64,000 bases of DNA. Source: Effrenium voratum. Lineage: Eukaryota > Sar > Dinophyceae > Suessiales > Symbiodiniaceae. This document shows positions 1 to 64,000 of this stretch, one piece after another; the stretch's first letter is position 1, and each line of letters starts with the position of its first letter. The notes under the pieces are model-generated. The model was not told the origin of the DNA and did no database searches. It saw nothing but the letters and a program-made list of their open reading frames with translations. The stretch lies in NCBI GenBank assembly GCA_963377175.1, contig CAUJNA010000470.1:45001-109000 (forward strand), given 5' to 3'. Position numbers and translations under genes: made by a program.

Positions 1-97
1 TCCCGTTTCGGAAAGCAGCCGTTGCCTGAAAAACCGTTTCCTGCTGGCACAAGTGGCAGTGAAACCCAGCGAGAGATCCCGAGAGAACCTGCGAAAG
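1..97 (+). CDS. TIR gene exon 1 (5' partial)
   Basis: Open from the window edge in the frame starting at base 2. Reads as a basic amphipathic helix including CLKNRFLLAQVAVKPSERSR and ending RENLRK. Proposed donor AAAG|GAGATG (GA type) after base 97 gives phase 0, matching exon 2. The frame stays open to about 145 (MDLLRKSKPAARH), so the true end could lie downstream. Start lies left of the window. Confidence 0.55.
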
Positions 98-938
98 GAG
101 ATGGACCTTTTGAGGAAGAGCAAACCAGCAGCGCGACACGGGCGGCCGTTTTCTCGTTTGGGGAAAAAAAGAGACTCTGGCTGGCACGGGTCAAAGTTGA
201 TGTTTGATGGGCCTGAACCCGACACTGAAGCAAATGCGCCATGAGCCATGCTTGAACACAGTCATACCCTGACACATCTTTTGTGTTGATAAAGCACTTG
301 ATTTGCAAAGATATTCTTCCAAACTAAGGATCACGCACGAACCGGTTCCCCAGTAACTTTGAAAGCAACCAAGTGGGGAGGGTTGTCACTCAGCTTTGGA
401 TTTGGGACTCTGCCTGCGTTTCCACGGTGGGTCTCGAGGCTCACTAGAAATTGGGGCAGAGCCCAAATTCATTTTCTAAAATTTCCAATTGAAAAGCAAG
501 AGCCGAGGTCGTTTAGCTGGTCAATCACTGACATATCATCCCTTTGGAGAACTCGTCCCCCTGCCCCCCTGGTGCTGCAACATGGACTCGAAGAATCCCC
601 CCGCCCCACCCCGCTGCAACATGAGGTGCCCCTTGGCAGGCAGATCCCCTTTTCCCCCCCACCTTCCCGTTTTCAGCGTCTCCCGTGCCCGTAAGGAATT
701 GAAAGGGACACCGAACCGATCGTGAAGGGAAACCCGTCATGAGACACTGAAAAGGGCAATTATTTTGTTGGTTGCTTGACTGTTCTTGGCATGTTTTTTT
801 GGAACAAAAAAAGAATCCCCGTTTTTTGCAAGCGCATAAGGGTTGGAAAGCTTCCCTCACACACACAAAAACAAAATCTCATAAACACACCTCCAAAAAG
901 GTTCCCGAAAGACCCCACGCCCAAGTCCCTGGTGGCAG
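98..938 (+). other. Intron 1 of the TIR gene
   Basis: About 840 bases with low coding character. Contains a C-rich patch near 550-660 and A/C-rich text near 860-900. I recognise no repeat family here. The overlapping ORFs near 359-866 are not protein-like. Confidence 0.5.
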
Positions 939-1016
939 GTGTTGCAGATCCGCACTTGGCCCTGGCGCACATGGGGGGCCAACTGGTCCGACACCTTCGT
1001 TCTGGCCTTTCTACAG
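939..1016 (+). CDS. TIR gene exon 2 (start of hydrophobic segment 1)
   Basis: 26 codons, phase 0 to 0. Acceptor GGTGGCAG|GTG, donor CTACAG|GCCACG (GC type). Reads VLQIRTWPWRTWGANW then SDTFVLAFLQ: tryptophan-rich, then hydrophobic, continuing straight into exon 3. Confidence 0.7.
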
Positions 1017-1072
1017 GCCACGTTTGACGGGTCTCCGTGGGGGGCGGGGGGGCAAGGGGGGGAGGTTTTGTG

Positions 1073-1093
1073 CGCGTGTGTGTGTGTGTGTGG
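1073..1093 (+). repeat. (GT)n microsatellite
   Basis: Short GT run in intron 2, followed by G-runs and a poly-T/poly-G stretch at 1131-1158. Confidence 0.9.
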
Positions 1094-1187
1094 TGGGGGG
1101 CGTGGGGAATGCTTGTTCTTTGCTGTCCCGCCTTTTTTTTTTAGGGGGGGGGGGGGGGAAATTTGTGAGGGTCGATTTTTCTCGGTG

Positions 1188-1262
1188 GTGGCCAGCCATC
1201 CGGTTCCAAGGCTTTGGGTTTCCACAGCACGAAAAGTGAAGCTTTTAGCCGGGGAGTCGGCC
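1188..1262 (+). repeat. Family B element, diverged copy
   Basis: Contains the family core CCAGCCATCCGGTTCC followed by a degenerate body and AAAAGTGAAGCTTTTAGCCG, related to the usual 3' half. Confidence 0.5.
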
Positions 1263-1318
1263 AAGTGTTGCAACCTTTCTGTGTCTCTGTCATCCCTTTC
1301 TGGGGGCCTCGTCCAAAA

Positions 1319-1438
1319 TGGTGGCTCAAAATTAAAGGATCGCAGGGGCAAACCGCAGGTTTTGGAACCCAGGTCTTTCCACTGACCGATCGGGCAGCCC
1401 ATTTTGGAATTCCGGTTTTTTGGTTGCCACAGCCAAAT
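1319..1438 (+). repeat. Family C element, diverged copy
   Basis: Shares GGCTCAAAATTAAAGG, the core GGGGCAAACCGCAGGTTTTGG and a terminal GCCACAGCCA-type end with the other C copies. Confidence 0.5.
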
Positions 1439-1796
1439 AGGTCCAGAGAGAGCGAGACAGCCAAAGACCTCGTGAAAAAGACCTCTGCGAGTTGCCGACG
1501 GTTGGGCGGTTTCCGAGGCCCGTGCCATTTTTTGGGAGGGGGTCGAAGCAGTCTTGATTTCATTTCCCCAGAGAAACCCCACACCTCAATCCAAACCCTA
1601 GGTCTTCCATTCTTTTTGCCTGCCGGCTTCTTTTTTTTTGTTTGGGGCTCTCGTCCTTGGTTTTTTTCGCCAGGGCGGCCACAGCACAAAAAAAACACAC
1701 AAAAAACCCACCGCCCGCGTGTTTTTTTGGTTCTTTTTGCCTTGCCCCACCGCCCGTGCCGAGAGGTCTGGCAGGCCACTCCAAATTTGTCCCCCG

Positions 1797-1824
1797 CTCC
1801 GAGGCTCCGATCGGAGCCTCGGAG
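1797..1824. repeat. Perfect 28-bp palindrome
   Basis: CTCCGAGGCTCCGA followed directly by its exact reverse complement, centred on CGATCG. It lies in intron 2, about 150 bases before exon 3. Confidence 0.85.
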
Positions 1825-1972
1825 GCCCCCGCTTCCCGAAAAAACCCGCGGGGGGCACGCGGGTCTTCCAGGCGTCCATGCCTAGAGGGCTTGCTGGTGG
1901 CTTTGGGTCCAGCCCTAGATTTGTGGATTCGATTCTGTTTCTGCCAGGGCCGAGCGTCAACGCTCGCGCCAG

Positions 1973-2029
1973 GTGGTTCTGCTGGCCGTGAGCCCCCTGC
2001 TGGAGATGGACCAAGAACGCTCCGCCAGG
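1973..2029 (+). CDS. TIR gene exon 3 (end of hydrophobic segment 1)
   Basis: 19 codons, phase 0 to 0. Acceptor CGCGCCAG|GTGG, donor CCAGG|GCTGGG (GC type). Reads VVLLAVSPLLEMDQERSAR. Joined to exon 2 it gives FVLAFLQ-VVLLAVSPLL, long enough to span a membrane. Confidence 0.68.
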
Positions 2030-3591
2030 GCTGGGGGCACCCGGAAGAACCGCCTGCACACCGCTGCAAACCGGAAACCGCGCGGGAAACGTCCGGTGCG
2101 CGGGTTCGGTGACACTAATCCCGTGTTCGGCTTCTTTTGGTCCGTCCGTCGGAGGGACAAAAGGGGGGGTGAACAATTCCTGGGAAAAAAGGGGGGGAGG
2201 GATATGCTGGACACTTATATTTGGCAACCTCCTTTGTTCGGGTGTTGGTTTTTGAGGGGAGTCTGCAAAGACTCTAAGAGTCCCTGGCGCTGGGGGGATT
2301 CTTAAGTCGGAATGCTCAACACTTGGGTCTAGTTTTTTTTTTTTTTTTTCTCCGGAGTTATTTGGAGGATGGCTCTACTGACTCGATCGCTTGCGGGCAG
2401 AAATTGTTTTTGTCCACGATTATTTCGGAATCCATTTGTTTGAAGTCATTGAACGGGCCTCCCAAGTTTGGGTGAGGGGAGATTCGTGTGGAGCAGTTCA
2501 CAGTGAAGCCTCGGGCGCTGCATGCGTAAATTCCTCCGACGGAAGGTGAGGAGAAAAACAAACAGCCGGGATGTGGGACTTGGGAACGATATGCAAACCC
2601 ACCCTGAAACCCCCACAATTTGAACGGGCGTCTTTGAGAAGCCACCAGAAAGGTATGGCTATCGTGAGCTGCTCGGGATTTCCCAGTTTTGTTTTGCCGT
2701 TTTGCCACTGATGCGCTGTCCTCCCTGTGGCGCCAATCACACCTGACGCCACTAACACAGCACTTGTGGGACAGTACCTAAATATCCAGTCTTCTGTTAT
2801 CGGGACCCCTGTCAGGTGCCATGCTAGCGGGAGGGAGGGTAGCTGTGTGACCCCAACATTTTCCCGGGGTTCCCGCAACAAATCAGTTTGACTGCGCTCC
2901 CCACGTTTGTTTTGAACCGGTGAGGTGCATAAACGCCACGCGGGCAGTGGATGCGTTCTTCGAGTCGGCCAGCGGAAATGCGGTTTCCACCCTATTTGTT
3001 GGGGGTTCCATGGGTTCCCTCAAAAAGCATGCAAACCCACTGGTCCGCTTGGAGGACAACTACCACCCCCTTCTTTTTCGGAGGGGAGGATTGGGTGCCC
3101 TTGAACACGCGCGCCCCTTTTCGGAGGGCTGCCCTTTTGGGGGAGGGACCTGACCCCCGGAGATCTCCATTTATTCTCCAAACCTAAAACGCATGCCAAG
3201 GGCGGAGCTCGGTGGTGCCTTTTTTTTGGAAGGAACGGGATTTTTTCTCCGTGACCCTTTGAGAAGTGGGTGTGGGTCAAACAAAATGGGCCCTGGTAAA
3301 GGGAATCAAGGACTAAAACCTGCGGTCCAATTCCTGGTGAATTCATTGTGACCCATACCCAAGTCATGACCCACCCAATTCACGATGGCGCGCCATTCCT
3401 TTTTTCAGTCAAGGACTCAAACCTTTACCAGCTGAGGAAACCACTGGACCAAACCACAAAAACACCAGACCGTGAAGCCCGGCTCCCTGCATGGGGCCTC
3501 TTCGCCTTTTTTGGGGAAGCCCTCTTCGGAAGCCGCCCGCGAGAAGCGAGGCTCGTCCCTTTTCCAGATCCGATTCTTTCGGAGCGCCCAG
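2030..3591 (+). other. Intron 3 of the TIR gene
   Basis: Holds a family C copy in reverse orientation near 3303-3360 and poly-T at 2335-2350. An open segment at 2925-2982 (reads AVDAFFESASGNA) is followed by GTTTCC and could be a skipped exon, but its phase does not fit exons 3 and 4, so it is not called. Confidence 0.45.
3303..3360 (-). repeat. Family C element, reverse partial copy
   Basis: GACTAAAACCTGCGGTCC and GTGACCCATACCC are the reverse complement of the family C core and end. Confidence 0.6.
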
Positions 3592-3676
3592 GTTCCCTTC
3601 GGCCCGTATCAAGATTTCTCGCGCAAGGTCATGGGCTGGCTGATGACCAGCGCGGTGATGCTCTGTCTCAGCGCAG
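3592..3676 (+). CDS. TIR gene exon 4 (hydrophobic segment 2)
   Basis: 28 codons plus 1 nt, phase 0 to 1. Acceptor GCGCCCAG|GTTCCC, donor AGCGCAG|GATGGA (GA type). Reads VPFGPYQDFSRK then VMGWLMTSAVMLCLSA, a clear membrane-type segment. An alternative donor CGCAAG|GTCATG would cut it short, but the hydrophobic run continues perfectly into exon 5. Confidence 0.72.
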
Positions 3677-3984
3677 GATGGATCCAAGGGAAGGGGCCGG
3701 CAAAGGGCCCTCCAAGACGGGGCGCTCGTCGTTCAGGCAAAACCAATCCTCCCCTCCAAAGAAGGAGGTGTGGGTTTTCCTCCAGGACCAGTGCGTTTGC
3801 ATATTTTTTGAGGGAGCGCGAACAAATACGTGGTTGTCCTTTTGGTTTCTGTTGAAACCAGCAAAAAGGAGAACCTCAATACAGACACCTTGCCATATTT
3901 TGAAACCAACTCAAGTGAGTTACAATGAAAATCCGGGAAAGTGAAAATTGACAAAAGGTTGTCCCAACCACAAACAAGGTCTTT

Positions 3985-4040
3985 ACATGGTTTTGGGGAT
4001 CGACCATCTCAATACCGGGCTTTGCTTGTGACTGCGGGCC
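3985..4040 (+). repeat. Short dispersed repeat (GGGATCGACCATYTY type)
   Basis: CATGGTTTTGGGGATCGACC followed by ATCTCAATACCGGG recurs at 41754-41800 and near 44391-44425 in gene 2. Confidence 0.55.
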
Positions 4041-4581
4041 ATACTGTTGGAGGGTTCTCATTTTGGGGCTAGAGGGAAACCAAAGCGACATCAATGGGAA
4101 ATCACCCTATTTTGAGGGATTCCCCATTTAGAGGCAACCCTTTGGTGCGTTTTCCTCAGGGGGAAGTTGCAGATGATCAACTGCAGATTGGGAAATGGTT
4201 TCCTTGACCGGGATACAAGCTGGGGTTTGGCGTCTGAAGCAAGATGACACGTGGATGAATGGAAGCCCCATTCGTGGAAGATGGATGTTCCCTATCCGGA
4301 ATTTGACTCTGGTGGGTGTACCTTACGAATCCAAAAGTTGCAGGTCAGGTTGAATCGGAACTCGTGTTTGGAACAGTGCGATCTACCAGTGGTTTGTTCG
4401 GATGGCGATTTTAAAGCTGGTGGAGGCTTTTTGGATGTTTTTTTTGGATAAAGGAGGACGAAAGGGTGCACACCAGCAGAAAGAGGTGAAGGATGACTTG
4501 AGTTGGCTTTCCTTTCTCTTTGCCCAAGTGACCCACCAGCCGGGGCGAATGCAGGTGCGGACCCAAAGGGATCATTTCTTT

Positions 4582-4697
4582 GGTGCATTTTGCTTGGATG
4601 TTAGGACTCAGGACTGAATAACTTTTTGCCAACTAGTGGGTTTTCCGTATCAAACCACTAAAGGTTATACTTTTAGCAAGGGAGCAGAAGGCAAACG
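4582..4697 (+). repeat. Dispersed repeat GGTGCAT...GCCAACTAGTGGG, copy 1
   Basis: Shares GCTTGGATGTTAGGACT, TTGCCAACTAGTGGGTTTTC and the end CTTTTAGCA..GAGCAGAAG with 32957-33066. Its 3' half resembles family B. Confidence 0.7.
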
Positions 4698-4734
4698 AGA
4701 CTTGTCCATGGCGCGTTAGCTCGCCGAGCGCGAG

Positions 4735-4818
4735 GAGTGGGCTCGTCCCTCATCGTGTTGCTGAAACGCTGGTACAACCGGGCCGCCTACGGCCTGTTCC
4801 TGTGCCACCACAAGCGAG
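4735..4818 (+). CDS. TIR gene exon 5 (end of TM2; TIR box-1 region)
   Basis: Phase 1 to 1. Acceptor GCGCGAG|GAGTGG, donor AAGCGAG|GCCCCC (GC type). The hanging G of exon 4 plus GA makes Gly, giving CLSAG-VGSSLIVLLKRW. The exon then reads YNRAAYGLFLCHHKR: a beta-strand followed by a polar turn, where TIR domains carry box 1. The positive KRW after the hydrophobic run suits a cytosolic boundary. Confidence 0.74.
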
Positions 4819-6005
4819 GCCCCCCCCCCCCCCGCGTTTTTTGTTTTTTGTGGAGGGCGGAGCAAATCTGGAGGCAAGGATTCCCTGGGTGCCCATGCAT
4901 GCGTTCTTTTCTCATTCTCAAGACGCGTGTGCCAGCTCAGCTCATTGTGGGCCTTTTGGGAATGGCATGGAAAGGAAAGATCACACAGCTCACATAAATC
5001 AGAAACAGGGGCACTCCCACAGCATTCAGAAAGCCACGCGGGGTTCTTGATGTGGGTGGCTGGTCTCGGGACCCCGTTTCTTTGTGGAGAAGGAAGCCGA
5101 ACGGAAACCCACCGTTTTGGGGTCCCCTCAAAAGAAGACACACTTCCAATCTTTGAAGCTGTGAGTTTGTGTTATTGTTTTGGCTCGAACTGGCATAGAT
5201 ACAATCACTTGGCTTTGAGCCAGTGCCGAAGTGTATCGTTCAATCTTCGACCAGCTACATTTGAATCCTAGCTGAAGCCTAGTCCAGCCCCTTGTCTTAA
5301 GCAGCAACCTAATTCAATGGGTGAGAGCCACACACTCCCTTTCATATGTTTCGAACAACATCGACCGATGTTTGAAGGAGCTAAAGGGAACTCCATCAGT
5401 TCCAGGGTTCCCTGCATTTACCCAAAAGACATCCAGCCACTTGTGAATGATTACCCTCCCTCCCACTACCATGGCACCTGACCGGGGGGTCCCTTGAAGA
5501 GGAAAACGAGATCTTCCAGGTGCCCTCCAGTTGCTATGGTGGGAGGGAGGGTACTTGGCAGCCAACACGCAGTTGCCTTTTCTTCTTTTCAGAGCCTGCA
5601 GCTCTACGGGCGGGGTGAGCTTGAGATGCGTTGGGTGAGCATTCGATGGTATCCGCCAGAGGATTCCAGAGGAAGCTCCGGGAGCTTCGGGGATTTTTTG
5701 GAAGACTTGGTTCAGAGGCGTTCTGGCGGGACCATGTAGGGAGTGTACCACCTGCACATGTTGGTTTTATCTCCTTCACTTTCTCCGGCAAGTCTTCGCT
5801 TTCCCAGCCGGGAAACATTTTGGCCATCTACTTTTATGGTGTCAACTATTGAAAGGTCCACTAGCCCAAGTCCAGATTCTCGGAGAGGGTTTCTTGAAAT
5901 GTCGCATGAGGGGAGAGCTCTTGCTAGGGAAACACAAATGAGCAGCGCTCAAAACCCGCAAAAGGGCCATTTCATTACTTGGTTTACTAGAGATTGCAGT
6001 GAGGC

Positions 6006-6085
6006 GTAATGTTGACCCCGGATTCATAAACCCCAGGGTCCCTTTGGTTTAGTGGGGATTCGCCACTGTTGGGGATTCCTCATTT
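6006..6085 (+). repeat. Family K repeat (GTTGACCCC...CAACCCC type)
   Basis: GTTGACCCCGGATTCATAAA then CCCCAGGGTCCCTTTGGTTTAGTGGGGATT matches the pattern of other K copies at 21050, 50975, 56171 and 62474. Confidence 0.5.
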
Positions 6086-8165
6086 TCCGCTGTCGGCCCC
6101 AGCACATACGCAGATGATCTTGTTCATGAGATCACGGACACCGGTCCGCCTCAGGTTTCACGTCGCTGTGCATGAAGCAAAGGCTGTCCAGTCCACTCCA
6201 GTCCTCAGCCGCTCCGCCCAAGGTGCCGATCGTAGCCACGTGTATAGCTTATGCAGCTGGATTGCGGACCTTTTGGGCAGCAGCCGCTTACATCCAGCTT
6301 CTTTGGCTAAGCGCAGGGCTTGGCCAAGGAACTTGAGGGAACTCACAGCTGTTCAGCGAAGGCGCAAGATGGACATGCTGACGGGTCTGACGTTTCTAGG
6401 CGAAATTTTCCAGTGGAAGCAGAACATGCAGAGTCAGTGAACTTTTTGCATCTTCGAAGGATGCCACTGCCTTGCGAGGTTCCGGCTCCTCTCCACACAG
6501 CTTCAAATCGACTATGTGTACCGAAAGAATCAGCGCCAGACGACCGGCCACGTGTTTGCAGAAAATCTGAGCACCCATATTGGGCGGGTTGGATTTACAC
6601 CGATGGACCTGAGCTCTTTGAAGGGCAAGAAGCCAACCAAGGAGCATCCAAACCGAATCACCTCGTTTCGTCAAAGCGCTAGTAACCGTCCAGCGTTCAG
6701 GGAAGCTTGGCGGATGAAATGTCACCCTGCGATGCTCACCTGCTCCCCCTGCGTGCAGCGCCTCAAACGTCAGACCACGCAAGAGTGTCTCACTAACGTC
6801 GGCAGAAAGAACTGTCGAGCCAAATTGCACTGAACCACGATGATAACTCTCTTTCCCCATCCTGAAGTTGTAGCTGCAAAGCCTTCAGCGCGTTGCCAAT
6901 CAAAGACCTTGCGCCGCAAGTCTTGCTTGGATACGGTTCTCAGACTTCATTTGCTTTCACTTCAGCACCCATTTCGGCTTCAAAGTGTTGATTGCACGCT
7001 TCGCTGTTTGACCCAGCGCATAAGCTCGCTGAGCATTGCTTTCAGCGTTCTGCGAAGCCTCTCTGCGTGTCAGAACATTGTCTCGTTCAATCACTGAGAG
7101 AGGTGTTGGCCCCTGCAGTGAAGAGCATACCAAAGGCAGAACACGTCCAACTTGTGAAGTATTACGTCATACCTGCTGGGAAAGCCAGCTCCGGTAAATC
7201 GCCAGCATCCTGTCATTGCAGACAAGTTCCGGCGTCTCTGCAGGCCAGCAAACATCTAGCGGTTGGGCTGCGCAGCTGTAAGACAGAGTGGAGACCGCTG
7301 CAGAACTGTCTGCTGGGGCAAAGAAGAAAAAGAGGCAGCTTGCAGATCAGCATCGCTCCCTTGTCATCTGCGCCAGTCGCGGCACGGTCAATCTCCTCAG
7401 AAGCCTTTTGCGTAGGCTTGCGCGCAAGGAGCTTGTTGGAGCTGTCCTTGAGGTTCGCCAAAACTGGCTCAAGCACCAACCACTTGCCGCAAACTTCCAA
7501 CATCATCTTCGCCCGGAAGCGCGCGCTGTGGCACTGAGATTACTTCCGGCCTCTCCTAGTGAATGCCGGGACACCAACGATGCTTAGACAGCCAAGACTG
7601 GTTCTCCACTGATTGCGAAGCTGTCAAACACTAAACTTTACTGCGCGCGTTTACTTCTGCAACCGCCACTCAACCCTGCTGATCTTGCGAATGCAGTAGT
7701 CGCATGAGCTTCTCTGCGCGCATGCTGTCCATGTTGCGCCCTGAACCAGCGCATGGCCCGGCCATGCGAATCCAGAGAACGATTGGTTTCTGAAGTTGCA
7801 GTTGTCTCAACGTTTGAGATCGCTTGATAGAAATGCAGCGGTTGCATACCGTAGTCCTGGAAGCAACACCGTCACACTTGTCAGCAACACGCCTCGCTGC
7901 TTTGCAAGAATCTCCTGAGCGTTTCGAACGAGCTCCCGCTAGCCATCTGCCCATTGCGAACTTTGCGCGATCTCCGAGCCTCGAAGCCTCGGAGCCGACG
8001 AGAGCGATCGGAGTCCGCCCTCTCCAGAGGAAGCGCAGCCAAAAGGGGCGAAAGCTGCTGGATACCACTCAGGCCAGGAAAAGTCAGCTTCGCAATCCAG
8101 AAGGCCAGAAGCGCTCAAGGTCGTCGCCTGATTTGATTGTGAAAAGTTTGCGAAGACTGGGCGTG
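6060..8165 (-). pseudogene. Coding-like island in intron 5, probably a decayed intronless coiled-coil gene copy
   Basis: This 2.1 kb differs from its surroundings: no poly-G/C runs, no recognised repeat family, even base use. The minus strand shows helical segments in shifting frames: 6957-7091 (REASQNAESNAQRAYALGQT), further along LIGNALKALQLQLQDGEREL (about 6845-6905) and, at 7213-7506, EVCGKWLVLEPVLANLKDSS. Frame changes and stops separate them. Some plus-strand frames also read well (for example 6516-6700), so strand assignment is uncertain. I do not know the family. Confidence 0.4.
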
Positions 8166-8282
8166 TTGTGTTCATCCAGAGACTTTTACACTTTTGGGTG
8201 GTTCAAACACTTACATGGACTAACGCGGGTAGAACAACCCACTTCTTCTTTAGGGTACTCCCCTCTTGCTAGTCGTATTTTG

Positions 8283-8408
8283 ACTTGCTGGTGCTCGGGG
8301 AATGAGGGAATGACCTCCAAAAAGGGGGCAGGACACTGCGGTACCCTCCAACAGATTTCACCCAACTGGTGGTTCATGCCCTCATTCCCTGCCTGAGCAC
8401 CAGCAAGT
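8283..8408. repeat. Imperfect inverted-repeat element (ACTTGCTGGTGCTC ends)
   Basis: ACTTGCTGGTGCTC at the left is matched by GAGCACCAGCAAGT at the right, with GGGAATGAGGG / CCCTCATTCCC just inside: a small foldback element of about 126 bp. A related arm occurs at 23680-23703. Confidence 0.75.
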
Positions 8409-8447
8409 TGAGGTCCCCCCCCCCCCCGTTTTCCCGCTCCCCGGAAG

Positions 8448-8487
8448 GCGCCGGGAGCTTCTGCCGGCTCATCAAGGTGCTGGCGGC
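8448..8487 (+). CDS. TIR gene exon 6 (TIR helix A region)
   Basis: Phase 1 to 2. Acceptor CCCCGGAAG|GCGCCG; its GC completes Gly with exon 5, giving HHKRG-AGSFCRLIKVLAA. The end is uncertain. A GC donor after 8487 gives the phase needed by exon 7, while the frame stays open to about 8530 (AAQCPSAEASP). Confidence 0.62.
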
Positions 8488-8599
8488 GCAGTGCCCCAGC
8501 GCAGAAGCCTCCCCCCCTTCTCCCCTGCCCGTGGCACGTTTTTGTTTGTTTGTTTGTTCGTTCGTTCGTCTGGTTGCGTTTTGATGTGTTTTGTTTCTT

Positions 8600-8626
8600 T
8601 TGTGTGTGTGTGCGTGTGTGTTTGTG
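8600..8626 (+). repeat. (GT)n-rich tract
   Basis: TGTGTGTGTGTGCGTGTGTG within a T/G-rich stretch of TTTG and TTCG repeats (8541-8640) in intron 6. Confidence 0.8.
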
Positions 8627-9017
8627 AGTCTGTTTTTGTGTTTTGAGGGTGCCCGATTCGGATGGGTGCAAAGGCGGAGAAGAAACGGACAGTTGCTCAT
8701 TTCTGGGAATCCCCCTCCCAATTTTTGGGCACAGTGTCTTTTTGCTGAGACCTCCGCATTGGTGTAGAGGCCTGTGATTTGTCGACTGGATTTGCGGCGC
8801 AGCAAGCAGTGGAGCGCATGTATGCAGATGAGGGGCACTTTCGTTTGTGTCGCTCGGTTTTCTCTTCAGTGTGAAAGGCACTGCCCAATTGGGCCATTGG
8901 GGTCAAAATTAGCGGACATGTGATGTCCTCCATTTCGGGCCCCGGGGGAAAAAAATCCTTCACGCCGCCAGGTTTTGTTTGTTTTGCTCACGTGTCCTTT
9001 CTCGGAACGAATCTGAG

Positions 9018-9101
9018 GAACAGTGCCGCGACGGTTTTTCTGGACTCGGACCACCTCGAGGACTTGGATTTGCTCTTCGATATCGTCCGCTGCCAGACGA
9101 G
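9018..9101 (+). CDS. TIR gene exon 7 (TIR strand B and helix B)
   Basis: 27 codons, phase 2 to 2. Acceptor TTTCTCGGAACGAATCTGAG|G has a pyrimidine-rich lead. Reads NSAATVFLDSDHLEDLDLLF then DIVRCQT. FLDSD plus a following helix is the kind of strand-helix unit seen in TIR folds. Donor ACGAG|GCGGGC (GC type) leaves AG, completed by G of exon 8 to Arg. Confidence 0.8.
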
Positions 9102-9151
9102 GCGGGCGCGGAGTTGCGTTGAAAAAAACGGGGTTGGGACACCCCATGAAC

Positions 9152-9258
9152 ATAGGTGTCCTTTTCGGCTGTCTTTGGTCGAAAAATAGATGGCCCTGGT
9201 TTACCTGGTGGTGTAATCATCTACTAGGGCCATCTATTGGCCCCAAAAGGGCACCTAT
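9152..9258 (+). repeat. Family D element (MITE-like)
   Basis: Ends ATAGGTGTCCTTTT and AAAAGGGCACCTAT are inverted. Inside are AAAATAGATGGCCCTGG and CCATCTATTGGCCCC, also inverted. Sits 50 bases after exon 7. Confidence 0.8.
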
Positions 9259-10290
9259 CCCGATGAATCTCAGTGAGGAACAGCTTCCCAAGTGGTCGTT
9301 GGAGACAGATTCCCAAATCACATCCTCAGAGTGTCTCCAGTCGCTATTTGCAGCGAATCCAATTCGCCAAAAAAAAAAAAAACGCCACGTGGCCGTGTGA
9401 AATGGGGCCCGCCCGAGCCTGAAGCGCCGAGACTCGCCAAAAAAGAAGACGGGAAGAAACCGTCCGTTCCACCAGGAGCTTGAGTTTCGGAGTACTCCCC
9501 TGCCTGATTTTGATCGAGGACTCCTCCCCTGGGAAGTGGAACCGGTTTGTGTATCTGGGGTCAACATTGCTTCTTTTTGTTTAATAGAGCAATTGGGAGG
9601 ACCTTCTGATCCCAAAAAGCTCCAGCACTGGACCCGTTCCTTGAGCCATACATGGTGCAAAAAATAGAACATGCGGCGTGGTTTACTGGATGTTTCGGGT
9701 TGTAAAACACTTGACATGTTAAGTCTCGTACCAGAATGAGGAGCTCAGATCAGGAGCCTTTTTGCATGAGTTCACGTCTCCCTGATCCAGTAGCGAGGAA
9801 AGTGGTTGGCTTAGGGTGATGTCCAAAGCGAATCGCGGTGTCGCCTTTTTGGACTAGGTTTGACGCGATACCATTTGCCGTGGGCCGAAACTGGCTGCCT
9901 TCCGTATGCGTGTTTTCTTCTTTTATCGCCGAAAGTTAATCAAAATCCGGATGTAGTTCAAAGTTCGGCTTGACTTCCTTTGGTGTCCCTCATCCAGGAG
10001 CCATTTGTTGCCTGTGACAAAGGCCCCTGGGTTTGCACGAACGAAGACCCCTGGGACCGCCAACCCAAGAAGCCCACCCGATGTGATCTCAAAATCCGGA
10101 TCGATAAAGGGACAGTGCGCGTCCGCGCTTTCAATTCCTTAGGTTTGGGGTAGATCACTTTGGAGCCCTCTTTCCGATGGAAGTGTGACAGGAGGCCATT
10201 TCAACAGCATCTGGCATCTCCAGCCATTTTGGGGCGAGTTTTTTGCGGGTTTTGGCGGCCATTTTGGGGTGGGGAATCTGAGTCCATGTC

Positions 10291-10306
10291 GAGTCCTCGA
10301 GGACTC
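10291..10306. repeat. 16-bp palindrome at the exon 8 acceptor
   Basis: GAGTCCTCGAGGACTC is self-complementary and contains the acceptor CTCGAG|GACTC of exon 8. Confidence 0.8.
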
Positions 10307-10379
10307 TGGTGGTGGTCCTCTCCGGGGACGTGCTGCGAAGGATGTGGTGCGCCGGAGAGATCGCCACTGCGAACAAGCG
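10302..10379 (+). CDS. TIR gene exon 8 (TIR strand C and WCxxE motif)
   Basis: 25 codons, phase 2 to 2. Joined to exon 7 it reads QTR-TLVVVLSGDVLRRMWCAGE. A hydrophobic strand ending in LS, followed by W-C-x-x-E at the start of a helix, is the signature around the catalytic glutamate of enzymatic TIR domains. End unresolved: GC donor after 10379 (AAGCG|GCCCGG) or GT donor after 10397 (CCCTG|GTAGAA). Both keep phase. Confidence 0.8.
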
Positions 10380-10596
10380 GCCCGGCAGAAGCCCCTGGTA
10401 GAACCCTGGTGGAACCCTCGTCGAACCAAACCTCAGGGCCGCGCGGGACCACCCCGGAGCCTATAGACCCCAAAGCTTTCAGCTGTTGGGGAAAAAACAC
10501 GGATCGCCTTTTCGCAAACCTTTCCAGGTCTCTCCGCCCAACAAAAAGCACCGGTCGGTGGTGTCTCCTTTTTTTTTGTGGGCTGCGGCTTGCCAG

Positions 10597-10696
10597 GAAC
10601 AAGGTCCGCACGGTGATGCTGAAGTGCGAGGACTCCCAGCAGCTCTCAGAGGAGATTCGCTTCGATCTGCGTTGGATGCGTTCGGAGTCGTCACAG
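10597..10696 (+). CDS. TIR gene exon 9 (TIR strand D)
   Basis: 33 codons, phase 2 to 0. Acceptor GGCTTGCCAG|GAAC. Reads NKVRTVMLKCEDSQQLSEE then a charged helix ending RWMRSESSQ. Donor TCACAG|GCCGCG (GC type). A strand followed by a helix matches TIR order after the WCxxE helix. Confidence 0.74.
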
Positions 10697-11340
10697 GCCG
10701 CGATGGCCGGGCCGGGCACACGCAGCGTCGGTTCGACGCAGCGATCTTTTATTGGGGGGGGGGGGGGGGAAGATGGCGCTCAATCAACAACTAAGAAGAA
10801 CAACCAACAACAAAAAATATAAAAGCGACTAACGGACAGGCAATATGGAAATGGAAGGAAATGGAAGGAAATGGAAAGGGGGTGGAGGTGGAAGGAAGGA
10901 GAACCCAAAAATACAGAAGTCAGTGTGTCTGTACATGCCTTTGATTTTGTTTGATAAGTCAGGGATAACAGTTCTCAGGTAACCCATCAGGTGGTTGGGA
11001 TTGATTGGATTTGAAGCTCCGGCTTAGAGAGGAAACGGGGTTTACCCCTCCTTAAAACCTGCAAACCACCGATTCGGCTCCTAAAGGGAAGCTGACCATT
11101 TGTGAAAAGGCATTACTTCAAGGGCTGCCGCCCTGTCCCTGAAATGCGTTTGGTCTTATGTGTTTTCCTTGGCCTTCTGAAGCCTGTTTTGGTTATTTTC
11201 TTCGATGCCATTTTTCTGAAAATGGGCGAATCCCCCTTCTCCCAAATTGGCAATCGAATCACGGAAAAGGATGTGCCTCTTGCGTGAGTTTCGCGTAGCG
11301 CCAATGTGGGGCTTGGGGAGTGTCATTTTTCACTTGTTGG

Positions 11341-11403
11341 GTTTAGAGGGAATCTATCACTGGGAATATGTCCCCATTTTTCCCAGGCGAAATAGCAAAT
11401 GGA
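11341..11403 (+). repeat. Family I motif (TATCACTGGGAATATG...CCCAGGCG...AGCAAATGG)
   Basis: GAATCTATCACTGGGAATAT then a T-rich tract, CCCAG and GCAAATGGAAG. The same order recurs at 14226, 16966, 32612 and elsewhere. Its tract plus AG resembles a 3' splice site. Confidence 0.6.
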
Positions 11404-11433
11404 AGAATTTCCGTGAAATCCTGTAGTCTGTTT

Positions 11434-11460
11434 TCTCTCTCTCTCTCTCTCTCTCTCTCT
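11434..11460 (+). repeat. (CT)n microsatellite
   Basis: Uninterrupted TC repeat of 27 bases in intron 9. Confidence 0.95.
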
Positions 11461-12500
11461 GAGCGTTTCCGGAAAGTCGGAAAGTGTCCAATAGATTTTG
11501 CAACTCGGGGGCACATCCTTGGGACTCTCAGAGTACTCCATGGGTGTTGGCCTGGGCGCCACGCTGTCAGATTTCAAGAGTTGACTCGTACCCAATGCAC
11601 GCAGCGCCAAAGGAACCAAGTCGAACCCGTTGGAAGGAGCATTCCAGGTCAGCGTCCAAAGCAGAGCGCCTGCTTGGTGCGAGAACTCCACTTCCGAAAG
11701 TTTGTTTCCAGTTCTTCAGTGGATTCAAACTTTGAATCCCTTTCCGCTCAACAGCGGCTTGGCCCCAAAATAGATGTCTATGTCTTCTTTTGGGGGAGAA
11801 CTCCCCGCTGCTGGGTGTTTTTTTTCTAGGGAACCCAGCCGGCAAACTGCCCGTGTTCCTTTCTTTTGCCAGTCGCGGCCGGCGACTGAGACTTGAGGTG
11901 CAAGGGGCTCCGAACTTCTGGTTTTCCCTCGGGGTGTCCCTTGACACCAGCCTGAATTGTGGGTGCCGCTCCCCGAGCTGTTCGTCTTTCGTTCTTTGGC
12001 GTTCAGACCAGAGAGGTCGGACCAAACAGCTTGGCTCTCCTTTTGGCCCATCAACTCAGGAAGTGAGATGCATCGCTCTGGTGTTGCAGTTGTCTCCACC
12101 TTGGGTGTTGTACTTGTGTCCACCACATGGGTCGATAGAAAAAAGAAAATCCGGAAAAAGGAATCCAAAACGCAAATCGGGAGATCCCTGGCTCCCCCCC
12201 CCTTTCAAGGGATAACTTGTAAAGGCACCCACCCCACTCCAAGGGGGTGGTTTTGCCACCTTTTGTGAGAAACAAATGCGAAAAAAGTGCCCAGAGGCGG
12301 CGTCTCTTTTTTTTGGATTGGTTGAGTTTCAAGGGGAAAACCCTTCCCCCCAAAAAGCAGTTGGACCTTTTCAAGAAGGAATCCTTCACTACAAGGAAGG
12401 CTCGATCATCTTTCCGTACCAAAGGCGGCAAAAAGACCCCGAGCAACGCGGGCCCCACCGCGCGCCCCACGCGTCCCACGGGTCCCGCGGGTCCCGCGAG

Positions 12501-12556
12501 GAGCTGATCCGCGACATCCCGAGCTCCTGGCGGCAAGCGGAACGGCAGACGCTGTC
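12501..12556 (+). CDS. TIR gene exon 10 (post-TIR helix)
   Basis: Phase 0 to 2. Acceptor GTCCCGCGAG|GAGCTG. Reads ELIRDIPSSWRQAERQTL plus TC. A GC donor (CTGTC|GCCGCT) makes the phase fit exon 11 (TC+G = Ser). The frame is open beyond (SPLGYG), so the end is not certain. Confidence 0.62.
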
Positions 12557-12930
12557 GCCGCTGGGCTATGGGCCGGGCCCGCTCCCCCCGTTTGGAGCCT
12601 TGCCCCCCCCCCCCCCCGTTTGGAGCCTTGGGAATGTGTTTTTTCCTTTTTTTGTTCTTCTTCTCTTTTTGTGTGGGGTTCTTTTAAAGGGAAAGGGCAA
12701 TTTGAAGCCATCCGCTTTTTTGGGGGGTCCACCAAAGGGTGTTTTTAAAGGGGAAATCAAGAGGACAATGTGAAGCCTTTTTTGGGGGGGTCCACTAAAA
12801 GTCCCGAAGTAGAATTCCAACGGCAGTGGGACATCAGAAGCCTTCGAGGAACTCTAGAAGGAACTTGCGCCACCGAACATCTCTTTGGTAGGCAACGGAC
12901 AAGCACCCGGGATCGAGCGCCGTCTTTGAG

Positions 12931-12964
12931 GTCCTACGGTATCTCCATGGAGGATATCCAGGAG
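12931..12964 (+). CDS. TIR gene exon 11
   Basis: 11 codons, phase 2 to 0. Acceptor CCGTCTTTGAG|GTCC, donor CAGGAG|GCGCCC (GC type). Reads SYGISMEDIQE and flows into AYRTLRDLP of exon 12. Confidence 0.7.
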
Positions 12965-13769
12965 GCGCCCGCGTTTGGTGGTGCGTTTGCCCGAGCCATC
13001 CCCCTTCGAGCGAATCTGTGAGACGCCTCAGGTAGCCATTGAGCTAGGTCCAGGGGCCCCGCGAAAAAATATTCATGGAGCTAAAACATCTCATTGTTCA
13101 GGTGCGGTTTGCCCATGGTGAGAGTGACTGGAAGCACTGAGGGGGGGGGGAGTAAAATCGCGTCAGGGTGTCGGAAACAGAGAGATGCCGCATGCCTCGC
13201 GAGCGCCGGGTTTTCGGCACGCCCTTTAGGTCCTGCAAAGGGCAACACCTATTTTGGTTGCAACATGGGCGTGCACTTGTGAAAAGGACCATTGTCTTTT
13301 CTGGGTGTGTCGTTTTTTCACGGGAAACTCCAAAATGGGGGGGGGCCCTCTTTTGGTTTCCCGGAGAAAAAAACAAAACAAAACAAAAGTAAACATCAAA
13401 CAAAAGTAAACATCAAACAAAAGGGAAGCAACTCAAAGCAAAAAAAACGAGCCACCCAGAAATACTTCTAACCCCTTGCAGGTCAAGTCGGGCGCGGCGA
13501 GTCTCAGTTTCGGGGACCCTGAAGATGGCCAGGCAAAACAGGTTTCTCGAGGATGACTCAAAAGACACGCTTTAAACATGGAAACGAGTCGATGATCGAT
13601 TTTTCTAGACTGACAACGGAACACGTCTCATTGTTTTTTCCTTGGGGCATTTCCCAAAACCTTTGTTTCTTTGCAGCTGTTTTTTGCTCTTGGGTTCTCC
13701 CCTGTTTCCTTTTCAGAAAGCAAAAAAAAAGAAAAGCGGCCGCCCCGTTTGCACCCCTCTCTCGGCGAG

Positions 13770-13894
13770 GCCTACCGCACGCTCCGGGACCTGCCCTCGG
13801 TGCAGATGCGCCGCTTCGGGCGGCCGCAGGAGCTCTCGAGCGCGCGATCGCGCGAGAGCGCGAGATGGGAAACGCCGAGCTGTTGCAGCCCAAG
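13770..13894 (+). CDS. TIR gene exon 12, with apparent frameshift
   Basis: Acceptor CTCTCTCGGCGAG|GCC, donor CCCAAG|GTCGAAG (GT type). The 5' part reads AYRTLRDLPSVQMRRFGRPQ in the phase set by exon 11. The 3' part reads ERAIAREREMGNAELLQPK in the phase required by exon 13. The two frames differ: 125 nt is two bases more (or one fewer) than phase 0-0 allows. The switch lies in a palindromic stretch (about 13836-13858) with CGCGCGATCGCGCG at its centre. Confidence 0.66.
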
Positions 13895-13913
13895 GTCGAA
13901 GCTTTCCCATTTC

Positions 13914-14021
13914 CATGGTTGTTGTTGGGAAACATTTTACATTTTTGCTTATTGTGGTTTAGTGGGATTTCTTCACTTAACTGCTAAATATGTTTTTTCT
14001 CCCCTTCCAACGTCAACCAAG
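13914..14021 (+). repeat. Family G element, copy 1
   Basis: From CATGGTTGTTGTTGGGAAAC through ACTGCTAA to CCTTCCAACGTCAACCAAG. Begins 20 bases after the exon 12 donor. Copies at 38471 and 58901. Confidence 0.85.
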
Positions 14022-14225
14022 TTTCGCTGAAAGGAATCCACTGGGCTCCAATGGAATTTTCGACTAGGCTTAGTTACATGGAATTGGGACTGGGTGCTTC
14101 AACTTTGCTTAAAATTTATAAGCTTGCACTGGGTGCTGAATTTTCCACTGGGCTTAAATGAAAATGGAAGTTGGGACTTTCATCTATGGAACCGAACTCC
14201 ATTGATGCTTGTATTTTTTAAAACC

Positions 14226-14303
14226 CTGTTGGGTTTAAAGGTTTTTGTTTTTTATCACTGCTGGAAAGATGTTCTCATTGTTGCCAGGTCGCCTAAGCAA
14301 ATG
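14226..14303 (+). repeat. Family I motif
   Basis: GTTTAAAGG, TATCACTGCTGGAAAGATG, TGTTGCCAG, then GTCGCCTAAGCAAATGGAAG. Confidence 0.6.
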
Positions 14304-14346
14304 GAAGGAAAGAAGCGATGTGGGACGACCGGGGAAGGGATGTGGG

Positions 14347-14466
14347 ACTGTGGATGGCTGCGAAATCCACAAAACGCACCACGAAATGAATCCATGGTTG
14401 GAACAACGTTGTCGGTATTGGGGGAATGATCATTCCATGGTGCAGGAGTACTCGTCCATCCACAGC
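14347..14466 (+). repeat. Family F element, diverged copy (MITE-like)
   Basis: ACTGTGGATGG at the left and CCATCCACAG at the right are inverted. GCGAAATCC and GGTGCAGGAG are decayed inner parts of the ends seen intact at 53347-53455. Confidence 0.7.
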
Positions 14467-15125
14467 ATTTCTGGGGAAGAATATCTTTAGACATGGTTTC
14501 CCGTACAGGAAAAAAACATCCTCGCATAGGTCCGTTTGTGTAATCCCCCAATCCAAATCTTCAGGTTGGAAGCAAAAAGGGTCCGATGCGCGTAACATCA
14601 AAATCGAGTAGCCCCCAAAAGGGTTGCCCTGATGGAAAGAACTAAAACCAAGAAAGCCTGTGGTGGTAAACCATTGACCCGCCAATTGGGTTGGTCTTTT
14701 GCCGTGATCAGATACACTGGGGCGATTATTTTGACTGTTGTGGGTAAAAGGCAGAAACTGCGATGGGTTCCCTGAATAACCTATCACCGGGGGTTTGATA
14801 GTAGAAGAACGGGGCTAGCTTTGTATTCAATTGTAGCAGACCATGTTCTCGCAGAATCTAGAACAATCAGCTTTGCTATGGTCCAGTTGGGGAGTGCTCC
14901 AGCTAGTCCCTTTTGGTTGACCCGCGCCGCCGGCGGACCTGAAACTTGGCCAAAGCGCTTTACGAGAAATGATCTGACCTCCGATTTGGAACCCCACGAT
15001 CGACCCCTTCCGCTAGTGCAAATCAGATCGCCCGAGTACCACCTCTCGGCATGTGGGGGTTGATCAATATTCCGTTCGGCCCCCAAATGACCATGGGTAG
15101 CTTTTTCCGTTGAGGGGGTGAAATA
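14467..15125 (+). other. Intron 12, coding-like but unassigned stretch
   Basis: About 660 bases free of recognised repeats. A plus frame (14821-15060) and the opposite minus frame are both open and neither is convincing. Could be an old retroelement remnant. Confidence 0.3.
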
Positions 15126-15226
15126 TCTTCTTCTTCTTCTTCTTCTTCTTCTTCTTCTTCTTCTTCTTCTTCTTCTTCTTCTTCTTCTTCTTCTTCTTCT
15201 TCTTCTTCTTCTTCTTCTTCTTCTTT
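15126..15226 (+). repeat. (TTC)n microsatellite, about 33 units
   Basis: Pure trinucleotide run. Read on the minus strand it gives poly-Glu inside an open frame 15023-15388, which is an artefact of the repeat unless transcripts show otherwise. Confidence 0.97.
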
Positions 15227-15807
15227 CGCGGTTTTCCAACCCATGGTCATCCCATGTACCACGGACCTTTTGATCAACCCACGTACATCATAGGCCTCCG
15301 TTGGCCTTTCGGATGCCAAAGCCGGGCCCAAATCTTGGAGCACTAGTTCCACACAAACTCGGGGCCAGCCCCAATGATTGGACTCCACGGTGAATTAGGG
15401 AACCACTTTCCGTGGGTGGTGGACATGCAAAGTTCATATTGGTTGGAGAAGTTGGGTGGTTTCTGCTATTTGACCCCCCACAAGCAGCTGCCTTGCTGCC
15501 CAACTAGCCAACACCAAGAAATAAAGATGAATCTCCGAATTCTGAAGAAAAGCAATACTGCGTCCTCTCAAGTGAGGGATACCAAACCAAAGAAAACACA
15601 TGTTCCTTCTAAAGGGATCCCCTGTGAGGTTCCATGTTAACTGGTGGGAGGGTAAGCACCAAACCAAAGAAAACACGGAATGCGATTCTTTTTCGCCTCA
15701 GGAGCGACGGGAGAAGGTGATTGAGCTGCTCCGAGTGAGCCAGGCATAAGGGGACGTTGAAGTTCGGCGTCATCGAGCCAACAAGGGTGTGTTTGATTTG
15801 TTCGGGG

Positions 15808-15960
15808 CACTTTTTTGTGGGTTGGTTCAGCGGGAAACCAAATGGGAAGCGACCATTTGGCGGGGTGGGTACCCCCTTTTGGTGACTTTAAGGGGAAACC
15901 AGCAGGAAGACCACCATTTTAGGGGGGGCCCCGCAAAAAGCAGACACGCCCACCTCAGAT
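15808..15960 (+). repeat. Family L element (GTGTCTTTT...AAAAGACAC type)
   Basis: CACTTTTTTGTGGGTTGG, two GGGAAACCA blocks with ACCATTT, then GGGGCCCCGCAAAAAGCAGACACGCC. L copies share inverted outer ends and a GGTTTCCCTTTAAACC-like centre. Confidence 0.5.
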
Positions 15961-16070
15961 GAACGTTTCTCGGGGGTGCTGCCAATTTTCAGGCGACGGC
16001 TGCAATCTGCTATCAGGAGAGGACTTTCAAAAGATCGAAATGGTCAGACAAACCACCTGATGTACCTTGT

Positions 16071-16182
16071 CGGCTCCCAGCCATCCGGTTCCTTAGACTT
16101 TCGGCTTAGGATTCAGTGGCAGTTTCCATTCAACCCACCAGAAGTTGAAAACTTTTAGCGGGGGATCTGAGGACAGCCCAGG
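16071..16182 (+). repeat. Family B element
   Basis: CGGCTCCCAGCCATCCGGTT, CCTTAGACTTT, then ACTTTTAGCGGGGGATCTGA and GGACAGCCCAG. Full-length type copy. Confidence 0.8.
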
Positions 16183-16703
16183 TTCTTCATTGTCCAATTC
16201 ATTGGGGGTTTGGGGCCCCAATTCCTCGACAAGTGCCGGGTGCGCAAGAATGTCACCCGAACATAGGAGCTCCGCCTTTGTGTTTTCTCCGTGGGGAGCC
16301 CCAAACATGGGTGGTTTCTTGTTGGTTTTCCTTTGAGGCAAGCCAAAAGGGTACCAAGGGATGTTTTCCAGCACCTGGGGTTGGGCCCCCTAGTTGCAAC
16401 CCAAGTTGCTTCGGCATCTCTACCCGGTTCTCCCAAAAGCATGGAAGCTGGGAGGCTTGTGCAAGCACTCCTGCAACTTGTGAGGGCCCCTCCGCTTTGT
16501 AGAAAAGAGGTGAGACCCTGCCGGCCTGGGGCGTTGCAGAGATCTAGGGGTTGATTCACCTCTTCCATTCTTTTCAACCATCGTTCTTTCCAAAAGCCGG
16601 ATCCGTTCTCCCTGAATTTCCGGGGGTTCTCTAGAAGGATCCGTGGGTTAAGAATGGACATGGAAGGTACCCCTAGAGTCGTCTTCCATGTCCCTGTTTC
16701 CAG

Positions 16704-16796
16704 GTGACTCGAAACATGCTCACGGGCAGCGGCGAGATGGAGATGAAGAAGCAGCGGGCGAGGATTCTGGTGACCGGCTCCGTGATGGATGCGGAG
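16704..16796 (+). CDS. TIR gene exon 13 (start of second TIR-like unit)
   Basis: 31 codons, phase 0 to 0. Acceptor TGTCCCTGTTTCCAG|GTGACT is strong; donor GCGGAG|GCGGAT (GC type). Ends MKKQRARILVTGSVMDAE, a strand plus turn; joined to exon 14 it gives SVMDAE-ALAACEVFQVLV. Confidence 0.8.
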
Positions 16797-16965
16797 GCGG
16801 ATGCTGCGGTTTCCAGACATGGGGAAAGGCCCAAATGGGTTTATGAGACCCCTTCGTTTTTCCGTTTGGATCGGTTTCCTTTTGTGTGTTCCTTTGAAAA
16901 GAACAACAAAGGGACACCCTTAAACCCAAGCCTTCCATTTGCTGAAAGCAGTATTTGGTTGTTGG

Positions 16966-17025
16966 TTTTGAAGGTAATCTGACACTGGACATAGTTTTTG
17001 ATGTTTTCCAGCGGACGTAAGCAAA
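16966..17025 (+). repeat. Family I motif
   Basis: GGTAATCTGACACTGGACAT, TGATGTTTTCCAG, GCGGACGTAAGCAAATG-like end. Confidence 0.5.
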
Positions 17026-17122
17026 TGCAAGAAATTGGGGGGGGGGGGGGGGTGTTTTTTTGTGGGCACCCCTCGCGGTTTAAAGGGAAGCCAAAAAGAA
17101 AACCAAAATCCATTTGGGGGGT

Positions 17123-17480
17123 CCCCCCCCCAAAAACTGACACCATGGGTTCCAAGATTTGCCGGGCAACGGGAAGCCCTTGATATATGGAAAGTGCTTT
17201 TTTAGGGGATAGCTTTATTCAAAAAAGAAAAACACATCGATTTCCGTTTGGTTTCACTTTAAAACCGCACAAAAACGCGGGTAGCCTCTAAAAGGCCCCC
17301 CCCCCCCCCCAAAAACTGACACCATGGGTTCCAAGATTTGCCGGGCAACGGGAAGCCCTTGATATATGGAAAGTGCTTTTTTAGGGGATAGCTTTATTCA
17401 AAAAAGAAAAACACATCGATTTCCGTTTGGTTTCACTTTAAAACCGCACAAAAACGCGGGTAGCCTCTAAAAGGCCCCCC
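17123..17480 (+). repeat. Tandem duplication, 179-bp unit, two copies
   Basis: AAAAACTGACACCATGGGTT at 17132 recurs at 17311 and the following text is essentially identical through AAAACGCGGGTAGCCTCTAA. Poly-C runs flank each unit, so slippage or unequal exchange is a likely origin. Confidence 0.93.
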
Positions 17481-17579
17481 CGAAAAGCTGGGGGAGGTAG
17501 TCGGGGTCGTCAAAAGAGGCTCCTTTCTTCGGGGCCGAAGCGGATCGCTTGAACCTATGTGAATCAGGTGGAACACATG

Positions 17580-17681
17580 GGTGTGGATCAAAATTGACCA
17601 GGAGGGGCAAACCGCAGGTTTTGGTTCATGTTCCCACTTACCAGAGTTCCATGTTGGTACCGGTTTTTTGAGCCACAGCCA
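17580..17681 (+). repeat. Family C element
   Basis: GGATCAAAATTGACC, GGGGCAAACCGCAGGTTTTG, CCACTTACCAGAGTTCCATG, GAGCCACAGCC. Very close to the copy at 47266. Confidence 0.85.
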
Positions 17682-17985
17682 CATAATAAAGACAAAACAA
17701 ACAAGCAAAATAAAAAGAATCGGGGGGGTTTGCGCCTTTCTAATACAGAGAAAAACAAGCAAAAGGACAAAATCGGGGGGTTTGTCTGTTCTAGTTCAGA
17801 GCTCGTCCCGGGCCCCAAATGGACCATCGGCAGAAACGCCCCTTGGCCGCGTTTCACGGTGTGTGCTTGAATCGGGCTTTGAGCTCCTTGCTACTTTTCA
17901 GGTAACTGCTTCTGAACAAATCAAGCTTCAGGTCTTTGGGAAGGCCGTTCTTCTGAAGAACCCATGCTGTTTCCCACACTTTTCT

Positions 17986-18110
17986 TGGTGGTTCCCAGCC
18001 ATCCGGTTCCTTAGCTTCTTAGCCTTTTGGTGAGTTTAGTGGTTGGATTTCCATTTAACCCACTGGCGGTTAGCCACTTTCAGCGGGGGATCTGAACACG
18101 GACAGCCCAG
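17986..18110 (+). repeat. Family B element
   Basis: GGTGGTTCCCAGCCATCCGG, CCTTAGCTTCTTAGCC, TGGATTTCCATTTAACCCAC, AGCGGGGGATCTGA, GGACAGCCCAG. Confidence 0.88.
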
Positions 18111-18250
18111 TTTTGCAGCTCGAAGTTCCGCTCTCGCGGGAGTTGGGGCAATCCCCCTCAGCCCCTAGCAGCTTGCCACCCATGAAGGTCCGTGGCCTGG
18201 GGAATTCCGTGTGCTTATTTCCAGGTTGGGGAAAGACATAGGGGTCTTAC

Positions 18251-18360
18251 TCTGTTTTTTTTGGGGTGCGCCAGTTTGGTTGGTTTTCAAAGGGGAAACC
18301 CAGAGGACAACTGCCATTTTTTGGGGGGGGTCCCCGAAAAAACTACCACCAAAACACGTT
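18251..18360 (+). repeat. Family L element
   Basis: TCTGTTTTTTTTGGGGTGCG, GGTTTTCAAAGGGGAAACCC, then GGGGGGGTCCCCGAAAA: same layout as other L copies. Confidence 0.5.
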
Positions 18361-19040
18361 TTTCCCGGAGGAAGTTCATCCAAGTGTATCACTCGCATCG
18401 CAGATAAAATCCTGTTGGTGGGTTATCCTTTCGTATCCAGCACAACTAGCAGGGCTTCAGAGCCATTTCTTCAAAGGGAAGCCTCCAAACGCGGCGATCC
18501 TCAATGGAAACCACCATTGTTGTAAAAATCAACTTTGGATTTGGGGCAATCCAGTGAGCCCTGACTCATGGAAACCACCATTTTTATGGATCAACGTTTT
18601 TTGATTTGGGGCAGTGAGCCCTGACTCGTGGAAGCCTTTGTGGATCAACCCATGTGATGCGTGACTCCGTTTCGGGGATCCGATCCCTTCGAAGCAGCGT
18701 GAGAACCCTCCGGTTTTCGCATCGCCCCCCGAGCCGCGGCTCGTCTTTTTTCTCGGCTTTTTGGGGGCTTTTCCGTTCTTGGGGACACCAAAGGAGAGCC
18801 ACCATCCTGGGGGTCCCCTGAAAAGAAACAGCGGATATGAAGGAAGTCCTCAAACTCCAAAGGCGTGTTGGAAGGCTCTTGGAAGGATACTGAACGTTTT
18901 CTCAAAATGGTAGACCACGTGTTGTTATTTGAGGAGAACAAAAAGAAGAGAAGCTTTGGCCGTTTTCGGCAATGGACAGGTTCCTATGTTCAGAAACCGA
19001 GAACCAGCAAAAACACGGGTGCCGGGTGCGAGATTCGCAG

Positions 19041-19091
19041 GCGCTGGCGGCTTGTGAGGTTTTCCAGGTCTTAGTGCAGCAGCACATCCAG
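19041..19091 (+). CDS. TIR gene exon 14
   Basis: 17 codons, phase 0 to 0. Acceptor GAGATTCGCAG|GCGCTG, donor ATCCAG|GCGGGG (GC type). Reads ALAACEVFQVLVQQHIQ, a helix. Upstream codons are open, so an earlier acceptor is possible, but this one gives the smoothest join to exon 13. Confidence 0.76.
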
Positions 19092-19882
19092 GCGGGGGTT
19101 TGACCCGGCCCCAAAAGGGGAACCCCGGAAGTCCACCAAAGGATGATGTTTCGCACTCAATGGGATACGAGTTGCCCTTGGCAAGGTCATGGGCCAGGAA
19201 TATATTCATCAACCCCCGTATTATGTGTACTTTTGCTTGGTTTTCAAGGCAAGGAAGGTTGGGATAGACTTGCCGAAAAAGAGGGAACCGCGGCCAAGGA
19301 CCCTTCCGTTTCACTAGCCGCTTAGAAGTGAAGAGCGGAACCAAAACCAGGACCCCCGAATGCAGGAAAGGTGGAGTGGGTTCTCGAATGCGGAGTTGAA
19401 CCAGATGACGGGTTTCCCTTTTTGGTTCCTTTTGTTTCGTCAAAAGCTTCCCAAGCGAAAAAAATATGGTGGCCATGTCGGGACCGACTATGTCTTCGCG
19501 CAGCGGACGCCTGGGGTTGGACGTCGGCACTGCGATACCTAGGAACCTCCGAGCTTGCAACATGTAGCACCAAGTTTCAAGTGGCATTTTCACACGTCTC
19601 GCCCTGATCTTGGCTTCAAATATTTGGGGTTTCTACTGATGTCTTTGGATTCGTGTCTGGAAAAGAGCCAGTGCGAACACTGGCTGGGGTGACATATGAC
19701 CCTTCCACTAAAGTAAAGGTGTGCGTGTGTGTGTTTGCTTTTCACGCTCGAGCCCCATTATGGGTTCCTAGTTGGGGATCCCCCACATATTTCTTCTGCG
19801 GACTGTTCAGGAGCGGGCGATAGGAGTCTGGGTGCTTGTGCCAACATCCAGGCAACTGGACTTTTAGGGTGATCAAAGGATG

Positions 19883-19955
19883 AGGGTACCCCTACTAAAA
19901 TAAACTACAGAAAAAAAGGGCACCCTTATTCTAACCTCTCAAATCTGGAGGACCT
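19883..19955 (+). repeat. Family A element, 3' part only
   Basis: GGGTACCCCTACTAAAATAA, CTACAGAAAAAAAGGG, CTTATTCTAACCTCTC, CTGGAGGACCT: right two thirds of family A without the left end. Confidence 0.75.
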
Positions 19956-20782
19956 TGTTGTGTGGGTGTGTTTGCTTTTGAGGGTCCCCGTTTTTTTTTT
20001 TTTTCCCCCGATTGCCTTGGGAAGCCAATAGCAAACCAAGATCCGTTGTTCTGCCCGAATTTTTGACACGCAGACCCAGACTCTTGAGGCGAGGCAGGGG
20101 TTGTCTGGTTCATTGCGCCAACATTTGGCAGATCCAAAGACGTGTTTTTGGGTATTTTTCTTTGAAGCCTATGGTGAGAAAGTTGGAGTCTGGGTGGGAC
20201 TTGGACTTGCTAGTACTTAGTATTCCCCATACTTAGTTCAGTATTGCCAAGACTTACTCTCAGATTCCCAGTAGTGTTTTGTTTGGAGGGGAAAAACAAC
20301 TTCCTATTAAAGCCTTGAAACAGTCACAGGGTTCCGATTTTGGAAACATGTTGTTGCATCATAGCGACTCCGAAAAGGAAACAGAAAACGGGTCCGACGT
20401 AATTAGAAGCGTCCGCAGGTAGAGTGCGCGATGGTCACCAAGCGCGGCGCGGCTTGGTCGCCTTAGTGGGAGGCCAAAGGCGTCCGACGCAAGCATACGG
20501 TGTGGTTGTGTGTGTGTGTCGCTTGATGGCGGTTCCCTGTCATCCAGTTGCTTCTTTGTTTAGGTTTCTAGTTGGTTTGACCCACTAACACTTAACCCAC
20601 TAAACCGGTGGGGATCAGGTTGGACAGGTGACAGTTGCATCGGTGGCTATTGGTGGTTTGGTTCCCCAACTCTCCGGATAGCAACTCGGGGTTCCCAATC
20701 GCCAACTCTTGGGCACCAGTTCAGCTTTCACAAAGCCAAGAAGCCAAAGCACCGATTTCAGGATTCTTTACACACACCCAAC

Positions 20783-20884
20783 TGGGTATGGGTCAAAATT
20801 AAACCACCAGGGGGCCGCAGGTTTTAGTCTATGTTACCACTTACCAGGGTTCAATTTTGGGTACCTATTTTTGACCCACAGCCA
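20783..20884 (+). repeat. Family C element
   Basis: TGGGTATGGGTCAAAATTAA, GGGGCCGCAGGTTTTAGTC, CCACTTACCAGGGTTC, TTTTTGACCCACAGCCA. Nearly full length. Confidence 0.88.
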
Positions 20885-21049
20885 ACTCGCTAGCATTACG
20901 TCGGGAGGCAACCAACATTTTGAGCATGCATTGTGAGCCCAATCCAGAGCTTCCCCAAAAGGAGTGTCGTCCACGAGCAAGCAACATGAAACTGGCTGCT
21001 AAGGATTCCTCATCCAAAAAAACAACATGAATACTAAGTGGGTCAGCTC

Positions 21050-21113
21050 TAACATTGAGCCCATATTAATCAACCCCTGTTTATTAATGGGTGTCCCTGG
21101 GTTTGAATAAGTA
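21050..21113 (+). repeat. Family K repeat
   Basis: CATTGAGCCCATATTAATCA, ACCCCTGTTTATTAATGGGT, GTCCCTGGGTTTG. Confidence 0.6.
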
Positions 21114-21166
21114 AAGCATCAGACCACTTTTAGAGGGCTTTCCACCCTTTTGGAGGGGATGTTCCC

Positions 21167-21260
21167 CCCACCCCCCCACCCCCCAACCCCCCAGCCCCAC
21201 CCCCACCCCCCAGCCCCACCCCCTCCCACCCCGCCAAGTGTCTTCACCCCACCCCCCTTT
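21167..21260 (+). repeat. C-rich simple tract (ACCCCCC-like)
   Basis: Mostly CCCCACCCC-type text before exon 15. The complementary strand is G4-prone. Confidence 0.85.
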
Positions 21261-21314
21261 CAATAGGAAGCTCCTTCCTCCGGGCTCTGGGTCTCCAGTT
21301 CGCCTCCATCGCAG

Positions 21315-21405
21315 GAGCTCATGGCGCGAAGACCATGGGCGCGATACCTGGCGGTTCTGCTCTCCGGGGACATCCTCACGGATCCCGGCTTCGCTCGCGC
21401 CCTGG
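21315..21405 (+). CDS. TIR gene exon 15 (second TIR-like strand C)
   Basis: Phase 0 to 1. Acceptor GCCTCCATCGCAG|GAGCTC. Reads ELMARRPWARYLAVLLSGDI then LTDPGFARAL. The strand YLAVLLSGDIL parallels TLVVVLSGDVL of exon 8, but PGFAR replaces the WCxxE stretch. End inferred: GC donor CCTGG|GCTGCA. Confidence 0.75.
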
Positions 21406-21590
21406 GCTGCAGAAGAGCCGCGCGCGTGGTTTTTTCTCTTCCCCCTGCGTTTATTGTTTTTTTCTCCGGTTGGTATTTGTTTCTCTTTTTTTTCTTTTGG
21501 GGTGTTTCGGCCCTTTCGGCGTACGGCGGGAGGGCGCAAGCAAGATGTTGCCCGTGACTGACACGAAGCAAACTATAGAATGCTACTGTG

Positions 21591-21612
21591 TATATATATA
21601 TATATATACATA
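21591..21612. repeat. (TA)n microsatellite
   Basis: TATATATATATATATA run in intron 15. Confidence 0.9.
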
Positions 21613-21898
21613 TACATGCACGTATAAGATGTAAAGTACATGTATAGCACACATACACATAAAAATAAACCTATATCGTATACGTACACGTCTGACTGGC
21701 AAAACTGGGGACCCTTGGGCTACAACTTCGAACGGGAACCAACATGGAATCAACTACTTGGGGTTTCTAGTGGCACACGCACATCATGTTACGAATACAA
21801 GGCCAACTAAACCTAGATAGAACTACAACTACAAATGTAAACGCAGGCATACATTAGATTAATACATATGTACAAATAAGGACAAACAAACTGTATGT

Positions 21899-21970
21899 AC
21901 ATATATATATATAGATAGATATATATATATATATATTGTAGATATATATATATATATATAGGTATATATA
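21899..21970. repeat. (TA)n-rich tract
   Basis: Several TATATA blocks with ATAGATAGAT spacers. Confidence 0.9.
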
Positions 21971-22102
21971 TGGCTTAGTAACTGGGATGAACTCTCAGCA
22001 TCGTTACAGGCGTGTTCTGGAGTTGGTGGGATACGGGCTAAAAACGCTTTGGTGCCGCGAGGCAAAGCGAAGGGAGGGTCTATGTGTCGGGGCCTCTAAC
22101 TG

Positions 22103-22177
22103 GGTGGTTCCCAGCCATCCGGTTCCTTAGCTTTTTGGGGTTTAGTGGGGGGTTCCATTCCCACCCGGACAGCCCAG
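22103..22177 (+). repeat. Family B element, internally deleted
   Basis: GGTGGTTCCCAGCCATCCGG and CCTTAGCTTTTTGGGG are kept, then it jumps to CGGACAGCCCAG. The AGCGGGGGATCTGA segment is missing. Confidence 0.75.
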
Positions 22178-22354
22178 TTAAGCAGTAGTTGCAAGTCTCG
22201 GCTGCCAGGGAGCGAGGGTCATGTGCTACGCTCAGTTTTGGGGTTCCTGGTTCCTTTTGGCCCCTCACGTTGGACGTTGGCTCCTCGGCTCGGTGGATAA
22301 GGCGGAGAGCCGGGCGAAAGGCGGGAAAAGGCCTTCCAGGTACTGAGGCTAGCT

Positions 22355-22514
22355 CTAGGTCCTCCAGCGAAAGGGTGCCCGGACTCTCACCCCTTGTTGG
22401 GAGGGCGCCAACTTTTTCCCATGTTTTTTTGGGGGGGAGGGTTTTCGTCTACTAAAATAGATGACAGAAAAAAGCTTGGTACCCTGATTCTAACGTCTCT
22501 ACTGGAGGACCTAG
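22355..22514 (+). repeat. Family A element (MITE-like)
   Basis: Ends CTAGGTCCTCCAG and CTGGAGGACCTAG are exact inverted repeats. Body has GAAAGGGTGCCCGGACTCTC, GTCTACTAAAATAGA and TCTAACGTCTCTA. About 160 bp, longest copy. Confidence 0.9.
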
Positions 22515-23007
22515 AACTGAAACGGAACCAACCACGCAGAAAACAAATGGCGCTCAGCATCTTACGCCCATATGGAGAAGCACAAGTTGCTACTGCCGCG
22601 ATGCGCGGGTTGTTTTTGCGCACGGATGCGCCGTGAAGGATGGCCGGTGGGGGTGGCCCTAGCCGCTGAACCTATGATTCCGCTCGTTTGAAGGTGTGAT
22701 TTTTTGAGGATGCTCGTTCTGGAAACAAGAAAAAAACATAAATCGCTCATTGTGTTGAGGATGCCTCTCAATTTGTCTGAATTTGAGGGTAACCCCTTTG
22801 GACACGCGGTGATTTGGAAAATCTTGCTAGCTATCGGCAGCAAACAGAGCGAACCTCGACAACGATGCTCAACATTGGGCAAAACCACGAGACGTTTCTC
22901 GGGTTGGTATCTGTTCCCCCAAGTAGTATTGCCTGATTCTCGTTTGGCGAGATCAGGGAGGTGGGCAATGATGTGGGGGTTTGTGTTTTAGGGGACGCAG
23001 AAAATCG

Positions 23008-23129
23008 TGGTGTTCCTTTGTTAGGTGGCCTTCTGGAAAAATAGATGGCCCTGGTAAATGGAATAAACCCCATCTAAACCAGTGGAACCCATCTATTTTC
23101 AACCAAGCTAACCCAAAAAGGACACCTAT
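23008..23129 (+). repeat. Family D element
   Basis: AAAATAGATGGCCCTGG and CCATCTATTTTC inverted, outer end AAAAAGGACACCTAT. Copy of 9152-9258. Confidence 0.78.
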
Positions 23130-23234
23130 GATCAGCAACCCAGATGGTTTTTGGATAGGTTGCAAGTTTTCATCGGGGGCTTCCGGCTTACACCACAGGT
23201 GCCCTGAGCTCCGTGCCCGTGTGCCCGTGGTGAG

Positions 23235-23332
23235 GCATTTTGCTGGCGGACGCGGAGTGCGAGAAGCCTCTGGAGATGGTCACCATCTGCGCGGACGCGG
23301 ACTTCGCGTTCCCCAACTCGGTCTTTTACAAG
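23235..23332 (+). CDS. TIR gene exon 16 (second TIR-like strand D)
   Basis: Phase 1 to 0, 32 codons plus 2 nt. An in-frame TGA just upstream forces a start at TGAG|GCATTT. Reads ILLADAECEKPLEM then VTICADADFAFPNSVFYK. Donor TACAAG|GCGCGC (GC type). Confidence 0.8.
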
Positions 23333-23382
23333 GCGCGCACGACTTCTCCCTCCCTTGGGCCCTCTTTGGTGTGTGTGTGTGT

Positions 23383-23512
23383 GTGTGTTTTTTGTGTCTT
23401 TTTTCGGGGACCCCCCCCCAAAAAAAATATATGGTGGTGTTCCTTTTGGTTTGAAGGGAAGAAGGGAAACCACACCCGAAAAGGGTACCATCAAAAGAAG
23501 ACACTCCTTGTG
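23383..23512 (+). repeat. Family L element
   Basis: GTGTGTTTTTTGTGTCTTTT, GGTGGTGTTCCTTTTGGTTT, GGGTACCATCAAAAGAAGAC: outer ends roughly inverted. Confidence 0.6.
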
Positions 23513-24012
23513 TGACTGGCTCAATTGAAGGGAGCCCTTTGTGTTGGAACCTCTTTGCCCTGCTGGTTCGATAGGCAGGGAATCAGAAATGGAATGGCCC
23601 CTAGATAAAAACCATCCCCGATTTGATTTCCTTTAAGCGGAGCCCCCTTCCGGTTCATTCCCAACACGCGGAAGGTCATTCCCTACTGAGCACCAGCAAG
23701 TTGCATCCCACCCCCTTAGCAATTGCGCAGCTGCTTGGAGTGTCACCCACCAACTCTTATTGGTGTGTACATGGCAGCGCTTGCTTTACAGTATTTTACG
23801 TTTTGTCATTTGTGATTATATAGCAATGTTCCGAAGTCTGTCCCCCATTCTCTTGGTAACCCACAAAAGCCATGGTTTTAAGTCTCCGTTCAGTGGGTTA
23901 TCTCACCAATCTTACTAATCACTTGCCAAGTACCCTTTGGCACCCCTTCAAGTGGGGTCCCTCGATTTCCATGGGGGAAAGTTACCCCATGGCCCAACTC
24001 GACGCATCGCAG

Positions 24013-24078
24013 GAGTTGGAGCAGCAGGGCTTCGTGGCCGCGGGGATCTCGCCCTCCGAGGGCTGTGCCCTGGTGAAG
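24013..24078 (+). CDS. TIR gene exon 17
   Basis: 22 codons, phase 0 to 0. Acceptor GACGCATCGCAG|GAG, donor GTGAAG|GCGGAC (GC type). Reads ELEQQGFVAAGISPSEGCAL then VK. Coding-like text continues in another frame (ELGDAPSFGEEISGAV, about 24107-24155) but would need an intron under 30 nt, so it is left out. Confidence 0.68.
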
Positions 24079-24441
24079 GCGGACGGCGGACATTTGGATC
24101 CGAAGGGGAGCTCGGGGACGCGCCGAGCTTCGGGGAGGAGATTTCGGGGGCGGTTTTTGAAACAAATCGCCGGAGGAAACCCAAAGAAAAAGGGGGGGGG
24201 AAGAAAAAGCAAGAACAAGAGGAGTGCCAAATGCCATTGGGACCCGGCGTTGGACGCGTTCGTCCAAAATTCAATCTGCCATTTGTTTTGTCTGCCCGCA
24301 TTCTCACTGCTCGAGTTGGACTTGATTCCTTTTTTGGGGCTTGGACCACTTTTTCGGTAAACCACAAGTAGGCCTCGTTCTTTTTGGAGCATGCCTCCGC
24401 CCTTCGCCTTTCGCCCGTCGCCCTTTCGCAGTGCGCGCCAG

Positions 24442-24516
24442 GCCTGGAAGTCCCTGTGCCAGGTGCTGGCGCTGCCGCTCACGCCCCAGGGCTCCGAGCG
24501 GATCTTGGGGGAGCAG
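24442..24516 (+). CDS. TIR gene exon 18
   Basis: 25 codons, phase 0 to 0. Acceptor CAGTGCGCGCCAG|GCC, donor GAGCAG|GCGGGG (GC type). Reads AWKSLCQVLALPLTPQGSER then ILGEQ: a helix, a strand-like LALPL and a helix, a typical end for a TIR-type fold. Confidence 0.78.
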
Positions 24517-25054
24517 GCGGGGATGGGGGGCGGGGCGGGCAGGTGGGGTGGGTGGTGGGGTGATCTGTGGGTGAGTTGGTGGGTGAGTTGGTGGGCGATG
24601 GTTCCTGTTTTTGGGGAGGCGGTGGTGATTTGTGGACCGAACTTAGTGTGTGCATGTTTGATTGTTGGGGGGGGGGGGGGGCTTGGAGGGGGAGTGGGTT
24701 GATATGTGCACCTGAACTTTCCTGAACCCCGGTGTGGGCGCTCAATTGCAATTGACACTAAACGGGTCCTATTGTACAGGAAGCAAAAAAGGGGATGTTG
24801 CTGTTTGGAATTGGGAGGTTAGGTAGGGGATTTAAGTGTGTTTGTCTAAGGAAAATGAACCCCCAGAGTGCTTGGTTTCGTTCTTGCCAAAAGGGATGGG
24901 AGCCTTGCGCAAGACAAGATACACCCGCGATCAATGGTGTCGGCGCTGTTGTTCTTCGGGTGATACCAGGAATCGGCTTTGAGCGTGGTCTGAACGTTTG
25001 ATGTGCTTTGAAATGTTCAACCGCCGGCCGTGTTGTACTGGGCAGCGGTCATTT

Positions 25055-25156
25055 GGTTGTGGGTGAAAAATAGATCCACAGGGGACCGCAGGTTTTAGTC
25101 CCTGGTTTCGTTTGCCATGGTTCCATTTTAGATACCCATGTTTGACCCACAGCCAT
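25055..25156 (+). repeat. Family C element
   Basis: GGTTGTGGGTGAAAAATAG, GGACCGCAGGTTTTAGTCCC, CATGGTTCCATTTTAG, TTTGACCCACAGCCA. Confidence 0.82.
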
Positions 25157-25159
25157 TTG

Positions 25160-25560
25160 TTTTTTCCTGACTGACTTGTGTTGAAGGATCGCTCCAAAAC
25201 ACCTGTTGCTCTGTGCAAGAAGGTCTGCGCAACTAGCTCCGCGCATTTTTCGTTCCAGGGAGCGCAACAATCCCAAGGGCTGGCCTCATGTCGCCAGCCA
25301 GCAAAACAAACAACTTGCCTTGAAGAAGAAAGCTCCTGTCGGAGCAAGTCGTGCTCATGTCGACCTTTTTCCCCGCCTGGAGCCAAGAAATGGCAGGGTG
25401 GCCGCTTGTGTCTACCAGTCTCCTCATTGCACGGCAGAATGGACAGATGTGGAAGAGCCAGCACCAAGCAAGCTGCAACTTCCATGGCATCGAGACGTTT
25501 GGATCCTTTCTGCTTCCCAGTTCCAGTCTAGGCCAGTTTAGGCCTCACATGATGGCTTCT
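25160..25560 (+). other. Repeat-free coding-like island in intron 18
   Basis: About 400 bases without repeat families. Plus frame 25206-25541 reads passably (for example VAACVYQSPHCTAEW), but the other frames are also open. No start or splice context decides it. Possibly an old inserted gene fragment like 6060-8165. Confidence 0.3.
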
Positions 25561-26352
25561 CCACCCATTCCAAGGCATCCTTCCACATCACCCGGCTAGG
25601 GGTTTTTGAATCCAACGTCCGCTTTTACCGTCAGTTGCAGGCTCTCTTGGTCTGTGCTTTTGCGAGGGTGCCCTTTTCACCGTTGATTCAAAGGGAAGCC
25701 ACCAGAAAAGTTGCACTTCTTCTTTTGTTGTCCCAGGGGGGGGGGGGGGTCCGCCCATTTTGGCACAACCCATCTCTTCAGTCTTGGTAAAGAGCTCTCG
25801 CTCTTGGCTCTCCTCCGCTCTTGCTCTTCGCTTTGAGCTTCCTCCCCTCGCGCCTAGCTCCCTTTTCGTCCCAGGGCCGCCTAGCGGGTTGCCGAAAAGA
25901 AGGGCCAGCTCAGTCACGTCGACCGAAGCTCATACCCAAGCACCTTGGGGGTTCTCAAGCCCTGGCCCATAGGGCACCGGGAATAGGTGGGGGGCTGATT
26001 TAATTGGTCCCATGAACATGGGGGGACCATTCGGGAAACCCACAGAGATGACTCGTAGGTATTGCCAAATGGGAAAAGCTGCCCATGGTCATGTCGGGGC
26101 CAGGAGTATTGATCAAACCCCATATATATGGCCGTGTCTTGTTCTGAGGGTATCTCCCCCCCCTCATTTTTGTGGTTCAAAGGAGCAATAAACGGACAAC
26201 CACCATTTTCTGGGTCCCCTATACCCCCTCCCCCCATTTTTGTCGTTTAAAGGAACATTAAGCGGAAAACGGGTCCCCCAAAGCAAGCAACCCCATGTGT
26301 TTTTTTCTTTCGGGCCACGAACGCCTCAGATCCAACGCCACCATATTGCCAG

Positions 26353-26392
26353 GTGGTGGAGATCTGCCGCCGCTTCCGGCACTATCAGGCAG
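26353..26392 (+). CDS. TIR gene exon 19
   Basis: 13 codons plus 1 nt, phase 0 to 1. Acceptor CATATTGCCAG|GTGGTG, donor CAGGCAG|GCCCTT (GC type). Reads VVEICRRFRHYQA. The hanging G plus GC of exon 20 makes Gly. Confidence 0.66.
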
Positions 26393-26423
26393 GCCCTTGA
26401 AAGCAAGGACCCCCAAAGTTGTT

Positions 26424-26546
26424 CACGGCTCCTTGAAAGATACCTGTTGCCACCATTTGAAACATGTCGCTTGTTCCACCAAAATGCAGGGGAAGCCGCC
26501 ATTTGCCATTTATTAAAGGGAAACCACCGCCATTTACATGGCTTTA
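26424..26546 (+). repeat. Family H element, decayed copy
   Basis: CACGGCTCCTTGAAAGATAC, CCACCATTTGAAACATGTCG, CCACCAAAATGCAGG. Right end lost. Starts 31 bases after exon 19. Confidence 0.7.
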
Positions 26547-26628
26547 GAAGGGACACCAAGCCTGGGATTTCCTTGTGAAAATACCCATTGTTTTGTGGTT
26601 TTGAAGGAAAACCAGGAACAAACCAAGC

Positions 26629-26799
26629 ATGAAGCCAGTTCTCTTGGCCTGTACACTCACGCTTTTCGGGGTGAAGTGCGACTCTGAGAGGCTGAATGAA
26701 GATTATGAAGAAGCAAAGCACACTCCCGCTTTCCTCTTTAAAGATGAACCTGAAGCTGTTGATGTTGCAACAAACACACTCCGGCCTTTTTCTCTGTGA
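26629..26799 (+). CDS. Possible small ORF with signal-peptide-like start (56 aa)
   Basis: ATG at 26629, TGA at 26797-26799. The N-terminus MKPVLLACTLTLFGVKC looks like a short secretion signal. The rest is acidic (SERLNEDYEEAKHTPAFLFK). It lies in intron 19 on the same strand. A 148-aa minus-strand frame overlaps, so coding status is open. Could be a first exon of an inserted gene fragment. Confidence 0.3.
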   Translation: MKPVLLACTLTLFGVKCDSERLNEDYEEAKHTPAFLFKDEPEAVDVATNTLRPFSL

Positions 26800-27464
26800 A
26801 GATAAGCCCGCGCAAGCCGGCCGAAAAACTGCCTCGGCGGTTGTTTGATGGGATCTTTCTGCTTGACAGCTTTTTGGGGAAATGATTCATGCGTGTCTTT
26901 CCCACTAAACGGCAAGAAGAGGTTCGCTTTTTGCGGGGTGGTTCTTTTTGCCGCCATGTTGCGGGAATTTCTTCGAGCCAGGATGCCTTGAAGGGGCATG
27001 GCCAAGACTCGATGATGGCGTCTCGGTCTGGTTAAGCCATCGGACGGGCGCTGGGGGCTGGGTACTCGAAGGGGAAGATGTGGGGCGCGGCCAGCGGCCC
27101 ATCGTGGCAAGATGCGGCTGACCTTTGGAGAGATTCGATTTTTGCCCATCTCTCATGGCTGTCCCAAAGGTAAAAGAGTAGGGTTCCAACCATCTCTCAG
27201 AGATTCAAGAGGACAGCTGACCATAAGGTATCTGCTCATGGCTGTCCTTTTGATCGGTCCGTTTGGGCAATGAAATAGAAGGGCCCCGCTGGGTGAAGTT
27301 ACGAAATTGGTTGTTCCATTTACGAGGAAGGAAACCGCTTTGCGATTTGTACCTAGTTACCCCGCCTGTGTTGTTCGGGTTTCTGTTTTCAGGGCTTGTG
27401 GTTGCTTGGAGAGAGGGCTTCGGGAGAAAACGGCAGAGCGCCTGTGGATTCAATCATGCAACTT

Positions 27465-27545
27465 GGTGGTTCCCAGTCATCCGGTTCCTTAGACTTGGCT
27501 AGCCTTGTAGTTGGTTTAGTGGTTGGGTGTCCGAATTTAACCCTC
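27465..27545 (+). repeat. Family B element, 5' part
   Basis: GGTGGTTCCCAGTCATCCGG, CCTTAGACTTGG, TTTAGTGGTTGGGTGTCC; the 3' half is lost. Confidence 0.75.
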
Positions 27546-27673
27546 GCAAAGTGAAACAAAGTATCTGTAGTAGACTTAGGACACATTTTACATTTTACCA
27601 GTGACTCAAAGTGAAGCAAACAATAAGGTATATATTCTATAACTGGGGCTAACTCTTCTCATGGTCTTCGCAG

Positions 27674-27756
27674 GCGGCCTAGAGATAGAAACCCAAGCGC
27701 TGAACAGAGATGTGCGCCCTCGCATGGTCTTGGCGGCCAAGAAGCTGGTTTATGAG
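27674..27756 (+). CDS. TIR gene exon 20
   Basis: Phase 1 start; acceptor GTCTTCGCAG|GCGGCC. Reads GLEIETQALNRDVRPRMVLA then AKKLVYE. The donor is unresolved: CTG|GTTTAT after 27747 keeps phase 0 for exon 21; GC and GT options lie at 27757 and 27770. Confidence 0.66.
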
Positions 27757-27944
27757 GGCAACCAATCTGGGTGTGTCCCCCAAGGTTGTGGTTGTCCTTT
27801 CGTTTTCCTTCAACACCACCGAAAAAGAGGTACACTCAAAAAACACACGCATGTTCCACATTATGCCCCAGCCTGAAGCTGCTGGAGCCTCGCCTTGTTG
27901 CGCCAACGTATGGGATTCTTCAAGGACCTGCATTCTGAGCACAA

Positions 27945-28055
27945 CTAGGTCCCCCAAGGTGCCCTTTCTCACCCCTTTATTGGGGGAGGGTTCCCCTACT
28001 AAAATAGACAAGACAGAAAACAAATAGGGCACCAACTTATTTTAACCTCTCAAAT
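27945..28055 (+). repeat. Family A element, first of two adjacent copies
   Basis: CTAGGTCCCCCA start, GGGTTCCCCTACTAAAATAG, AACCTCTCAAATG end. The right terminal repeat is missing where the second copy begins. Confidence 0.85.
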
Positions 28056-28059
28056 GTTT

Positions 28060-28176
28060 CTAGGTCCGCCAGTGGTGCCCGGACTCTCAACCCTTTGGTT
28101 GGGAGGGTTTTCGTCTACTAAAATAGACTGCAAAAAAAGGGTACCCCTGTTCCAGCCTCTCTACTGGAGGACCTAG
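28060..28176 (+). repeat. Family A element, second adjacent copy with target-site duplication
   Basis: CTAGGTCCGCCAG to CTGGAGGACCTAG. GTTT flanks both sides, a 4-bp target duplication, suggesting it inserted into or next to the older copy. Confidence 0.88.
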
Positions 28177-28439
28177 GTTTGTGTCAGTGTTTGATTTGAC
28201 CAGGCTCACAGTGCAACAATGAGCTATTACCAGTATACTGCGGGGTCCCAATGACTTTAGGTTAAAGCGATTTGGTTTTTTCTGCTTCAAGTGAGGCTCA
28301 ATGATAGTTGCATTTAGCAATCGGCCCCTTCCCCTTTCCAGTAAGGTAAGCCGCGTTGCTTTTTTTTAGAGGTTCAGAGCTGCGGGTCAGTGTTTGTGTG
28401 AAGAGACATGCCAACACATCTTTGTGTCATTTGTCTTTC

Positions 28440-28975
28440 TTATGATCCAATATTAACTCTGGGACTTGACCATTGGCGAAGGAATGGAATGAGAGAGCAA
28501 GGGAAGGGATCCAGACAATAAGTATTAACTCCTAAAAGCTGAGGAACGAGGCAGTTGGGTAAGGAATAGATGGCTTTGTGAGTGCTCTTCTTTTCTCCAA
28601 TCCATTCTATTCTCTGGAATCTCCAAGATACGAAAATAGGATGTAGGAAGGATAACCACAAAGCCAAATAAAAGCATTTCCACAATGATAGACACAGCAT
28701 ATTGGCTGATCCATTGGTCACCTCCCTATCTTTCATTGACCAGCGACCTAACTCACGATACCCAGTCACTTTGGTGAAAGCCTCGCTCACAGAGCGCTTT
28801 GTCGTGATGCTGCACTACTGCACAAAATCCAAATAAGCCAGAAAGATGCCTACGCCGGCCAAGCCAAACCAACCCTGCCCCTCGCTTCCAAGATTGTGGC
28901 AGACCTTTCCAACTTGTCCTGGACAAAATCCACTCCGCTGGAATTCGAAGTCTTGGGTCTCCATCCGCCAATGTT
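28440..28975 (-). pseudogene. Minus-strand remnant of a membrane-protein-like sequence
   Basis: Lower GC than its surroundings and no repeats. Minus-strand frames show GLAGVGIFLAYLDFV, then SEAFTKVTGYRELGR, then in another frame YAVSIIVEMLLFGFVVILPT, i.e. hydrophobic segments separated by stops and frame changes. I do not recognise the family. Lies in intron 20, opposite to the host gene. Confidence 0.38.
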
Positions 28976-29153
28976 TCCTGGTCTCAAATTTCCAGGGGCA
29001 CCTTCCACTTCCACCCTCAACCCAGGGATCCCGCGCCCCACCTGCGGAAACCCAAAAACGGATCCGGTTTTTGGAAAGTGGGGGATTCCCTCACGGTGGA
29101 TGTGTTGTTTGCCCGGCGGGCGAAAACGAGAAACACCTTTGATGCGCGCCCAG

Positions 29154-29189
29154 GACCTTTCGGTGGTTCCGCAGGACGTCGACGTGGAG
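29154..29189 (+). CDS. TIR gene exon 21
   Basis: 12 codons, phase 0 to 0. Acceptor GATGCGCGCCCAG|GAC, proposed GA donor GTGGAG|GAGGAT. Reads DLSVVPQDVDVE. Weakest link in the chain: all three frames are open here. Confidence 0.45.
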
Positions 29190-30779
29190 GAGGATGGCCG
29201 GAGGACCCAGCATACCCCTTTGCGTCGTTGGTCGCTGACGCTTTTGTTTTGGGGGAATTGGTGATGTTCCTTCTGGCTTCCCTTGAAAGCAGGGTTGTGG
29301 GATCAAGATGTTTATCCTTCCCACTTCCGTGATACAAGGGAATCCCCTCTTTAAATGGGGGGTATTCTTTGGGAGGCCCTTTTTTGTCGTATCACTTCTG
29401 TGGATTCCATGTCCCACAGGCCTGCTTTAGAGCCACCGAAAAACGAGTACCCTAAAAAAAAGGCGCGCTACTTTGGTTGAAACCACCAGACCTCAAATGC
29501 ACGGATCGGGTTCAGCGTGTCTCAACAGGCACAACTCGGGAGCTCGGAGAATCTTCGTGGGCGTTGAACGCCATCCGCGTCGGAAGTTTGAGACCAGGAC
29601 TGAGTTAGAACACGGCGGCTTTCCGTTGATTGGTCCTTTAAACCGCAAAAATGGGGGGGGAACCCTCAGAACAAGACACGGCCACATGAGGCTTGAGCTA
29701 TATTTTTTGTTCGACCCTCAAGTGACCACATAGGGAACTGTTCCCAGGTGGGGGCACATCATCTTTTGAGTGGTTTTCCCCATCCCATGCAAAGGATCTT
29801 TGATTAAGCCCACTGTGGATCCCAAACATGAATCAAAGGAAGCACAGACCGCTATGATCCGTTTCGAGTCAGCATCCCAAGCTCAGCTGGCGTTGCCAGT
29901 GGATCCACTGGGTCTGAAATGGCATAAACGGGCACAAAGAAGCATGGGATCTGTTTGAATCAGCATGTCTCCATATCACTGAAGCCAGGCTGGAGAACTC
30001 GCACTGGGGGGGGGTCCCTGGTCATTCTTGCCTGCTGCGGCGGTTGGTTTGCGCGGCACTGTCACGAGGCCAGATTTGGGCGCAAGTTTTAGCGATCTAA
30101 GATGAGAATGCGACTGAAAACACGCCCAGGTTTCATTCCAGACAACATTTTAGATGCCCCGACTGGAATAAACCAATTTCAGCATGCTTCGCGCTTTCCG
30201 AGCTAGAACCCCAGAAAGGATAGTCATGTGGAGTTCATCAGCCCGTTGCCGAGCAATCGGTCCGCAGGTCTGTCAACATGCCATCGCTGCAACGCATCAT
30301 AACTTCGTCACTACGTCTCACTGTCTCACTGTCTCACTGCATTGCACGTCGTCATATTTTACTGCGCCACATTTCGGCCTCCAGAAGGGCCCCGTGCTTT
30401 GAAAGCAGAGGGTTCATTGCTTGGCCAGTTTTGAGCTTGCGGGGAGCACTGGAGGTTGGTTTGGAGGCATACATCCCAGCCTCCTGCCTATTTCGGATGA
30501 TTGGACACTGGTTTCCCTCGTTCCTGCCAACACTGGGAACTTAGAAAGATATGACTTTTTAATAAAGAACACCCAGTGGTTGGTGTACACAAATCCCCAC
30601 CTAGATGATGTGTACCAAAGGGTCCCCCACCAGAATCCACAGCATGAGCAACAGACAAAATGATCAGAGTATTTGTTTCTTGTCAACCGCCAGGTTCCTC
30701 AAGGCAAGAATTGGTTCCCGGGGTTGCGGAAAACTTCAAAGCCAACCTTTTTTCCTCACGCTCACAGAATGTTAGAGCC

Positions 30780-30892
30780 ATAGGTGTCCTTTTTGGTCGT
30801 TGTGGTCGAAAAATAGAGGGCGATCCTTGGTTTACCTGGTGGTTTGCGGCATCTACCAGTAAAAAACCCATCTATTTGCCCCAAAAGGACAA
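30780..30892 (+). repeat. Family D element
   Basis: ATAGGTGTCCTTTTTGGTCG, GAAAAATAGAGGG, CCATCTATTTGCCCC, AAAAGGAC. Confidence 0.8.
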
Positions 30893-31344
30893 TGGTTGGA
30901 GCTGCTTTGCCGATGAAAAAAAAAAACGCCCCACCTCTCCGCGCGCGCCTTAGGCTGGAAGTCCGTGCTACCAGTGCAAGTGACGCGGCCCCGTGGCCCA
31001 GGGTCGTCGCCTCCAATGGCAACGGTCCATGCTTTTTCCTTTCTGTCGCGACAAATAACATGGGCGTGTGCTTTGTGTCATAGAGTTCCAATAGATGTTT
31101 CACGTTCCTCCTTACATGTCAATGGTGAGTCCAAAAGTGCTTTGGGACCAAGACTAAGTCGATCGTTGCAAAGCTGTTAACCTCGATCCACTTCGCGCAG
31201 ACGCACAGGTTGGGTTCAGATCACCTCCAACGTATCGCGTAAGCCGAAGGCTGCAAAAGACCGACGCGGAGTTTAAAAACAAAAAATCGGCCATGGGAGT
31301 TGCCAGAATACTTCACTTGGCAGTTCCCAGCGTTTGACTCTTAG

Positions 31345-31470
31345 CTGTGAGGGTGTTTTTCTTTTGGCGACCCCCCCCCTCCCAAGAGAATAAAGGTGGT
31401 TTTCCTCTTGGGTTCCCTTTAAAACCAAACAGAACGGTGCCCTCCAAAAAAGGCAGACCCACATGAAGAA
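31345..31470 (+). repeat. Family L element
   Basis: GGGTGTTTTTCTTTTGGCGA, GGTGGTTTTCCTCTTGGGTT, CCCTTTAAAACC, GTGCCCTCCAAAAAAGGCAG. Confidence 0.6.
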
Positions 31471-31886
31471 TCTGGAGGGATTTATGGATTCGTACCCTGC
31501 AGGCTTGACTCGTTGCATCAAACAAAGCCAAGTTCAGAGCTGGTCATCAGCTGGCCAGTAAGATAACTTTGATACTATCTGCTTTGGGGGTCAATACATT
31601 GGTTTCTTTCATAAGGATCTTCGTTGTTCTTTTCGGGTGGAGAAAACATAGTTTGCCAAGAATGACTTCCCTGCGCGAACTACCATGCCACGGTCTTGAC
31701 TAGGCCTTATGGGGGGCCCAAACAAGTTCCAGGGGTCTCCCTTTTGTCTCCCTTTTGTCTCCCTTAGGGAGGTACCCCACAATGGTGTTTTCCTTTTGTC
31801 TCCCTTTCAAACCACTCCAAGTCCCAGGGAAAATGGGGCAACCCGTGAGTTGGACCGCTCCCCTTTCATTAAAAAAAGACCGCGAG

Positions 31887-31921
31887 GGCCACTTGCGGCT
31901 CACGGAGCCCTTTGAGGGAAG
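31887..31921 (+). CDS. TIR gene exon 22
   Basis: 11 codons plus 2 nt, phase 0 to 2. Acceptor AGACCGCGAG|GGCCAC, donor GGGAAG|GCAAGA (GC type). Reads GHLRLTEPFEG plus AG, completed by G of exon 23 to Arg: PFEG-R-SDSDPD. Confidence 0.75.
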
Positions 31922-31932
31922 GCAAGATGCTT

Positions 31933-32062
31933 CAGGGCTCCTTAAAAGATCTCCACTTTGCAACCATTTGAAACATGTTGCTTTGTCAACACCAAAATAC
32001 AGTTGGAAACCACCAAATAGACAAGTTGCCATGTTCAGGTGGTTTTGATGTAAGGATCCCTG
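31933..32062 (+). repeat. Family H element (MITE-like)
   Basis: CAGGGCTCCTTA and TAAGGATCCCTG are 12-bp near-perfect inverted ends. Body has ATCTCCACTTTGCAACC, ACACCAAAATACAG and CAAGTTGCCATGTTCAGG. Starts 12 bases after the exon 22 donor and fills much of the intron. Confidence 0.88.
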
Positions 32063-32151
32063 TTCAAACTCCTCGTTTTTGGGTTGGATCGACGTGTAAC
32101 CCCTGCGGTAGAGAAAACAGCAACCATTCAGAAATGGCTCTGGCTGACACC

Positions 32152-32154
<3 letters not shown>

Positions 32155-32193
<39 letters not shown>

Positions 32194-32213
32194 ACCACAC
32201 ACACACACACATT
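32155..32213 (+). repeat. (CA)n microsatellite
   Basis: ACACAC run with a short GCAACC interruption in intron 22. Confidence 0.95.
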
Positions 32214-32227
32214 CCTCCCTCCATTTG

Positions 32228-32318
32228 GGTGTCTTTTTTAGGGAGACCCTTCAAACTGGGTTGTTTTTCTTCTGGCAGTCCTTCAAAGCCACCAAAGAAG
32301 GGGTACCCGAAACAAGAA
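32228..32318 (+). repeat. Family L element, short
   Basis: GGGTGTCTTTTTTAGGGAGA, GTTGTTTTTCTTCTGG, GGGGTACCCGAAAC. Confidence 0.55.
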
Positions 32319-32346
32319 TCAAACATTTCACCTCCATGTGGCCGAG

Positions 32347-32437
32347 GTCGGACTCGGATCCAGACAGCCCCTACCAGAGCCGCGTCTCTGTGCTGCGCAA
32401 GTCCAACTTCATCCTGCCGAGCCGCCTCTCCCTCTGA
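32347..32437 (+). CDS. TIR gene exon 23 (terminal, with stop)
   Basis: Phase 2 start; acceptor GTGGCCGAG|GTCGGA. Reads SDSDPDSPYQSRVSVLRKSN then FILPSRLSL and TGA. Serine/arginine-rich tail outside the TIR-like units. The G after AG completes Arg with exon 22. Confidence 0.8.
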
Positions 32438-32611
32438 GGGAAAATCCCGACGGACTCCGGAAGCTGCGAGCTGCGAACGTGTTGGACCCATCTGCATTTT
32501 TGGAGCGCCCACCGAAAAGCCCCTCATTTCGGCCTACAAGATCTTTTTGGGGGAAGGGCACGGTCTTTCATTTGCTGCCAGGAACGTGTTTGTTGATTTT
32601 CGCTGGTTGGT

Positions 32612-32679
32612 TTAGAAGAGAATGGATTTCACTACCGGAAATATGTTCTCTTTTATTTCAGCGGGCGAAAAAGCAAATG
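32612..32679 (+). repeat. Family I motif
   Basis: ATGGATTTCACTACCGGAAA, TATGTTCTCTTTTATTTCAG, CGGGCGAAAAAGCAAATGG. Confidence 0.65.
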
Positions 32680-32772
32680 GAAGCTTTCAGGGTATTTCCA
32701 AGAGGACTGCTTGGGCCAAGTTGTTGGTAGCCGTCCGGTAGCTCACTTATACCTGCCAAGTGGGTTTAGCCT

Positions 32773-32860
32773 CCAACCGCTTACGCTGAAAATCCAAAAC
32801 ACAAAAGATTTGGTCCCAGAATGGCCAACCGCTTACGCCGAAGATCCAAAACACAAGACC
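32773..32860 (+). repeat. Direct repeat, period about 52
   Basis: CCAACCGCTTACGCTGAAAA and CCAACCGCTTACGCCGAAGA, each followed by TCCAAAACACA. Confidence 0.85.
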
Positions 32861-32956
32861 CAATCCTGCTGCCTATCTTGATGGTCTTTCGGATGCCTTT
32901 CTGAAGTCAGCTGCCATAGAGCTGCAAATGGGCTGGGGATTCACGAGAAGTCTTTG

Positions 32957-33066
32957 GTGCATGTCGCTTGGATGTTAGGACTTTAACTTCTTGCCAACTA
33001 GTGGGTTTTCCAATTAAACCACTAAAAGTTAAACTTTTAGCAGAAAAAGCAGAAAGCAACCGAGAA
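32957..33066 (+). repeat. Dispersed repeat GGTGCAT...GCCAACTAGTGGG, copy 2
   Basis: Same order of blocks as 4582-4697: GCTTGGATGTTAGGACT, TTGCCAACTAGTGGGTTTTC, AACTTTTAGCAGA. Confidence 0.7.
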
Positions 33067-33132
33067 GTAGATTCACGAGAAGACGAGTGTAGGAGTCTAG
33101 CGCCAGTTACGCGCTGCATGTTTTGCCTTTAG

Positions 33133-33181
33133 GTGAACATGTGGTTTCGGGACCCCTACTTCGATGGTACTTGGAAGGGCG
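33133..33181 (+). CDS. Gene 2 exon a
   Basis: 16 codons plus 1 nt, phase 0 to 1. Acceptor TGTTTTGCCTTTAG|GTGAAC and donor GGGCG|GTAAGT are the best canonical pair in the window. Reads VNMWFRDPYFDGTWKG. The hanging G fits the next candidate exon, which starts GC. Confidence 0.7.
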
Positions 33182-33883
33182 GTAAGTCCAAAGACGTTCT
33201 TTGTTTCAGCCGAGAGAGGCTTCCTGTAGTTTGTCCTAACTGAATGGGCTGTCTATGCTGATCACTCTAGTTGTTGCCCTGGCAAAAAGCGACTTAGAAA
33301 TTGCCTGCTACCGACCGTGGAAAAGTCACTTTGAAGGTTGGGGCATTATTATGCAACTTATGGTGTGGCAGGTCTTTGCTTTACAGGCCTTGTTCCTTTG
33401 GCCCTGTCAAACATGTAGCGGGGGGAATTCTATCGAAAGCGTGTCAACTTTGTCTTTTGTCAAGGGAGCTATTGTAAAACGCAGCGCTTTTAGTTGTCAC
33501 ACAAAAAAGTAGACATTCAAGAGCGAGGGGTACAGGCTCTGAATTGTGTTTCCAGTTGCCAGGGTACCATTTTGCGTACCGTGTTTTTAGCCACGGCCAA
33601 ATATGCACAAGCAGGACAAACTTGGCGGGCAAGCAGCCAGCTACGACAGTTACTGGAAGCGCTGGGAAGCTGTGGCTCAGTTGCCCAGAGCGAATCGACC
33701 TTTTGACCTTTTTGTTGCCCCTTTTTGGTACACCGTGGTTCCAAAAGGTTAAGCTGAGATAGCTTGCTCTGTGGCGGCCAGTTGCAACCTGCACGCCTTT
33801 GTCCCAACTAGGGTTTACTATGCAACACCCCGCTGCATGTTTTTTTTTTTTTCTCCCCAGTGTTTTAGGTTCCCCTCTTGGTT

Positions 33884-33930
33884 TCAAAGGGAGTCTATCA
33901 CTACTGGAAATATATTCTTCTTTTTTCAGG
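33884..33930 (+). repeat. Family I motif
   Basis: AAAGGGAGTCTATCACTACT, GGAAATATATTC, TTTTTTCAG. Confidence 0.6.
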
Positions 33931-33940
33931 GGGCTCAATT

Positions 33941-34050
33941 AGGTCCCCCAGTAGTGCTCCTTTTACCCATTTTCGGGGGAGGGTTCCCCTACTAAAATAG
34001 ACTACAGAAAAAAGTTGGTACCCTTTCTTCTAACCTCTACTGGAGGCCCT
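33941..34050 (+). repeat. Family A element
   Basis: AGGTCCCCCAGTAG to CTACTGGAGGCCCT, with GGGTTCCCCTACTAAAATAG and CTACAGAAAAAAG inside. Ends mutated at the outermost CTAG. Confidence 0.85.
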
Positions 34051-34949
34051 ATTTCATGAACCCCAGTTTATGAATCTGAAAATATTGCCCTCCAATGTGA
34101 AAAGTGGTTCCCCACATTTGACCCAGGCTTTTTCTCACCCCATCAACAACCATGGAGAGTTCAGAGAATGGATGGGACACACGGAGCCCTTGGCTTCCGG
34201 CTTCCGCGGGCTCCGAAAAGAGTTTCTCGGAAAACGCGCCGCGGCGCAGGGATCCCCAAGGGACCAAGGCGCAAGTAACGTCACCTCGGATTCATCAACG
34301 ACGCCAGGGTAGGATTTCCCGGCTGAGAATGAGCCATCAAGATGGAGTTGCCCCCGATTTTGTGGTTCATCTTGAAGGGAAAAAGGGGGGAAGTTATGTC
34401 TTTCTGTGGGTTGAACATTTTTGAACATGTTTGAACAGCTGGTCCAACCATACTGTCTGACAAGAAGATTGATCAATCCGAGAGGGTTCTCGATGAATCT
34501 GGCTGGCCTGTGTGCCAGCATCCACGCTGGTTTGCCCACCTACATGGTCGCCTTGCATCGGCTTGACATGTTGGATGTGAGATGTGGGTTTCCTTTTGAA
34601 TATATTATAGGCTGCTGATCGATTTTGTTCGCCCTGAATTTCCAAGTTGGAATTCGGCTCTGTCCCAAGGGCAGTTGACCCGACATGACGAGACCATTTG
34701 CAGGAACCTGCACCCTTTCGTTAGCGAAAGGCTGGACCCCTTCGAAATAAGCTGTTTGCATCATATATTTCCCTCGGCTCCATTCGCTTTGGGCCGTGTT
34801 TTTTTCCTGCTTATCCGATGAGCAGTCATGTACGTGGTCGTCCTTCCGCTGGACAGACAGTGGAAGAAATGGTTGAGTCTTCTTTTTGAAGTTACCGTCC
34901 TTTTTTCCTCTGAAGTTACCGTCTTTTTAGTTGTTGTTGTTGTTTTTTT

Positions 34950-35010
34950 GGGGGGGGCGGGGTGGCGGGGGAGGGGGGGGGGGGGGTAGGTGGGGGTGGG
35001 CGGGGGCTTG
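34950..35010 (+). repeat. G-rich tract (G4-prone)
   Basis: At least six runs of four or more G in about 55 bases, preceded by a poly-T run. Confidence 0.85.
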
Positions 35011-35170
35011 AATGGCTCCGGCCATTCAATCCCTTCGGCCGGGGCAGAAGTTGTGAAAAGCTTTACCAACAAGCGTCATTTCGCTATTGGCGGTCTGGCA
35101 TCGGAGAATCGGACCTGCGATCAAGTGAAAGCACCCCAAATGGACAACCCAGTTTTCTCATGAAACAATT

Positions 35171-35275
35171 TGGGTATGGGTCAAAATGAACTCACCAGAA
35201 ATGCAAAGCGCAAAAGTTCGGCCGTGTTTCCATCTAGGGTTCCATTTTGGGTACTTATGTTTCATCCATAGCCAT
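35171..35275 (+). repeat. Family C element
   Basis: TGGGTATGGGTCAAAATGAA, TCTAGGGTTCCATTTTGG, GTTTCATCCATAGCCATTTT. Core GCAGG lost. Confidence 0.78.
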
Positions 35276-36048
35276 TTTGTCTGAGTGTCCGGCGGGCACC
35301 ATGCGGCGTTCTTCACCAGTGCTGGTCAATCCATTCGCATCGGGATCCGATCGAGCGATGCATCCGGCGGCTGACACATAAAAGGCTGTGTCGTTTGCGG
35401 GTGCCCGGGTTTGGTAGGTAACAGGAAGCCCAAAAGGATGACCACCAGTTTGTTGGTATCCCCTATTTCAAGACACGGGTTTGGTAGGTTTTAACCGGAA
35501 ACCCAAAGGATCACCACCAGTTTGTTGGTATCCCCTATTTCATTAGACACACATTTATTTGGGCTCGAGAGGTTTGGAACTGAACATTGGCATGTTCACA
35601 TTCTGTTCAAACAAAAGCCAAATTGGTTGTGCTGTGATGCAACCCGTGTACTTTGCCAACATTTCGTAAAGACGCGTCTTTTTTATTTTCCGACCTTTGG
35701 ACCATGCGTCCATGGAAGCCCTCAGCCATGAACAAACCCAGACTTCATGCTGGATTGTGTGCTAGGCCGAGATGTAATTGTTCTTTAGATCAAAGCAATT
35801 TAGAGTGTGTTTTGAGGGAACCCCTTTTTGGGGGCTCCCTGAAAACAGACACACAGGGGCCAAGCATCAAACCTCTAGAATGAATTGGTGGTTTCTGAAG
35901 AGAATGGGTAAAGAAGATTTGGAATCAACCTTTTGTTTTTCCCCTGAAGCCCTCAAACAAAACATAGCAACCAGAGTCTGCTTCAATCAATCTGCCCCAC
36001 GGATGCTATTGCTGGACACGATCTGAATCAAAGGCTGGATGTATAGGT

Positions 36049-36195
36049 GTCTTTTTCGAGGCTTTCCATATGGGGTGGCCTTTTGTTTGTTTGGGGGGCG
36101 CCCCCCCCCTTGCCCGGGAAAAACATATGTGTGTTTGTTCCTGTTAGTGTCCATTAAAGCAACAACAAAGGGGGTTACCATCAAAATAAGACGGA
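36049..36195 (+). repeat. Family L element
   Basis: GTGTCTTTTTCGAGGC at the left and GTTACCATCAAAATAAGACG at the right, with a poly-C/G centre. Confidence 0.6.
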
Positions 36196-36417
36196 CCCAG
36201 GCGTCTTTCAGGTTACCCATATGAGTTGCGACAGGTTCATGCCAGGGCCTTCACTTGAGTGGTGTTTTGCTGGATTCGTCAGTTCCACTGTTTGGTGCAA
36301 GTGAGGTGCTTTCAAGTTGGCTGGTGTTTGGCTGATTCTTGTAGAGGGTCAATGAAAAGCAGCAAACCACACCCATGTGTAAAAACATTTTGCTAAAGCA
36401 CATGTTTCATGTTTGGG

Positions 36418-36471
36418 TTCAAAGTGAATCTGCCACTACCGAAAATAGTGGCAGGTGTTTTTTTTTTTCAG
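36418..36471 (+). repeat. Family I motif
   Basis: TCAAAGTGAATCTGCCACTA, CCGAAAATAG, T-tract, CAG. Confidence 0.5.
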
Positions 36472-36599
36472 TTGATCTTTTTACCTTTTCAACACCACAA
36501 GGACAATGGCTTGCCTAGTACAATGCGTATATATGTATATATGCTGACTTGGGGATCCACTGGGAAAGGTAGGCACCCCTGCTCACTACAAAAGCTCGA

Positions 36600-37120
36600 A
36601 TGCGGTTCTCGAGATCAAGAGCAGTTTTGAAGGCTCAAGCTGGAGCCCCCATCTGGGTCAAAATGTTGCCGTCCAGATTTGCACCGACGGATTCCGATGA
36701 TTTTCATCGGCGTTTTCTGCGCAGAAGTGCGAGCATGCGCCGACTGACTCGACCTTTGTTTGGGGTCGAGACCTATCCGGGGACTGGGCGTCCTCAAATT
36801 TGGGGGGGCTTTCTCGACCTGGATGTCAGAATTTTTCGCAGCCCGTTGGGAATTACAGACAGACTGGAAACTCAGCCAAAGGACATGGACCGAGTCGGTG
36901 GAGCAACACCCAACTCGAGGCCTTTTGGTCGGTCCTGTCAAACACCGTCCAGCGGAAGCCCCCGGAAATTTGGGACCTCCCCTCCAGCGCCACCCAGACG
37001 ACCGGCCGTTTGGACGGCATTTGGGGGGCTGGATCCAGCCCGCTGTTTTCCGAATATGAGCCGAGCGGCCGGAGCCCGTCCACCTTGGAGTCCGCAAAAG
37101 CCATGACTGTTGTTTTGCGC
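36600..37120. other. Coding-like stretch without a settled frame
   Basis: About 520 bases, GC-richer than flanks and free of listed repeats. Plus frames read WMSEFFAARWELQTDWKLSQ, then in another frame RKPPEIWDLPSSATQTTG; a minus frame of 160 codons is also open. Could be a decayed inserted gene copy. Confidence 0.3.
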
Positions 37121-38315
37121 TTCACGGTTTTGGCTTGGCGCCCCTGTTTGGGGATTCCCCATCTTTTTTCAGGTGTCTCCCCTCGTGTCAGGGGGCAACC
37201 AACAGGAAACCACCATCATTTGGTTGGGGGGGGGTTCCCTAATTTTGAGCCACATGAGCTTCGGGATGGAAGGTGCGGCATCTCCGGTGTCAGCACTGTG
37301 CAGGTTGCAGGGAAGGACATGGACCGCTCAAATGAGTTCACGGCCTGAAGCAACTCAACAGCCCGCACCTTTCAATGGCCGACACATGGCCAAAATGAAC
37401 AAACCATTTGACGGCCACAGGGGGTCATGGAGGATTCTGTCGTGTTTCCCTCAGAATGGCTGAGGGGTTCGGTTACATAAGCGCGTGTCCCTGAACCAAA
37501 GCCGACCTTGCCCACCTCACGGCAACGAACGCCTCCCCTTCCAAAAGGGACCCGTCCGTCGGATTACATTTGTGTGCGACAAATGTCCTAAAGGGCAAAT
37601 CCAAAACTGCAGAGGATCGTGTATTTGTTGATGGTGCCCCTTTTTTGGGCTTGGTTGAAAGGGAAAGCAACAAGGAACCCACCCAATTTGCGGGTTCCCT
37701 ATGTTGAGACAAACTCGTAAGTCTTTCCTTTTTGCGCTCAAGGCCACTAGGGCTGTGTGAAAGATAACTTATGGAACAAAATACAAAAAAGTTGCCAGTC
37801 GGTTCCGCACCCCTTAAACAACTTGGCTTTGTTTTGTTCCTCTACCAACTGGCCTCATGTTTTTTTGTTTTTTTTTAATCATGATTAAAGTCACCCCCTA
37901 AGCGATGGGTTAAAGGGAAACAACCCCATTTTCTGACTTGATAACCCCTAGAACCGATCAAAATAATGACCCCAGACCAACAAGGGCGGATGTGTCCATT
38001 TCCCTCGGCTACTGGGCAAGGGCACGCAAGCCACTGGCCGCCTGGTTGTGAAAGCCACGCCATGCGGTTTGGGCGGGCGCCCCCGAAGCTCGGGAAAAGG
38101 AAGCAACCCGGTGTACAGATGCTGATGACGTTCCATGCCTTTGTTGGCATTTGATCCGAGCAGCTTGCTGCGATGCTGGGTTCCTGAATATGGCCATGAA
38201 TTTTCATCAGGGGCCCTTCGGTGAACTAACCTAAAGTTCCAACAACCGAAGGCGATGGCTGGGAACCTCCAGGACATCATTTGGGAGATTCATGTCCAGC
38301 ACTCGCTATTCACAG

Positions 38316-38451
38316 GCGGTTCCGACTCTGAAGAAATCCCTGGCCATATTTTGTTTGCCAGGCGTGAGACCTCCAAGGGGTCCTGGCAGGAAAAAAACCC
38401 GCGGCGGCGGCGATGTAGACGTGTGGGTGCAGTCGGCGTTCGTCAAAGGGG
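38316..38451 (+). CDS. Gene 2 exon b (frame changes at an A7 run)
   Basis: Acceptor CTATTCACAG|GCGGTT; GC completes Gly with exon a. Reads GSDSEEIPGHILFARRETSK, then after the AAAAAAA run (38392-38398) the protein-like frame shifts by one base to TRGGGDVDVWVQSAFVKG. Either a homopolymer indel or a very short intron of about 28 nt. End near the donor GGGG|GTCCC. Confidence 0.5.
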
Positions 38452-38470
38452 GTCCCTTTCTCACCGGCGG

Positions 38471-38581
38471 CATGGTTGTTGTTGGGAAACACTTTACATT
38501 TTTGCTTACCGTGGTTTAGTCGGAAATCCCCACTGAACTGCTAAGATTTAATTTTTTGCTCCCCTTCCAACGTCAACCAAG
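38471..38581 (+). repeat. Family G element, copy 2
   Basis: CATGGTTGTTGTTGGGAAAC to CCTTCCAACGTCAACCAAGG. Starts about 20 bases after the exon b donor, exactly as copy 1 does after TIR exon 12. Confidence 0.87.
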
Positions 38582-39446
38582 GCGGTAGATTCCCCATGAC
38601 GACATCTATGGCGAGGTTTCTCGCCTTTTTCTCATGAGGTGCCTGGTACACCCGGGGGAGGATCCCGGCCCCAAAAAACTGCTTGAAGCATCAAGGCAGA
38701 TGTGACAGTCTTGGATGCCCTGAGTCGAATGCTGACCAGTTGTCTAAGGGTGGAAGCACATACCCCTCACCCCTTGGCTTCCCTGGTCTCCAACCCACTT
38801 TATAATGCTTATATGCCCCTTTTGGGGAGAGGGGCATGATCAGCAGGCCTCTCAGGGGTGCATTTGCCCAAGGGATATGAAACTTCGGGTATGTAGAAGC
38901 GCTGATTAGTTATTTTTCTCTCGGGGACCAAACCGATTTTTGTCCATGGCCAAGCAAGGGAGTTCTTGCTTCGTGAGACAATTTGTTGGATGCACCCGAT
39001 AGATTTCTTCACAAAGGGAATGGATGGTTCACCGACCCGAAGCACCATGTTCACAAAGCTTGTTTTGAGAGCACCCTCCAACCAAGAAACATGGAGGGGG
39101 GCGGTTCTCTCAAATCGCGGTTTCCTCTTGGGTTCCCTTCAACCAAAAGGGGTGTCCGCCCACTCCCCGAGTTCCCCGACTTATCACTTTTTGGGGAAAG
39201 TAAGCCAAAAGTTTGGAATTCGTGTGGATCACAAACTCATATCTCCGGTGTGGACTTTTGGCTTTTTGGGATTTGGCGGCAGGTTCCGAACTTAAAACCC
39301 ACGGAAGGTTAGTCGATGGTGGCGGATCTGGAGAAAACGGACAGCCCAGCTATGAAGTGAGGCCAAGGGGAGAGGAGAGGCCCTTCCTGAGACCCAAAAC
39401 TGCCAGAGGCAGAGCCCGAGAACGCAACGCCGAGGCCGGGAGGGGA

Positions 39447-39580
39447 GGAGTGGGCGGAGTGGGCGGAGTGGGCGGAGTGGGCGGAGTGGGCGGAGTGGGC
39501 GGAATGGGCGGAGTGGGGGGAGTGGGGGGAGTGGGGGGAGTGGGGGGAGTGGGGGGAGTGGGGGGAAGTGGGGGAGTGGA
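39447..39580 (+). repeat. 9-bp minisatellite (GGGCGGAGT, then GGGGGGAGT)
   Basis: About 15 units. Period 9 keeps all frames open and encodes Gly-Val/Gly-Gly repeats on + and Pro/His/Ser on -, so long ORFs here are artefacts. Confidence 0.95.
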
Positions 39581-40135
39581 CGGGTGGGGGAGAGGTTGGA
39601 AGGACGGGAGACTTTGCGAGTTGTTTTTGGTCCCTTTGGTCCCCTGCGAGCATTCTTTGGGGAGGTTTTTTTTGGTCCTTGAACCACTCTTCGGAGAATT
39701 CCTTCAGGGCCGGAAGCTCTGCCAACTCCTTTTTCCAACGCGGCTTGTGTTTTAACTTGCCTTTTTTGGGGCTTTTCCAAGGAGTTGCGTAGAACATGAT
39801 GCGTATCCAGTCGCCCTAGAATCCAGTATCTGACAGAGCACGTGCCTTGGAAGGGAAACAAAGACGGCCTAATTTCAGGCAACCCCTTGTTGGCGGTTTG
39901 GATTGGAGGTTTGGGGAGGTGAACCAGTGGTTCTTGCAGAAGTTATATCGGGAAACCACCCCGGAGCACCAATTGTTGTCGGAAACTGAAAGACGGCCTC
40001 ATTTGGGTGTGCCTTTTTTCCGTTGGCCCCCCCCAAAATGGTAGGTGTTCAACTTTTGGATTCCCTTTAAGACTATCCCAAAGCGGGATACCCACTATCC
40101 CTCCAAAATTCATTTAGAGACGAGCCGCCGTTATT

Positions 40136-40238
40136 TGGGTATGGCTCAAAATTAAAGAGCTAGGGTTGCACAGCTTTTAGTCTCTGGTTCCATTTACCAG
40201 GGTGCCATTTTCCTACGTCTTTTTGATCCACAGCCATT
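40136..40238 (+). repeat. Family C element
   Basis: TGGGTATGGCTCAAAATTAA, GCTTTTAGTCTCTGG, TTTACCAGGGTGCCATTTTC, TTTTTGATCCACAGCCA. Confidence 0.82.
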
Positions 40239-40312
40239 TGGCTGTGGGTCAAAATCCCGTACCCCCAGTGAACATCCCAATCCCCACTAACAAAGACTAA
40301 AATGCCCCAAAA
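40230..40312 (-). repeat. Family E element, reverse partial copy abutting family C
   Basis: GGCTGTGGGTCAAAATCCCG, TACCCCCAGTGAACATCCCA, ATCCCCACTAACAAAGACTA is the reverse complement of the E copies at 53471 and 58762. Confidence 0.8.
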
Positions 40313-40367
40313 CGGTACTATTGGTTTTGATGCACGGCCATTTGGGTGACTGGTGCCGTGAGCCGAG

Positions 40368-40470
40368 GCATCTCTTCAGCGGTGTGCTGCATGGCTTCAG
40401 CTTCCAGCCCGCCGCGGCCCTGAAGCGCGCCCAGGAGCCGCTTCGCGGAAAGAAGGGGAGGGGGTTGAAG
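40368..40470 (+). CDS. Gene 2 exon c
   Basis: 34 codons plus 1 nt, phase 2 to 0. Acceptor GTGAGCCGAG|GCATCT, donor TTGAAG|GCTGCC (GC type), or GT donor GGATG|GTGAGT 12 bases on. Reads HLFSGVLHGFSFQPAAALKR then AQEPLRGKKGRGLK, a basic tail. Confidence 0.55.
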
Positions 40471-40600
40471 GCTGCCGGATGGTGAGTTCCTTTGGAGTTG
40501 GAGCTCCAATTTCGGAGACAGCTGTGATCCGTTGAGTGAAAGTGAACTTTTGGAGTGGAAAGAAGCGCTTGCGGTTTCTGGGCGGAATTCCCTTCAGCAG

Positions 40601-40628
40601 GGCAAAGCTTCGACTTCGTCGGGTCCAG
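40601..40628 (+). CDS. Gene 2 exon d (weak)
   Basis: Acceptor TTCCCTTCAGCAG|GGCAAA is good; donor GGTCCAG|GCGGAG. Reads GKASTSSGP. Another frame (AKLRLRRVQAEPSPT) runs to a GT donor at about 40667. Confidence 0.35.
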
Positions 40629-41753
40629 GCGGAGCCTAGTCCAACAGTCAGAGCTGCTCTGGTCACTGGTAATTTCCCAAAAGAGGAGGGGCCCTCTGGC
40701 CCAAGGTGGAACGTTGTTCAATGGGTTTGTGCGTGTGTTGTTGTTTCTCTTTTTTTTTCTGAGGGGTATACCCTTCTTGTTTTTAGAGGTAAAAGCAAGG
40801 TTGTAAAACACAAAGCAGGGCATAACTTGATGTGTTCGGCGCACCGCCGATGTTCAGGCTCCCCAAGTCCGTCCACTTGGGTGTGGTTTGAGGCTAGCAG
40901 ACATCCGACGTGGAAAAAGCACTGCCTTTCGGGCCCCGTTTCGTAGTCCAAGAAATTTTAAGACGGATTGGCTTTGATCAGCCAAGTGTCTAGATGCCAA
41001 CATAAGCAAAAGTAAACAAGCCCCTTCTCACAACTTTGCCATGTGCATCAGGAGCAGCTGGATGCTGCAAGGGCCCGGACCTGAATCAGTCACTGCGGCC
41101 TGAGTCACATCCTTCCTCACCAAAAGCCTGGGGATGGGTCGGATTTCAAAGTGGTGCGAACGGATTTCGTCCAGCCACAGGATTAGCAAGCTGGGGGTTG
41201 ATTCCCATGGGTATGGGGCCAAAAAAGTTAGCCAGGGATTGGGCCGCAGGTTTTAGTACTTCCGGGGTTAGCCTATGTTGGAAGCCATTTTGGGGTTCGC
41301 CTATGTTTGACAACCGCAGGTGGCTCAGCTTTGCTCAAGCTGGTGATGTCAGCATTTGATCCGCTTCCCTGGTGATCTGCGAAGTACTCTCTTCCATTTG
41401 CCCAAGAGTTCTGCGTTCTTGGTTTCAGAGGGGCACTATCCCTGGACACCAGTTTTCTTCCTTGCATTTCGCCCACGGATGTTGGCACCAACGAACGTTT
41501 TGCCAATTACTTGTGGCTTCCGTTGAGCCACTAGAAGTTAGTCGCTTTTAGCAGGGGAGCAGATTTCGCAACCGAGTTTTGTTCAAGGGGGCTTCAAGCA
41601 AGCGGAAGGCAAAGGCACACCGCGCCTCGCATTTCACGCCGAGTCGGAAAGGGAGCCATGTGCTCAAAACCGATTCGGGTAGATGAAGGTTAGTAAGGGA
41701 CAATCCCCTTGCCATAAATAGCTGCGGAGATCCGCCTTCTTAATTCTTGAAGC

Positions 41754-41800
41754 ATGGTTCTGGGGATCGACCATTTTAATACCAGGTGTTGATTGTGACT
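41754..41800 (+). repeat. Short dispersed repeat (GGGATCGACCATTTT type)
   Basis: CATGGTTCTGGGGATCGACC, ATTTTAATACCAGG, matching 3985-4040. Confidence 0.55.
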
Positions 41801-41844
41801 CCATGGTTTCACGCCATGGATCTCAGGCCAGCGGCGATGAGCAG

Positions 41845-41883
41845 GCTGAGGCGTTCCGAGCTAGCCAGCGGTCTGAGGGACAG
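41845..41883 (+). CDS. Gene 2 exon e
   Basis: 13 codons, phase 0 to 0. Acceptor GGCGATGAGCAG|GCTGAG, donor GGACAG|GTTCCC (GT type). Reads AEAFRASQRSEGQ. A family B element begins 7 bases after the donor. Confidence 0.62.
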
Positions 41884-41890
41884 GTTCCCT

Positions 41891-42009
41891 GGTGGTTCCC
41901 AGCCATCCGGTTCCTTAGCTTTTTAGCGTTTTAGTGTTTAGTGGTTGGATGTCCATTTAACCCACTAAGAGTTAGTCACTTTTAGCGGGGGATCTGAGAA
42001 CAGCCCAGG
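41891..42009 (+). repeat. Family B element
   Basis: GGTGGTTCCCAGCCATCCGG, CCTTAGCTTTTTAGCG, TGGATGTCCATTTAACCCAC, CACTTTTAGCGGGGGATCTG, ACAGCCCAGG. Best preserved copy. Confidence 0.92.
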
Positions 42010-42084
42010 TTCGAAATCACGGTTGCGTCTGGCCGGAAGGTTCCTTCTGTTTAGGGGAGGGCTGCAATGCTTGGAGTCCTTTGT

Positions 42085-42198
42085 CTAGGTCCCCCAGCTT
42101 GTACCAACTTTTTTTGGGGGAGGGTTGTCGTCTACTAAAATAGACTACAGAAAAAAAGGCGTGGTTCCCTCATTCCAACCTCTCTACTGGAGCACCTC
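42085..42198 (+). repeat. Family A element
   Basis: CTAGGTCCCCCAG to CTGGAGCACCTCG, with GTCTACTAAAATAGAC inside. Confidence 0.88.
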
Positions 42199-42564
42199 GT
42201 TGATGCTTTCGGTTCTTGGAGTCCCCCATCTTCCGAGCGGCGTCTGGGCTCGGTGATTTCAGGTCCGGCCTCCTGAAGGTGGGTTGCCTTTTGGTGTCCC
42301 TTGGGACACCAAAAAAGGGGGTAGCCTCAAAGAACTCAGTCGTTCAAAGCGAATCGACCTTTCGACCTTTCCGTTTTCTCATGTTGGTCCATGTTTCGTG
42401 GCCTCAAAAGGTTTGCCTTTTAGTTCCAGGTCATTTGTGCAACTGAAAATAAGCCTAGGTGGCATCCACAACCCATCTCCCTGACAGCCGCCCCAAACAG
42501 AGGAAAGAGCTGTTGGGGCAACCAAAACACACCCAAAAATGTTACTACGCAGATTGTGAATGAG

Positions 42565-42690
42565 GACGCCAGTCGTGGAGATGCCACACTTGAGAAATTG
42601 CGATTGCGGTTGGTCGCAGCTCTTCGTGCCGTGCCGATGGAACTGCCATGGCCTGCTGCCGAAGCCATGCCACCTGCGGGGGAAATCAAG
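42565..42690 (+). CDS. Gene 2 exon f
   Basis: 42 codons, phase 0 to 0. Acceptor TTGTGAATGAG|GACGCC, donor ATCAAG|GACACA (GA type). Reads DASRGDATLEKLRLRLVAAL then RAVPMELPWPAAEAMP. An acceptor 12 bases upstream (CTACGCAG|ATTGTG) is also in frame. Confidence 0.6.
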
Positions 42691-42921
42691 GACACAGGAC
42701 ACCAATATGGGTCTTTTTTTTTTCAGGGTACCCCCTTTTTTGTGGCTTTAAGCGGAAACCACAAGTTGAAAACCCAGCATTACATGTGTCCAAATCCTAA
42801 ACTCATGGAAGCTGAGGATGTCTTGGACGGGCCTCGGTGTCGTGGCGCCGAAGAATCCACTTGCCGAGTCTTCGCAAGAGAGCCTCCGGTTCCTTAGGCC
42901 TTTGGATCTTGGTTGCTTTAG

Positions 42922-43062
42922 CAGGGCTCCTTAAAAAAGAAATCTCCATTTTGCGTAACCATTTGAGTTACAGGTGGCTTTTTCCACACCCAAATAAAGT
43001 TGGACACCACCATTTACAAGTCGCAATGTTCGATCGGTGTGTTTCATGCATCCGGATCCCTG
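42922..43062 (+). repeat. Family H element
   Basis: CAGGGCTCCTTA start, ATCTCCATTTTGCGTAACCA, ACAAGTCGCAATGTTCG, CGGATCCCTG end. Confidence 0.82.
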
Positions 43063-43247
43063 TTTAGTGGTTGGGTTTACAGATACGTCAGGCAAGTTTG
43101 GTCGTAAGCCTGGTGAAAAAACACCCACCTTGGGCTGAACAAAACCATGGGCTTTTTTTTCCGGGGTGCGTTACTACCACTGACCTCACGCACCGAATCC
43201 GTGGCCCGCTGGGTTTCTCCTTCGGGTCTCGCCTCGCACCGTCGCAG

Positions 43248-43300
43248 TCTGCCGCGCTGCTGGCGGTGGCAGATGCGCAAGCGGCCAAGGACGCTTCTAG
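43248..43300 (+). CDS. Gene 2 exon g, ending inside a family A terminus
   Basis: Acceptor GCACCGTCGCAG|TCTGCC. Reads SAALLAVADAQAAKDAS. Two possible ends: GA donor GCCAAG|GACGCT at 43289 (phase 0), or TTCTAG|GTCCCC at 43300, where the donor GT is supplied by the family A element. If the latter, the reading continues after the element at 43428 as LSSWASEGSRGSARVG. Confidence 0.52.
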
Positions 43301-43427
43301 GTCCCCCAGCGAAAGGGTGCCCGGACTCTCACCCCTTTTTGGGTTGGGCGGCTTCCCCTACTAAAGTAGACAGAGAAAGAAATCGGGTACCAACTTGTTT
43401 TAAACCTCTCAAATCTGGAGGACCTAG
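43297..43427 (+). repeat. Family A element acting as a possible intron
   Basis: CTAGGTCCCCCAG to CTGGAGGACCTAG, flanked by GCTT on both sides (4-bp target duplication). The left end offers AG|GT, the right end CTAG|G, so the whole element can be spliced out as a 127-nt intron. Confidence 0.88.
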
Positions 43428-43795
43428 GCTTTCTTCTTGGGCGTCGGAAGGGTCCCGAGGCAGTGCCAGGGTTGGGTGTGAAAGGCACATGAAGCTGCGG
43501 GTCAGTGGCCTCTGAACCCCTTCTTGGATGGCCAAACCCCAGAGATGGTCAAACCCCAGCGAGAAAGGCCCCCTTTTTTGAAAGGGTCACTGGCTGCAAC
43601 AGGGATGTTTGGGAAAAGCATGGCAGAGATGCTTTCAACTCGGGCGGAAGAAGCGACATGCAAGTTGTGGCTCTTCCCCCTCCTTGTCGCGGGGGCTTGT
43701 TCCCGGTCAAAAGAAAGGGGACAGAAACACGGTGCTTCGCCTCTCGCATGCCCGCTGCCTTTCAAGCTAACGGATAGATGTGAGCTGACACCGGT

Positions 43796-43905
43796 GTTAT
43801 TTGGGTGTTTGTTCTTGGGGGAACCTCTGTTTCGGCGGTTAGAGGGAAGCCATCAGGAAAACCCCACCTCTTTTTTTTTGGGGGGGGGGGCTCCCTGACA
43901 AAAAG
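43796..43905 (+). repeat. Family L element
   Basis: GGGTGTTTGTTCTTGGGGGA, GGTTAGAGGGAAGCC, AAAACCCCACC, poly-G, CTGACAAAAAGATCC. Confidence 0.45.
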
Positions 43906-44211
43906 ATCCACGCATCATTTGCGTTGCTTCAGATAATGCTTGATGCATTCCAGCGGATCCCAGCCTCTCACTTGCCCTCGCGACTGGCAGACTGGAATCG
44001 AATCGCATTTTGGGAACCTTCAAGTCTTTTTCTACCACAGGGATGCTCACCAATTCCGCCGGCCATGTTCGGTTCCTCTTTTCTTTGTCATAAATCACAA
44101 CCCCCCCCCGCTTGGGCGAGACTTGGACCGCGAAGCCCCACTTCCCACTTCTCAGGCCCCGACTCAAAGGAACGAAAGCGAAGGGCTTGACGTCCCAAAC
44201 CCGGAGTTCGC

Positions 44212-44334
44212 CTAGGTCCCCCCAGCGAAAGGGTGCCCGGACTCTCACCCAACCTTTTTGGTTGGGAGGGTGGTCGTCTACTAAAATAGACGACAGAAAA
44301 AGGGGTGCCCTTATTTTAACCCTGGAGGACCTAG
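44212..44334 (+). repeat. Family A element
   Basis: CTAGGTCCCCCCAG to CTGGAGGACCTAG; body shares GAAAGGGTGCCCGGACTCTC with 22355 and 43297. Confidence 0.9.
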
Positions 44335-44724
44335 TAGATAAAAACACACAAAATTGGTGCCTTCGCCGCCTTTTTCCTTTCTTTGGCCATGGTTCAGGCG
44401 ATCGACCATTTCAGTACCGATCGGTTTGGATGATCATTGCCATGAAGGGGCGAGCCGGGGAAAGAGCCTGAGTTGCTTCCCATCGGCTTTCCGTTCGAAT
44501 CAACAAGGGTACCCTCATCTTGTGAGAGACGCCCTCACGTGATTCCAGTTACCTTCTCTGTGCCAGGGTTCCGAGCCGTTTCCCTTTTTGGAACCTCCCA
44601 AAGTGGCGATCGTTTCAATGGAAGCCACCTGTGTTATTGTCAAACGACGCCTTTACTTGGGGTTACTAGGATGGCCGTAAATGGTGACGAAGATCCCAAT
44701 GGAAACTCGGACTTAGATTTTTAG

Positions 44725-44815
44725 TTCTTTGTAGCTGGTTTAGTGGTAGTTTCCACGAAACCCACTAAAAGTGTTCGACTGTTCGCAGGGGATCTGAAAA
44801 CGGACAGCCAAGGTT
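44725..44815 (+). repeat. Family B element, 3' part
   Basis: TTTAGTGGTAGTTTCCACGA, AACCCACTAAAAGTGTTCGA, AGGGGATCTGAAAACGGACA, GCC. Belongs to the CGACT subtype seen at 46128 and 46631. Confidence 0.65.
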
Positions 44816-45034
44816 GTGTGATCTGCAGATGTTTTTTCCTGCCTCCCAAATTCAGGCCAAAACTGAGCACAAAACATTTGATTCTCCCCTCCGATTGGTT
44901 TTGTTCATCAGGTAAACCCCCAGTTGGTTTGGATTTGTGACCCCTGGGTCTTGGGGGTAAATGGGAAGCGCACCAACCACAAAACCCACCTGGCTCCAAG
45001 CCACCGAATCATGAAAAAACCTGTTTGCCATCAT

Positions 45035-45171
45035 ACTGTGGATGGATGAAATCCAATTTGCACCACTTTAAAACCATGGTTGAAACCACTGTTTGTTGGT
45101 ATTTTACTAGGGGAATCGCATCCTTCCAGAGGTTTCTCAGGTGCAAAATGGATTTCGCAACCATCCACAGT
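45035..45171 (+). repeat. Family F element
   Basis: ACTGTGGATGGATGAAATCC at the left, GGATTTCGCAACCATCCACA and GT at the right: inverted ends around a 90-bp body. Confidence 0.85.
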
Positions 45172-45251
45172 GGAGGATCCCGAAGTAGTTGTTTGTGCAG
45201 TGACCGAAACAGCAAGCCATGTGGCTGCATGTGTTCGAGAATGGTACCATG

Positions 45252-45355
45252 TTGGTTGGTAGGTGAATTCACCCTTTTAGGACCTATTTTAGTGGTTGGA
45301 TTGAATCGGATGTTCACTGGGGGGATAACCGGGGTTTTGACCCATGGCCAAATGG
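45252..45355 (+). repeat. Family E element
   Basis: GTTGGTAGGTGAATTCACCC, GACCTATTTTAGTGGTTGGA, TGTTCACTGGGGGGATAACC, GGGGTTTTGACCCATGGCCA. Confidence 0.88.
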
Positions 45356-45419
45356 CTGTGGATCAAACGGATGTAGGAAAATGGCGCCCTGGTAAATGGA
45401 ACCCTTTTCAGGTTGTTTT

Positions 45420-45440
45420 GATTTCGCAACCATCCACAGT
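45420..45440 (+). repeat. Family F half-element at a 3' splice site
   Basis: GATTTCGCAACCATCCACAG alone, without the left end. It lies just upstream of exon h and can provide its acceptor region. Confidence 0.7.
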
Positions 45441-45455
45441 AGTGTCTACATTGAG

Positions 45456-45498
45456 GAATCAACCGGAATCGGACCGCCAGGAGGACGACTTCAACGAG
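45456..45498 (+). CDS. Gene 2 exon h
   Basis: 14 codons plus 1 nt, phase 2 to 0. Acceptor CTACATTGAG|GAATCA, donor AACGAG|GTGCCG (GT type). Reads NQPESDRQEDDFNE, strongly acidic. Another open frame starts at 45441 (VYIEESTGIGPPGG). Confidence 0.48.
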
Positions 45499-45583
45499 GT
45501 GCCGAGTCGAAAGAAAATGCGGGTCCCGGTGGGTCTCGGGTCGGAAGCCGGCTGTTTTCCGGGGTCCCTTCCAGAAAGGTATT

Positions 45584-46112
45584 TTAGCTGTTTGTTTAGT
45601 TGTTTCTTAGTGGTTGTTTAGCCTTTTTTAGTTGGTTTAGTTGGGTTTAGCTGTGTTTTAGCTTGTTTTTGTTGGTTCTAGTGGGTTTTAGTTGGTTTAG
45701 TTGGGTTTAGCTGTTTTTTAGCTGTTTTTTAGCCGTTTGTTTAAGCTTGTTTTAGCTGGTGTAGTTGGGTTTAGCTGTTGTTTTTTATTTGTTTTGGTTT
45801 AAACCTCTTTTTTTGTTGGTTTTAGTGGGTTTTAGTTGGTTTACTTGGGTTTAGCTGGGTTTAGCTATTGTTTAGTTGTTGTTTAGCTGGTTTTAGTTCG
45901 TTTAGTTGGTTTTAGCTGTTGTTTAGTTGGTTTAATTGGGTTTAGCTGTCTTTTAGCTGTTGTTTGGTTGTTGTTTAGCAGGTTTTGGATGGTTTAGTTG
46001 GGCTTAGCTGTTGTTTACTCGTTTTTAGCTGTTTGTTTAGTTGGTTTATTTGGGTAAAGCTGTCTTTTTGCTGTTGTTTAGCTGTTGTTTAGTCGTTTTT
46101 TAGCTTTTATTA
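45584..46112 (+). repeat. Degenerate TTTAG-rich array
   Basis: About 530 bases of imperfect units such as GTTTTAGTTGGTTTAGTTGG and GTTTAGCTGTTTTTTAGC, nearly free of A and C outside TTTAG/TTAGC. Units vary in length (about 8-14). Every unit holds a pyrimidine run plus AG. Confidence 0.9.
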
Positions 46113-46127
46113 ATTGGGCTCAGGTGG

Positions 46128-46190
46128 CTGTAGTCGTAGTTTCCAGTAAACCGCTGAAAGTGTTCGACTTTTAGGGGATTTAAGAACTGC
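46128..46190 (+). repeat. Family B element, 3' part
   Basis: GTAGTTTCCAGTAAACCGCT, GAAAGTGTTCGACTTTTAGG, GGATTTAAGAACTGCAC. Confidence 0.6.
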
Positions 46191-46630
46191 ACAATTTTGA
46201 GGGGTGCCATGCTTTGAGGGAAATCTTGGGGTGCTTTTCATGGGATATTACATTTAAAGGGAACCCATCAAAAATGTGGTCCCCTATTTTCAGACAAACC
46301 CATTTTGAGGGCTTCAGGCGTTTGTCTCTTAACGACTATTCCCTGCACCCTTCCATTTGAAATGGTTGGTGTGGTGAGGGAGGACGGTGCCCGAAAAAAT
46401 AAAAAGAAGTTGACCTTCGTAGGTCGATGATTTTTCATCGCCACGCGGAAGCCCGCCTTGGAAGCCGACCCAGCGCAGCAGAGGGCTAAGAAAGGATCCC
46501 AGCTGAAGCAGCCTCATTCGTACAATTGAACCAGCTGAATCCAGATCCTCGCGACGGTTTCACAGCGATGTCAGATACGAGTAGGGCATGGAGCTTCAAC
46601 TTTGGCGCAAGCCTTTGCGAAGATACCCTT

Positions 46631-46734
46631 GGTGGCTCCCAGCCATCCGGTTCCTTCTTTCAGCTTAGGATGTAGTGCCAGGTTCCATCTCACCGAAAAG
46701 TGTTCGACTTTTAGGCTGAAAACGGACAGCCCAG
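46631..46734 (+). repeat. Family B element
   Basis: GGTGGCTCCCAGCCATCCGG, CCTTCTTTCAGC, AAAGTGTTCGACTTTTAGGC, GGACAGCCCAG. Confidence 0.85.
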
Positions 46735-46872
46735 CCTCAAAACAATCACTTTGAGCCTGCCGATTGGCTTGGAAGTCAATCTTCCAATTTTAAAGGGGAG
46801 CGTTGCTCAGGCCCCATGTGTTGTTTTGGAAGGGTGATTCTCAGTCGCCGGTTTCCTTGCGGTTTCCCAGAA

Positions 46873-46943
46873 AGGTGTCCTTTTTGGGATAGTTTGGTTG
46901 GAAATAGATGGAGGCCATCTACTTTTCTATCAAGTCACCTATG
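46873..46943 (+). repeat. Family D element, short
   Basis: AGGTGTCCTTTTTGGG, GGAAATAGATGGAGGCCATC, CACCTAT: ends still inverted, middle shortened. Confidence 0.75.
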
Positions 46944-47265
46944 CCTGCCCCTTCCCCCACCCCAGACCCCCATGCCCTCTTCCAGCACTCCCATGTCTGA
47001 CCACTTGTAGGGTTCTATTTGTATTCGTGTCTTAGGGAATGTCTCAAAACTTCTACCCCTTCAGATTTCAGGAAACCACAAAAAGCAAGAAGCACCATTC
47101 CGACTTTGTTTGGGGAGTTCCTTTAGTCCCCAAAAGAGGGATACCCTCCAAAAGACATGAGCCACCCACATTCCAACCAACAAAAACCACATGTCACATG
47201 TAGGGCCCGGCGTCGGCGTGGCGGCTGGCCTGTGAAGTGGCGGCCAAGGAGATGGGAAATCCTGT

Positions 47266-47361
47266 GGGTGTGGCTCACAGGAGGGGCAAACCGCAGGTGT
47301 TGGTACCCATGTGTCCACTTGCCAGGGTTCCATGTTGGTACCGGTTTTTCGAGCCACAGCC
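47266..47361 (+). repeat. Family C element
   Basis: GGGTGTGGCTCACAGGAGGG, GCAAACCGCAGGTGTTGG, CCACTTGCCAGGGTTCCATG, GAGCCACAGCC. Confidence 0.85.
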
Positions 47362-47472
47362 CTATGTCCCTTTTGGTCTTTAAAGGGTGGCAAGGATCGG
47401 CAAGGTCTTGGTTTCCTACTATATAGATAAGTGGATCCACTAGGATTGATCAAAAGGTCCGAACATGGGCAG

Positions 47473-47586
47473 GACTCCGCGGGCGCGGAGTGTCGAGCCG
47501 CCGCGGGCCCGGCGAAAGCGTTCCGCGGGGAGTTTGGTTGCTGGGCGCTCGCGCCTCGTGTGTTCAATGGCCAAAGCGCTGAGAAG
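47473..47586 (+). CDS. Gene 2 exon i
   Basis: 38 codons, phase 0 to 0. Acceptor CATGGGCAG|GACTCC, donor GAGAAG|GCGAGG (GC type). Reads DSAGAECRAAAGPAKAFRGE then FGCWALAPRVFNGQSAEK. First of the phase-0 helical series. Confidence 0.68.
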
Positions 47587-48047
47587 GCGAGGGACTTTTT
47601 TTTTCTCGGGCGGACTCGTTAATTACAACAAATGGCCGGTCTATTTTTTGTTAAGAAAAACATGTGAATGGATGTGTTTTTTCCATGAAATCCCCCGTGT
47701 GAATGGCGTTTCTATCAAAACAACCAGGTGAATGGAATGTGTCCATGAAAACCCCATGTGCACAGCTTCGGCTGCAGGGCGTATCGCAGCTTTGTCATTA
47801 AATCCGGGTTGATCTGTTTGCTCAGGACTTGGATTGCTTCGGGATAGACTTGGGTTGCTTGGGGAGCCAGAATCAAACCACCCGTTTTGTTAGAAGGATG
47901 AAATCATTTCGGTTCCGCCAGTGAGTTCCGGAATTTCCCTCGGTTGTTACGTTTGACATTTTGGGTGAATACCCTGCGCAACATTTGGGGGAATACCTTT
48001 TCTCCTTTTTGGCTAGTATTCCAAAAGCAACCCTCGGGCACGGTGTT

Positions 48048-48575
48048 TCAATGATCCAGCAGACGATCTCTTTGATCGGGTAGCTCGAGGGGGGGGGGGG
48101 GGGGGGCAAGGTTCAGAATATGCCCTATGATGGTGGTTCCTGTACTTGATGCACTAAAAGTTTCGACTTGGATCACAGCCGGGAAATATCTCTCAACTCC
48201 TATTTTGAATTTCAAGTCAATGCAGAGTTTCAGTTTCATCTTACAAACAAAGATCGGAATGGTGTGCCATTCAGTTTCGCTGGGACCTGGGGCTACGACC
48301 AAACTTGGCCGAGCATAGCCACGTCTCTCGGGAGCTCGGGAGATGAGACACTTTTTGAGGTCCAGAAGGCCGCCCGCACTGAACTCCCAGTGAATCCACG
48401 GCGCGGTCTGGGAAACGAAACCAGCGCCTGGACAAATGCGGGGCGGCGAGCCCTTCCTTGGCCTCACAGGTGGCCTTTCTGAACCGTTTTGCCGGACTCG
48501 AATGACTCGTGCTTGCCCGACAGTGGTACATCTGAACAGTGGATGGGTTTTAAGGGCCGGGCTGGAACATGACAT
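48048..48575. other. Unassigned stretch with open frames on both strands
   Basis: Minus frame of 175 codons and plus frame of 104 codons (48168-48482) overlap. The plus frame reads GVPFSFAGTWGYDQTWPSIA, the minus frame EWHTIPIFVCKMKLKLCIDL. No recognised repeats except a poly-G at 48089-48106. Cannot be assigned. Confidence 0.3.
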
Positions 48576-49051
48576 AACCTGCCTTTGTGCACTGTAGAGT
48601 GTTTGCAGATACCAGCGAATCGCACAGCGAACTGCTCAAGGTCGATCGTACGCGCGAGTGCTTCAAACAACCATCGTTCCACCGAAGAAAAACCGTCTTC
48701 TCCGTGCATTGCTTAAGGGATGCGGGGCTTTCCCTGCCACAGGTCTTCCTTTCGCTGCACGTCCTCCCCTGCAAAAATAACATGAGACACCCCAGTCCCC
48801 GAAAAAAAGAAGGGAGAGTCCTCCAAAAAGGAGACTCCTCCAAAATGCATGTTCTTTCTTTTTTGCGGGGTTCTCCAACCATGGAACTCAACAAGATACA
48901 GCAATCCCGGAGAAAAATTTAAAAGAAGAGAGTGCTCACTCCAAAACGGAGGATTTTTGGGGGTCTCCAAAATGGGGCTGGTAGTTGTTTTGGCTCGGTT
49001 TTTCGGTTCCGTGTAGATGTCCCGGTGAGCCAACCGGCGCCTTCTGCCGAG

Positions 49052-49123
49052 GCCGCCCTGCACGTGGCGGCCAAAGCGAAGCTCGCGCTGGGGGAGATGG
49101 AGCTGGCGGCGCAAACGGCCCAG
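49052..49123 (+). CDS. Gene 2 exon j
   Basis: 24 codons, phase 0 to 0. Acceptor GCGCCTTCTGCCGAG|GCC, donor GCCCAG|GCCCCC (GC type). Reads AALHVAAKAKLALGEMELAA then QTAQ: alanine-rich helix. Confidence 0.72.
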
Positions 49124-49534
49124 GCCCCCGCCCCGCCGTTGCTCGCTTTGGGCGCTGGGCGCGCTGGCCCCCCCCCCCCGGATTTAAGTGTGGCGAGCCG
49201 TTTTTTTGTTTGCTTTGATTGGATTCGTTTTGAGGGGTTCGCAAAGTTGCGGTGGAGTTGCTTGGGGGGGGGGGGGGTTGGGTGGTTTCCGCAGCAGTTT
49301 AGAGAGGGGCGTTTTGGCAACCAGGCACCTGATCTGCTTGACTGTGGTTTGGTGTGAGGTAAATGCATGCGACATGCTGGTGGCTAAAAGTGCAGGCAAA
49401 GAACAGCTCACATGGCGTAAACAGCGCCTCGGTCGAGCTTTCTGAGCAGGGCAGCAAGACGAGCAAACGCTTGAGGCTTCCAAGGCAGTCTTCACTTCCG
49501 TTTGCTGAAACGAATATGTTGTTTCATTTTCCCC

Positions 49535-49600
49535 CGTTAAAGGGAATCGAATTCACTATATATATATTGGGCGTGTTTCCTCGTTTCAGGCGAAAAGGCG
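49535..49600 (+). repeat. Family I motif supplying the exon k acceptor
   Basis: GTTAAAGGGAATCGAATTCA, TATATATATATTGGGCGTG, TTTCCTCGTTTCAG, GCGAAAAGG. The AG is the exon k acceptor. Confidence 0.6.
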
Positions 49601-49667
49601 CGTAGTAGTCCAGCGAGCTTCAAGGGCCGGGGCTTCAAGGAACCGGGCCACAAGGGAAAAGCGCCAG
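49590..49667 (+). CDS. Gene 2 exon k
   Basis: 26 codons, phase 0 to 0. Acceptor TTTCCTCGTTTCAG|GCG is strong; donor CGCCAG|GCTCTG (GC type). Reads AKRRVVVQRASRAGASRNRA then TREKRQ, very basic. Another frame (ASFKGRGFKEPGHKGKAPG) is also open across it. Confidence 0.6.
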
Positions 49668-50155
49668 GCTCTGAGTCTGAACCCATCAGCGGCACATGGT
49701 ACGCGGTGTTTCTGTTTTTGGTGGAGAGGTGTTCGTGTTTGTTTCTTCTTCTTTTTTGGTCAGCTTGGCGAAAAGGACACCAGGCGCAAAACATCAAGCC
49801 ATGTTTGGGGTCCGCGACTTGCTACGTTTACTCGCATGGCTGTGAGTGTTGAGAATATGGAGCCCCCTCCATGTTTGATGTCCACCAAAGGGACTGGGGC
49901 CCATTGGAATTCACACCCGGTTCGATACCTTTGTTTTCAGGTGCAGGCATGCCATGGGATCAACAAAGCCATGGGATCCACCAGCAGTTTAGCAGTTTCT
50001 TGAACTCTTCTGGGGTGTCGCTTGTATATTTCTATATGTGTTAAACCCCCCCAGCCACAAAAGGGCTATCCTTGGCTTGGCTTAGGGATAGCTTGCCCCC
50101 CTCATTCGTCCCTCAGAAAGGGATCCGTGACAATTTAACAAGAACGACAAGGCAT

Positions 50156-50188
50156 ATAATATAATATAATATAATATATATATATATA
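50156..50188. repeat. (TA)n-rich tract
   Basis: ATAATATAATATAATATATA then TATATATA. Confidence 0.9.
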
Positions 50189-50700
50189 CCTTAGGCACCC
50201 AACGTGCCTTTTTTTTTAGGTACGAGAAAAAAACGCTCGAATTACCGATTTCTGCTCGACCCCACAAAAAACGCTCGCACCCCGAAAAACGCTCGACCAA
50301 ATCCCTTCTTCCATCCAGAGGACGGCCGGCATTGTTACGCTTTTTGAATTTGCACTCGTTTGCGGATATTTGCGCTCGTTTTGCGGATAGTTGCGCTCGT
50401 TTTGCACTTCGAATTCTGCTCGCTCCTTTCAAAAATTCAGCGACCGATCATCTTGGAGGACCGACCAGCCAAGTTTTGGGAAAAACGCTCGAAGCAGGAA
50501 AAAGTGTACATTTACCGTATTTTGGTGACGACCCCTGGTTTTGCAATACGTTTGGGCTAAGGGCAGAAATTTAGGTAACGAAGGGTGCTCCAGGTATACA
50601 TATAATTATATGTATATATGTCCAACCCCCCAACCCACAAAACGGGTCCCAACCAAATAAAAGACCCGGCTCAGAGGCTCAAAGGCCCAACTCGTGGCAG

Positions 50701-50745
50701 GAGTCCCTCCAGCTCTTCCGGGCTCTGCAGCTGCCGGAGGGTGAG
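50701..50745 (+). CDS. Gene 2 exon l
   Basis: 15 codons, phase 0 to 0. Acceptor CAACTCGTGGCAG|GAG, donor GGTGAG|GCGGCC (GC type). Reads ESLQLFRALQLPEGE. Confidence 0.66.
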
Positions 50746-50974
50746 GCGGCCACCTTGAACGCCCGGGGCTCGACAACGACGCTTCCACGCCCGGGCGTGC
50801 GGGGCGGCCTTTCCCTTTTTTGGGGGGACGCCAAAAATGATGTCTTCCAGTTGCTTAAGTTTTATTATTATAATGGTTTTCCTCGTTGGTTTTAAAATGT
50901 TTTTTGTTTTTAACCACAAGTGGAAATATTTAATATTTGGTTCAAGGGTTCTTAACCAAATGGAAGATGTTGAC

Positions 50975-51030
50975 CCCATATGCATCAACCCCAGCTTACT
51001 AATAGGGGAGTGTCCCTGGGTTTAGTGGGG
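50975..51030 (+). repeat. Family K repeat
   Basis: TGACCCCATATGCATCAACC, CCAGCTTACTAATAGGGGAG, TGTCCCTGGGTTTAG. Confidence 0.65.
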
Positions 51031-51911
51031 GGGGGGACACCCCCATATGAATAAGCAGGAGTTGATTAACACGGGGTCAACAGTGGTGCTTTTCCTCTGG
51101 TTTATCCGCACGAAACGGGTACCCCACAAAAAGACGCACCCATGTGTCAAACGTGTTGGATGTGGACCCAGAACATATCGAACCTGGTGGTTGTCCTTTC
51201 GATTTCCCGCAAGCGGAGTTCGGTTTGTCTTTGGCTTCCCTTCAAGCTAACCTGAAAAGGGTACCCTTGGCAAGCACACACTCCCACGAGACGTGAGCGA
51301 CTGACAGTGGTCCCGAGGTCTGCAAGAAACTCGAGTGCTGATGCTGGCATCGGATGTTTGCAGGGCACCGCACCTCCTTTCTATGTGTGGTCCTTTTGAA
51401 CATAGAACGGGCTTGAAGTCCCTAGCTTCAAACAAGCGCCTAGCGCTGGCAAGTGTTTTTTGGAACTTCGGATGAAATCGCCCCCCGAGGTTGCGAGCCG
51501 ATCAAACCCCGGGGGTGAACCTGCCCTGTGTCTCTCCTTTTGCGGGGGCCTTCCTTAAAATGGTGGCGTTCCTGTACCCTCCGAAAAAAGACAGACCCCG
51601 ATGTTCTACCCGTGTGGAACCTCGTAAACCCTTGCGCGCACTTGTCACCTCTTTTCTGCCTGGTTTCGAAACAGTGCGGATGTTTGTGGGTGTTTTGATT
51701 GGCGTTTCCCACAAGGCTGATGATTGCCCATTCCATTGAAAGGACTGCTACTTTTGGGGGGGTTCCAAACAAAATGAAGATGGGTCTGCTTGTTTTTCCT
51801 GGGTACCCCTTGTTTGTTGGTCTTACACGAAAACCGACTGTACCAGCCGCTGAAACGCCCACTTTGGGTGGGGAGCGGTCGGCAAATCCTAACACCCCGT
51901 GCCACATGGCT

Positions 51912-52018
51912 GGTCAAAAATGGGGTAACCCCAAAATGGCTTGCCTTGGTTTTCTGGCAACATGGTTACCAAACCCTGCGGTCCAATTCCTGGTGGCTTA
52001 CTTTTGACCCACACCCAG
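51912..52018 (-). repeat. Family C element, reverse orientation
   Basis: GGTCAAAAATGGGGTAACC at the left and AACCCTGCGGTCCAATTCC, TTTTGACCCACACCCA at the right match family C reversed, close to 3303-3360. Ends 36 bases before exon m. Confidence 0.75.
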
Positions 52019-52054
52019 GAGGCTGCCCCCCGTTCCCCGCCCGACGTCTCCCAG

Positions 52055-52105
52055 GTTTTGGCGCAGGCGCAGCTCAAGGAGGCGCAGCTCGAGGGGCCGG
52101 GCGCC
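52055..52105 (+). CDS. Gene 2 exon m
   Basis: 17 codons, phase 0 to 0. Acceptor GACGTCTCCCAG|GTTTTG, donor GGCGCC|GTGGTT (GT type). Reads VLAQAQLKEAQLEGPGA. A GA donor after LK (52078) is also possible. Confidence 0.68.
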
Positions 52106-52320
52106 GTGGTTTTTGCGTTTTTTGGCGGCGACCCTGAGCACCTGGCGGGTGGGTTTTAAAGAGCTGGTCCTTTCGCGGCGCAAAAAGGGGGACCCTCACA
52201 AAAACGGCAGAAATCCGGAGGCCTAATGAATCTCAATCAACGAATGCAGTTTCAGGTGCTTGGGCATTACATCTAGTGGCTGATCATGTTGAAGAAGACC
52301 TCTAGGGGGTGGAGAATTCA

Positions 52321-52412
52321 GCTGGGGGAATTATGATGACCTCATACGACCGAATTCACCCCAAACCGTGGTTTATGTTGGGAATAGCCCCCAACCACCT
52401 TATTTCAGGCTG
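52321..52412 (+). repeat. Family J element, copy 1
   Basis: TGATGACCTCATACGACCGA, ATTCACCCCAAACCGTGG, GGAATAGCCCCCAACCACCT, TATTTCAGG. Ends 62 bases before exon n. Confidence 0.88.
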
Positions 52413-52474
52413 GAGAAATATTATAATTCACCCAGATTCAGTTTTCCAAGAAGCCCCACAGCATCTCGCGGCAG

Positions 52475-52555
52475 GACGCTGACGCGGCGCTGGCGTCTGC
52501 GGAGCGTGGCAGGGACATCTTCCGACGCCTGGGTGACGCGCCGGGCGCCGAGAGA
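52475..52555 (+). CDS. Gene 2 exon n
   Basis: 27 codons, phase 0 to 0. Acceptor CATCTCGCGGCAG|GAC, donor GAGAGA|GTGAGT (GT type, good consensus). Reads DADAALASAERGRDIFRRLG then DAPGAER. Confidence 0.75.
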
Positions 52556-52599
52556 GTGAGTGCGGATGAGAAGACCTGTTCCTTCATGTGGTTGTGTGT

Positions 52600-52702
52600 C
52601 TTTTCTAGGAGACCCCAACAAACAAAAAGGTGGTGTTCCATTGTAGGTGTCCCTTTAACAAAAACAAAAAAGTACCTTCTAAAAAAGAAAGACACGCCCA
52701 GT
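52600..52702 (+). repeat. Family L element
   Basis: GTGTGTCTTTTCTAGGAGAC and TTCTAAAAAAGAAAGACACG are inverted ends. Centre GGTGTCCCTTTAAC. Clearest family L copy. Confidence 0.75.
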
Positions 52703-52719
52703 TGGTTGTGATGCTGTTT

Positions 52720-53300
52720 CCGTGTCTCGGCTGTTGCATTTTTTATTCTTAACACAAAGTAAGCCACCACGTACAAACGGCAACACTCAACCCAATCCCA
52801 CTCAAAGGCACAGACCGGTGAAACTACTGAATTCTCCCGCATGGGCACACAGCATGCCCATCTTTGCTGAACTCACTCTACCCCCTGACTTCGCTGAACC
52901 TCAGCAAGGCTCGCATGGCAGCCATGAGCCGCCCAAAAGCAACCCCTACACCAAAAGCACGCTGCGAAGCAACCAAGGCTAAAACAATCAAAGCATGAAC
53001 TCAACAGACTGCGGTCTGTTTCGCATTGGAACGGAACGCGCATGGTGGGGGCTCTTGCACACGACATTGTCGCTTCCCAGCGGCTCCTTGCGATTTCTCA
53101 CCCTTTGGCATGCTGACCCCCACGTCCCACTGGCGGTCACTGCGTGTATCATGATGAAAACGGAAATGCACAGGCCCCTCTGGACGGCCACTTTCCTTTG
53201 GTTGGAAAGGCAGACCTTTGGCTGCAAGAGGGTAGGCAGGATTGTCGAGAGGGTCAAAGGGTCGGAGGGTCCTTGACGGGAGGCAAAACCTGTCCATTTG
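52720..53300. other. Repeat-free stretch in gene 2 intron
   Basis: About 580 bases with no listed repeat. Plus and minus frames of 86-98 codons overlap and none is convincing. Possibly an old inserted sequence. Confidence 0.35.
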
Positions 53301-53346
53301 CCTAAAAATGTGTTTTGTTTTCCCCTGTTGGTTTTAAAGGGAACCT

Positions 53347-53455
53347 ACTGTGGATGGACGAAATCCTGCACCGCCTAAGAAACCCTGGAATGATGATTCC
53401 CCTGAAAGTATTTCCCATGGTTTCAAAATGGTGCAGGATTTCGTCCATCCACAGT
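53347..53455 (+). repeat. Family F element with 26-bp perfect inverted ends
   Basis: Begins ACTGTGGATGGACGAAATCC (then TGCACC) and ends with its exact reverse complement. Only 57 bp lie between. Youngest-looking small foldback element in the window. Confidence 0.95.
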
Positions 53456-53470
53456 ACCACTCAACATATG

Positions 53471-53585
53471 GCTGTGGGTCAAAACCAATGGCACCATTTT
53501 GGGGTAGGTGCACCACCAATTTTAGTCTATTTTAGTGGGGATTGGGATGTGTTCACTGGGGGTACGGGATTTTGACCCATGGCCA
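53471..53585 (+). repeat. Family E element
   Basis: GGCTGTGGGTCAAAACCAAT, GGCACCATTTTGGGGTAGGT, TTAGTCTATTTTAGTGGGGA, TTGACCCATGGCCA. Confidence 0.88.
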
Positions 53586-53645
53586 TATTTTTTCTCCAAG
53601 GGTCGAAAGCGCCGATAGATGAAACTGGTCAAAGAGAAGCGGAAG

Positions 53646-53705
53646 GCGCAGGGTCTGCCAACCAGGCGCGCCCGGATGTTGGAGCGCACCGCCGTGGGTG
53701 CCAAG
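53646..53705 (+). CDS. Gene 2 exon o
   Basis: 20 codons, phase 0 to 0. Acceptor GAAGCGGAAG|GCGCAG, donor GCCAAG|GTGGCA (GT type). Reads AQGLPTRRARMLERTAVGAK. Upstream codons KLVKEKRK suggest a possible earlier start. Confidence 0.6.
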
Positions 53706-53825
53706 GTGGCACGCCGGGAATCCTCAGATGGGACACTTCTTTGTCTCTAGGCCCACTTTTGTGTGCGTGTGTGTGTGTGGGTTTGTCTGCGTGTGTTCTT
53801 TTTGGCTTTTGGTGTGTGTGTGTGT

Positions 53826-53982
53826 GTGGGTGTGTGGGTGTGCGGGTGTGCGGGTGTGTGGGTGTGTGGGTGTGTGGGTGTGTGGGTGTGTGGGTGTGTG
53901 GGTGTGTGGGTGTGTGTGTGTGTGGGTGTGTGGGTGTGTGGGTGTGTGGGTGTGTGGGTGTGTGGGTGTGTGGGTGTGTGGG
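53826..53982 (+). repeat. GTGTGGGT-type tandem array
   Basis: Mostly period 8 (GTGTGGGT), up to the assembly gap. Confidence 0.95.
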
Positions 53983-54082
53983 NNNNNNNNNNNNNNNNNN
54001 NNNNNNNNNNNNNNNNNNNNNNNNNNNNNNNNNNNNNNNNNNNNNNNNNNNNNNNNNNNNNNNNNNNNNNNNNNNNNNNNNN
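53983..54082. other. Assembly gap of 100 N
   Basis: Exactly 100 N inside the simple repeat. A round number usually stands for unknown length, so the true array size is unknown. Confidence 0.98.
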
Positions 54083-54903
<821 letters not shown>

Positions 54904-55048
54904 GTGCGTGGGTGCGTGCGTTGGTGTGGGTGTGGTCGTGGGTGGGTGGGTGGGTGGGTGGGGGGTGGGTGGGTGGTGGGTGGTGGGTGGGTGGGTGGTG
55001 GGTGGGTGGGTGGTGGGTGGGTGGGTGGTGGGTGGTGGGTGCGTGGTG

Positions 55049-55092
<44 letters not shown>

Positions 55093-55212
55093 TGGGTGCG
55101 TGCGTGCGTGGGTGGGTGGGTGGGTGGGTGGGTGGGTGGGTGGGTGGGTGGGTGGGTGGGTGGGTGGGTGGGTGGGTGGGTGGGTGGGTGGGTGGGTGTG
55201 TGTGTGTGTGTG
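54904..55212 (+). repeat. (GGGT)n and mixed GT-rich array
   Basis: GGGT/GGTGGGT blocks, a second GCGT block at about 55047-55105, a GGGT block to 55198, then GT. Continuation of the same simple-repeat locus. Confidence 0.96.
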
Positions 55213-55324
55213 TTTGTTTGTCCTTTTGTTTTCTTTTTGGGAAGCCAAAAGGAAATCAACCTTCAGGGGCGGGAGGCTAGATGTTCGAGTCCTTCGAGTT
55301 GTCCAACCCATTTCATGTTGACTT

Positions 55325-55428
55325 GGTGGTTCCCAGCCATCCGGCTCCTTAGCTTTTTAGCCTTTTAGTGTTTGGTGGTTGGATTTCCATGGAACCCACT
55401 AAAAGCGGGGGATCTGAGGTCAGCCCAC
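55325..55428 (+). repeat. Family B element
   Basis: GGTGGTTCCCAGCCATCCGG, CTCCTTAGCTTTTTAGCC, TGGATTTCCATGGAACCCAC, AGCGGGGGATCTGAGG, TCAGCCCA. Confidence 0.9.
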
Positions 55429-55609
55429 CACAAAAGGCAGGGCTCCGCTGAAACCGGAGCCCTGCGGGTTGAGACGTGCTTGCCAGCGCCGGTTGTTCAG
55501 CAAAGAAGTTGAGAACCTCTGTTTGCGGCTTCAGAATATGGCGTTTTTTCATCTTTCCTTGATTCCTGTGCGGGGACTGCCAGTCCGTGGTGGCGGAGGG
55601 CTTGCATGG

Positions 55610-55673
55610 AATCGGTTTCGCTACTGGGGGAAGAAGTATGTCCTCATTTTTGCCTGGCGGCCTAAGCAAATGA
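55610..55673 (+). repeat. Family I motif
   Basis: TTTCGCTACTGGGGGAAGAA, GTATGTCCTCATTTTTGCCT, GGCGGCCTAAGCAAATG. Confidence 0.55.
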
Positions 55674-56048
55674 AAAAGAACGAAGCCCGAACCTGAGATG
55701 AAGGCGTTTGCAGATTGTTGACATGCGTGACACAACATGTCTAGCTCGGATTGGGTTATCTACGCAGTGTGTGCGCGCACCAGAAGAGCCACTCACTCAC
55801 GCATGAGCCTCTTGCGGCGCTTAGTAACGGAAAAGGTGATGGACATGTGTGTCCCATGTTCATGGGACATATTGGTATGTTTTCGGTATCTCTCAAAACT
55901 TTGACAATAACATATTGCCCTATAGGTGTAGAAACGTTTGTGGTTTTTTTGCATGGGTTCACAAGGCAAGCCGCCAGATGGCCTCCGGGAAGAAACATGT
56001 CATCTCCAGATGGCCCCCTCTGCATCTTGAGGTGGAGAGACCGCTGAG

Positions 56049-56120
56049 GCGCTCGCAGACGCGGAGGCTCGGATTCCAGATTGTGTGGATTCCATCCCAG
56101 AAATGGTCAAGCCTCAAAAG
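56049..56120 (+). CDS. Gene 2 exon p
   Basis: 24 codons, phase 0 to 0. Acceptor AGACCGCTGAG|GCGCTC, donor CAAAAG|GCCTCG (GC type). Reads ALADAEARIPDCVDSIPEMV then KPQK. An internal GC donor after ALADAE (56066) is possible. Confidence 0.6.
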
Positions 56121-56170
56121 GCCTCGGTTGAGTTGACGGTTCAACCCAGAATTGTCAGGAACACTTCAGT

Positions 56171-56247
56171 CATGTTGAGCCCGGATTATTCAACCCCTGG
56201 TTATTAGTAGGGGGTGTTCCGAGGTTTCGTGAGGATTTATCACTGGA
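56171..56247 (+). repeat. Family K repeat
   Basis: CATGTTGAGCCCGGATTATT, CAACCCCTGGTTATTAGTAG, GGGGTGTTCCGAGGTTT. Confidence 0.65.
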
Positions 56248-56526
56248 GGGGAACTGAGAGGCCTGGCTTTGCTGCTTGCAGACATGGGCCAGCCAGTCTG
56301 GTGTCTTGAGTTTTGACCCGGCTGAGAAGAAAAGGGTTTCTTGAGAAGTGGACCTTTGGTTGTTGTTGTTGTTTTTTTGGGGGGGGTCCGAAAGTTTCCC
56401 TCAGAACGTCTAGAGGTGAATTGTGCAACTGTGGAGAACTAGCAGTTCTCCGCTTTTGCCCCGCATCATGGCGGTGTCTCTCGTCCTTCCCGCTTGAATT
56501 CTGTGACAACCCCCCTCGTACCGCTT

Positions 56527-56574
56527 TGACATATGTATATATATATATATAATATATAGATATATATATATATG
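56527..56574. repeat. (TA)n microsatellite
   Basis: TATATATATATATA blocks around ATATAGATA. Confidence 0.92.
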
Positions 56575-56947
56575 CACCTGTGTATCTAATATCTATTTAT
56601 ATACATAGTGTCGCACAATCTTAGTCTTGCTGGCTGAGCATCAGGTAGACTGTGAACTCCTCCAAAGGAAACCACAAGGTGCTGGTTGTGATTTGATCTT
56701 TCTCCTCCCCCATTTACTCTCCAAAGGCTGGCCGATGGTCAGGCATTCCCTTTCGGCCCACAAATCGTGGGAACCAAAACCGGATGCCTTTTCTCCTCAA
56801 ACAGCAAAGCATTCTAAGCAGCAAAGCATTGGGGTTCTAACTTGAGGCTTAAAGAATGGGAAAGTGTGATGCTGGCTCGCCGACTCCCGCTTAATCCGTC
56901 CCAGTCTTTCCGATTAGATGCCAGATGCAGTGAGTTTTGGGGCTTAC

Positions 56948-57046
56948 CTCTTGCTGGGCACGCTTGTTGACATCTTCCAGCTTTTGGTCTTGATCAAAAC
57001 CAACTGAGCCTGCTTCTCTGCGAGGGGCAGGTTGCGTGCGCCACGC
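56948..57046 (-). CDS. Possible minus-strand exon
   Basis: On the minus strand: acceptor CATCTCCAG|GCGTGG, 33 codons, donor CAAGAG|GTAAGC (good consensus), phase 0 to 0. Reads AWRTQPAPRREAGSV then DQDQKLEDVNKRAQQE, coiled-coil-like. It lies opposite gene 2 inside an intron. A minus-strand gene fragment like the one at 6060-8165 is one explanation; chance is another. Confidence 0.38.
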
Positions 57047-57529
57047 CTGGAGATGGCCACGCCTGCAGATGGCGGCAAGCTGTCGATCTCCTGTGTTGCT
57101 TGTTTGCTGTTTGGTCTCGAGGCTGGTGTAATTCGGGGCTGTGCTGGGCCCCTTAAAAACAAGCGAAAAGTGAATGAGGATCTTGAATTGAGTTCCAGGC
57201 ATGGGCTTAAGCACGATGACGTGTTGGTGGGAACAAGCATCCAAACCTCCACCCTACATCCAAACCTCCAACACCCAGTGGGTTCTGCCCTTGATTGAAG
57301 CACTGAGGAGAACTCGTCTTTTGACAGCCAGCGCAAAAGGAACAGGTATGTTCACGCTTTGGCAGATCCGTTCTTTCAAGGGCGTTTGAAAAAAGAAAAA
57401 ACAACTTGCCTCTTGCACCGAAGGCATCCGAAGGCGTACCATGGTGCACCCCACAGTCGCTTGCAGTGTGGAGCCCACGAAGTTTCCCAGGGGCGAGCCA
57501 ACCATCTGGCCGTCAACACCAATGAGATC

Positions 57530-57634
57530 CCATTTTGGTTGGTAGGTGAATTCACCACCCATTTTAGAACCTATTTTAGTGGTTGGATTGGGATGTTCAC
57601 TGGGGGGATAACCGGAGTTTTTACCCATAGCCAT
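57530..57634 (+). repeat. Family E element
   Basis: CATTTTGGTTGGTAGGTGAA, TTCACCACCCATTTTAG, GTTCACTGGGGGGATAACCG, ACCCATAGCCAT. Ends 67 bases before exon q. Confidence 0.9.
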
Positions 57635-57701
57635 CTGATTTTCCCCACGCGGAGGTGTTCTTGGAGTCAAGGTCAGCCTCCCAGCCTTGTCGAATCGAAA
57701 G

Positions 57702-57776
57702 GCCTGCCTGGCGCGGTGCCGCGTGGACGCGGGCCAGCGCTTGGATGAGGCCGCTGCGCTGGTGGTGCTGGCGGAG
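57702..57776 (+). CDS. Gene 2 exon q
   Basis: 25 codons, phase 0 to 0. Acceptor TCGAATCGAAAG|GCCTGC, donor GCGGAG|GCCCTT (GC type). Reads ACLARCRVDAGQRLDEAAAL then VVLAE. The frame stays open to about 57800 (ALWEWVDERR). Confidence 0.7.
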
Positions 57777-58761
57777 GCCCTTTGGGAGTGGGTGGACGAA
57801 CGGAGGGGGGTTGGTTGGGCTGGCTCGGCAAAAAAAAAAAGAGAAATCCAACGCGGCGCGTTTTTGTTGAGTGGTGACACGTGCCCCCTTTGGAGAAGCC
57901 CCAGTTGGCTTTGGCACCAAACACCGAGCGCCCTGTACCGACCTTCATGTTGAGCCGCAAGGCCATCGGTTTTTAGATTCAACAAATGACCGACAAGCTC
58001 TCAAATGTATGTGAAGGTCCCAACCGGAACAGATATGTTTCAGGCTTCAGCTTTTGCACTTCAGAATGTTCTGGTTCCCTGAGTATGGGCCAGAATCAAG
58101 CATATTATTTACGGGGGAGCAAAAGCTAGAGTCCGGTGAAGACTGGTTTGACACCAATAGTTCGAACCACACACACAAATATGTCCACATCAAGTAAGCA
58201 ATCTAATTTGCAACCCATCAAGCCCCGGCTCAGCAAGAACTCCTTTTCCTTAGAGCCCGCCTTGCAGAGCAAGGTGATATTCACCCCAGCTGAACCCACT
58301 CAAACCTAGCCTGTTGACCCCGAAGCACTGGTTGAACCCAATCAAGCAAGAACCAGCACCTGGTGGCATTATTCATTTGCGTCATCATGACTATTGGTGA
58401 TACACTTGTTGTCGATGCATGAAGCATGTCTCTCAGCTAACTCCCAGTTTGCCCAACCCCAAAAATCAAATGCCCCCGCAAAAGGCATCTCCTCATTCGA
58501 GTCATAGACTGCGCTTGCTCCGGCTGTGGCGTCAATTGGCGTCAATGGGTTGGAGCTCGGAGGATCCAACAGGTAGACCTGGTTCGTTTCAAGCAACTCA
58601 TGGCGTAGGCTTGCGGCCTGTTGGCAACTTCAGCCTTGCCTAATGTCAGTAAGAGGACGTCCAGCCACTTGCCCCATGGTCTCAAAATGTTATTAGAAAA
58701 GCCTTGCGCATTGTTGTATCATGGCATGGGTGCGTTGATTTTCTTGGGGTCACATTTGGGA

Positions 58762-58863
58762 GTGGCTCAAAACCAATGGTACCATTTGGGGGTAGGTGCA
58801 CCACCCATTTTCGTCTATTTTAGCGGGGATTGGGATGTTCACTGGGGGTAGACCCATGGCCAT
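58762..58863 (+). repeat. Family E element
   Basis: GGCTCAAAACCAATGGTACC, GGGGGTAGGTGCACCACCCA, GATTGGGATGTTCACTGGGG, GACCCATGGCCA. Confidence 0.88.
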
Positions 58864-58900
58864 TTGGGAGTGATGGTTTGGAGATGTGGAGGCTGATCTT

Positions 58901-59011
58901 TATGGTGGTTGTCAGAAAACATTTTACTTTTTTGCGTATTGGTGTTTAGTGGGAAATCCCCCCTTAACTGCTAAAAAATGAATTTTCGCTCCCCTTTCAA
59001 CGTCAACCAAG
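58901..59011 (+). repeat. Family G element, copy 3
   Basis: ATGGTGGTTGTCAGAAAACA, TTAACTGCTAAAAAATG, CCTTTCAACGTCAACCAAG. No exon seen directly upstream, unlike copies 1 and 2. Confidence 0.85.
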
Positions 59012-59381
59012 TCTTCCGCTGTGTGCCCTGGCCCAGGTACACAACCACAGGCCGGCGGTAGAGGGCTGCCGCTAGGTATCCGTTGCTCGATGCTGCGGGT
59101 GAGAGGGGCACGGTGCGCTTTGGAGAGGAGCACGGGAGGCCCCAAAATGGTGGGGGTCCTCTTGGCTTCGTTTGAAGACCAAGCAACAAGTGGTACCCTC
59201 AAGAAAAGACACAGTCGTGTTGAAACAAAGTTGTCCAGCATTGCCAGTCGACGAGGGATTTCGCAATATTATAGCTTGATGCACCTTGGAAAGCAGTGGA
59301 ACTGGTGACTAAAGCGAAGCACACCGGGGAACGGGCCATGTGTCATAGGGTCTAATTCCACTCACTGGGCGCAATAGAATG

Positions 59382-59435
59382 AATAAAGTCTTTCCTGCAA
59401 AGCAGGCTAAATAAAGTCTTTCCTGCAAAGCAGGC
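59382..59435 (+). repeat. 27-bp tandem duplication with a hairpin in each unit
   Basis: AATAAAGTCTTTCCTGCAAA then GCAGGCT, twice. Each unit contains CCTGC-AAA-GCAGG. Confidence 0.95.
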
Positions 59436-59574
59436 TGACGAGTTTGAACATGTTTGCATCTCGTTTTGGTGACGGCTTCATCATTGCATGAATGAGTTTG
59501 GAGGTGGGATACTATTATCATGGAGTTGCACTAGAAAGATGCTTGGACATATGTTCAGTCGTTTTCTGAGAGAG

Positions 59575-60002
59575 TAGTATTGAGTGTGAAACGCATTATG
59601 AAACAGAAAGTGAGTCCGGAGTCAAAAATGATTGGCCGAATTACTGATAAGCAGAACAAAACACGTTCGTGTTGCCAATTGAAGAAGACTCGGCCTCTAG
59701 AATTAAAATCGGTTCAAGCATCTATGCTGTCATAAAACAAGAGTGTTCAGTCACACTATGCTAGTTCTGCGTCAGCACCCAAGCCCGGTAGTATTGAGTG
59801 TGAAACGCATTATGAAACAGAAAGTGAGTCCGGAGTCAAAAATGATTGGCCGAATTACTGATAAGCAGAACAAAACACGTTCGTGTTGCCAATTGAAGAA
59901 GACTCGGCCTCTAGAATTAAAATCGGTTCAAGCATCTATGCTGTCATAAAACAAGAGTGTTCAGTCACACTATGCTAGTTCTGCGTCAGCACCCAAGCCC
60001 GG
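59575..60002 (+). repeat. Tandem duplication, 214-bp unit, two copies
   Basis: TAGTATTGAGTGTGAAACGC at 59575 recurs at 59789 and both copies run to ACCCAAGCCCGGT without visible differences. Lower GC than flanks; no protein-like frame. Confidence 0.96.
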
Positions 60003-60096
60003 TGTTGAAGGCTGTATGGCCATGAAAAGCCAGGTTTTCGAGACGTTTATCCTCCTGCTGTGTCTGGTTTTTGGATTGGTTCTGTGGCATCTTTTA

Positions 60097-60213
60097 CAGG
60101 GCTCCTCAAAAGATCTCCACTGTGCCCAATTGAAACATGGCTTCTTTAACACCAAAATGAAGGGAAACCACCATGTACAAGTTGCCATGTTCAGGTGTAT
60201 GTAAGGATCCCTG
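60097..60213 (+). repeat. Family H element
   Basis: CAGGGCTCCTCAAAAGATCT, ACACCAAAATGAAGG, CAAGTTGCCATGTTCAGG, TAAGGATCCCTG. Ends 55 bases before exon r. Confidence 0.88.
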
Positions 60214-60268
60214 TCTGACGCGGCCACTTTCGGACGTGCGCGCGGTCCGAAGTCCGACTCGCAGGGAG

Positions 60269-60334
60269 GAGTGGCGCCTTGTGGCAAAGCGCGCGGCGGA
60301 GGCCGCGGAGCTCTTCGAGGGCGGCCGGGATGAG
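60269..60334 (+). CDS. Gene 2 exon r
   Basis: 22 codons, phase 0 to 0. Acceptor CTCGCAGGGAG|GAGTGG, donor GATGAG|GCGCCT (GC type). Reads EWRLVAKRAAEAAELFEGGR then DE. The frame runs on to a TAG at 60380-60382 that lies within the family A element. Confidence 0.72.
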
Positions 60335-60378
60335 GCGCCTGCGCTTGAGGAGACGGATGCACAACCCATTTTTGTTGT

Positions 60379-60494
60379 CTAGGTCCCCCAGCCAGGTGCC
60401 TTTTTACCAACTTGTTTGGGGGAGGGTTCCCCTAATAAAATAGACTACAGACAAAAGGGTACCCTTATTCTAACCTCTCTACTGGAAGACCTAG
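60379..60494 (+). repeat. Family A element with target-site duplication
   Basis: CTAGGTCCCCCAG to CTGGAAGACCTAG, flanked by TTGT on both sides. Confidence 0.92.
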
Positions 60495-60570
60495 TTGTCT
60501 ATTTTTAGGTGAAACAGATCTGAGCTCGTCTTTTGGGATTTGGCCGTGGTTGTCAAAACCGTTTTGGGAT

Positions 60571-60655
60571 CCCATTTTTGTTGGTAGGTGAATTCACCAC
60601 CCATTTTAGAACCTATTTTAGTGGTTGGATTGGGGTGTTCACTGGGGGAGAACCG
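60571..60655 (+). repeat. Family E element
   Basis: CCATTTTTGTTGGTAGGTGA, ATTCACCACCCATTTTAG, GTTCACTGGGGGAGAACCGG. Confidence 0.88.
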
Positions 60656-61082
60656 GCCATTTCAAGCCCCGAAATGTCTTCGGCTTTTCTTGAAAGCCAC
60701 CAAAAAAGATAGGTACGCACCCCCAAAAGTGGGAGTTCGCCATTTTGGTTTCCCTTTATGTGCGACAGAAAGGGTACCCTTAAAAAGAATGGGACCGCAC
60801 CCATCCTCCTCGTTTAGGGCGAGCTCACCTAGCGCGAGCTCAATAGGTCCTTGAGTTGGTCCTTTAGTTGGTCCTTTAGCGCTGGAAATCTGATTCTTAT
60901 TTCAGATTTTGACATAGACTCGGCCCAAGTGACGATCAGTGGCAGGGGCTGCCTGCGGAGCTTGGAGGTGGTTTGAGACGGATGGTGACCTCGTTTGACC
61001 TCGTTGACATGTTCAGCGACAACCCTTTTTGTTGCAATCACCGTTCGCCGCCAGAAGGTTCTGCTTTTGTGCAGGTGTGCAG

Positions 61083-61160
61083 GTTATTGCTGGTGCTCAG
61101 ACTTGTGTTGTCTCGATATGGGGGGATCTGTGCCAGCCGCCCATGACGTTGGATCCGGAG
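61083..61160 (+). CDS. Gene 2 exon s
   Basis: 26 codons, phase 0 to 0. Acceptor TTTTGTGCAGGTGTGCAG|GTT, donor CCGGAG|GCGTCC (GC type) or GT donor CTTG|GTAGCA further on. Reads VIAGAQTCVVSIWGDLCQPP then MTLDPE, less helical than its neighbours, so it may belong to something else. Confidence 0.45.
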
Positions 61161-61403
61161 GCGTCCTTTGACAAGCAACTCGAAGTGCTTGGTAGCAGCT
61201 CCGCCAGTGGATGAGTGGTCCACGCAGCAAGCTATGCACGGGCTTCGGACCAAGGCGCACAGAGCCTCATTCCGCACCTTCGGCCGATGGAGGGGCTTGC
61301 GCGGCGAAGGTCAGGAAAAGGAAAAGGTTCTGAAAGGTAATCCTCAATCCTTAATAGGGATTATGGATTAGGATTGGCCAACCCTCCATTTTGAACAGCC
61401 CAG

Positions 61404-61436
61404 GAAAAGGAGGAAAGGCGTTCTGAAGTCCAACAG
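61404..61436 (+). CDS. Gene 2 exon t (short)
   Basis: 11 codons, phase 0 to 0. Acceptor TTGAACAGCCCAG|GAAAAG, donor CAACAG|GTCCCG (GT type). Reads EKEERRSEVQQ. The frame continues open to a TAG at about 61670, so this may instead be part of a longer coding-like island. Confidence 0.45.
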
Positions 61437-61690
61437 GTCCCGTTTTCAGAGGCTGAAACTTTGCGCACGAAGAACCGATGGCGCTTGAAAAGGGGCCTGC
61501 AAAGGCGAAGTTTGATTCGTTGGGTTGCACCCTGTGTGGGAGTCAGCCAACAAGCGGTGTCGCTTTTGCCCCGCTGGGCCGCGCGAGGACAGAAAGCAGG
61601 CCCAGGTGCTGGCAATAGCTTCTCCGCTTCTGCGATGTGTTGCAACATGCTAGGAACCCTTGCCTAGGTACTGTTTTGATTAATTATTTT

Positions 61691-61785
61691 GTCTGGGTGA
61701 GTTATAACGACCTCACACGACCGAATTCACCCCAAGTGGTGGTTTATGTGGGGAATAGCCCCCCAACCACCTTATTCCCAGGTTG
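61691..61785 (+). repeat. Family J element, copy 2
   Basis: GAGTTATAACGACCTCACAC, GACCGAATTCACCCCAAG, GGGGAATAGCCCCCCAACCA, CCTTATTCCCAGG. Confidence 0.88.
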
Positions 61786-62121
61786 GTGAAATCCATGGGC
61801 TCTGGACCCACACGAGTGAAGCAACCATAGCCCAAGCAACAGTGTAGCACCCCTTTCATTGGACCCTCCAAGATTGCTTGCCACTTGCGCCGCTGGAGCG
61901 CGACTTTACAAAGATGAGGCCCATCCTTGGGTTACCAGAAGGAGTTGGTGTGCTTGGACTGGAATCCCAAAGAGTTTCAAGCAGCCCACTGGGCATGTCA
62001 ATGGACCCCTTTTGGCTGTTGCCCGAAGAAAAACAAAGAGACTTGCACCCTCCAAACGGCGATTCGCCTTCCCCAACGAACCTCCCCCCGGCCAACCGCT
62101 TTTTCTGGACCTCTCGTCCAG

Positions 62122-62166
62122 GCCGCGGCGCGGCACCTGGCCGCGCGGGCGCTTCTGCGGCTCGGC
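62122..62166 (+). CDS. Gene 2 exon u
   Basis: Phase 0 start; acceptor GGACCTCTCGTCCAG|GCC. Reads AAARHLAARALLRLG. An in-frame TAA follows at 62173, so either a GA donor (GGC|GAAAAA) ends it or the frame stops. Confidence 0.5.
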
Positions 62167-62473
62167 GAAAAATAAGAGAGACGCGGCAGCCCCTCCGGTC
62201 GTTTTTTTTTTTTTTTTTCCGGTTCTTTTGGTCCGCCCCATTTTTTCTCTTTTTTTATTTTATATTTTTTTCCGGGTGAGCTCATGATGAAGAAAAAGAT
62301 GTTCTTTCTCCCTTTAGGGTGAGCTCACCATGAGAAAATGAGATGTTGTTTCACAACTGGTAGTTTGAGAGGAAAAACATATTTTGCAGGCGGAGAGTCC
62401 AGTTGCTCCTTTTGTGGGCTCCCTTTGACCAGGGTCACTGAACTGGGGTTTGGGCGGGTTGGACAGGCAGAGT

Positions 62474-62592
62474 GTTGACCCCAGACCAATCCCAGTTTTG
62501 CTAGTAGGGGGCGCCCCTGGGTTTAGTGGAAATCAGCACTTTTGGAGGGGAACACCCCTTTTTTTAACAATTTGGGGTCAACATTAGGTGTG
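62474..62592 (+). repeat. Family K repeat, longest copy with inverted ends
   Basis: TGTTGACCCCAGACCAATCC at the left, GGGGTCAACATTAGG at the right, with GTAGGGGGCGCCCCTGGGTT inside. Suggests K is also a foldback family. Confidence 0.75.
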
Positions 62593-63210
62593 CTTTTAGA
62601 CTATATGGTTACCGGTTAGAAATCGAGGGTTTCCACTGGTTTAGAGTAGTATTGTTCCATGTCGATTTTTCCAAATGGCCACCTATGTTTGCATGGAAAC
62701 CAAAAGGCGACCCGCCATTTTTTGCCGGTTCCCTCATTTTGAAACAAACCTGTTTCGGGCTACGGAGAGTCCAGTTGGGCCGTACCTTCCATGTCCATTC
62801 TCAGAGATCCTTCTCCAAAAATCGGGCAACACCCCGATGGCAAAAAAAAGCATCGCGCGGTGTCTGAAGAGACTGGGGGAAGAGCTGGCGGTGGTCTCCT
62901 CTGCTCCAGGGCGCCCCTTTTTCGGATGGGCCTTGCAGCCACGACGCCACCCGTCTCCCGGCGGGGCTGGGAGCATCCCCCACGGGCGCCGGGCTGCTTG
63001 GATCCGGCGTCTCGACTGGCAAGCCACGGGAGTCCACCCGGTCCGGAGGGTTTTGAAGTAGACCTCCGTCCGTCCCTCTCCCGCACAGGGAGATCGGCCT
63101 GGGGTGGGAAGAGCAACCCAGAACCACGGACCAAAGGAGGCTCATGGTCCAATTTCGCCCTCGGGAGCTGCGCGTGGCCGACTCTGAACATCGACCTCCA
63201 AGGGGCTTGA

Positions 63211-63350
63211 TTTGGGGGTGTCTACTTTTAGGAGGTCCCAACCGCCCCCTCCCCCCCCTCCCAACAAAAAAAGAAGAATTGGTGTTCCTTTTGGTTTCTC
63301 TTCAAAACCAATCTTCTTTGGGATGGCCCCTCTTGTTTGCGGAAAGCAGA
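63211..63350 (+). repeat. Family L element
   Basis: GGGTGTCTACTTTTAGGAGG, GTGTTCCTTTTGGTTTC, ending in decayed text. Confidence 0.45.
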
Positions 63351-63448
63351 GGGAAACGACCCTTTTTTTCGAGGTTCCAGCACCCAAGCCGCCGATTCCA
63401 TTCCTCGTGCAGGGGTCGGTCGCTTCTGTCTCGAGGAGCGCAGGGGAG

Positions 63449-63484
63449 GCCGCGGAAGCGCTGAGCCTCGCGGAAGAAGCGCAG
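63449..63484 (+). CDS. Gene 2 exon v
   Basis: 12 codons, phase 0 to 0. Acceptor GCGCAGGGGAG|GCCGCG, donor GCGCAG|GCTGGG (GC type). Reads AAEALSLAEEAQ. Alternative: continue to the GT donor CTGG|GTGAGG at 63524 (adds AGALSFSSEELWL). Confidence 0.62.
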
Positions 63485-63962
63485 GCTGGGGCGCTCAGCT
63501 TCTCGAGCGAGGAGTTGTGGCTGGGTGAGGTACGCATAGTTCGGCCGGGCAGGCGATTAGTTGGAAGGTGGGAAGGTAGCCCAGTACAGTTCTGTGCAGT
63601 GTGAGATCGCCATGCCTTGCTTGACTGCTATTGGGCAACGGATCTTTGGACTTTAACTTTTTGGTTGAAATAAAGGTCCCTAGGACCCAAAAGGGCCAAT
63701 GGCTTTTGGGGCCTCGTTTTTGACGTGCCCCAGGGAGGGGAAGAGGGAAGAAGCGCATCCGTTGGGCCAAAAGGGAATACTCAGATTCGGAGCATCGCCC
63801 AGGAATGCATCGCTACTGCCTATATCCGTTTTTAGGGCTTGCCTGGAGTCTGTTGACCATCTCTCAGCTTAGGCCACCTCAATTTGGGACCCAGATCATG
63901 ATAATTTATTGGAGGAGAGACCAGAGAAGCAGGTTTTTGACAGGGCGCATCTTTTGTTTCAG

Positions 63963-64000
63963 GTGTCAAAAGTTGCGGATGCAGTTCAGGCCCGGATACC
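63963..64000 (+). CDS. Gene 2 exon w (runs off the window)
   Basis: Acceptor CATCTTTTGTTTCAG|GTGTCA is strong. Reads VSKVADAVQARI to the edge in phase 0. A GC donor GTTCAG|GCCCGG at 63989 would end it inside the window. Confidence 0.62.
   Translation, partial: MSKVADAVQARI

Follow-up and report, generated by a model that had tools for sequence, protein, structure and literature searches.

What kind of protein is encoded by the series of very short open pieces scattered along this stretch of the genome of Effrenium voratum, an alga related to the coral symbionts? To our knowledge, little is understood of the surface sensing by which dinoflagellates, coral symbionts among them, perceive hosts, microbes and nutrients. 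A first-pass annotation of the 64-kb stretch of DNA analysed here (the window) described a split gene for a membrane-anchored tandem TIR-like protein, and the motifs on which it relied are indeed present on the plus strand: LFLCHHKR (4794–4817), FLDSD (9037–9051), TLVVVLSGDVL (10303–10335) and WCAGE (10345–10359). Our best reading, to which we give a probability of about 0.55, is that these pieces are the 3′ portion of a long gene whose product is a polytopic receptor at the cell surface, with a cytosolic, NAD-cleaving TIR domain (TIR1) and a second, regulatory TIR domain (TIR2).

A 392-residue draft, assembled by hand under the guidance of a coding-score scan and known TIR patterns before any database match had been seen, proved to be 94% identical over 92% of its length to P0001, a gene model from E. 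voratum itself (E 1.1e-205). By exact mapping to P0001, the final 24 exons of the gene lie in the window, all on the plus strand; they join in compatible phases, as had been proposed, into 1452 nt in frame and give a translation identical to P0001 residues 47–529, followed by a stop codon at 32435–32437. The earlier estimate of at least 23 exons was thus right in number, but the exons measure 10–33 codons rather than 11–41. All 23 introns end in AG|G (donors: GC 19, GA 3, GT 1), and each has one legal solution across the in-frame join of 483 codons. Since P0001 comes from the same species, it is no independent proof of splicing. Comparative sequence support that is independent of this model comes from shared introns, uninterrupted paralogous frames and transcript-labelled relatives. 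Eight of 24 intron positions, with their phases, are shared with a paralog of 46.7% identity (16 differ), compared with a mean of 0.34 and a maximum of 3 in 2000 trials of random intron placement. At two paralogous loci, the last helices, TIR1 and TIR2 lie within uninterrupted frames. Both TIR markers are present in the transcript-labelled relatives P0004, P0015 and P0029; P0068, likewise transcript-labelled, is without the TIR2 marker. For E. voratum itself, Iso-Seq and RNA-seq data have been reported (PMC11114475).

These observations bear on the possibility that open pieces arising by chance, or a gene copy in decay, have been read as protein. While the tiny exons, the predominance of GC donors and the weak Pfam score of the product could be taken in its favour, it has to contend with the exact in-frame join, with strong homologues whose catalytic columns are conserved and with the intron positions shared with the paralog. 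A chance join is excluded by the exactness of the join together with this conservation, and we regard an artefact in general as very improbable. Nor do we treat the splitting of the gene as a novelty: in the available part of a report on the related Symbiodinium minutum, genes have a mean of 19.6 exons, and many small exons with GC or GA donors are ordinary (PMC4083563). Since such exons are ordinary for the clade, the surprise lies in the architecture.

The first exons of the window encode the end of a membrane region (here and below, coordinates follow from the exact mapping to P0001, and structural labels partly from the predicted structure). Exon 1 (939–1016; P0001 residues 47–72), preceded by AG|G, covers the end of helix 7, a WPWRTWGAN loop and the start of helix 8; after an intron with a GC donor (1017–1972), exon 2 (1973–2029) supplies the remainder of helix 8, a loop and the start of helix 9, which continues through exon 3 (3628–3676; VMGWLMTSAVMLCLSA) and ends in exon 4 (4735–4818), which also encodes TIR1 strand A (YGLFLCHHK). 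The two hydrophobic segments noted at first are correct for the window; in the whole protein they are the last two of nine, as counted in the AlphaFold 2 (AF2) structure predicted for the paralog P0024, P0001 alone having four hydrophobic segments. The gene starts outside the window: P0001 residues 1–46 map where the contig reads N, the N-terminus of P0001 is short relative to the exons found upstream, and exons that encode a Cys-rich stalk and additional helices were found up to ~42 kb before the window, several of them individually weak matches (E 0.003 to 0.5). From the first upstream exon found, which lies ~3 kb from the contig start, to the stop codon, the gene spans at least 74 kb. Based on hydropathy and one AF2 model, the membrane part is predicted to be a nine-helix core below a Cys-rich ectodomain, so that the first-pass annotation was right about a membrane protein but not about a simple anchor.

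Could this nine-helix core be a TRP-like ion channel, gated by binding outside the cell, with the TIR pair only tuning or localising it? The TRP model PF06011 matches three of 33 full-length relatives at E <= 1e-3 (best 3.4e-06), in the helix region directly before TIR1 (for example, P0039 848–975, with HHK at 989; P0008 363–498), but the best score seen, 26.6 bits, falls under the curated cut-off of 28.5. No such channel appeared among the structure-search matches listed, although fold searches of whole models were dominated by TIR1 and Cys-rich matches and barely probed the helices. A whole-family profile run against the PDB matched Cys-rich proteins (mastigoneme, ELAPOR1, Ephrin and TNF receptors) and the calcium-sensing receptor, with TIR absent among the matches. 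Overall, we consider a channel improbable.

TIR1 occupies the exons that follow: helix A in exon 5 (8448–8490; AGSFCRLIKVLAA), strand B and a helix in exon 6 (9018–9101; VFLDSDHLEDLDLLFDIVR), strand C and helix C with WCAGE in exon 7 (10302–10376), strand D (VRTVMLKCED) in exon 8 (10597–10651), and then exons 9 (12501–12556; ELIRDIPSSWRQAERQTL) and 10 (12931–12964; SYGISMEDIQE), the C-terminal part in exon 11 (13770–13829; AYRTLRDLPSVQMRRFGRPQ; GA donor) and the final helix in exon 12 (15702–15743; ERREKVIELLRVSQ). The structure prediction that had been suggested for the joined product was informative here, as the flavodoxin-like alternation of strands and helices typical of a TIR fold is clear in the P0001 model, in agreement with the initial view of a dinoflagellate membrane protein with a TIR domain. 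Equally, the initial failure to match a named family is borne out by Pfam TIR_2, which gives P0001 13.6 bits where its cut-off is 28; among Pfam TIR models, the best score seen in full-length relatives is 27.2 (P0014), and TIR_2 matches nine of 14 TIR1 segments at E <= 0.01, the best at 3.2e-07, the window's own segment not being one of the nine. NCBIfam and PADLOC gave weak Thoeris-like TIR matches in relatives and none for P0001 or P0024, and a PDB sequence search with a single TIR1 sequence was uninformative. From a large protein set, an alignment used as query retrieved a single sequence, itself a row of that alignment. A viral library contained one matching TIR protein, from Tetraselmis virus 1 (E 5.5e-04).

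Does TIR1 cut NAD? Glu197, in helix C, aligns with E642 of SARM1, and this column of the SARM1 W..E motif is Glu in 73 of 73 rows, although 70 of these were retrieved with the TIR1 region itself as query, which favours rows carrying the motif. For both predicted models the closest VIA structure match is the SARM1 NADase TIR; Foldseek ranks plant TIRs first, at modest E-values of 3e-04 to 1e-03, and sugar-isomerase domains follow closely. From sequence and model, TIR1 looks like an NAD-cutting enzyme. Since animal Toll-like receptors whose TIRs act purely as scaffolds can carry WCxxE-like motifs as well, the Glu is insufficient for calling an enzyme, and it is quite possible that a receptor of the same architecture uses its TIR pair as a non-enzymatic scaffold, like the TIRs of Toll-like receptors and MyD88, recruiting cytosolic TIR or kinase partners; the invariant Glu and the SARM1 matches speak against this.

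The second TIR-like unit noted at first was confirmed as a homologue of TIR1. A linker and strand A in exon 13 (16704–16796; ARILVTGSVMDAE) lead to helix A in exon 14 (19041–19091), strand B in exon 15 (20419–20448; at 30 nt the shortest exon), strand C and a degenerate helix C without the catalytic Glu in exon 16 (21315–21396; LLSGDILTDPGFA), strand D in exon 17 (23235–23332; MVTICADADFAFP; at 98 nt the longest), exon 18 (24013–24078), C-terminal helices in exon 19 (24442–24516; AWKSLCQVLALPLTPQGSERILGEQ) and the domain's end in exon 20 (26353–26388; VVEICRRFRHYQ). In one hhalign comparison TIR2 matched TIR1 at 97.3% (E 1.9e-11, 135 columns), compared with at most 0.4% for ten shuffled controls. 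The column matching the catalytic Glu holds Glu in none of 60 TIR2 rows, while the column just before it does so in 13 of 60, rows for which a one-residue alignment shift weakens the statement that Glu never occurs. Judged by its sequence, TIR2 is a degenerate TIR in which the catalytic Glu is missing. The TIR2 marker is missing in 24 of 73 relatives, many of which are short pieces. The protein closes with a C-terminal tail (exon 21, 26982–27017), acidic in exon 22 (29154–29196) and continuing through exon 23 (30954–30987) to the Ser/Arg-rich end and stop codon first described, both in exon 24 (32347–32437); residues 492–529 are predicted to be disordered (pLDDT <50).

The relatives are "TIR domain-containing", "Grm8" and "Scube3" proteins of Polarella, Durusdinium, Symbiodinium and Cladocopium, alongside P0001 of E. 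voratum, some bearing the database names mGluR7, Grm8 or GRM1. Among 33 full-length relatives, 31 have the Cys-rich stalk, 19 an ANF_receptor sensor (an mGluR-like ligand-binding domain) and one, P0064, leucine-rich repeats; P0013, a full-length relative from Polarella, has an ectodomain resembling a binding protein. The gene is a member of a dinoflagellate family of putative receptors without a named Pfam-type family match, and the matches listed from openly licensed PubMed Central papers contain no description of a nine-helix, paired-TIR architecture.

In the receptor-enzyme reading that we prefer, a ligand would bind an extracellular N-terminal sensor, which for this gene would lie beyond the contig end, and the resulting change in shape or dimer state would be relayed inward by the Cys-rich stalk and nine-helix core. 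TIR1 domains would then assemble and cleave NAD via Glu197, like SARM1 and plant TIRs, yielding a nucleotide signal or depleting NAD. By analogy with pseudo-enzyme partners, we infer a regulatory role for TIR2, which would restrain TIR1 or aid its assembly. More tentatively, the family may constitute a separate, expanded class of dinoflagellate receptor-enzymes, in which interchangeable sensors (amino-acid-receptor-like, bacterial solute-binding-like, beta-helix or leucine-rich repeat) are mounted on a Cys-rich stalk and nine-helix core shared across the family, followed by an NAD-cleaving TIR and a catalytically dead TIR regulator. If so, small molecules or surfaces outside the cell would be converted directly into NAD-derived second messengers, without G protein, kinase or adaptor. 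Receptors in which a SARM1-like TIR is coupled to binding domains of mGluR-like or bacterial type would be concrete candidates for dinoflagellate surface sensing, and a catalytic and a Glu-less TIR in one chain would offer a ready system for how TIR enzymes stay off and switch on.

How does this architecture compare with known systems? In the NAD hydrolases SARM1 and C. elegans TIR-1, ARM and SAM domains precede the TIR, whereas here a nine-helix membrane core precedes it and a Glu-less TIR2 follows; Pfam scans of P0001 and its relatives gave no ARM or SAM match, and membership of the SARM1 family was dropped on this ground. Plant TIR-NLRs (RPP1, RUN1, RPV1) differ in that the protein here is a putative membrane receptor, with no NB-ARC match in the same scans. 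Class C GPCRs (mGluR, calcium-sensing receptor) share the ANF_receptor sensor and Cys-rich stalk of most full-length relatives, but the family has nine predicted helices followed by TIR domains and no 7tm_3 match in these scans, and we set membership aside for the helix count and the missing 7tm_3. Toll-like receptors are likewise cell-surface receptors, as we take this protein to be, with a cytosolic TIR, and the repeats of P0064 recall theirs; yet they have one helix rather than nine, a single TIR rather than two, and a leucine-rich-repeat ectodomain where most full-length relatives have a Cys-rich stalk and no such repeats. The Cys-rich upstream exons, the nine helices of the P0024 model and the four hydrophobic segments of P0001 led us to drop Toll receptor membership. 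In its available part, a 2026 atlas of eukaryotic TIRs reports a few SARM1-like TIR sequences in dinoflagellates, with no receptor, TIR2 or ectodomain description seen there, and eukaryote-only clades (3, 9–13) without a characterised member, so that a receptor of this kind would widen TIR biology; the TIR1 of this family may be among the atlas's SARM1-like dinoflagellate TIRs (PMC13142454).

Reading frames by hand, guided by known TIR patterns and a scan for coding score, we assembled a 392-aa draft product prior to sight of any database match. The four TIR-like motifs quoted by the first-pass annotation lay on the plus strand where it had placed them. In a protein search, the draft matched P0001, an Effrenium voratum product without a name of its own (UniRef title 'TIR domain-containing protein'), with 94% identity across 92% of the draft. 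When mapped onto the window, P0001 resolved into 24 exons running from 939 to 32437, whose 1452 joined nt encode exactly P0001 residues 47–529 plus the stop, bearing out the earlier proposal that tiny scattered exons join into one product. Exons measure 30–98 nt (mean 60.5) and introns 220–3629 nt. With GT, GC or GA allowed as donor and AG as acceptor, each of the 23 introns has a single legal solution; the donors are GC (19), GA (3) and GT (1), and the following exon begins with G at 23/23. This pattern matches that printed for Symbiodinium minutum, for which the published account gives an average of 19.6 exons per gene, donors of the GC and GA types and, often, a G after AG (PMC4083563).

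Because P0001 is a gene model from the same species, its agreement with the window is partly circular. Support independent of that model is provided by a paralog, common introns and uninterrupted loci. For the paralog, P0024, 45 exact segments on contig C3568 cover residues 1–992 of 1002; each of the 44 junctions has a single legal solution, and AG is followed by G in 43/44. The part that P0024 has in common with P0001 is 46.7% identical over 522 aligned positions. Eight of 24 intron positions have the same place and phase in P0024, where random placement would give 0.34 (maximum 3 in 2000 placements); the other 16 differ, and many introns are therefore lineage-specific. Uninterrupted frames at C3252:438430-439716 (429 codons) and C2546:819794-821050 (419 codons) each run from the last helices through TIR1 and the linker to TIR2, while C3627:205591-206715 holds helices and TIR1 only.

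Several other features were seen in the window. Intron 4 (4819–8447), the gene's largest, contains minus-strand open pieces at 6399–6860, 7336–7524 and 7670–8068, of which the one at 7336–7524 has a high coding score and matches PspA_IM30 weakly (E 0.0017, 18.4 bits vs 33.9); they may represent a gene fragment, nested or retroposed. The dispersed sequence CCCAGCCATCCGGTTCCTTAG has four plus-strand copies (16076, 22110, 27472 and 41898), each differing from the pattern at no more than 3 bases; the first three fall within the gene's introns (0 in 100 shuffles), and the sequence may be part of an intron-borne element. In intron 6 (9185–9238), the short inverted repeat AATAGATGGCCCTGG / CTAGGGCCATCTATT, whose sequence recurs once in intron 16 (23040–23054; 3 matches vs 0.15 expected), is perhaps a small introner-kind mobile element. 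Two-copy tandem duplications with 100% match lie at 17123–17481 (179 bp) and 59574–60003 (214 bp). Downstream of the gene, a plus-strand run of short pieces with high coding score (49013–63550; for example 49013–49195, 50674–50874, 52427–52576, 57666–57797, 60230–60358 and 63386–63550) resembles a gene for TPR-type helical repeats; when parts of eight of these pieces were joined, a Pfam scan up to E 1 found nothing. At 53814–55210, long tandem arrays of GTGTGTGG and GTGC (the latter about 1.1 kb) enclose a 100-base N run, perhaps an assembly gap within the repeat.

Upstream exons were sought by tblastn with relatives as queries on C470, of which the window is G000:C470:45001-109000 in the 1.156-Gb genome. 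At approximate contig coordinates, we found Cys-rich stalk exons at about 3033–3218 (best E 2e-05) and 4908–5006 (E 1.8e-06), followed by helix-region exons at about 7719–7781, 9303–9353, 12120–12179, 13132–13224, 23719–23772 and 27394–27456 (group best E 5e-04 to 0.07) and 28311–28424 (E 1e-10). A further piece, VNFNGMMIFSLFIA (about 21918–21959), is weak (E 29) and rests on place and reading. The exons lie in the expected order on the gene's strand, and the gene therefore extends toward the contig start over at least 74 kb. These stalk and helix exons are missing from annotated P0001, which thus looks like a model cut short at its N-terminus. P0001 residues 1–46 are absent from the C470 mapping because the contig partly reads N; the gene's first domain is not visible there.

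Of 239 candidates from a search with the TIR1 region, 70 proteins passed E ≤ 1e-5, and three from the search with the draft brought the family to 73. All rows bearing an organism name, many having none, are dinoflagellates (Effrenium, Polarella, Durusdinium, Symbiodinium, Cladocopium). Among 33 full-length members (at least 1000 aa; matches at E ≤ 1e-3), Ephrin_rec_like occurs in 31, ANF_receptor in 19 and TIR_2 in 7, with single members matching OpuAC, SBP_bac_1, beta helix, leucine-rich repeat, ankyrin (at the start of member P0028) or Sel1 (at the end of P0021). For the domains found in 13 individually scanned members, the order is sensor, Cys-rich stalk, helices, TIR; the outside part is thus swapped and the core kept. 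TRP matches 3/33. Searched against its own genome at E ≤ 1, P0024 gave at least 48 matches spread over 14 contigs (46 of 115 candidates scored), part of them to the Cys-rich portion only. Paralogous Cys-rich-plus-helix frames of at least 250 codons on C2113 and C3235 had no TIR motif that we saw, so the receptor core seems to occur without TIRs too, with a different effector or none.

TIR1 has a predicted TIR fold. In the PDB, the top match of its profile (14 sequences) was a weak one to SARM1 (E 0.0095), with WCagE opposite SARM1's WVHKE, whose Glu is E642 counted from G601 (entries 7cm7 E642A, 6o1b G601P). W193, C194 and E197 are identical in 73/73 rows, 70 of them gathered by similarity to this same region. 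The second TIR-like unit of the first-pass annotation proved related to TIR1 (hhalign 97.3%, E 1.9e-11 for a single comparison, against no more than 0.4% in ten column-shuffled controls). At the TIR2 column matching the catalytic one, Glu occurs in 0/60 rows with a residue there; the column just before has it in 13/60. Judged from sequence, an invariant Glu in TIR1 and its loss from TIR2 is the pattern expected of an enzyme that has a dead partner domain. Toll-receptor TIRs carry a comparable motif and are not known to be active, so the conserved Glu is not proof of activity; a scaffold is a less probable reading than an enzyme.

We put the probability that the gene encodes a receptor-enzyme at roughly 0.55; a channel is an improbable reading. 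Such a receptor would sit at the cell surface, its nine helices leaving the TIRs on the inner side; the N-terminal sensor, unseen in the window gene, would bind a ligand, clustering would lead to NAD cleavage, and TIR2 would regulate.

Database names in the family include mGluR7, Grm8 and Scube3. By the features tested, the protein does not belong to the SARM1, Toll-receptor or class C GPCR families. A eukaryotic TIR atlas reports a few SARM1-like TIRs in dinoflagellates and holds no description that we saw of the proteins bearing them (PMC13142454). No description of the architecture was found in the literature searched, within which we rate it an undescribed combination of known domains on a known principle. 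In its proposed working, it would be most like a receptor-linked SARM1-type TIR.
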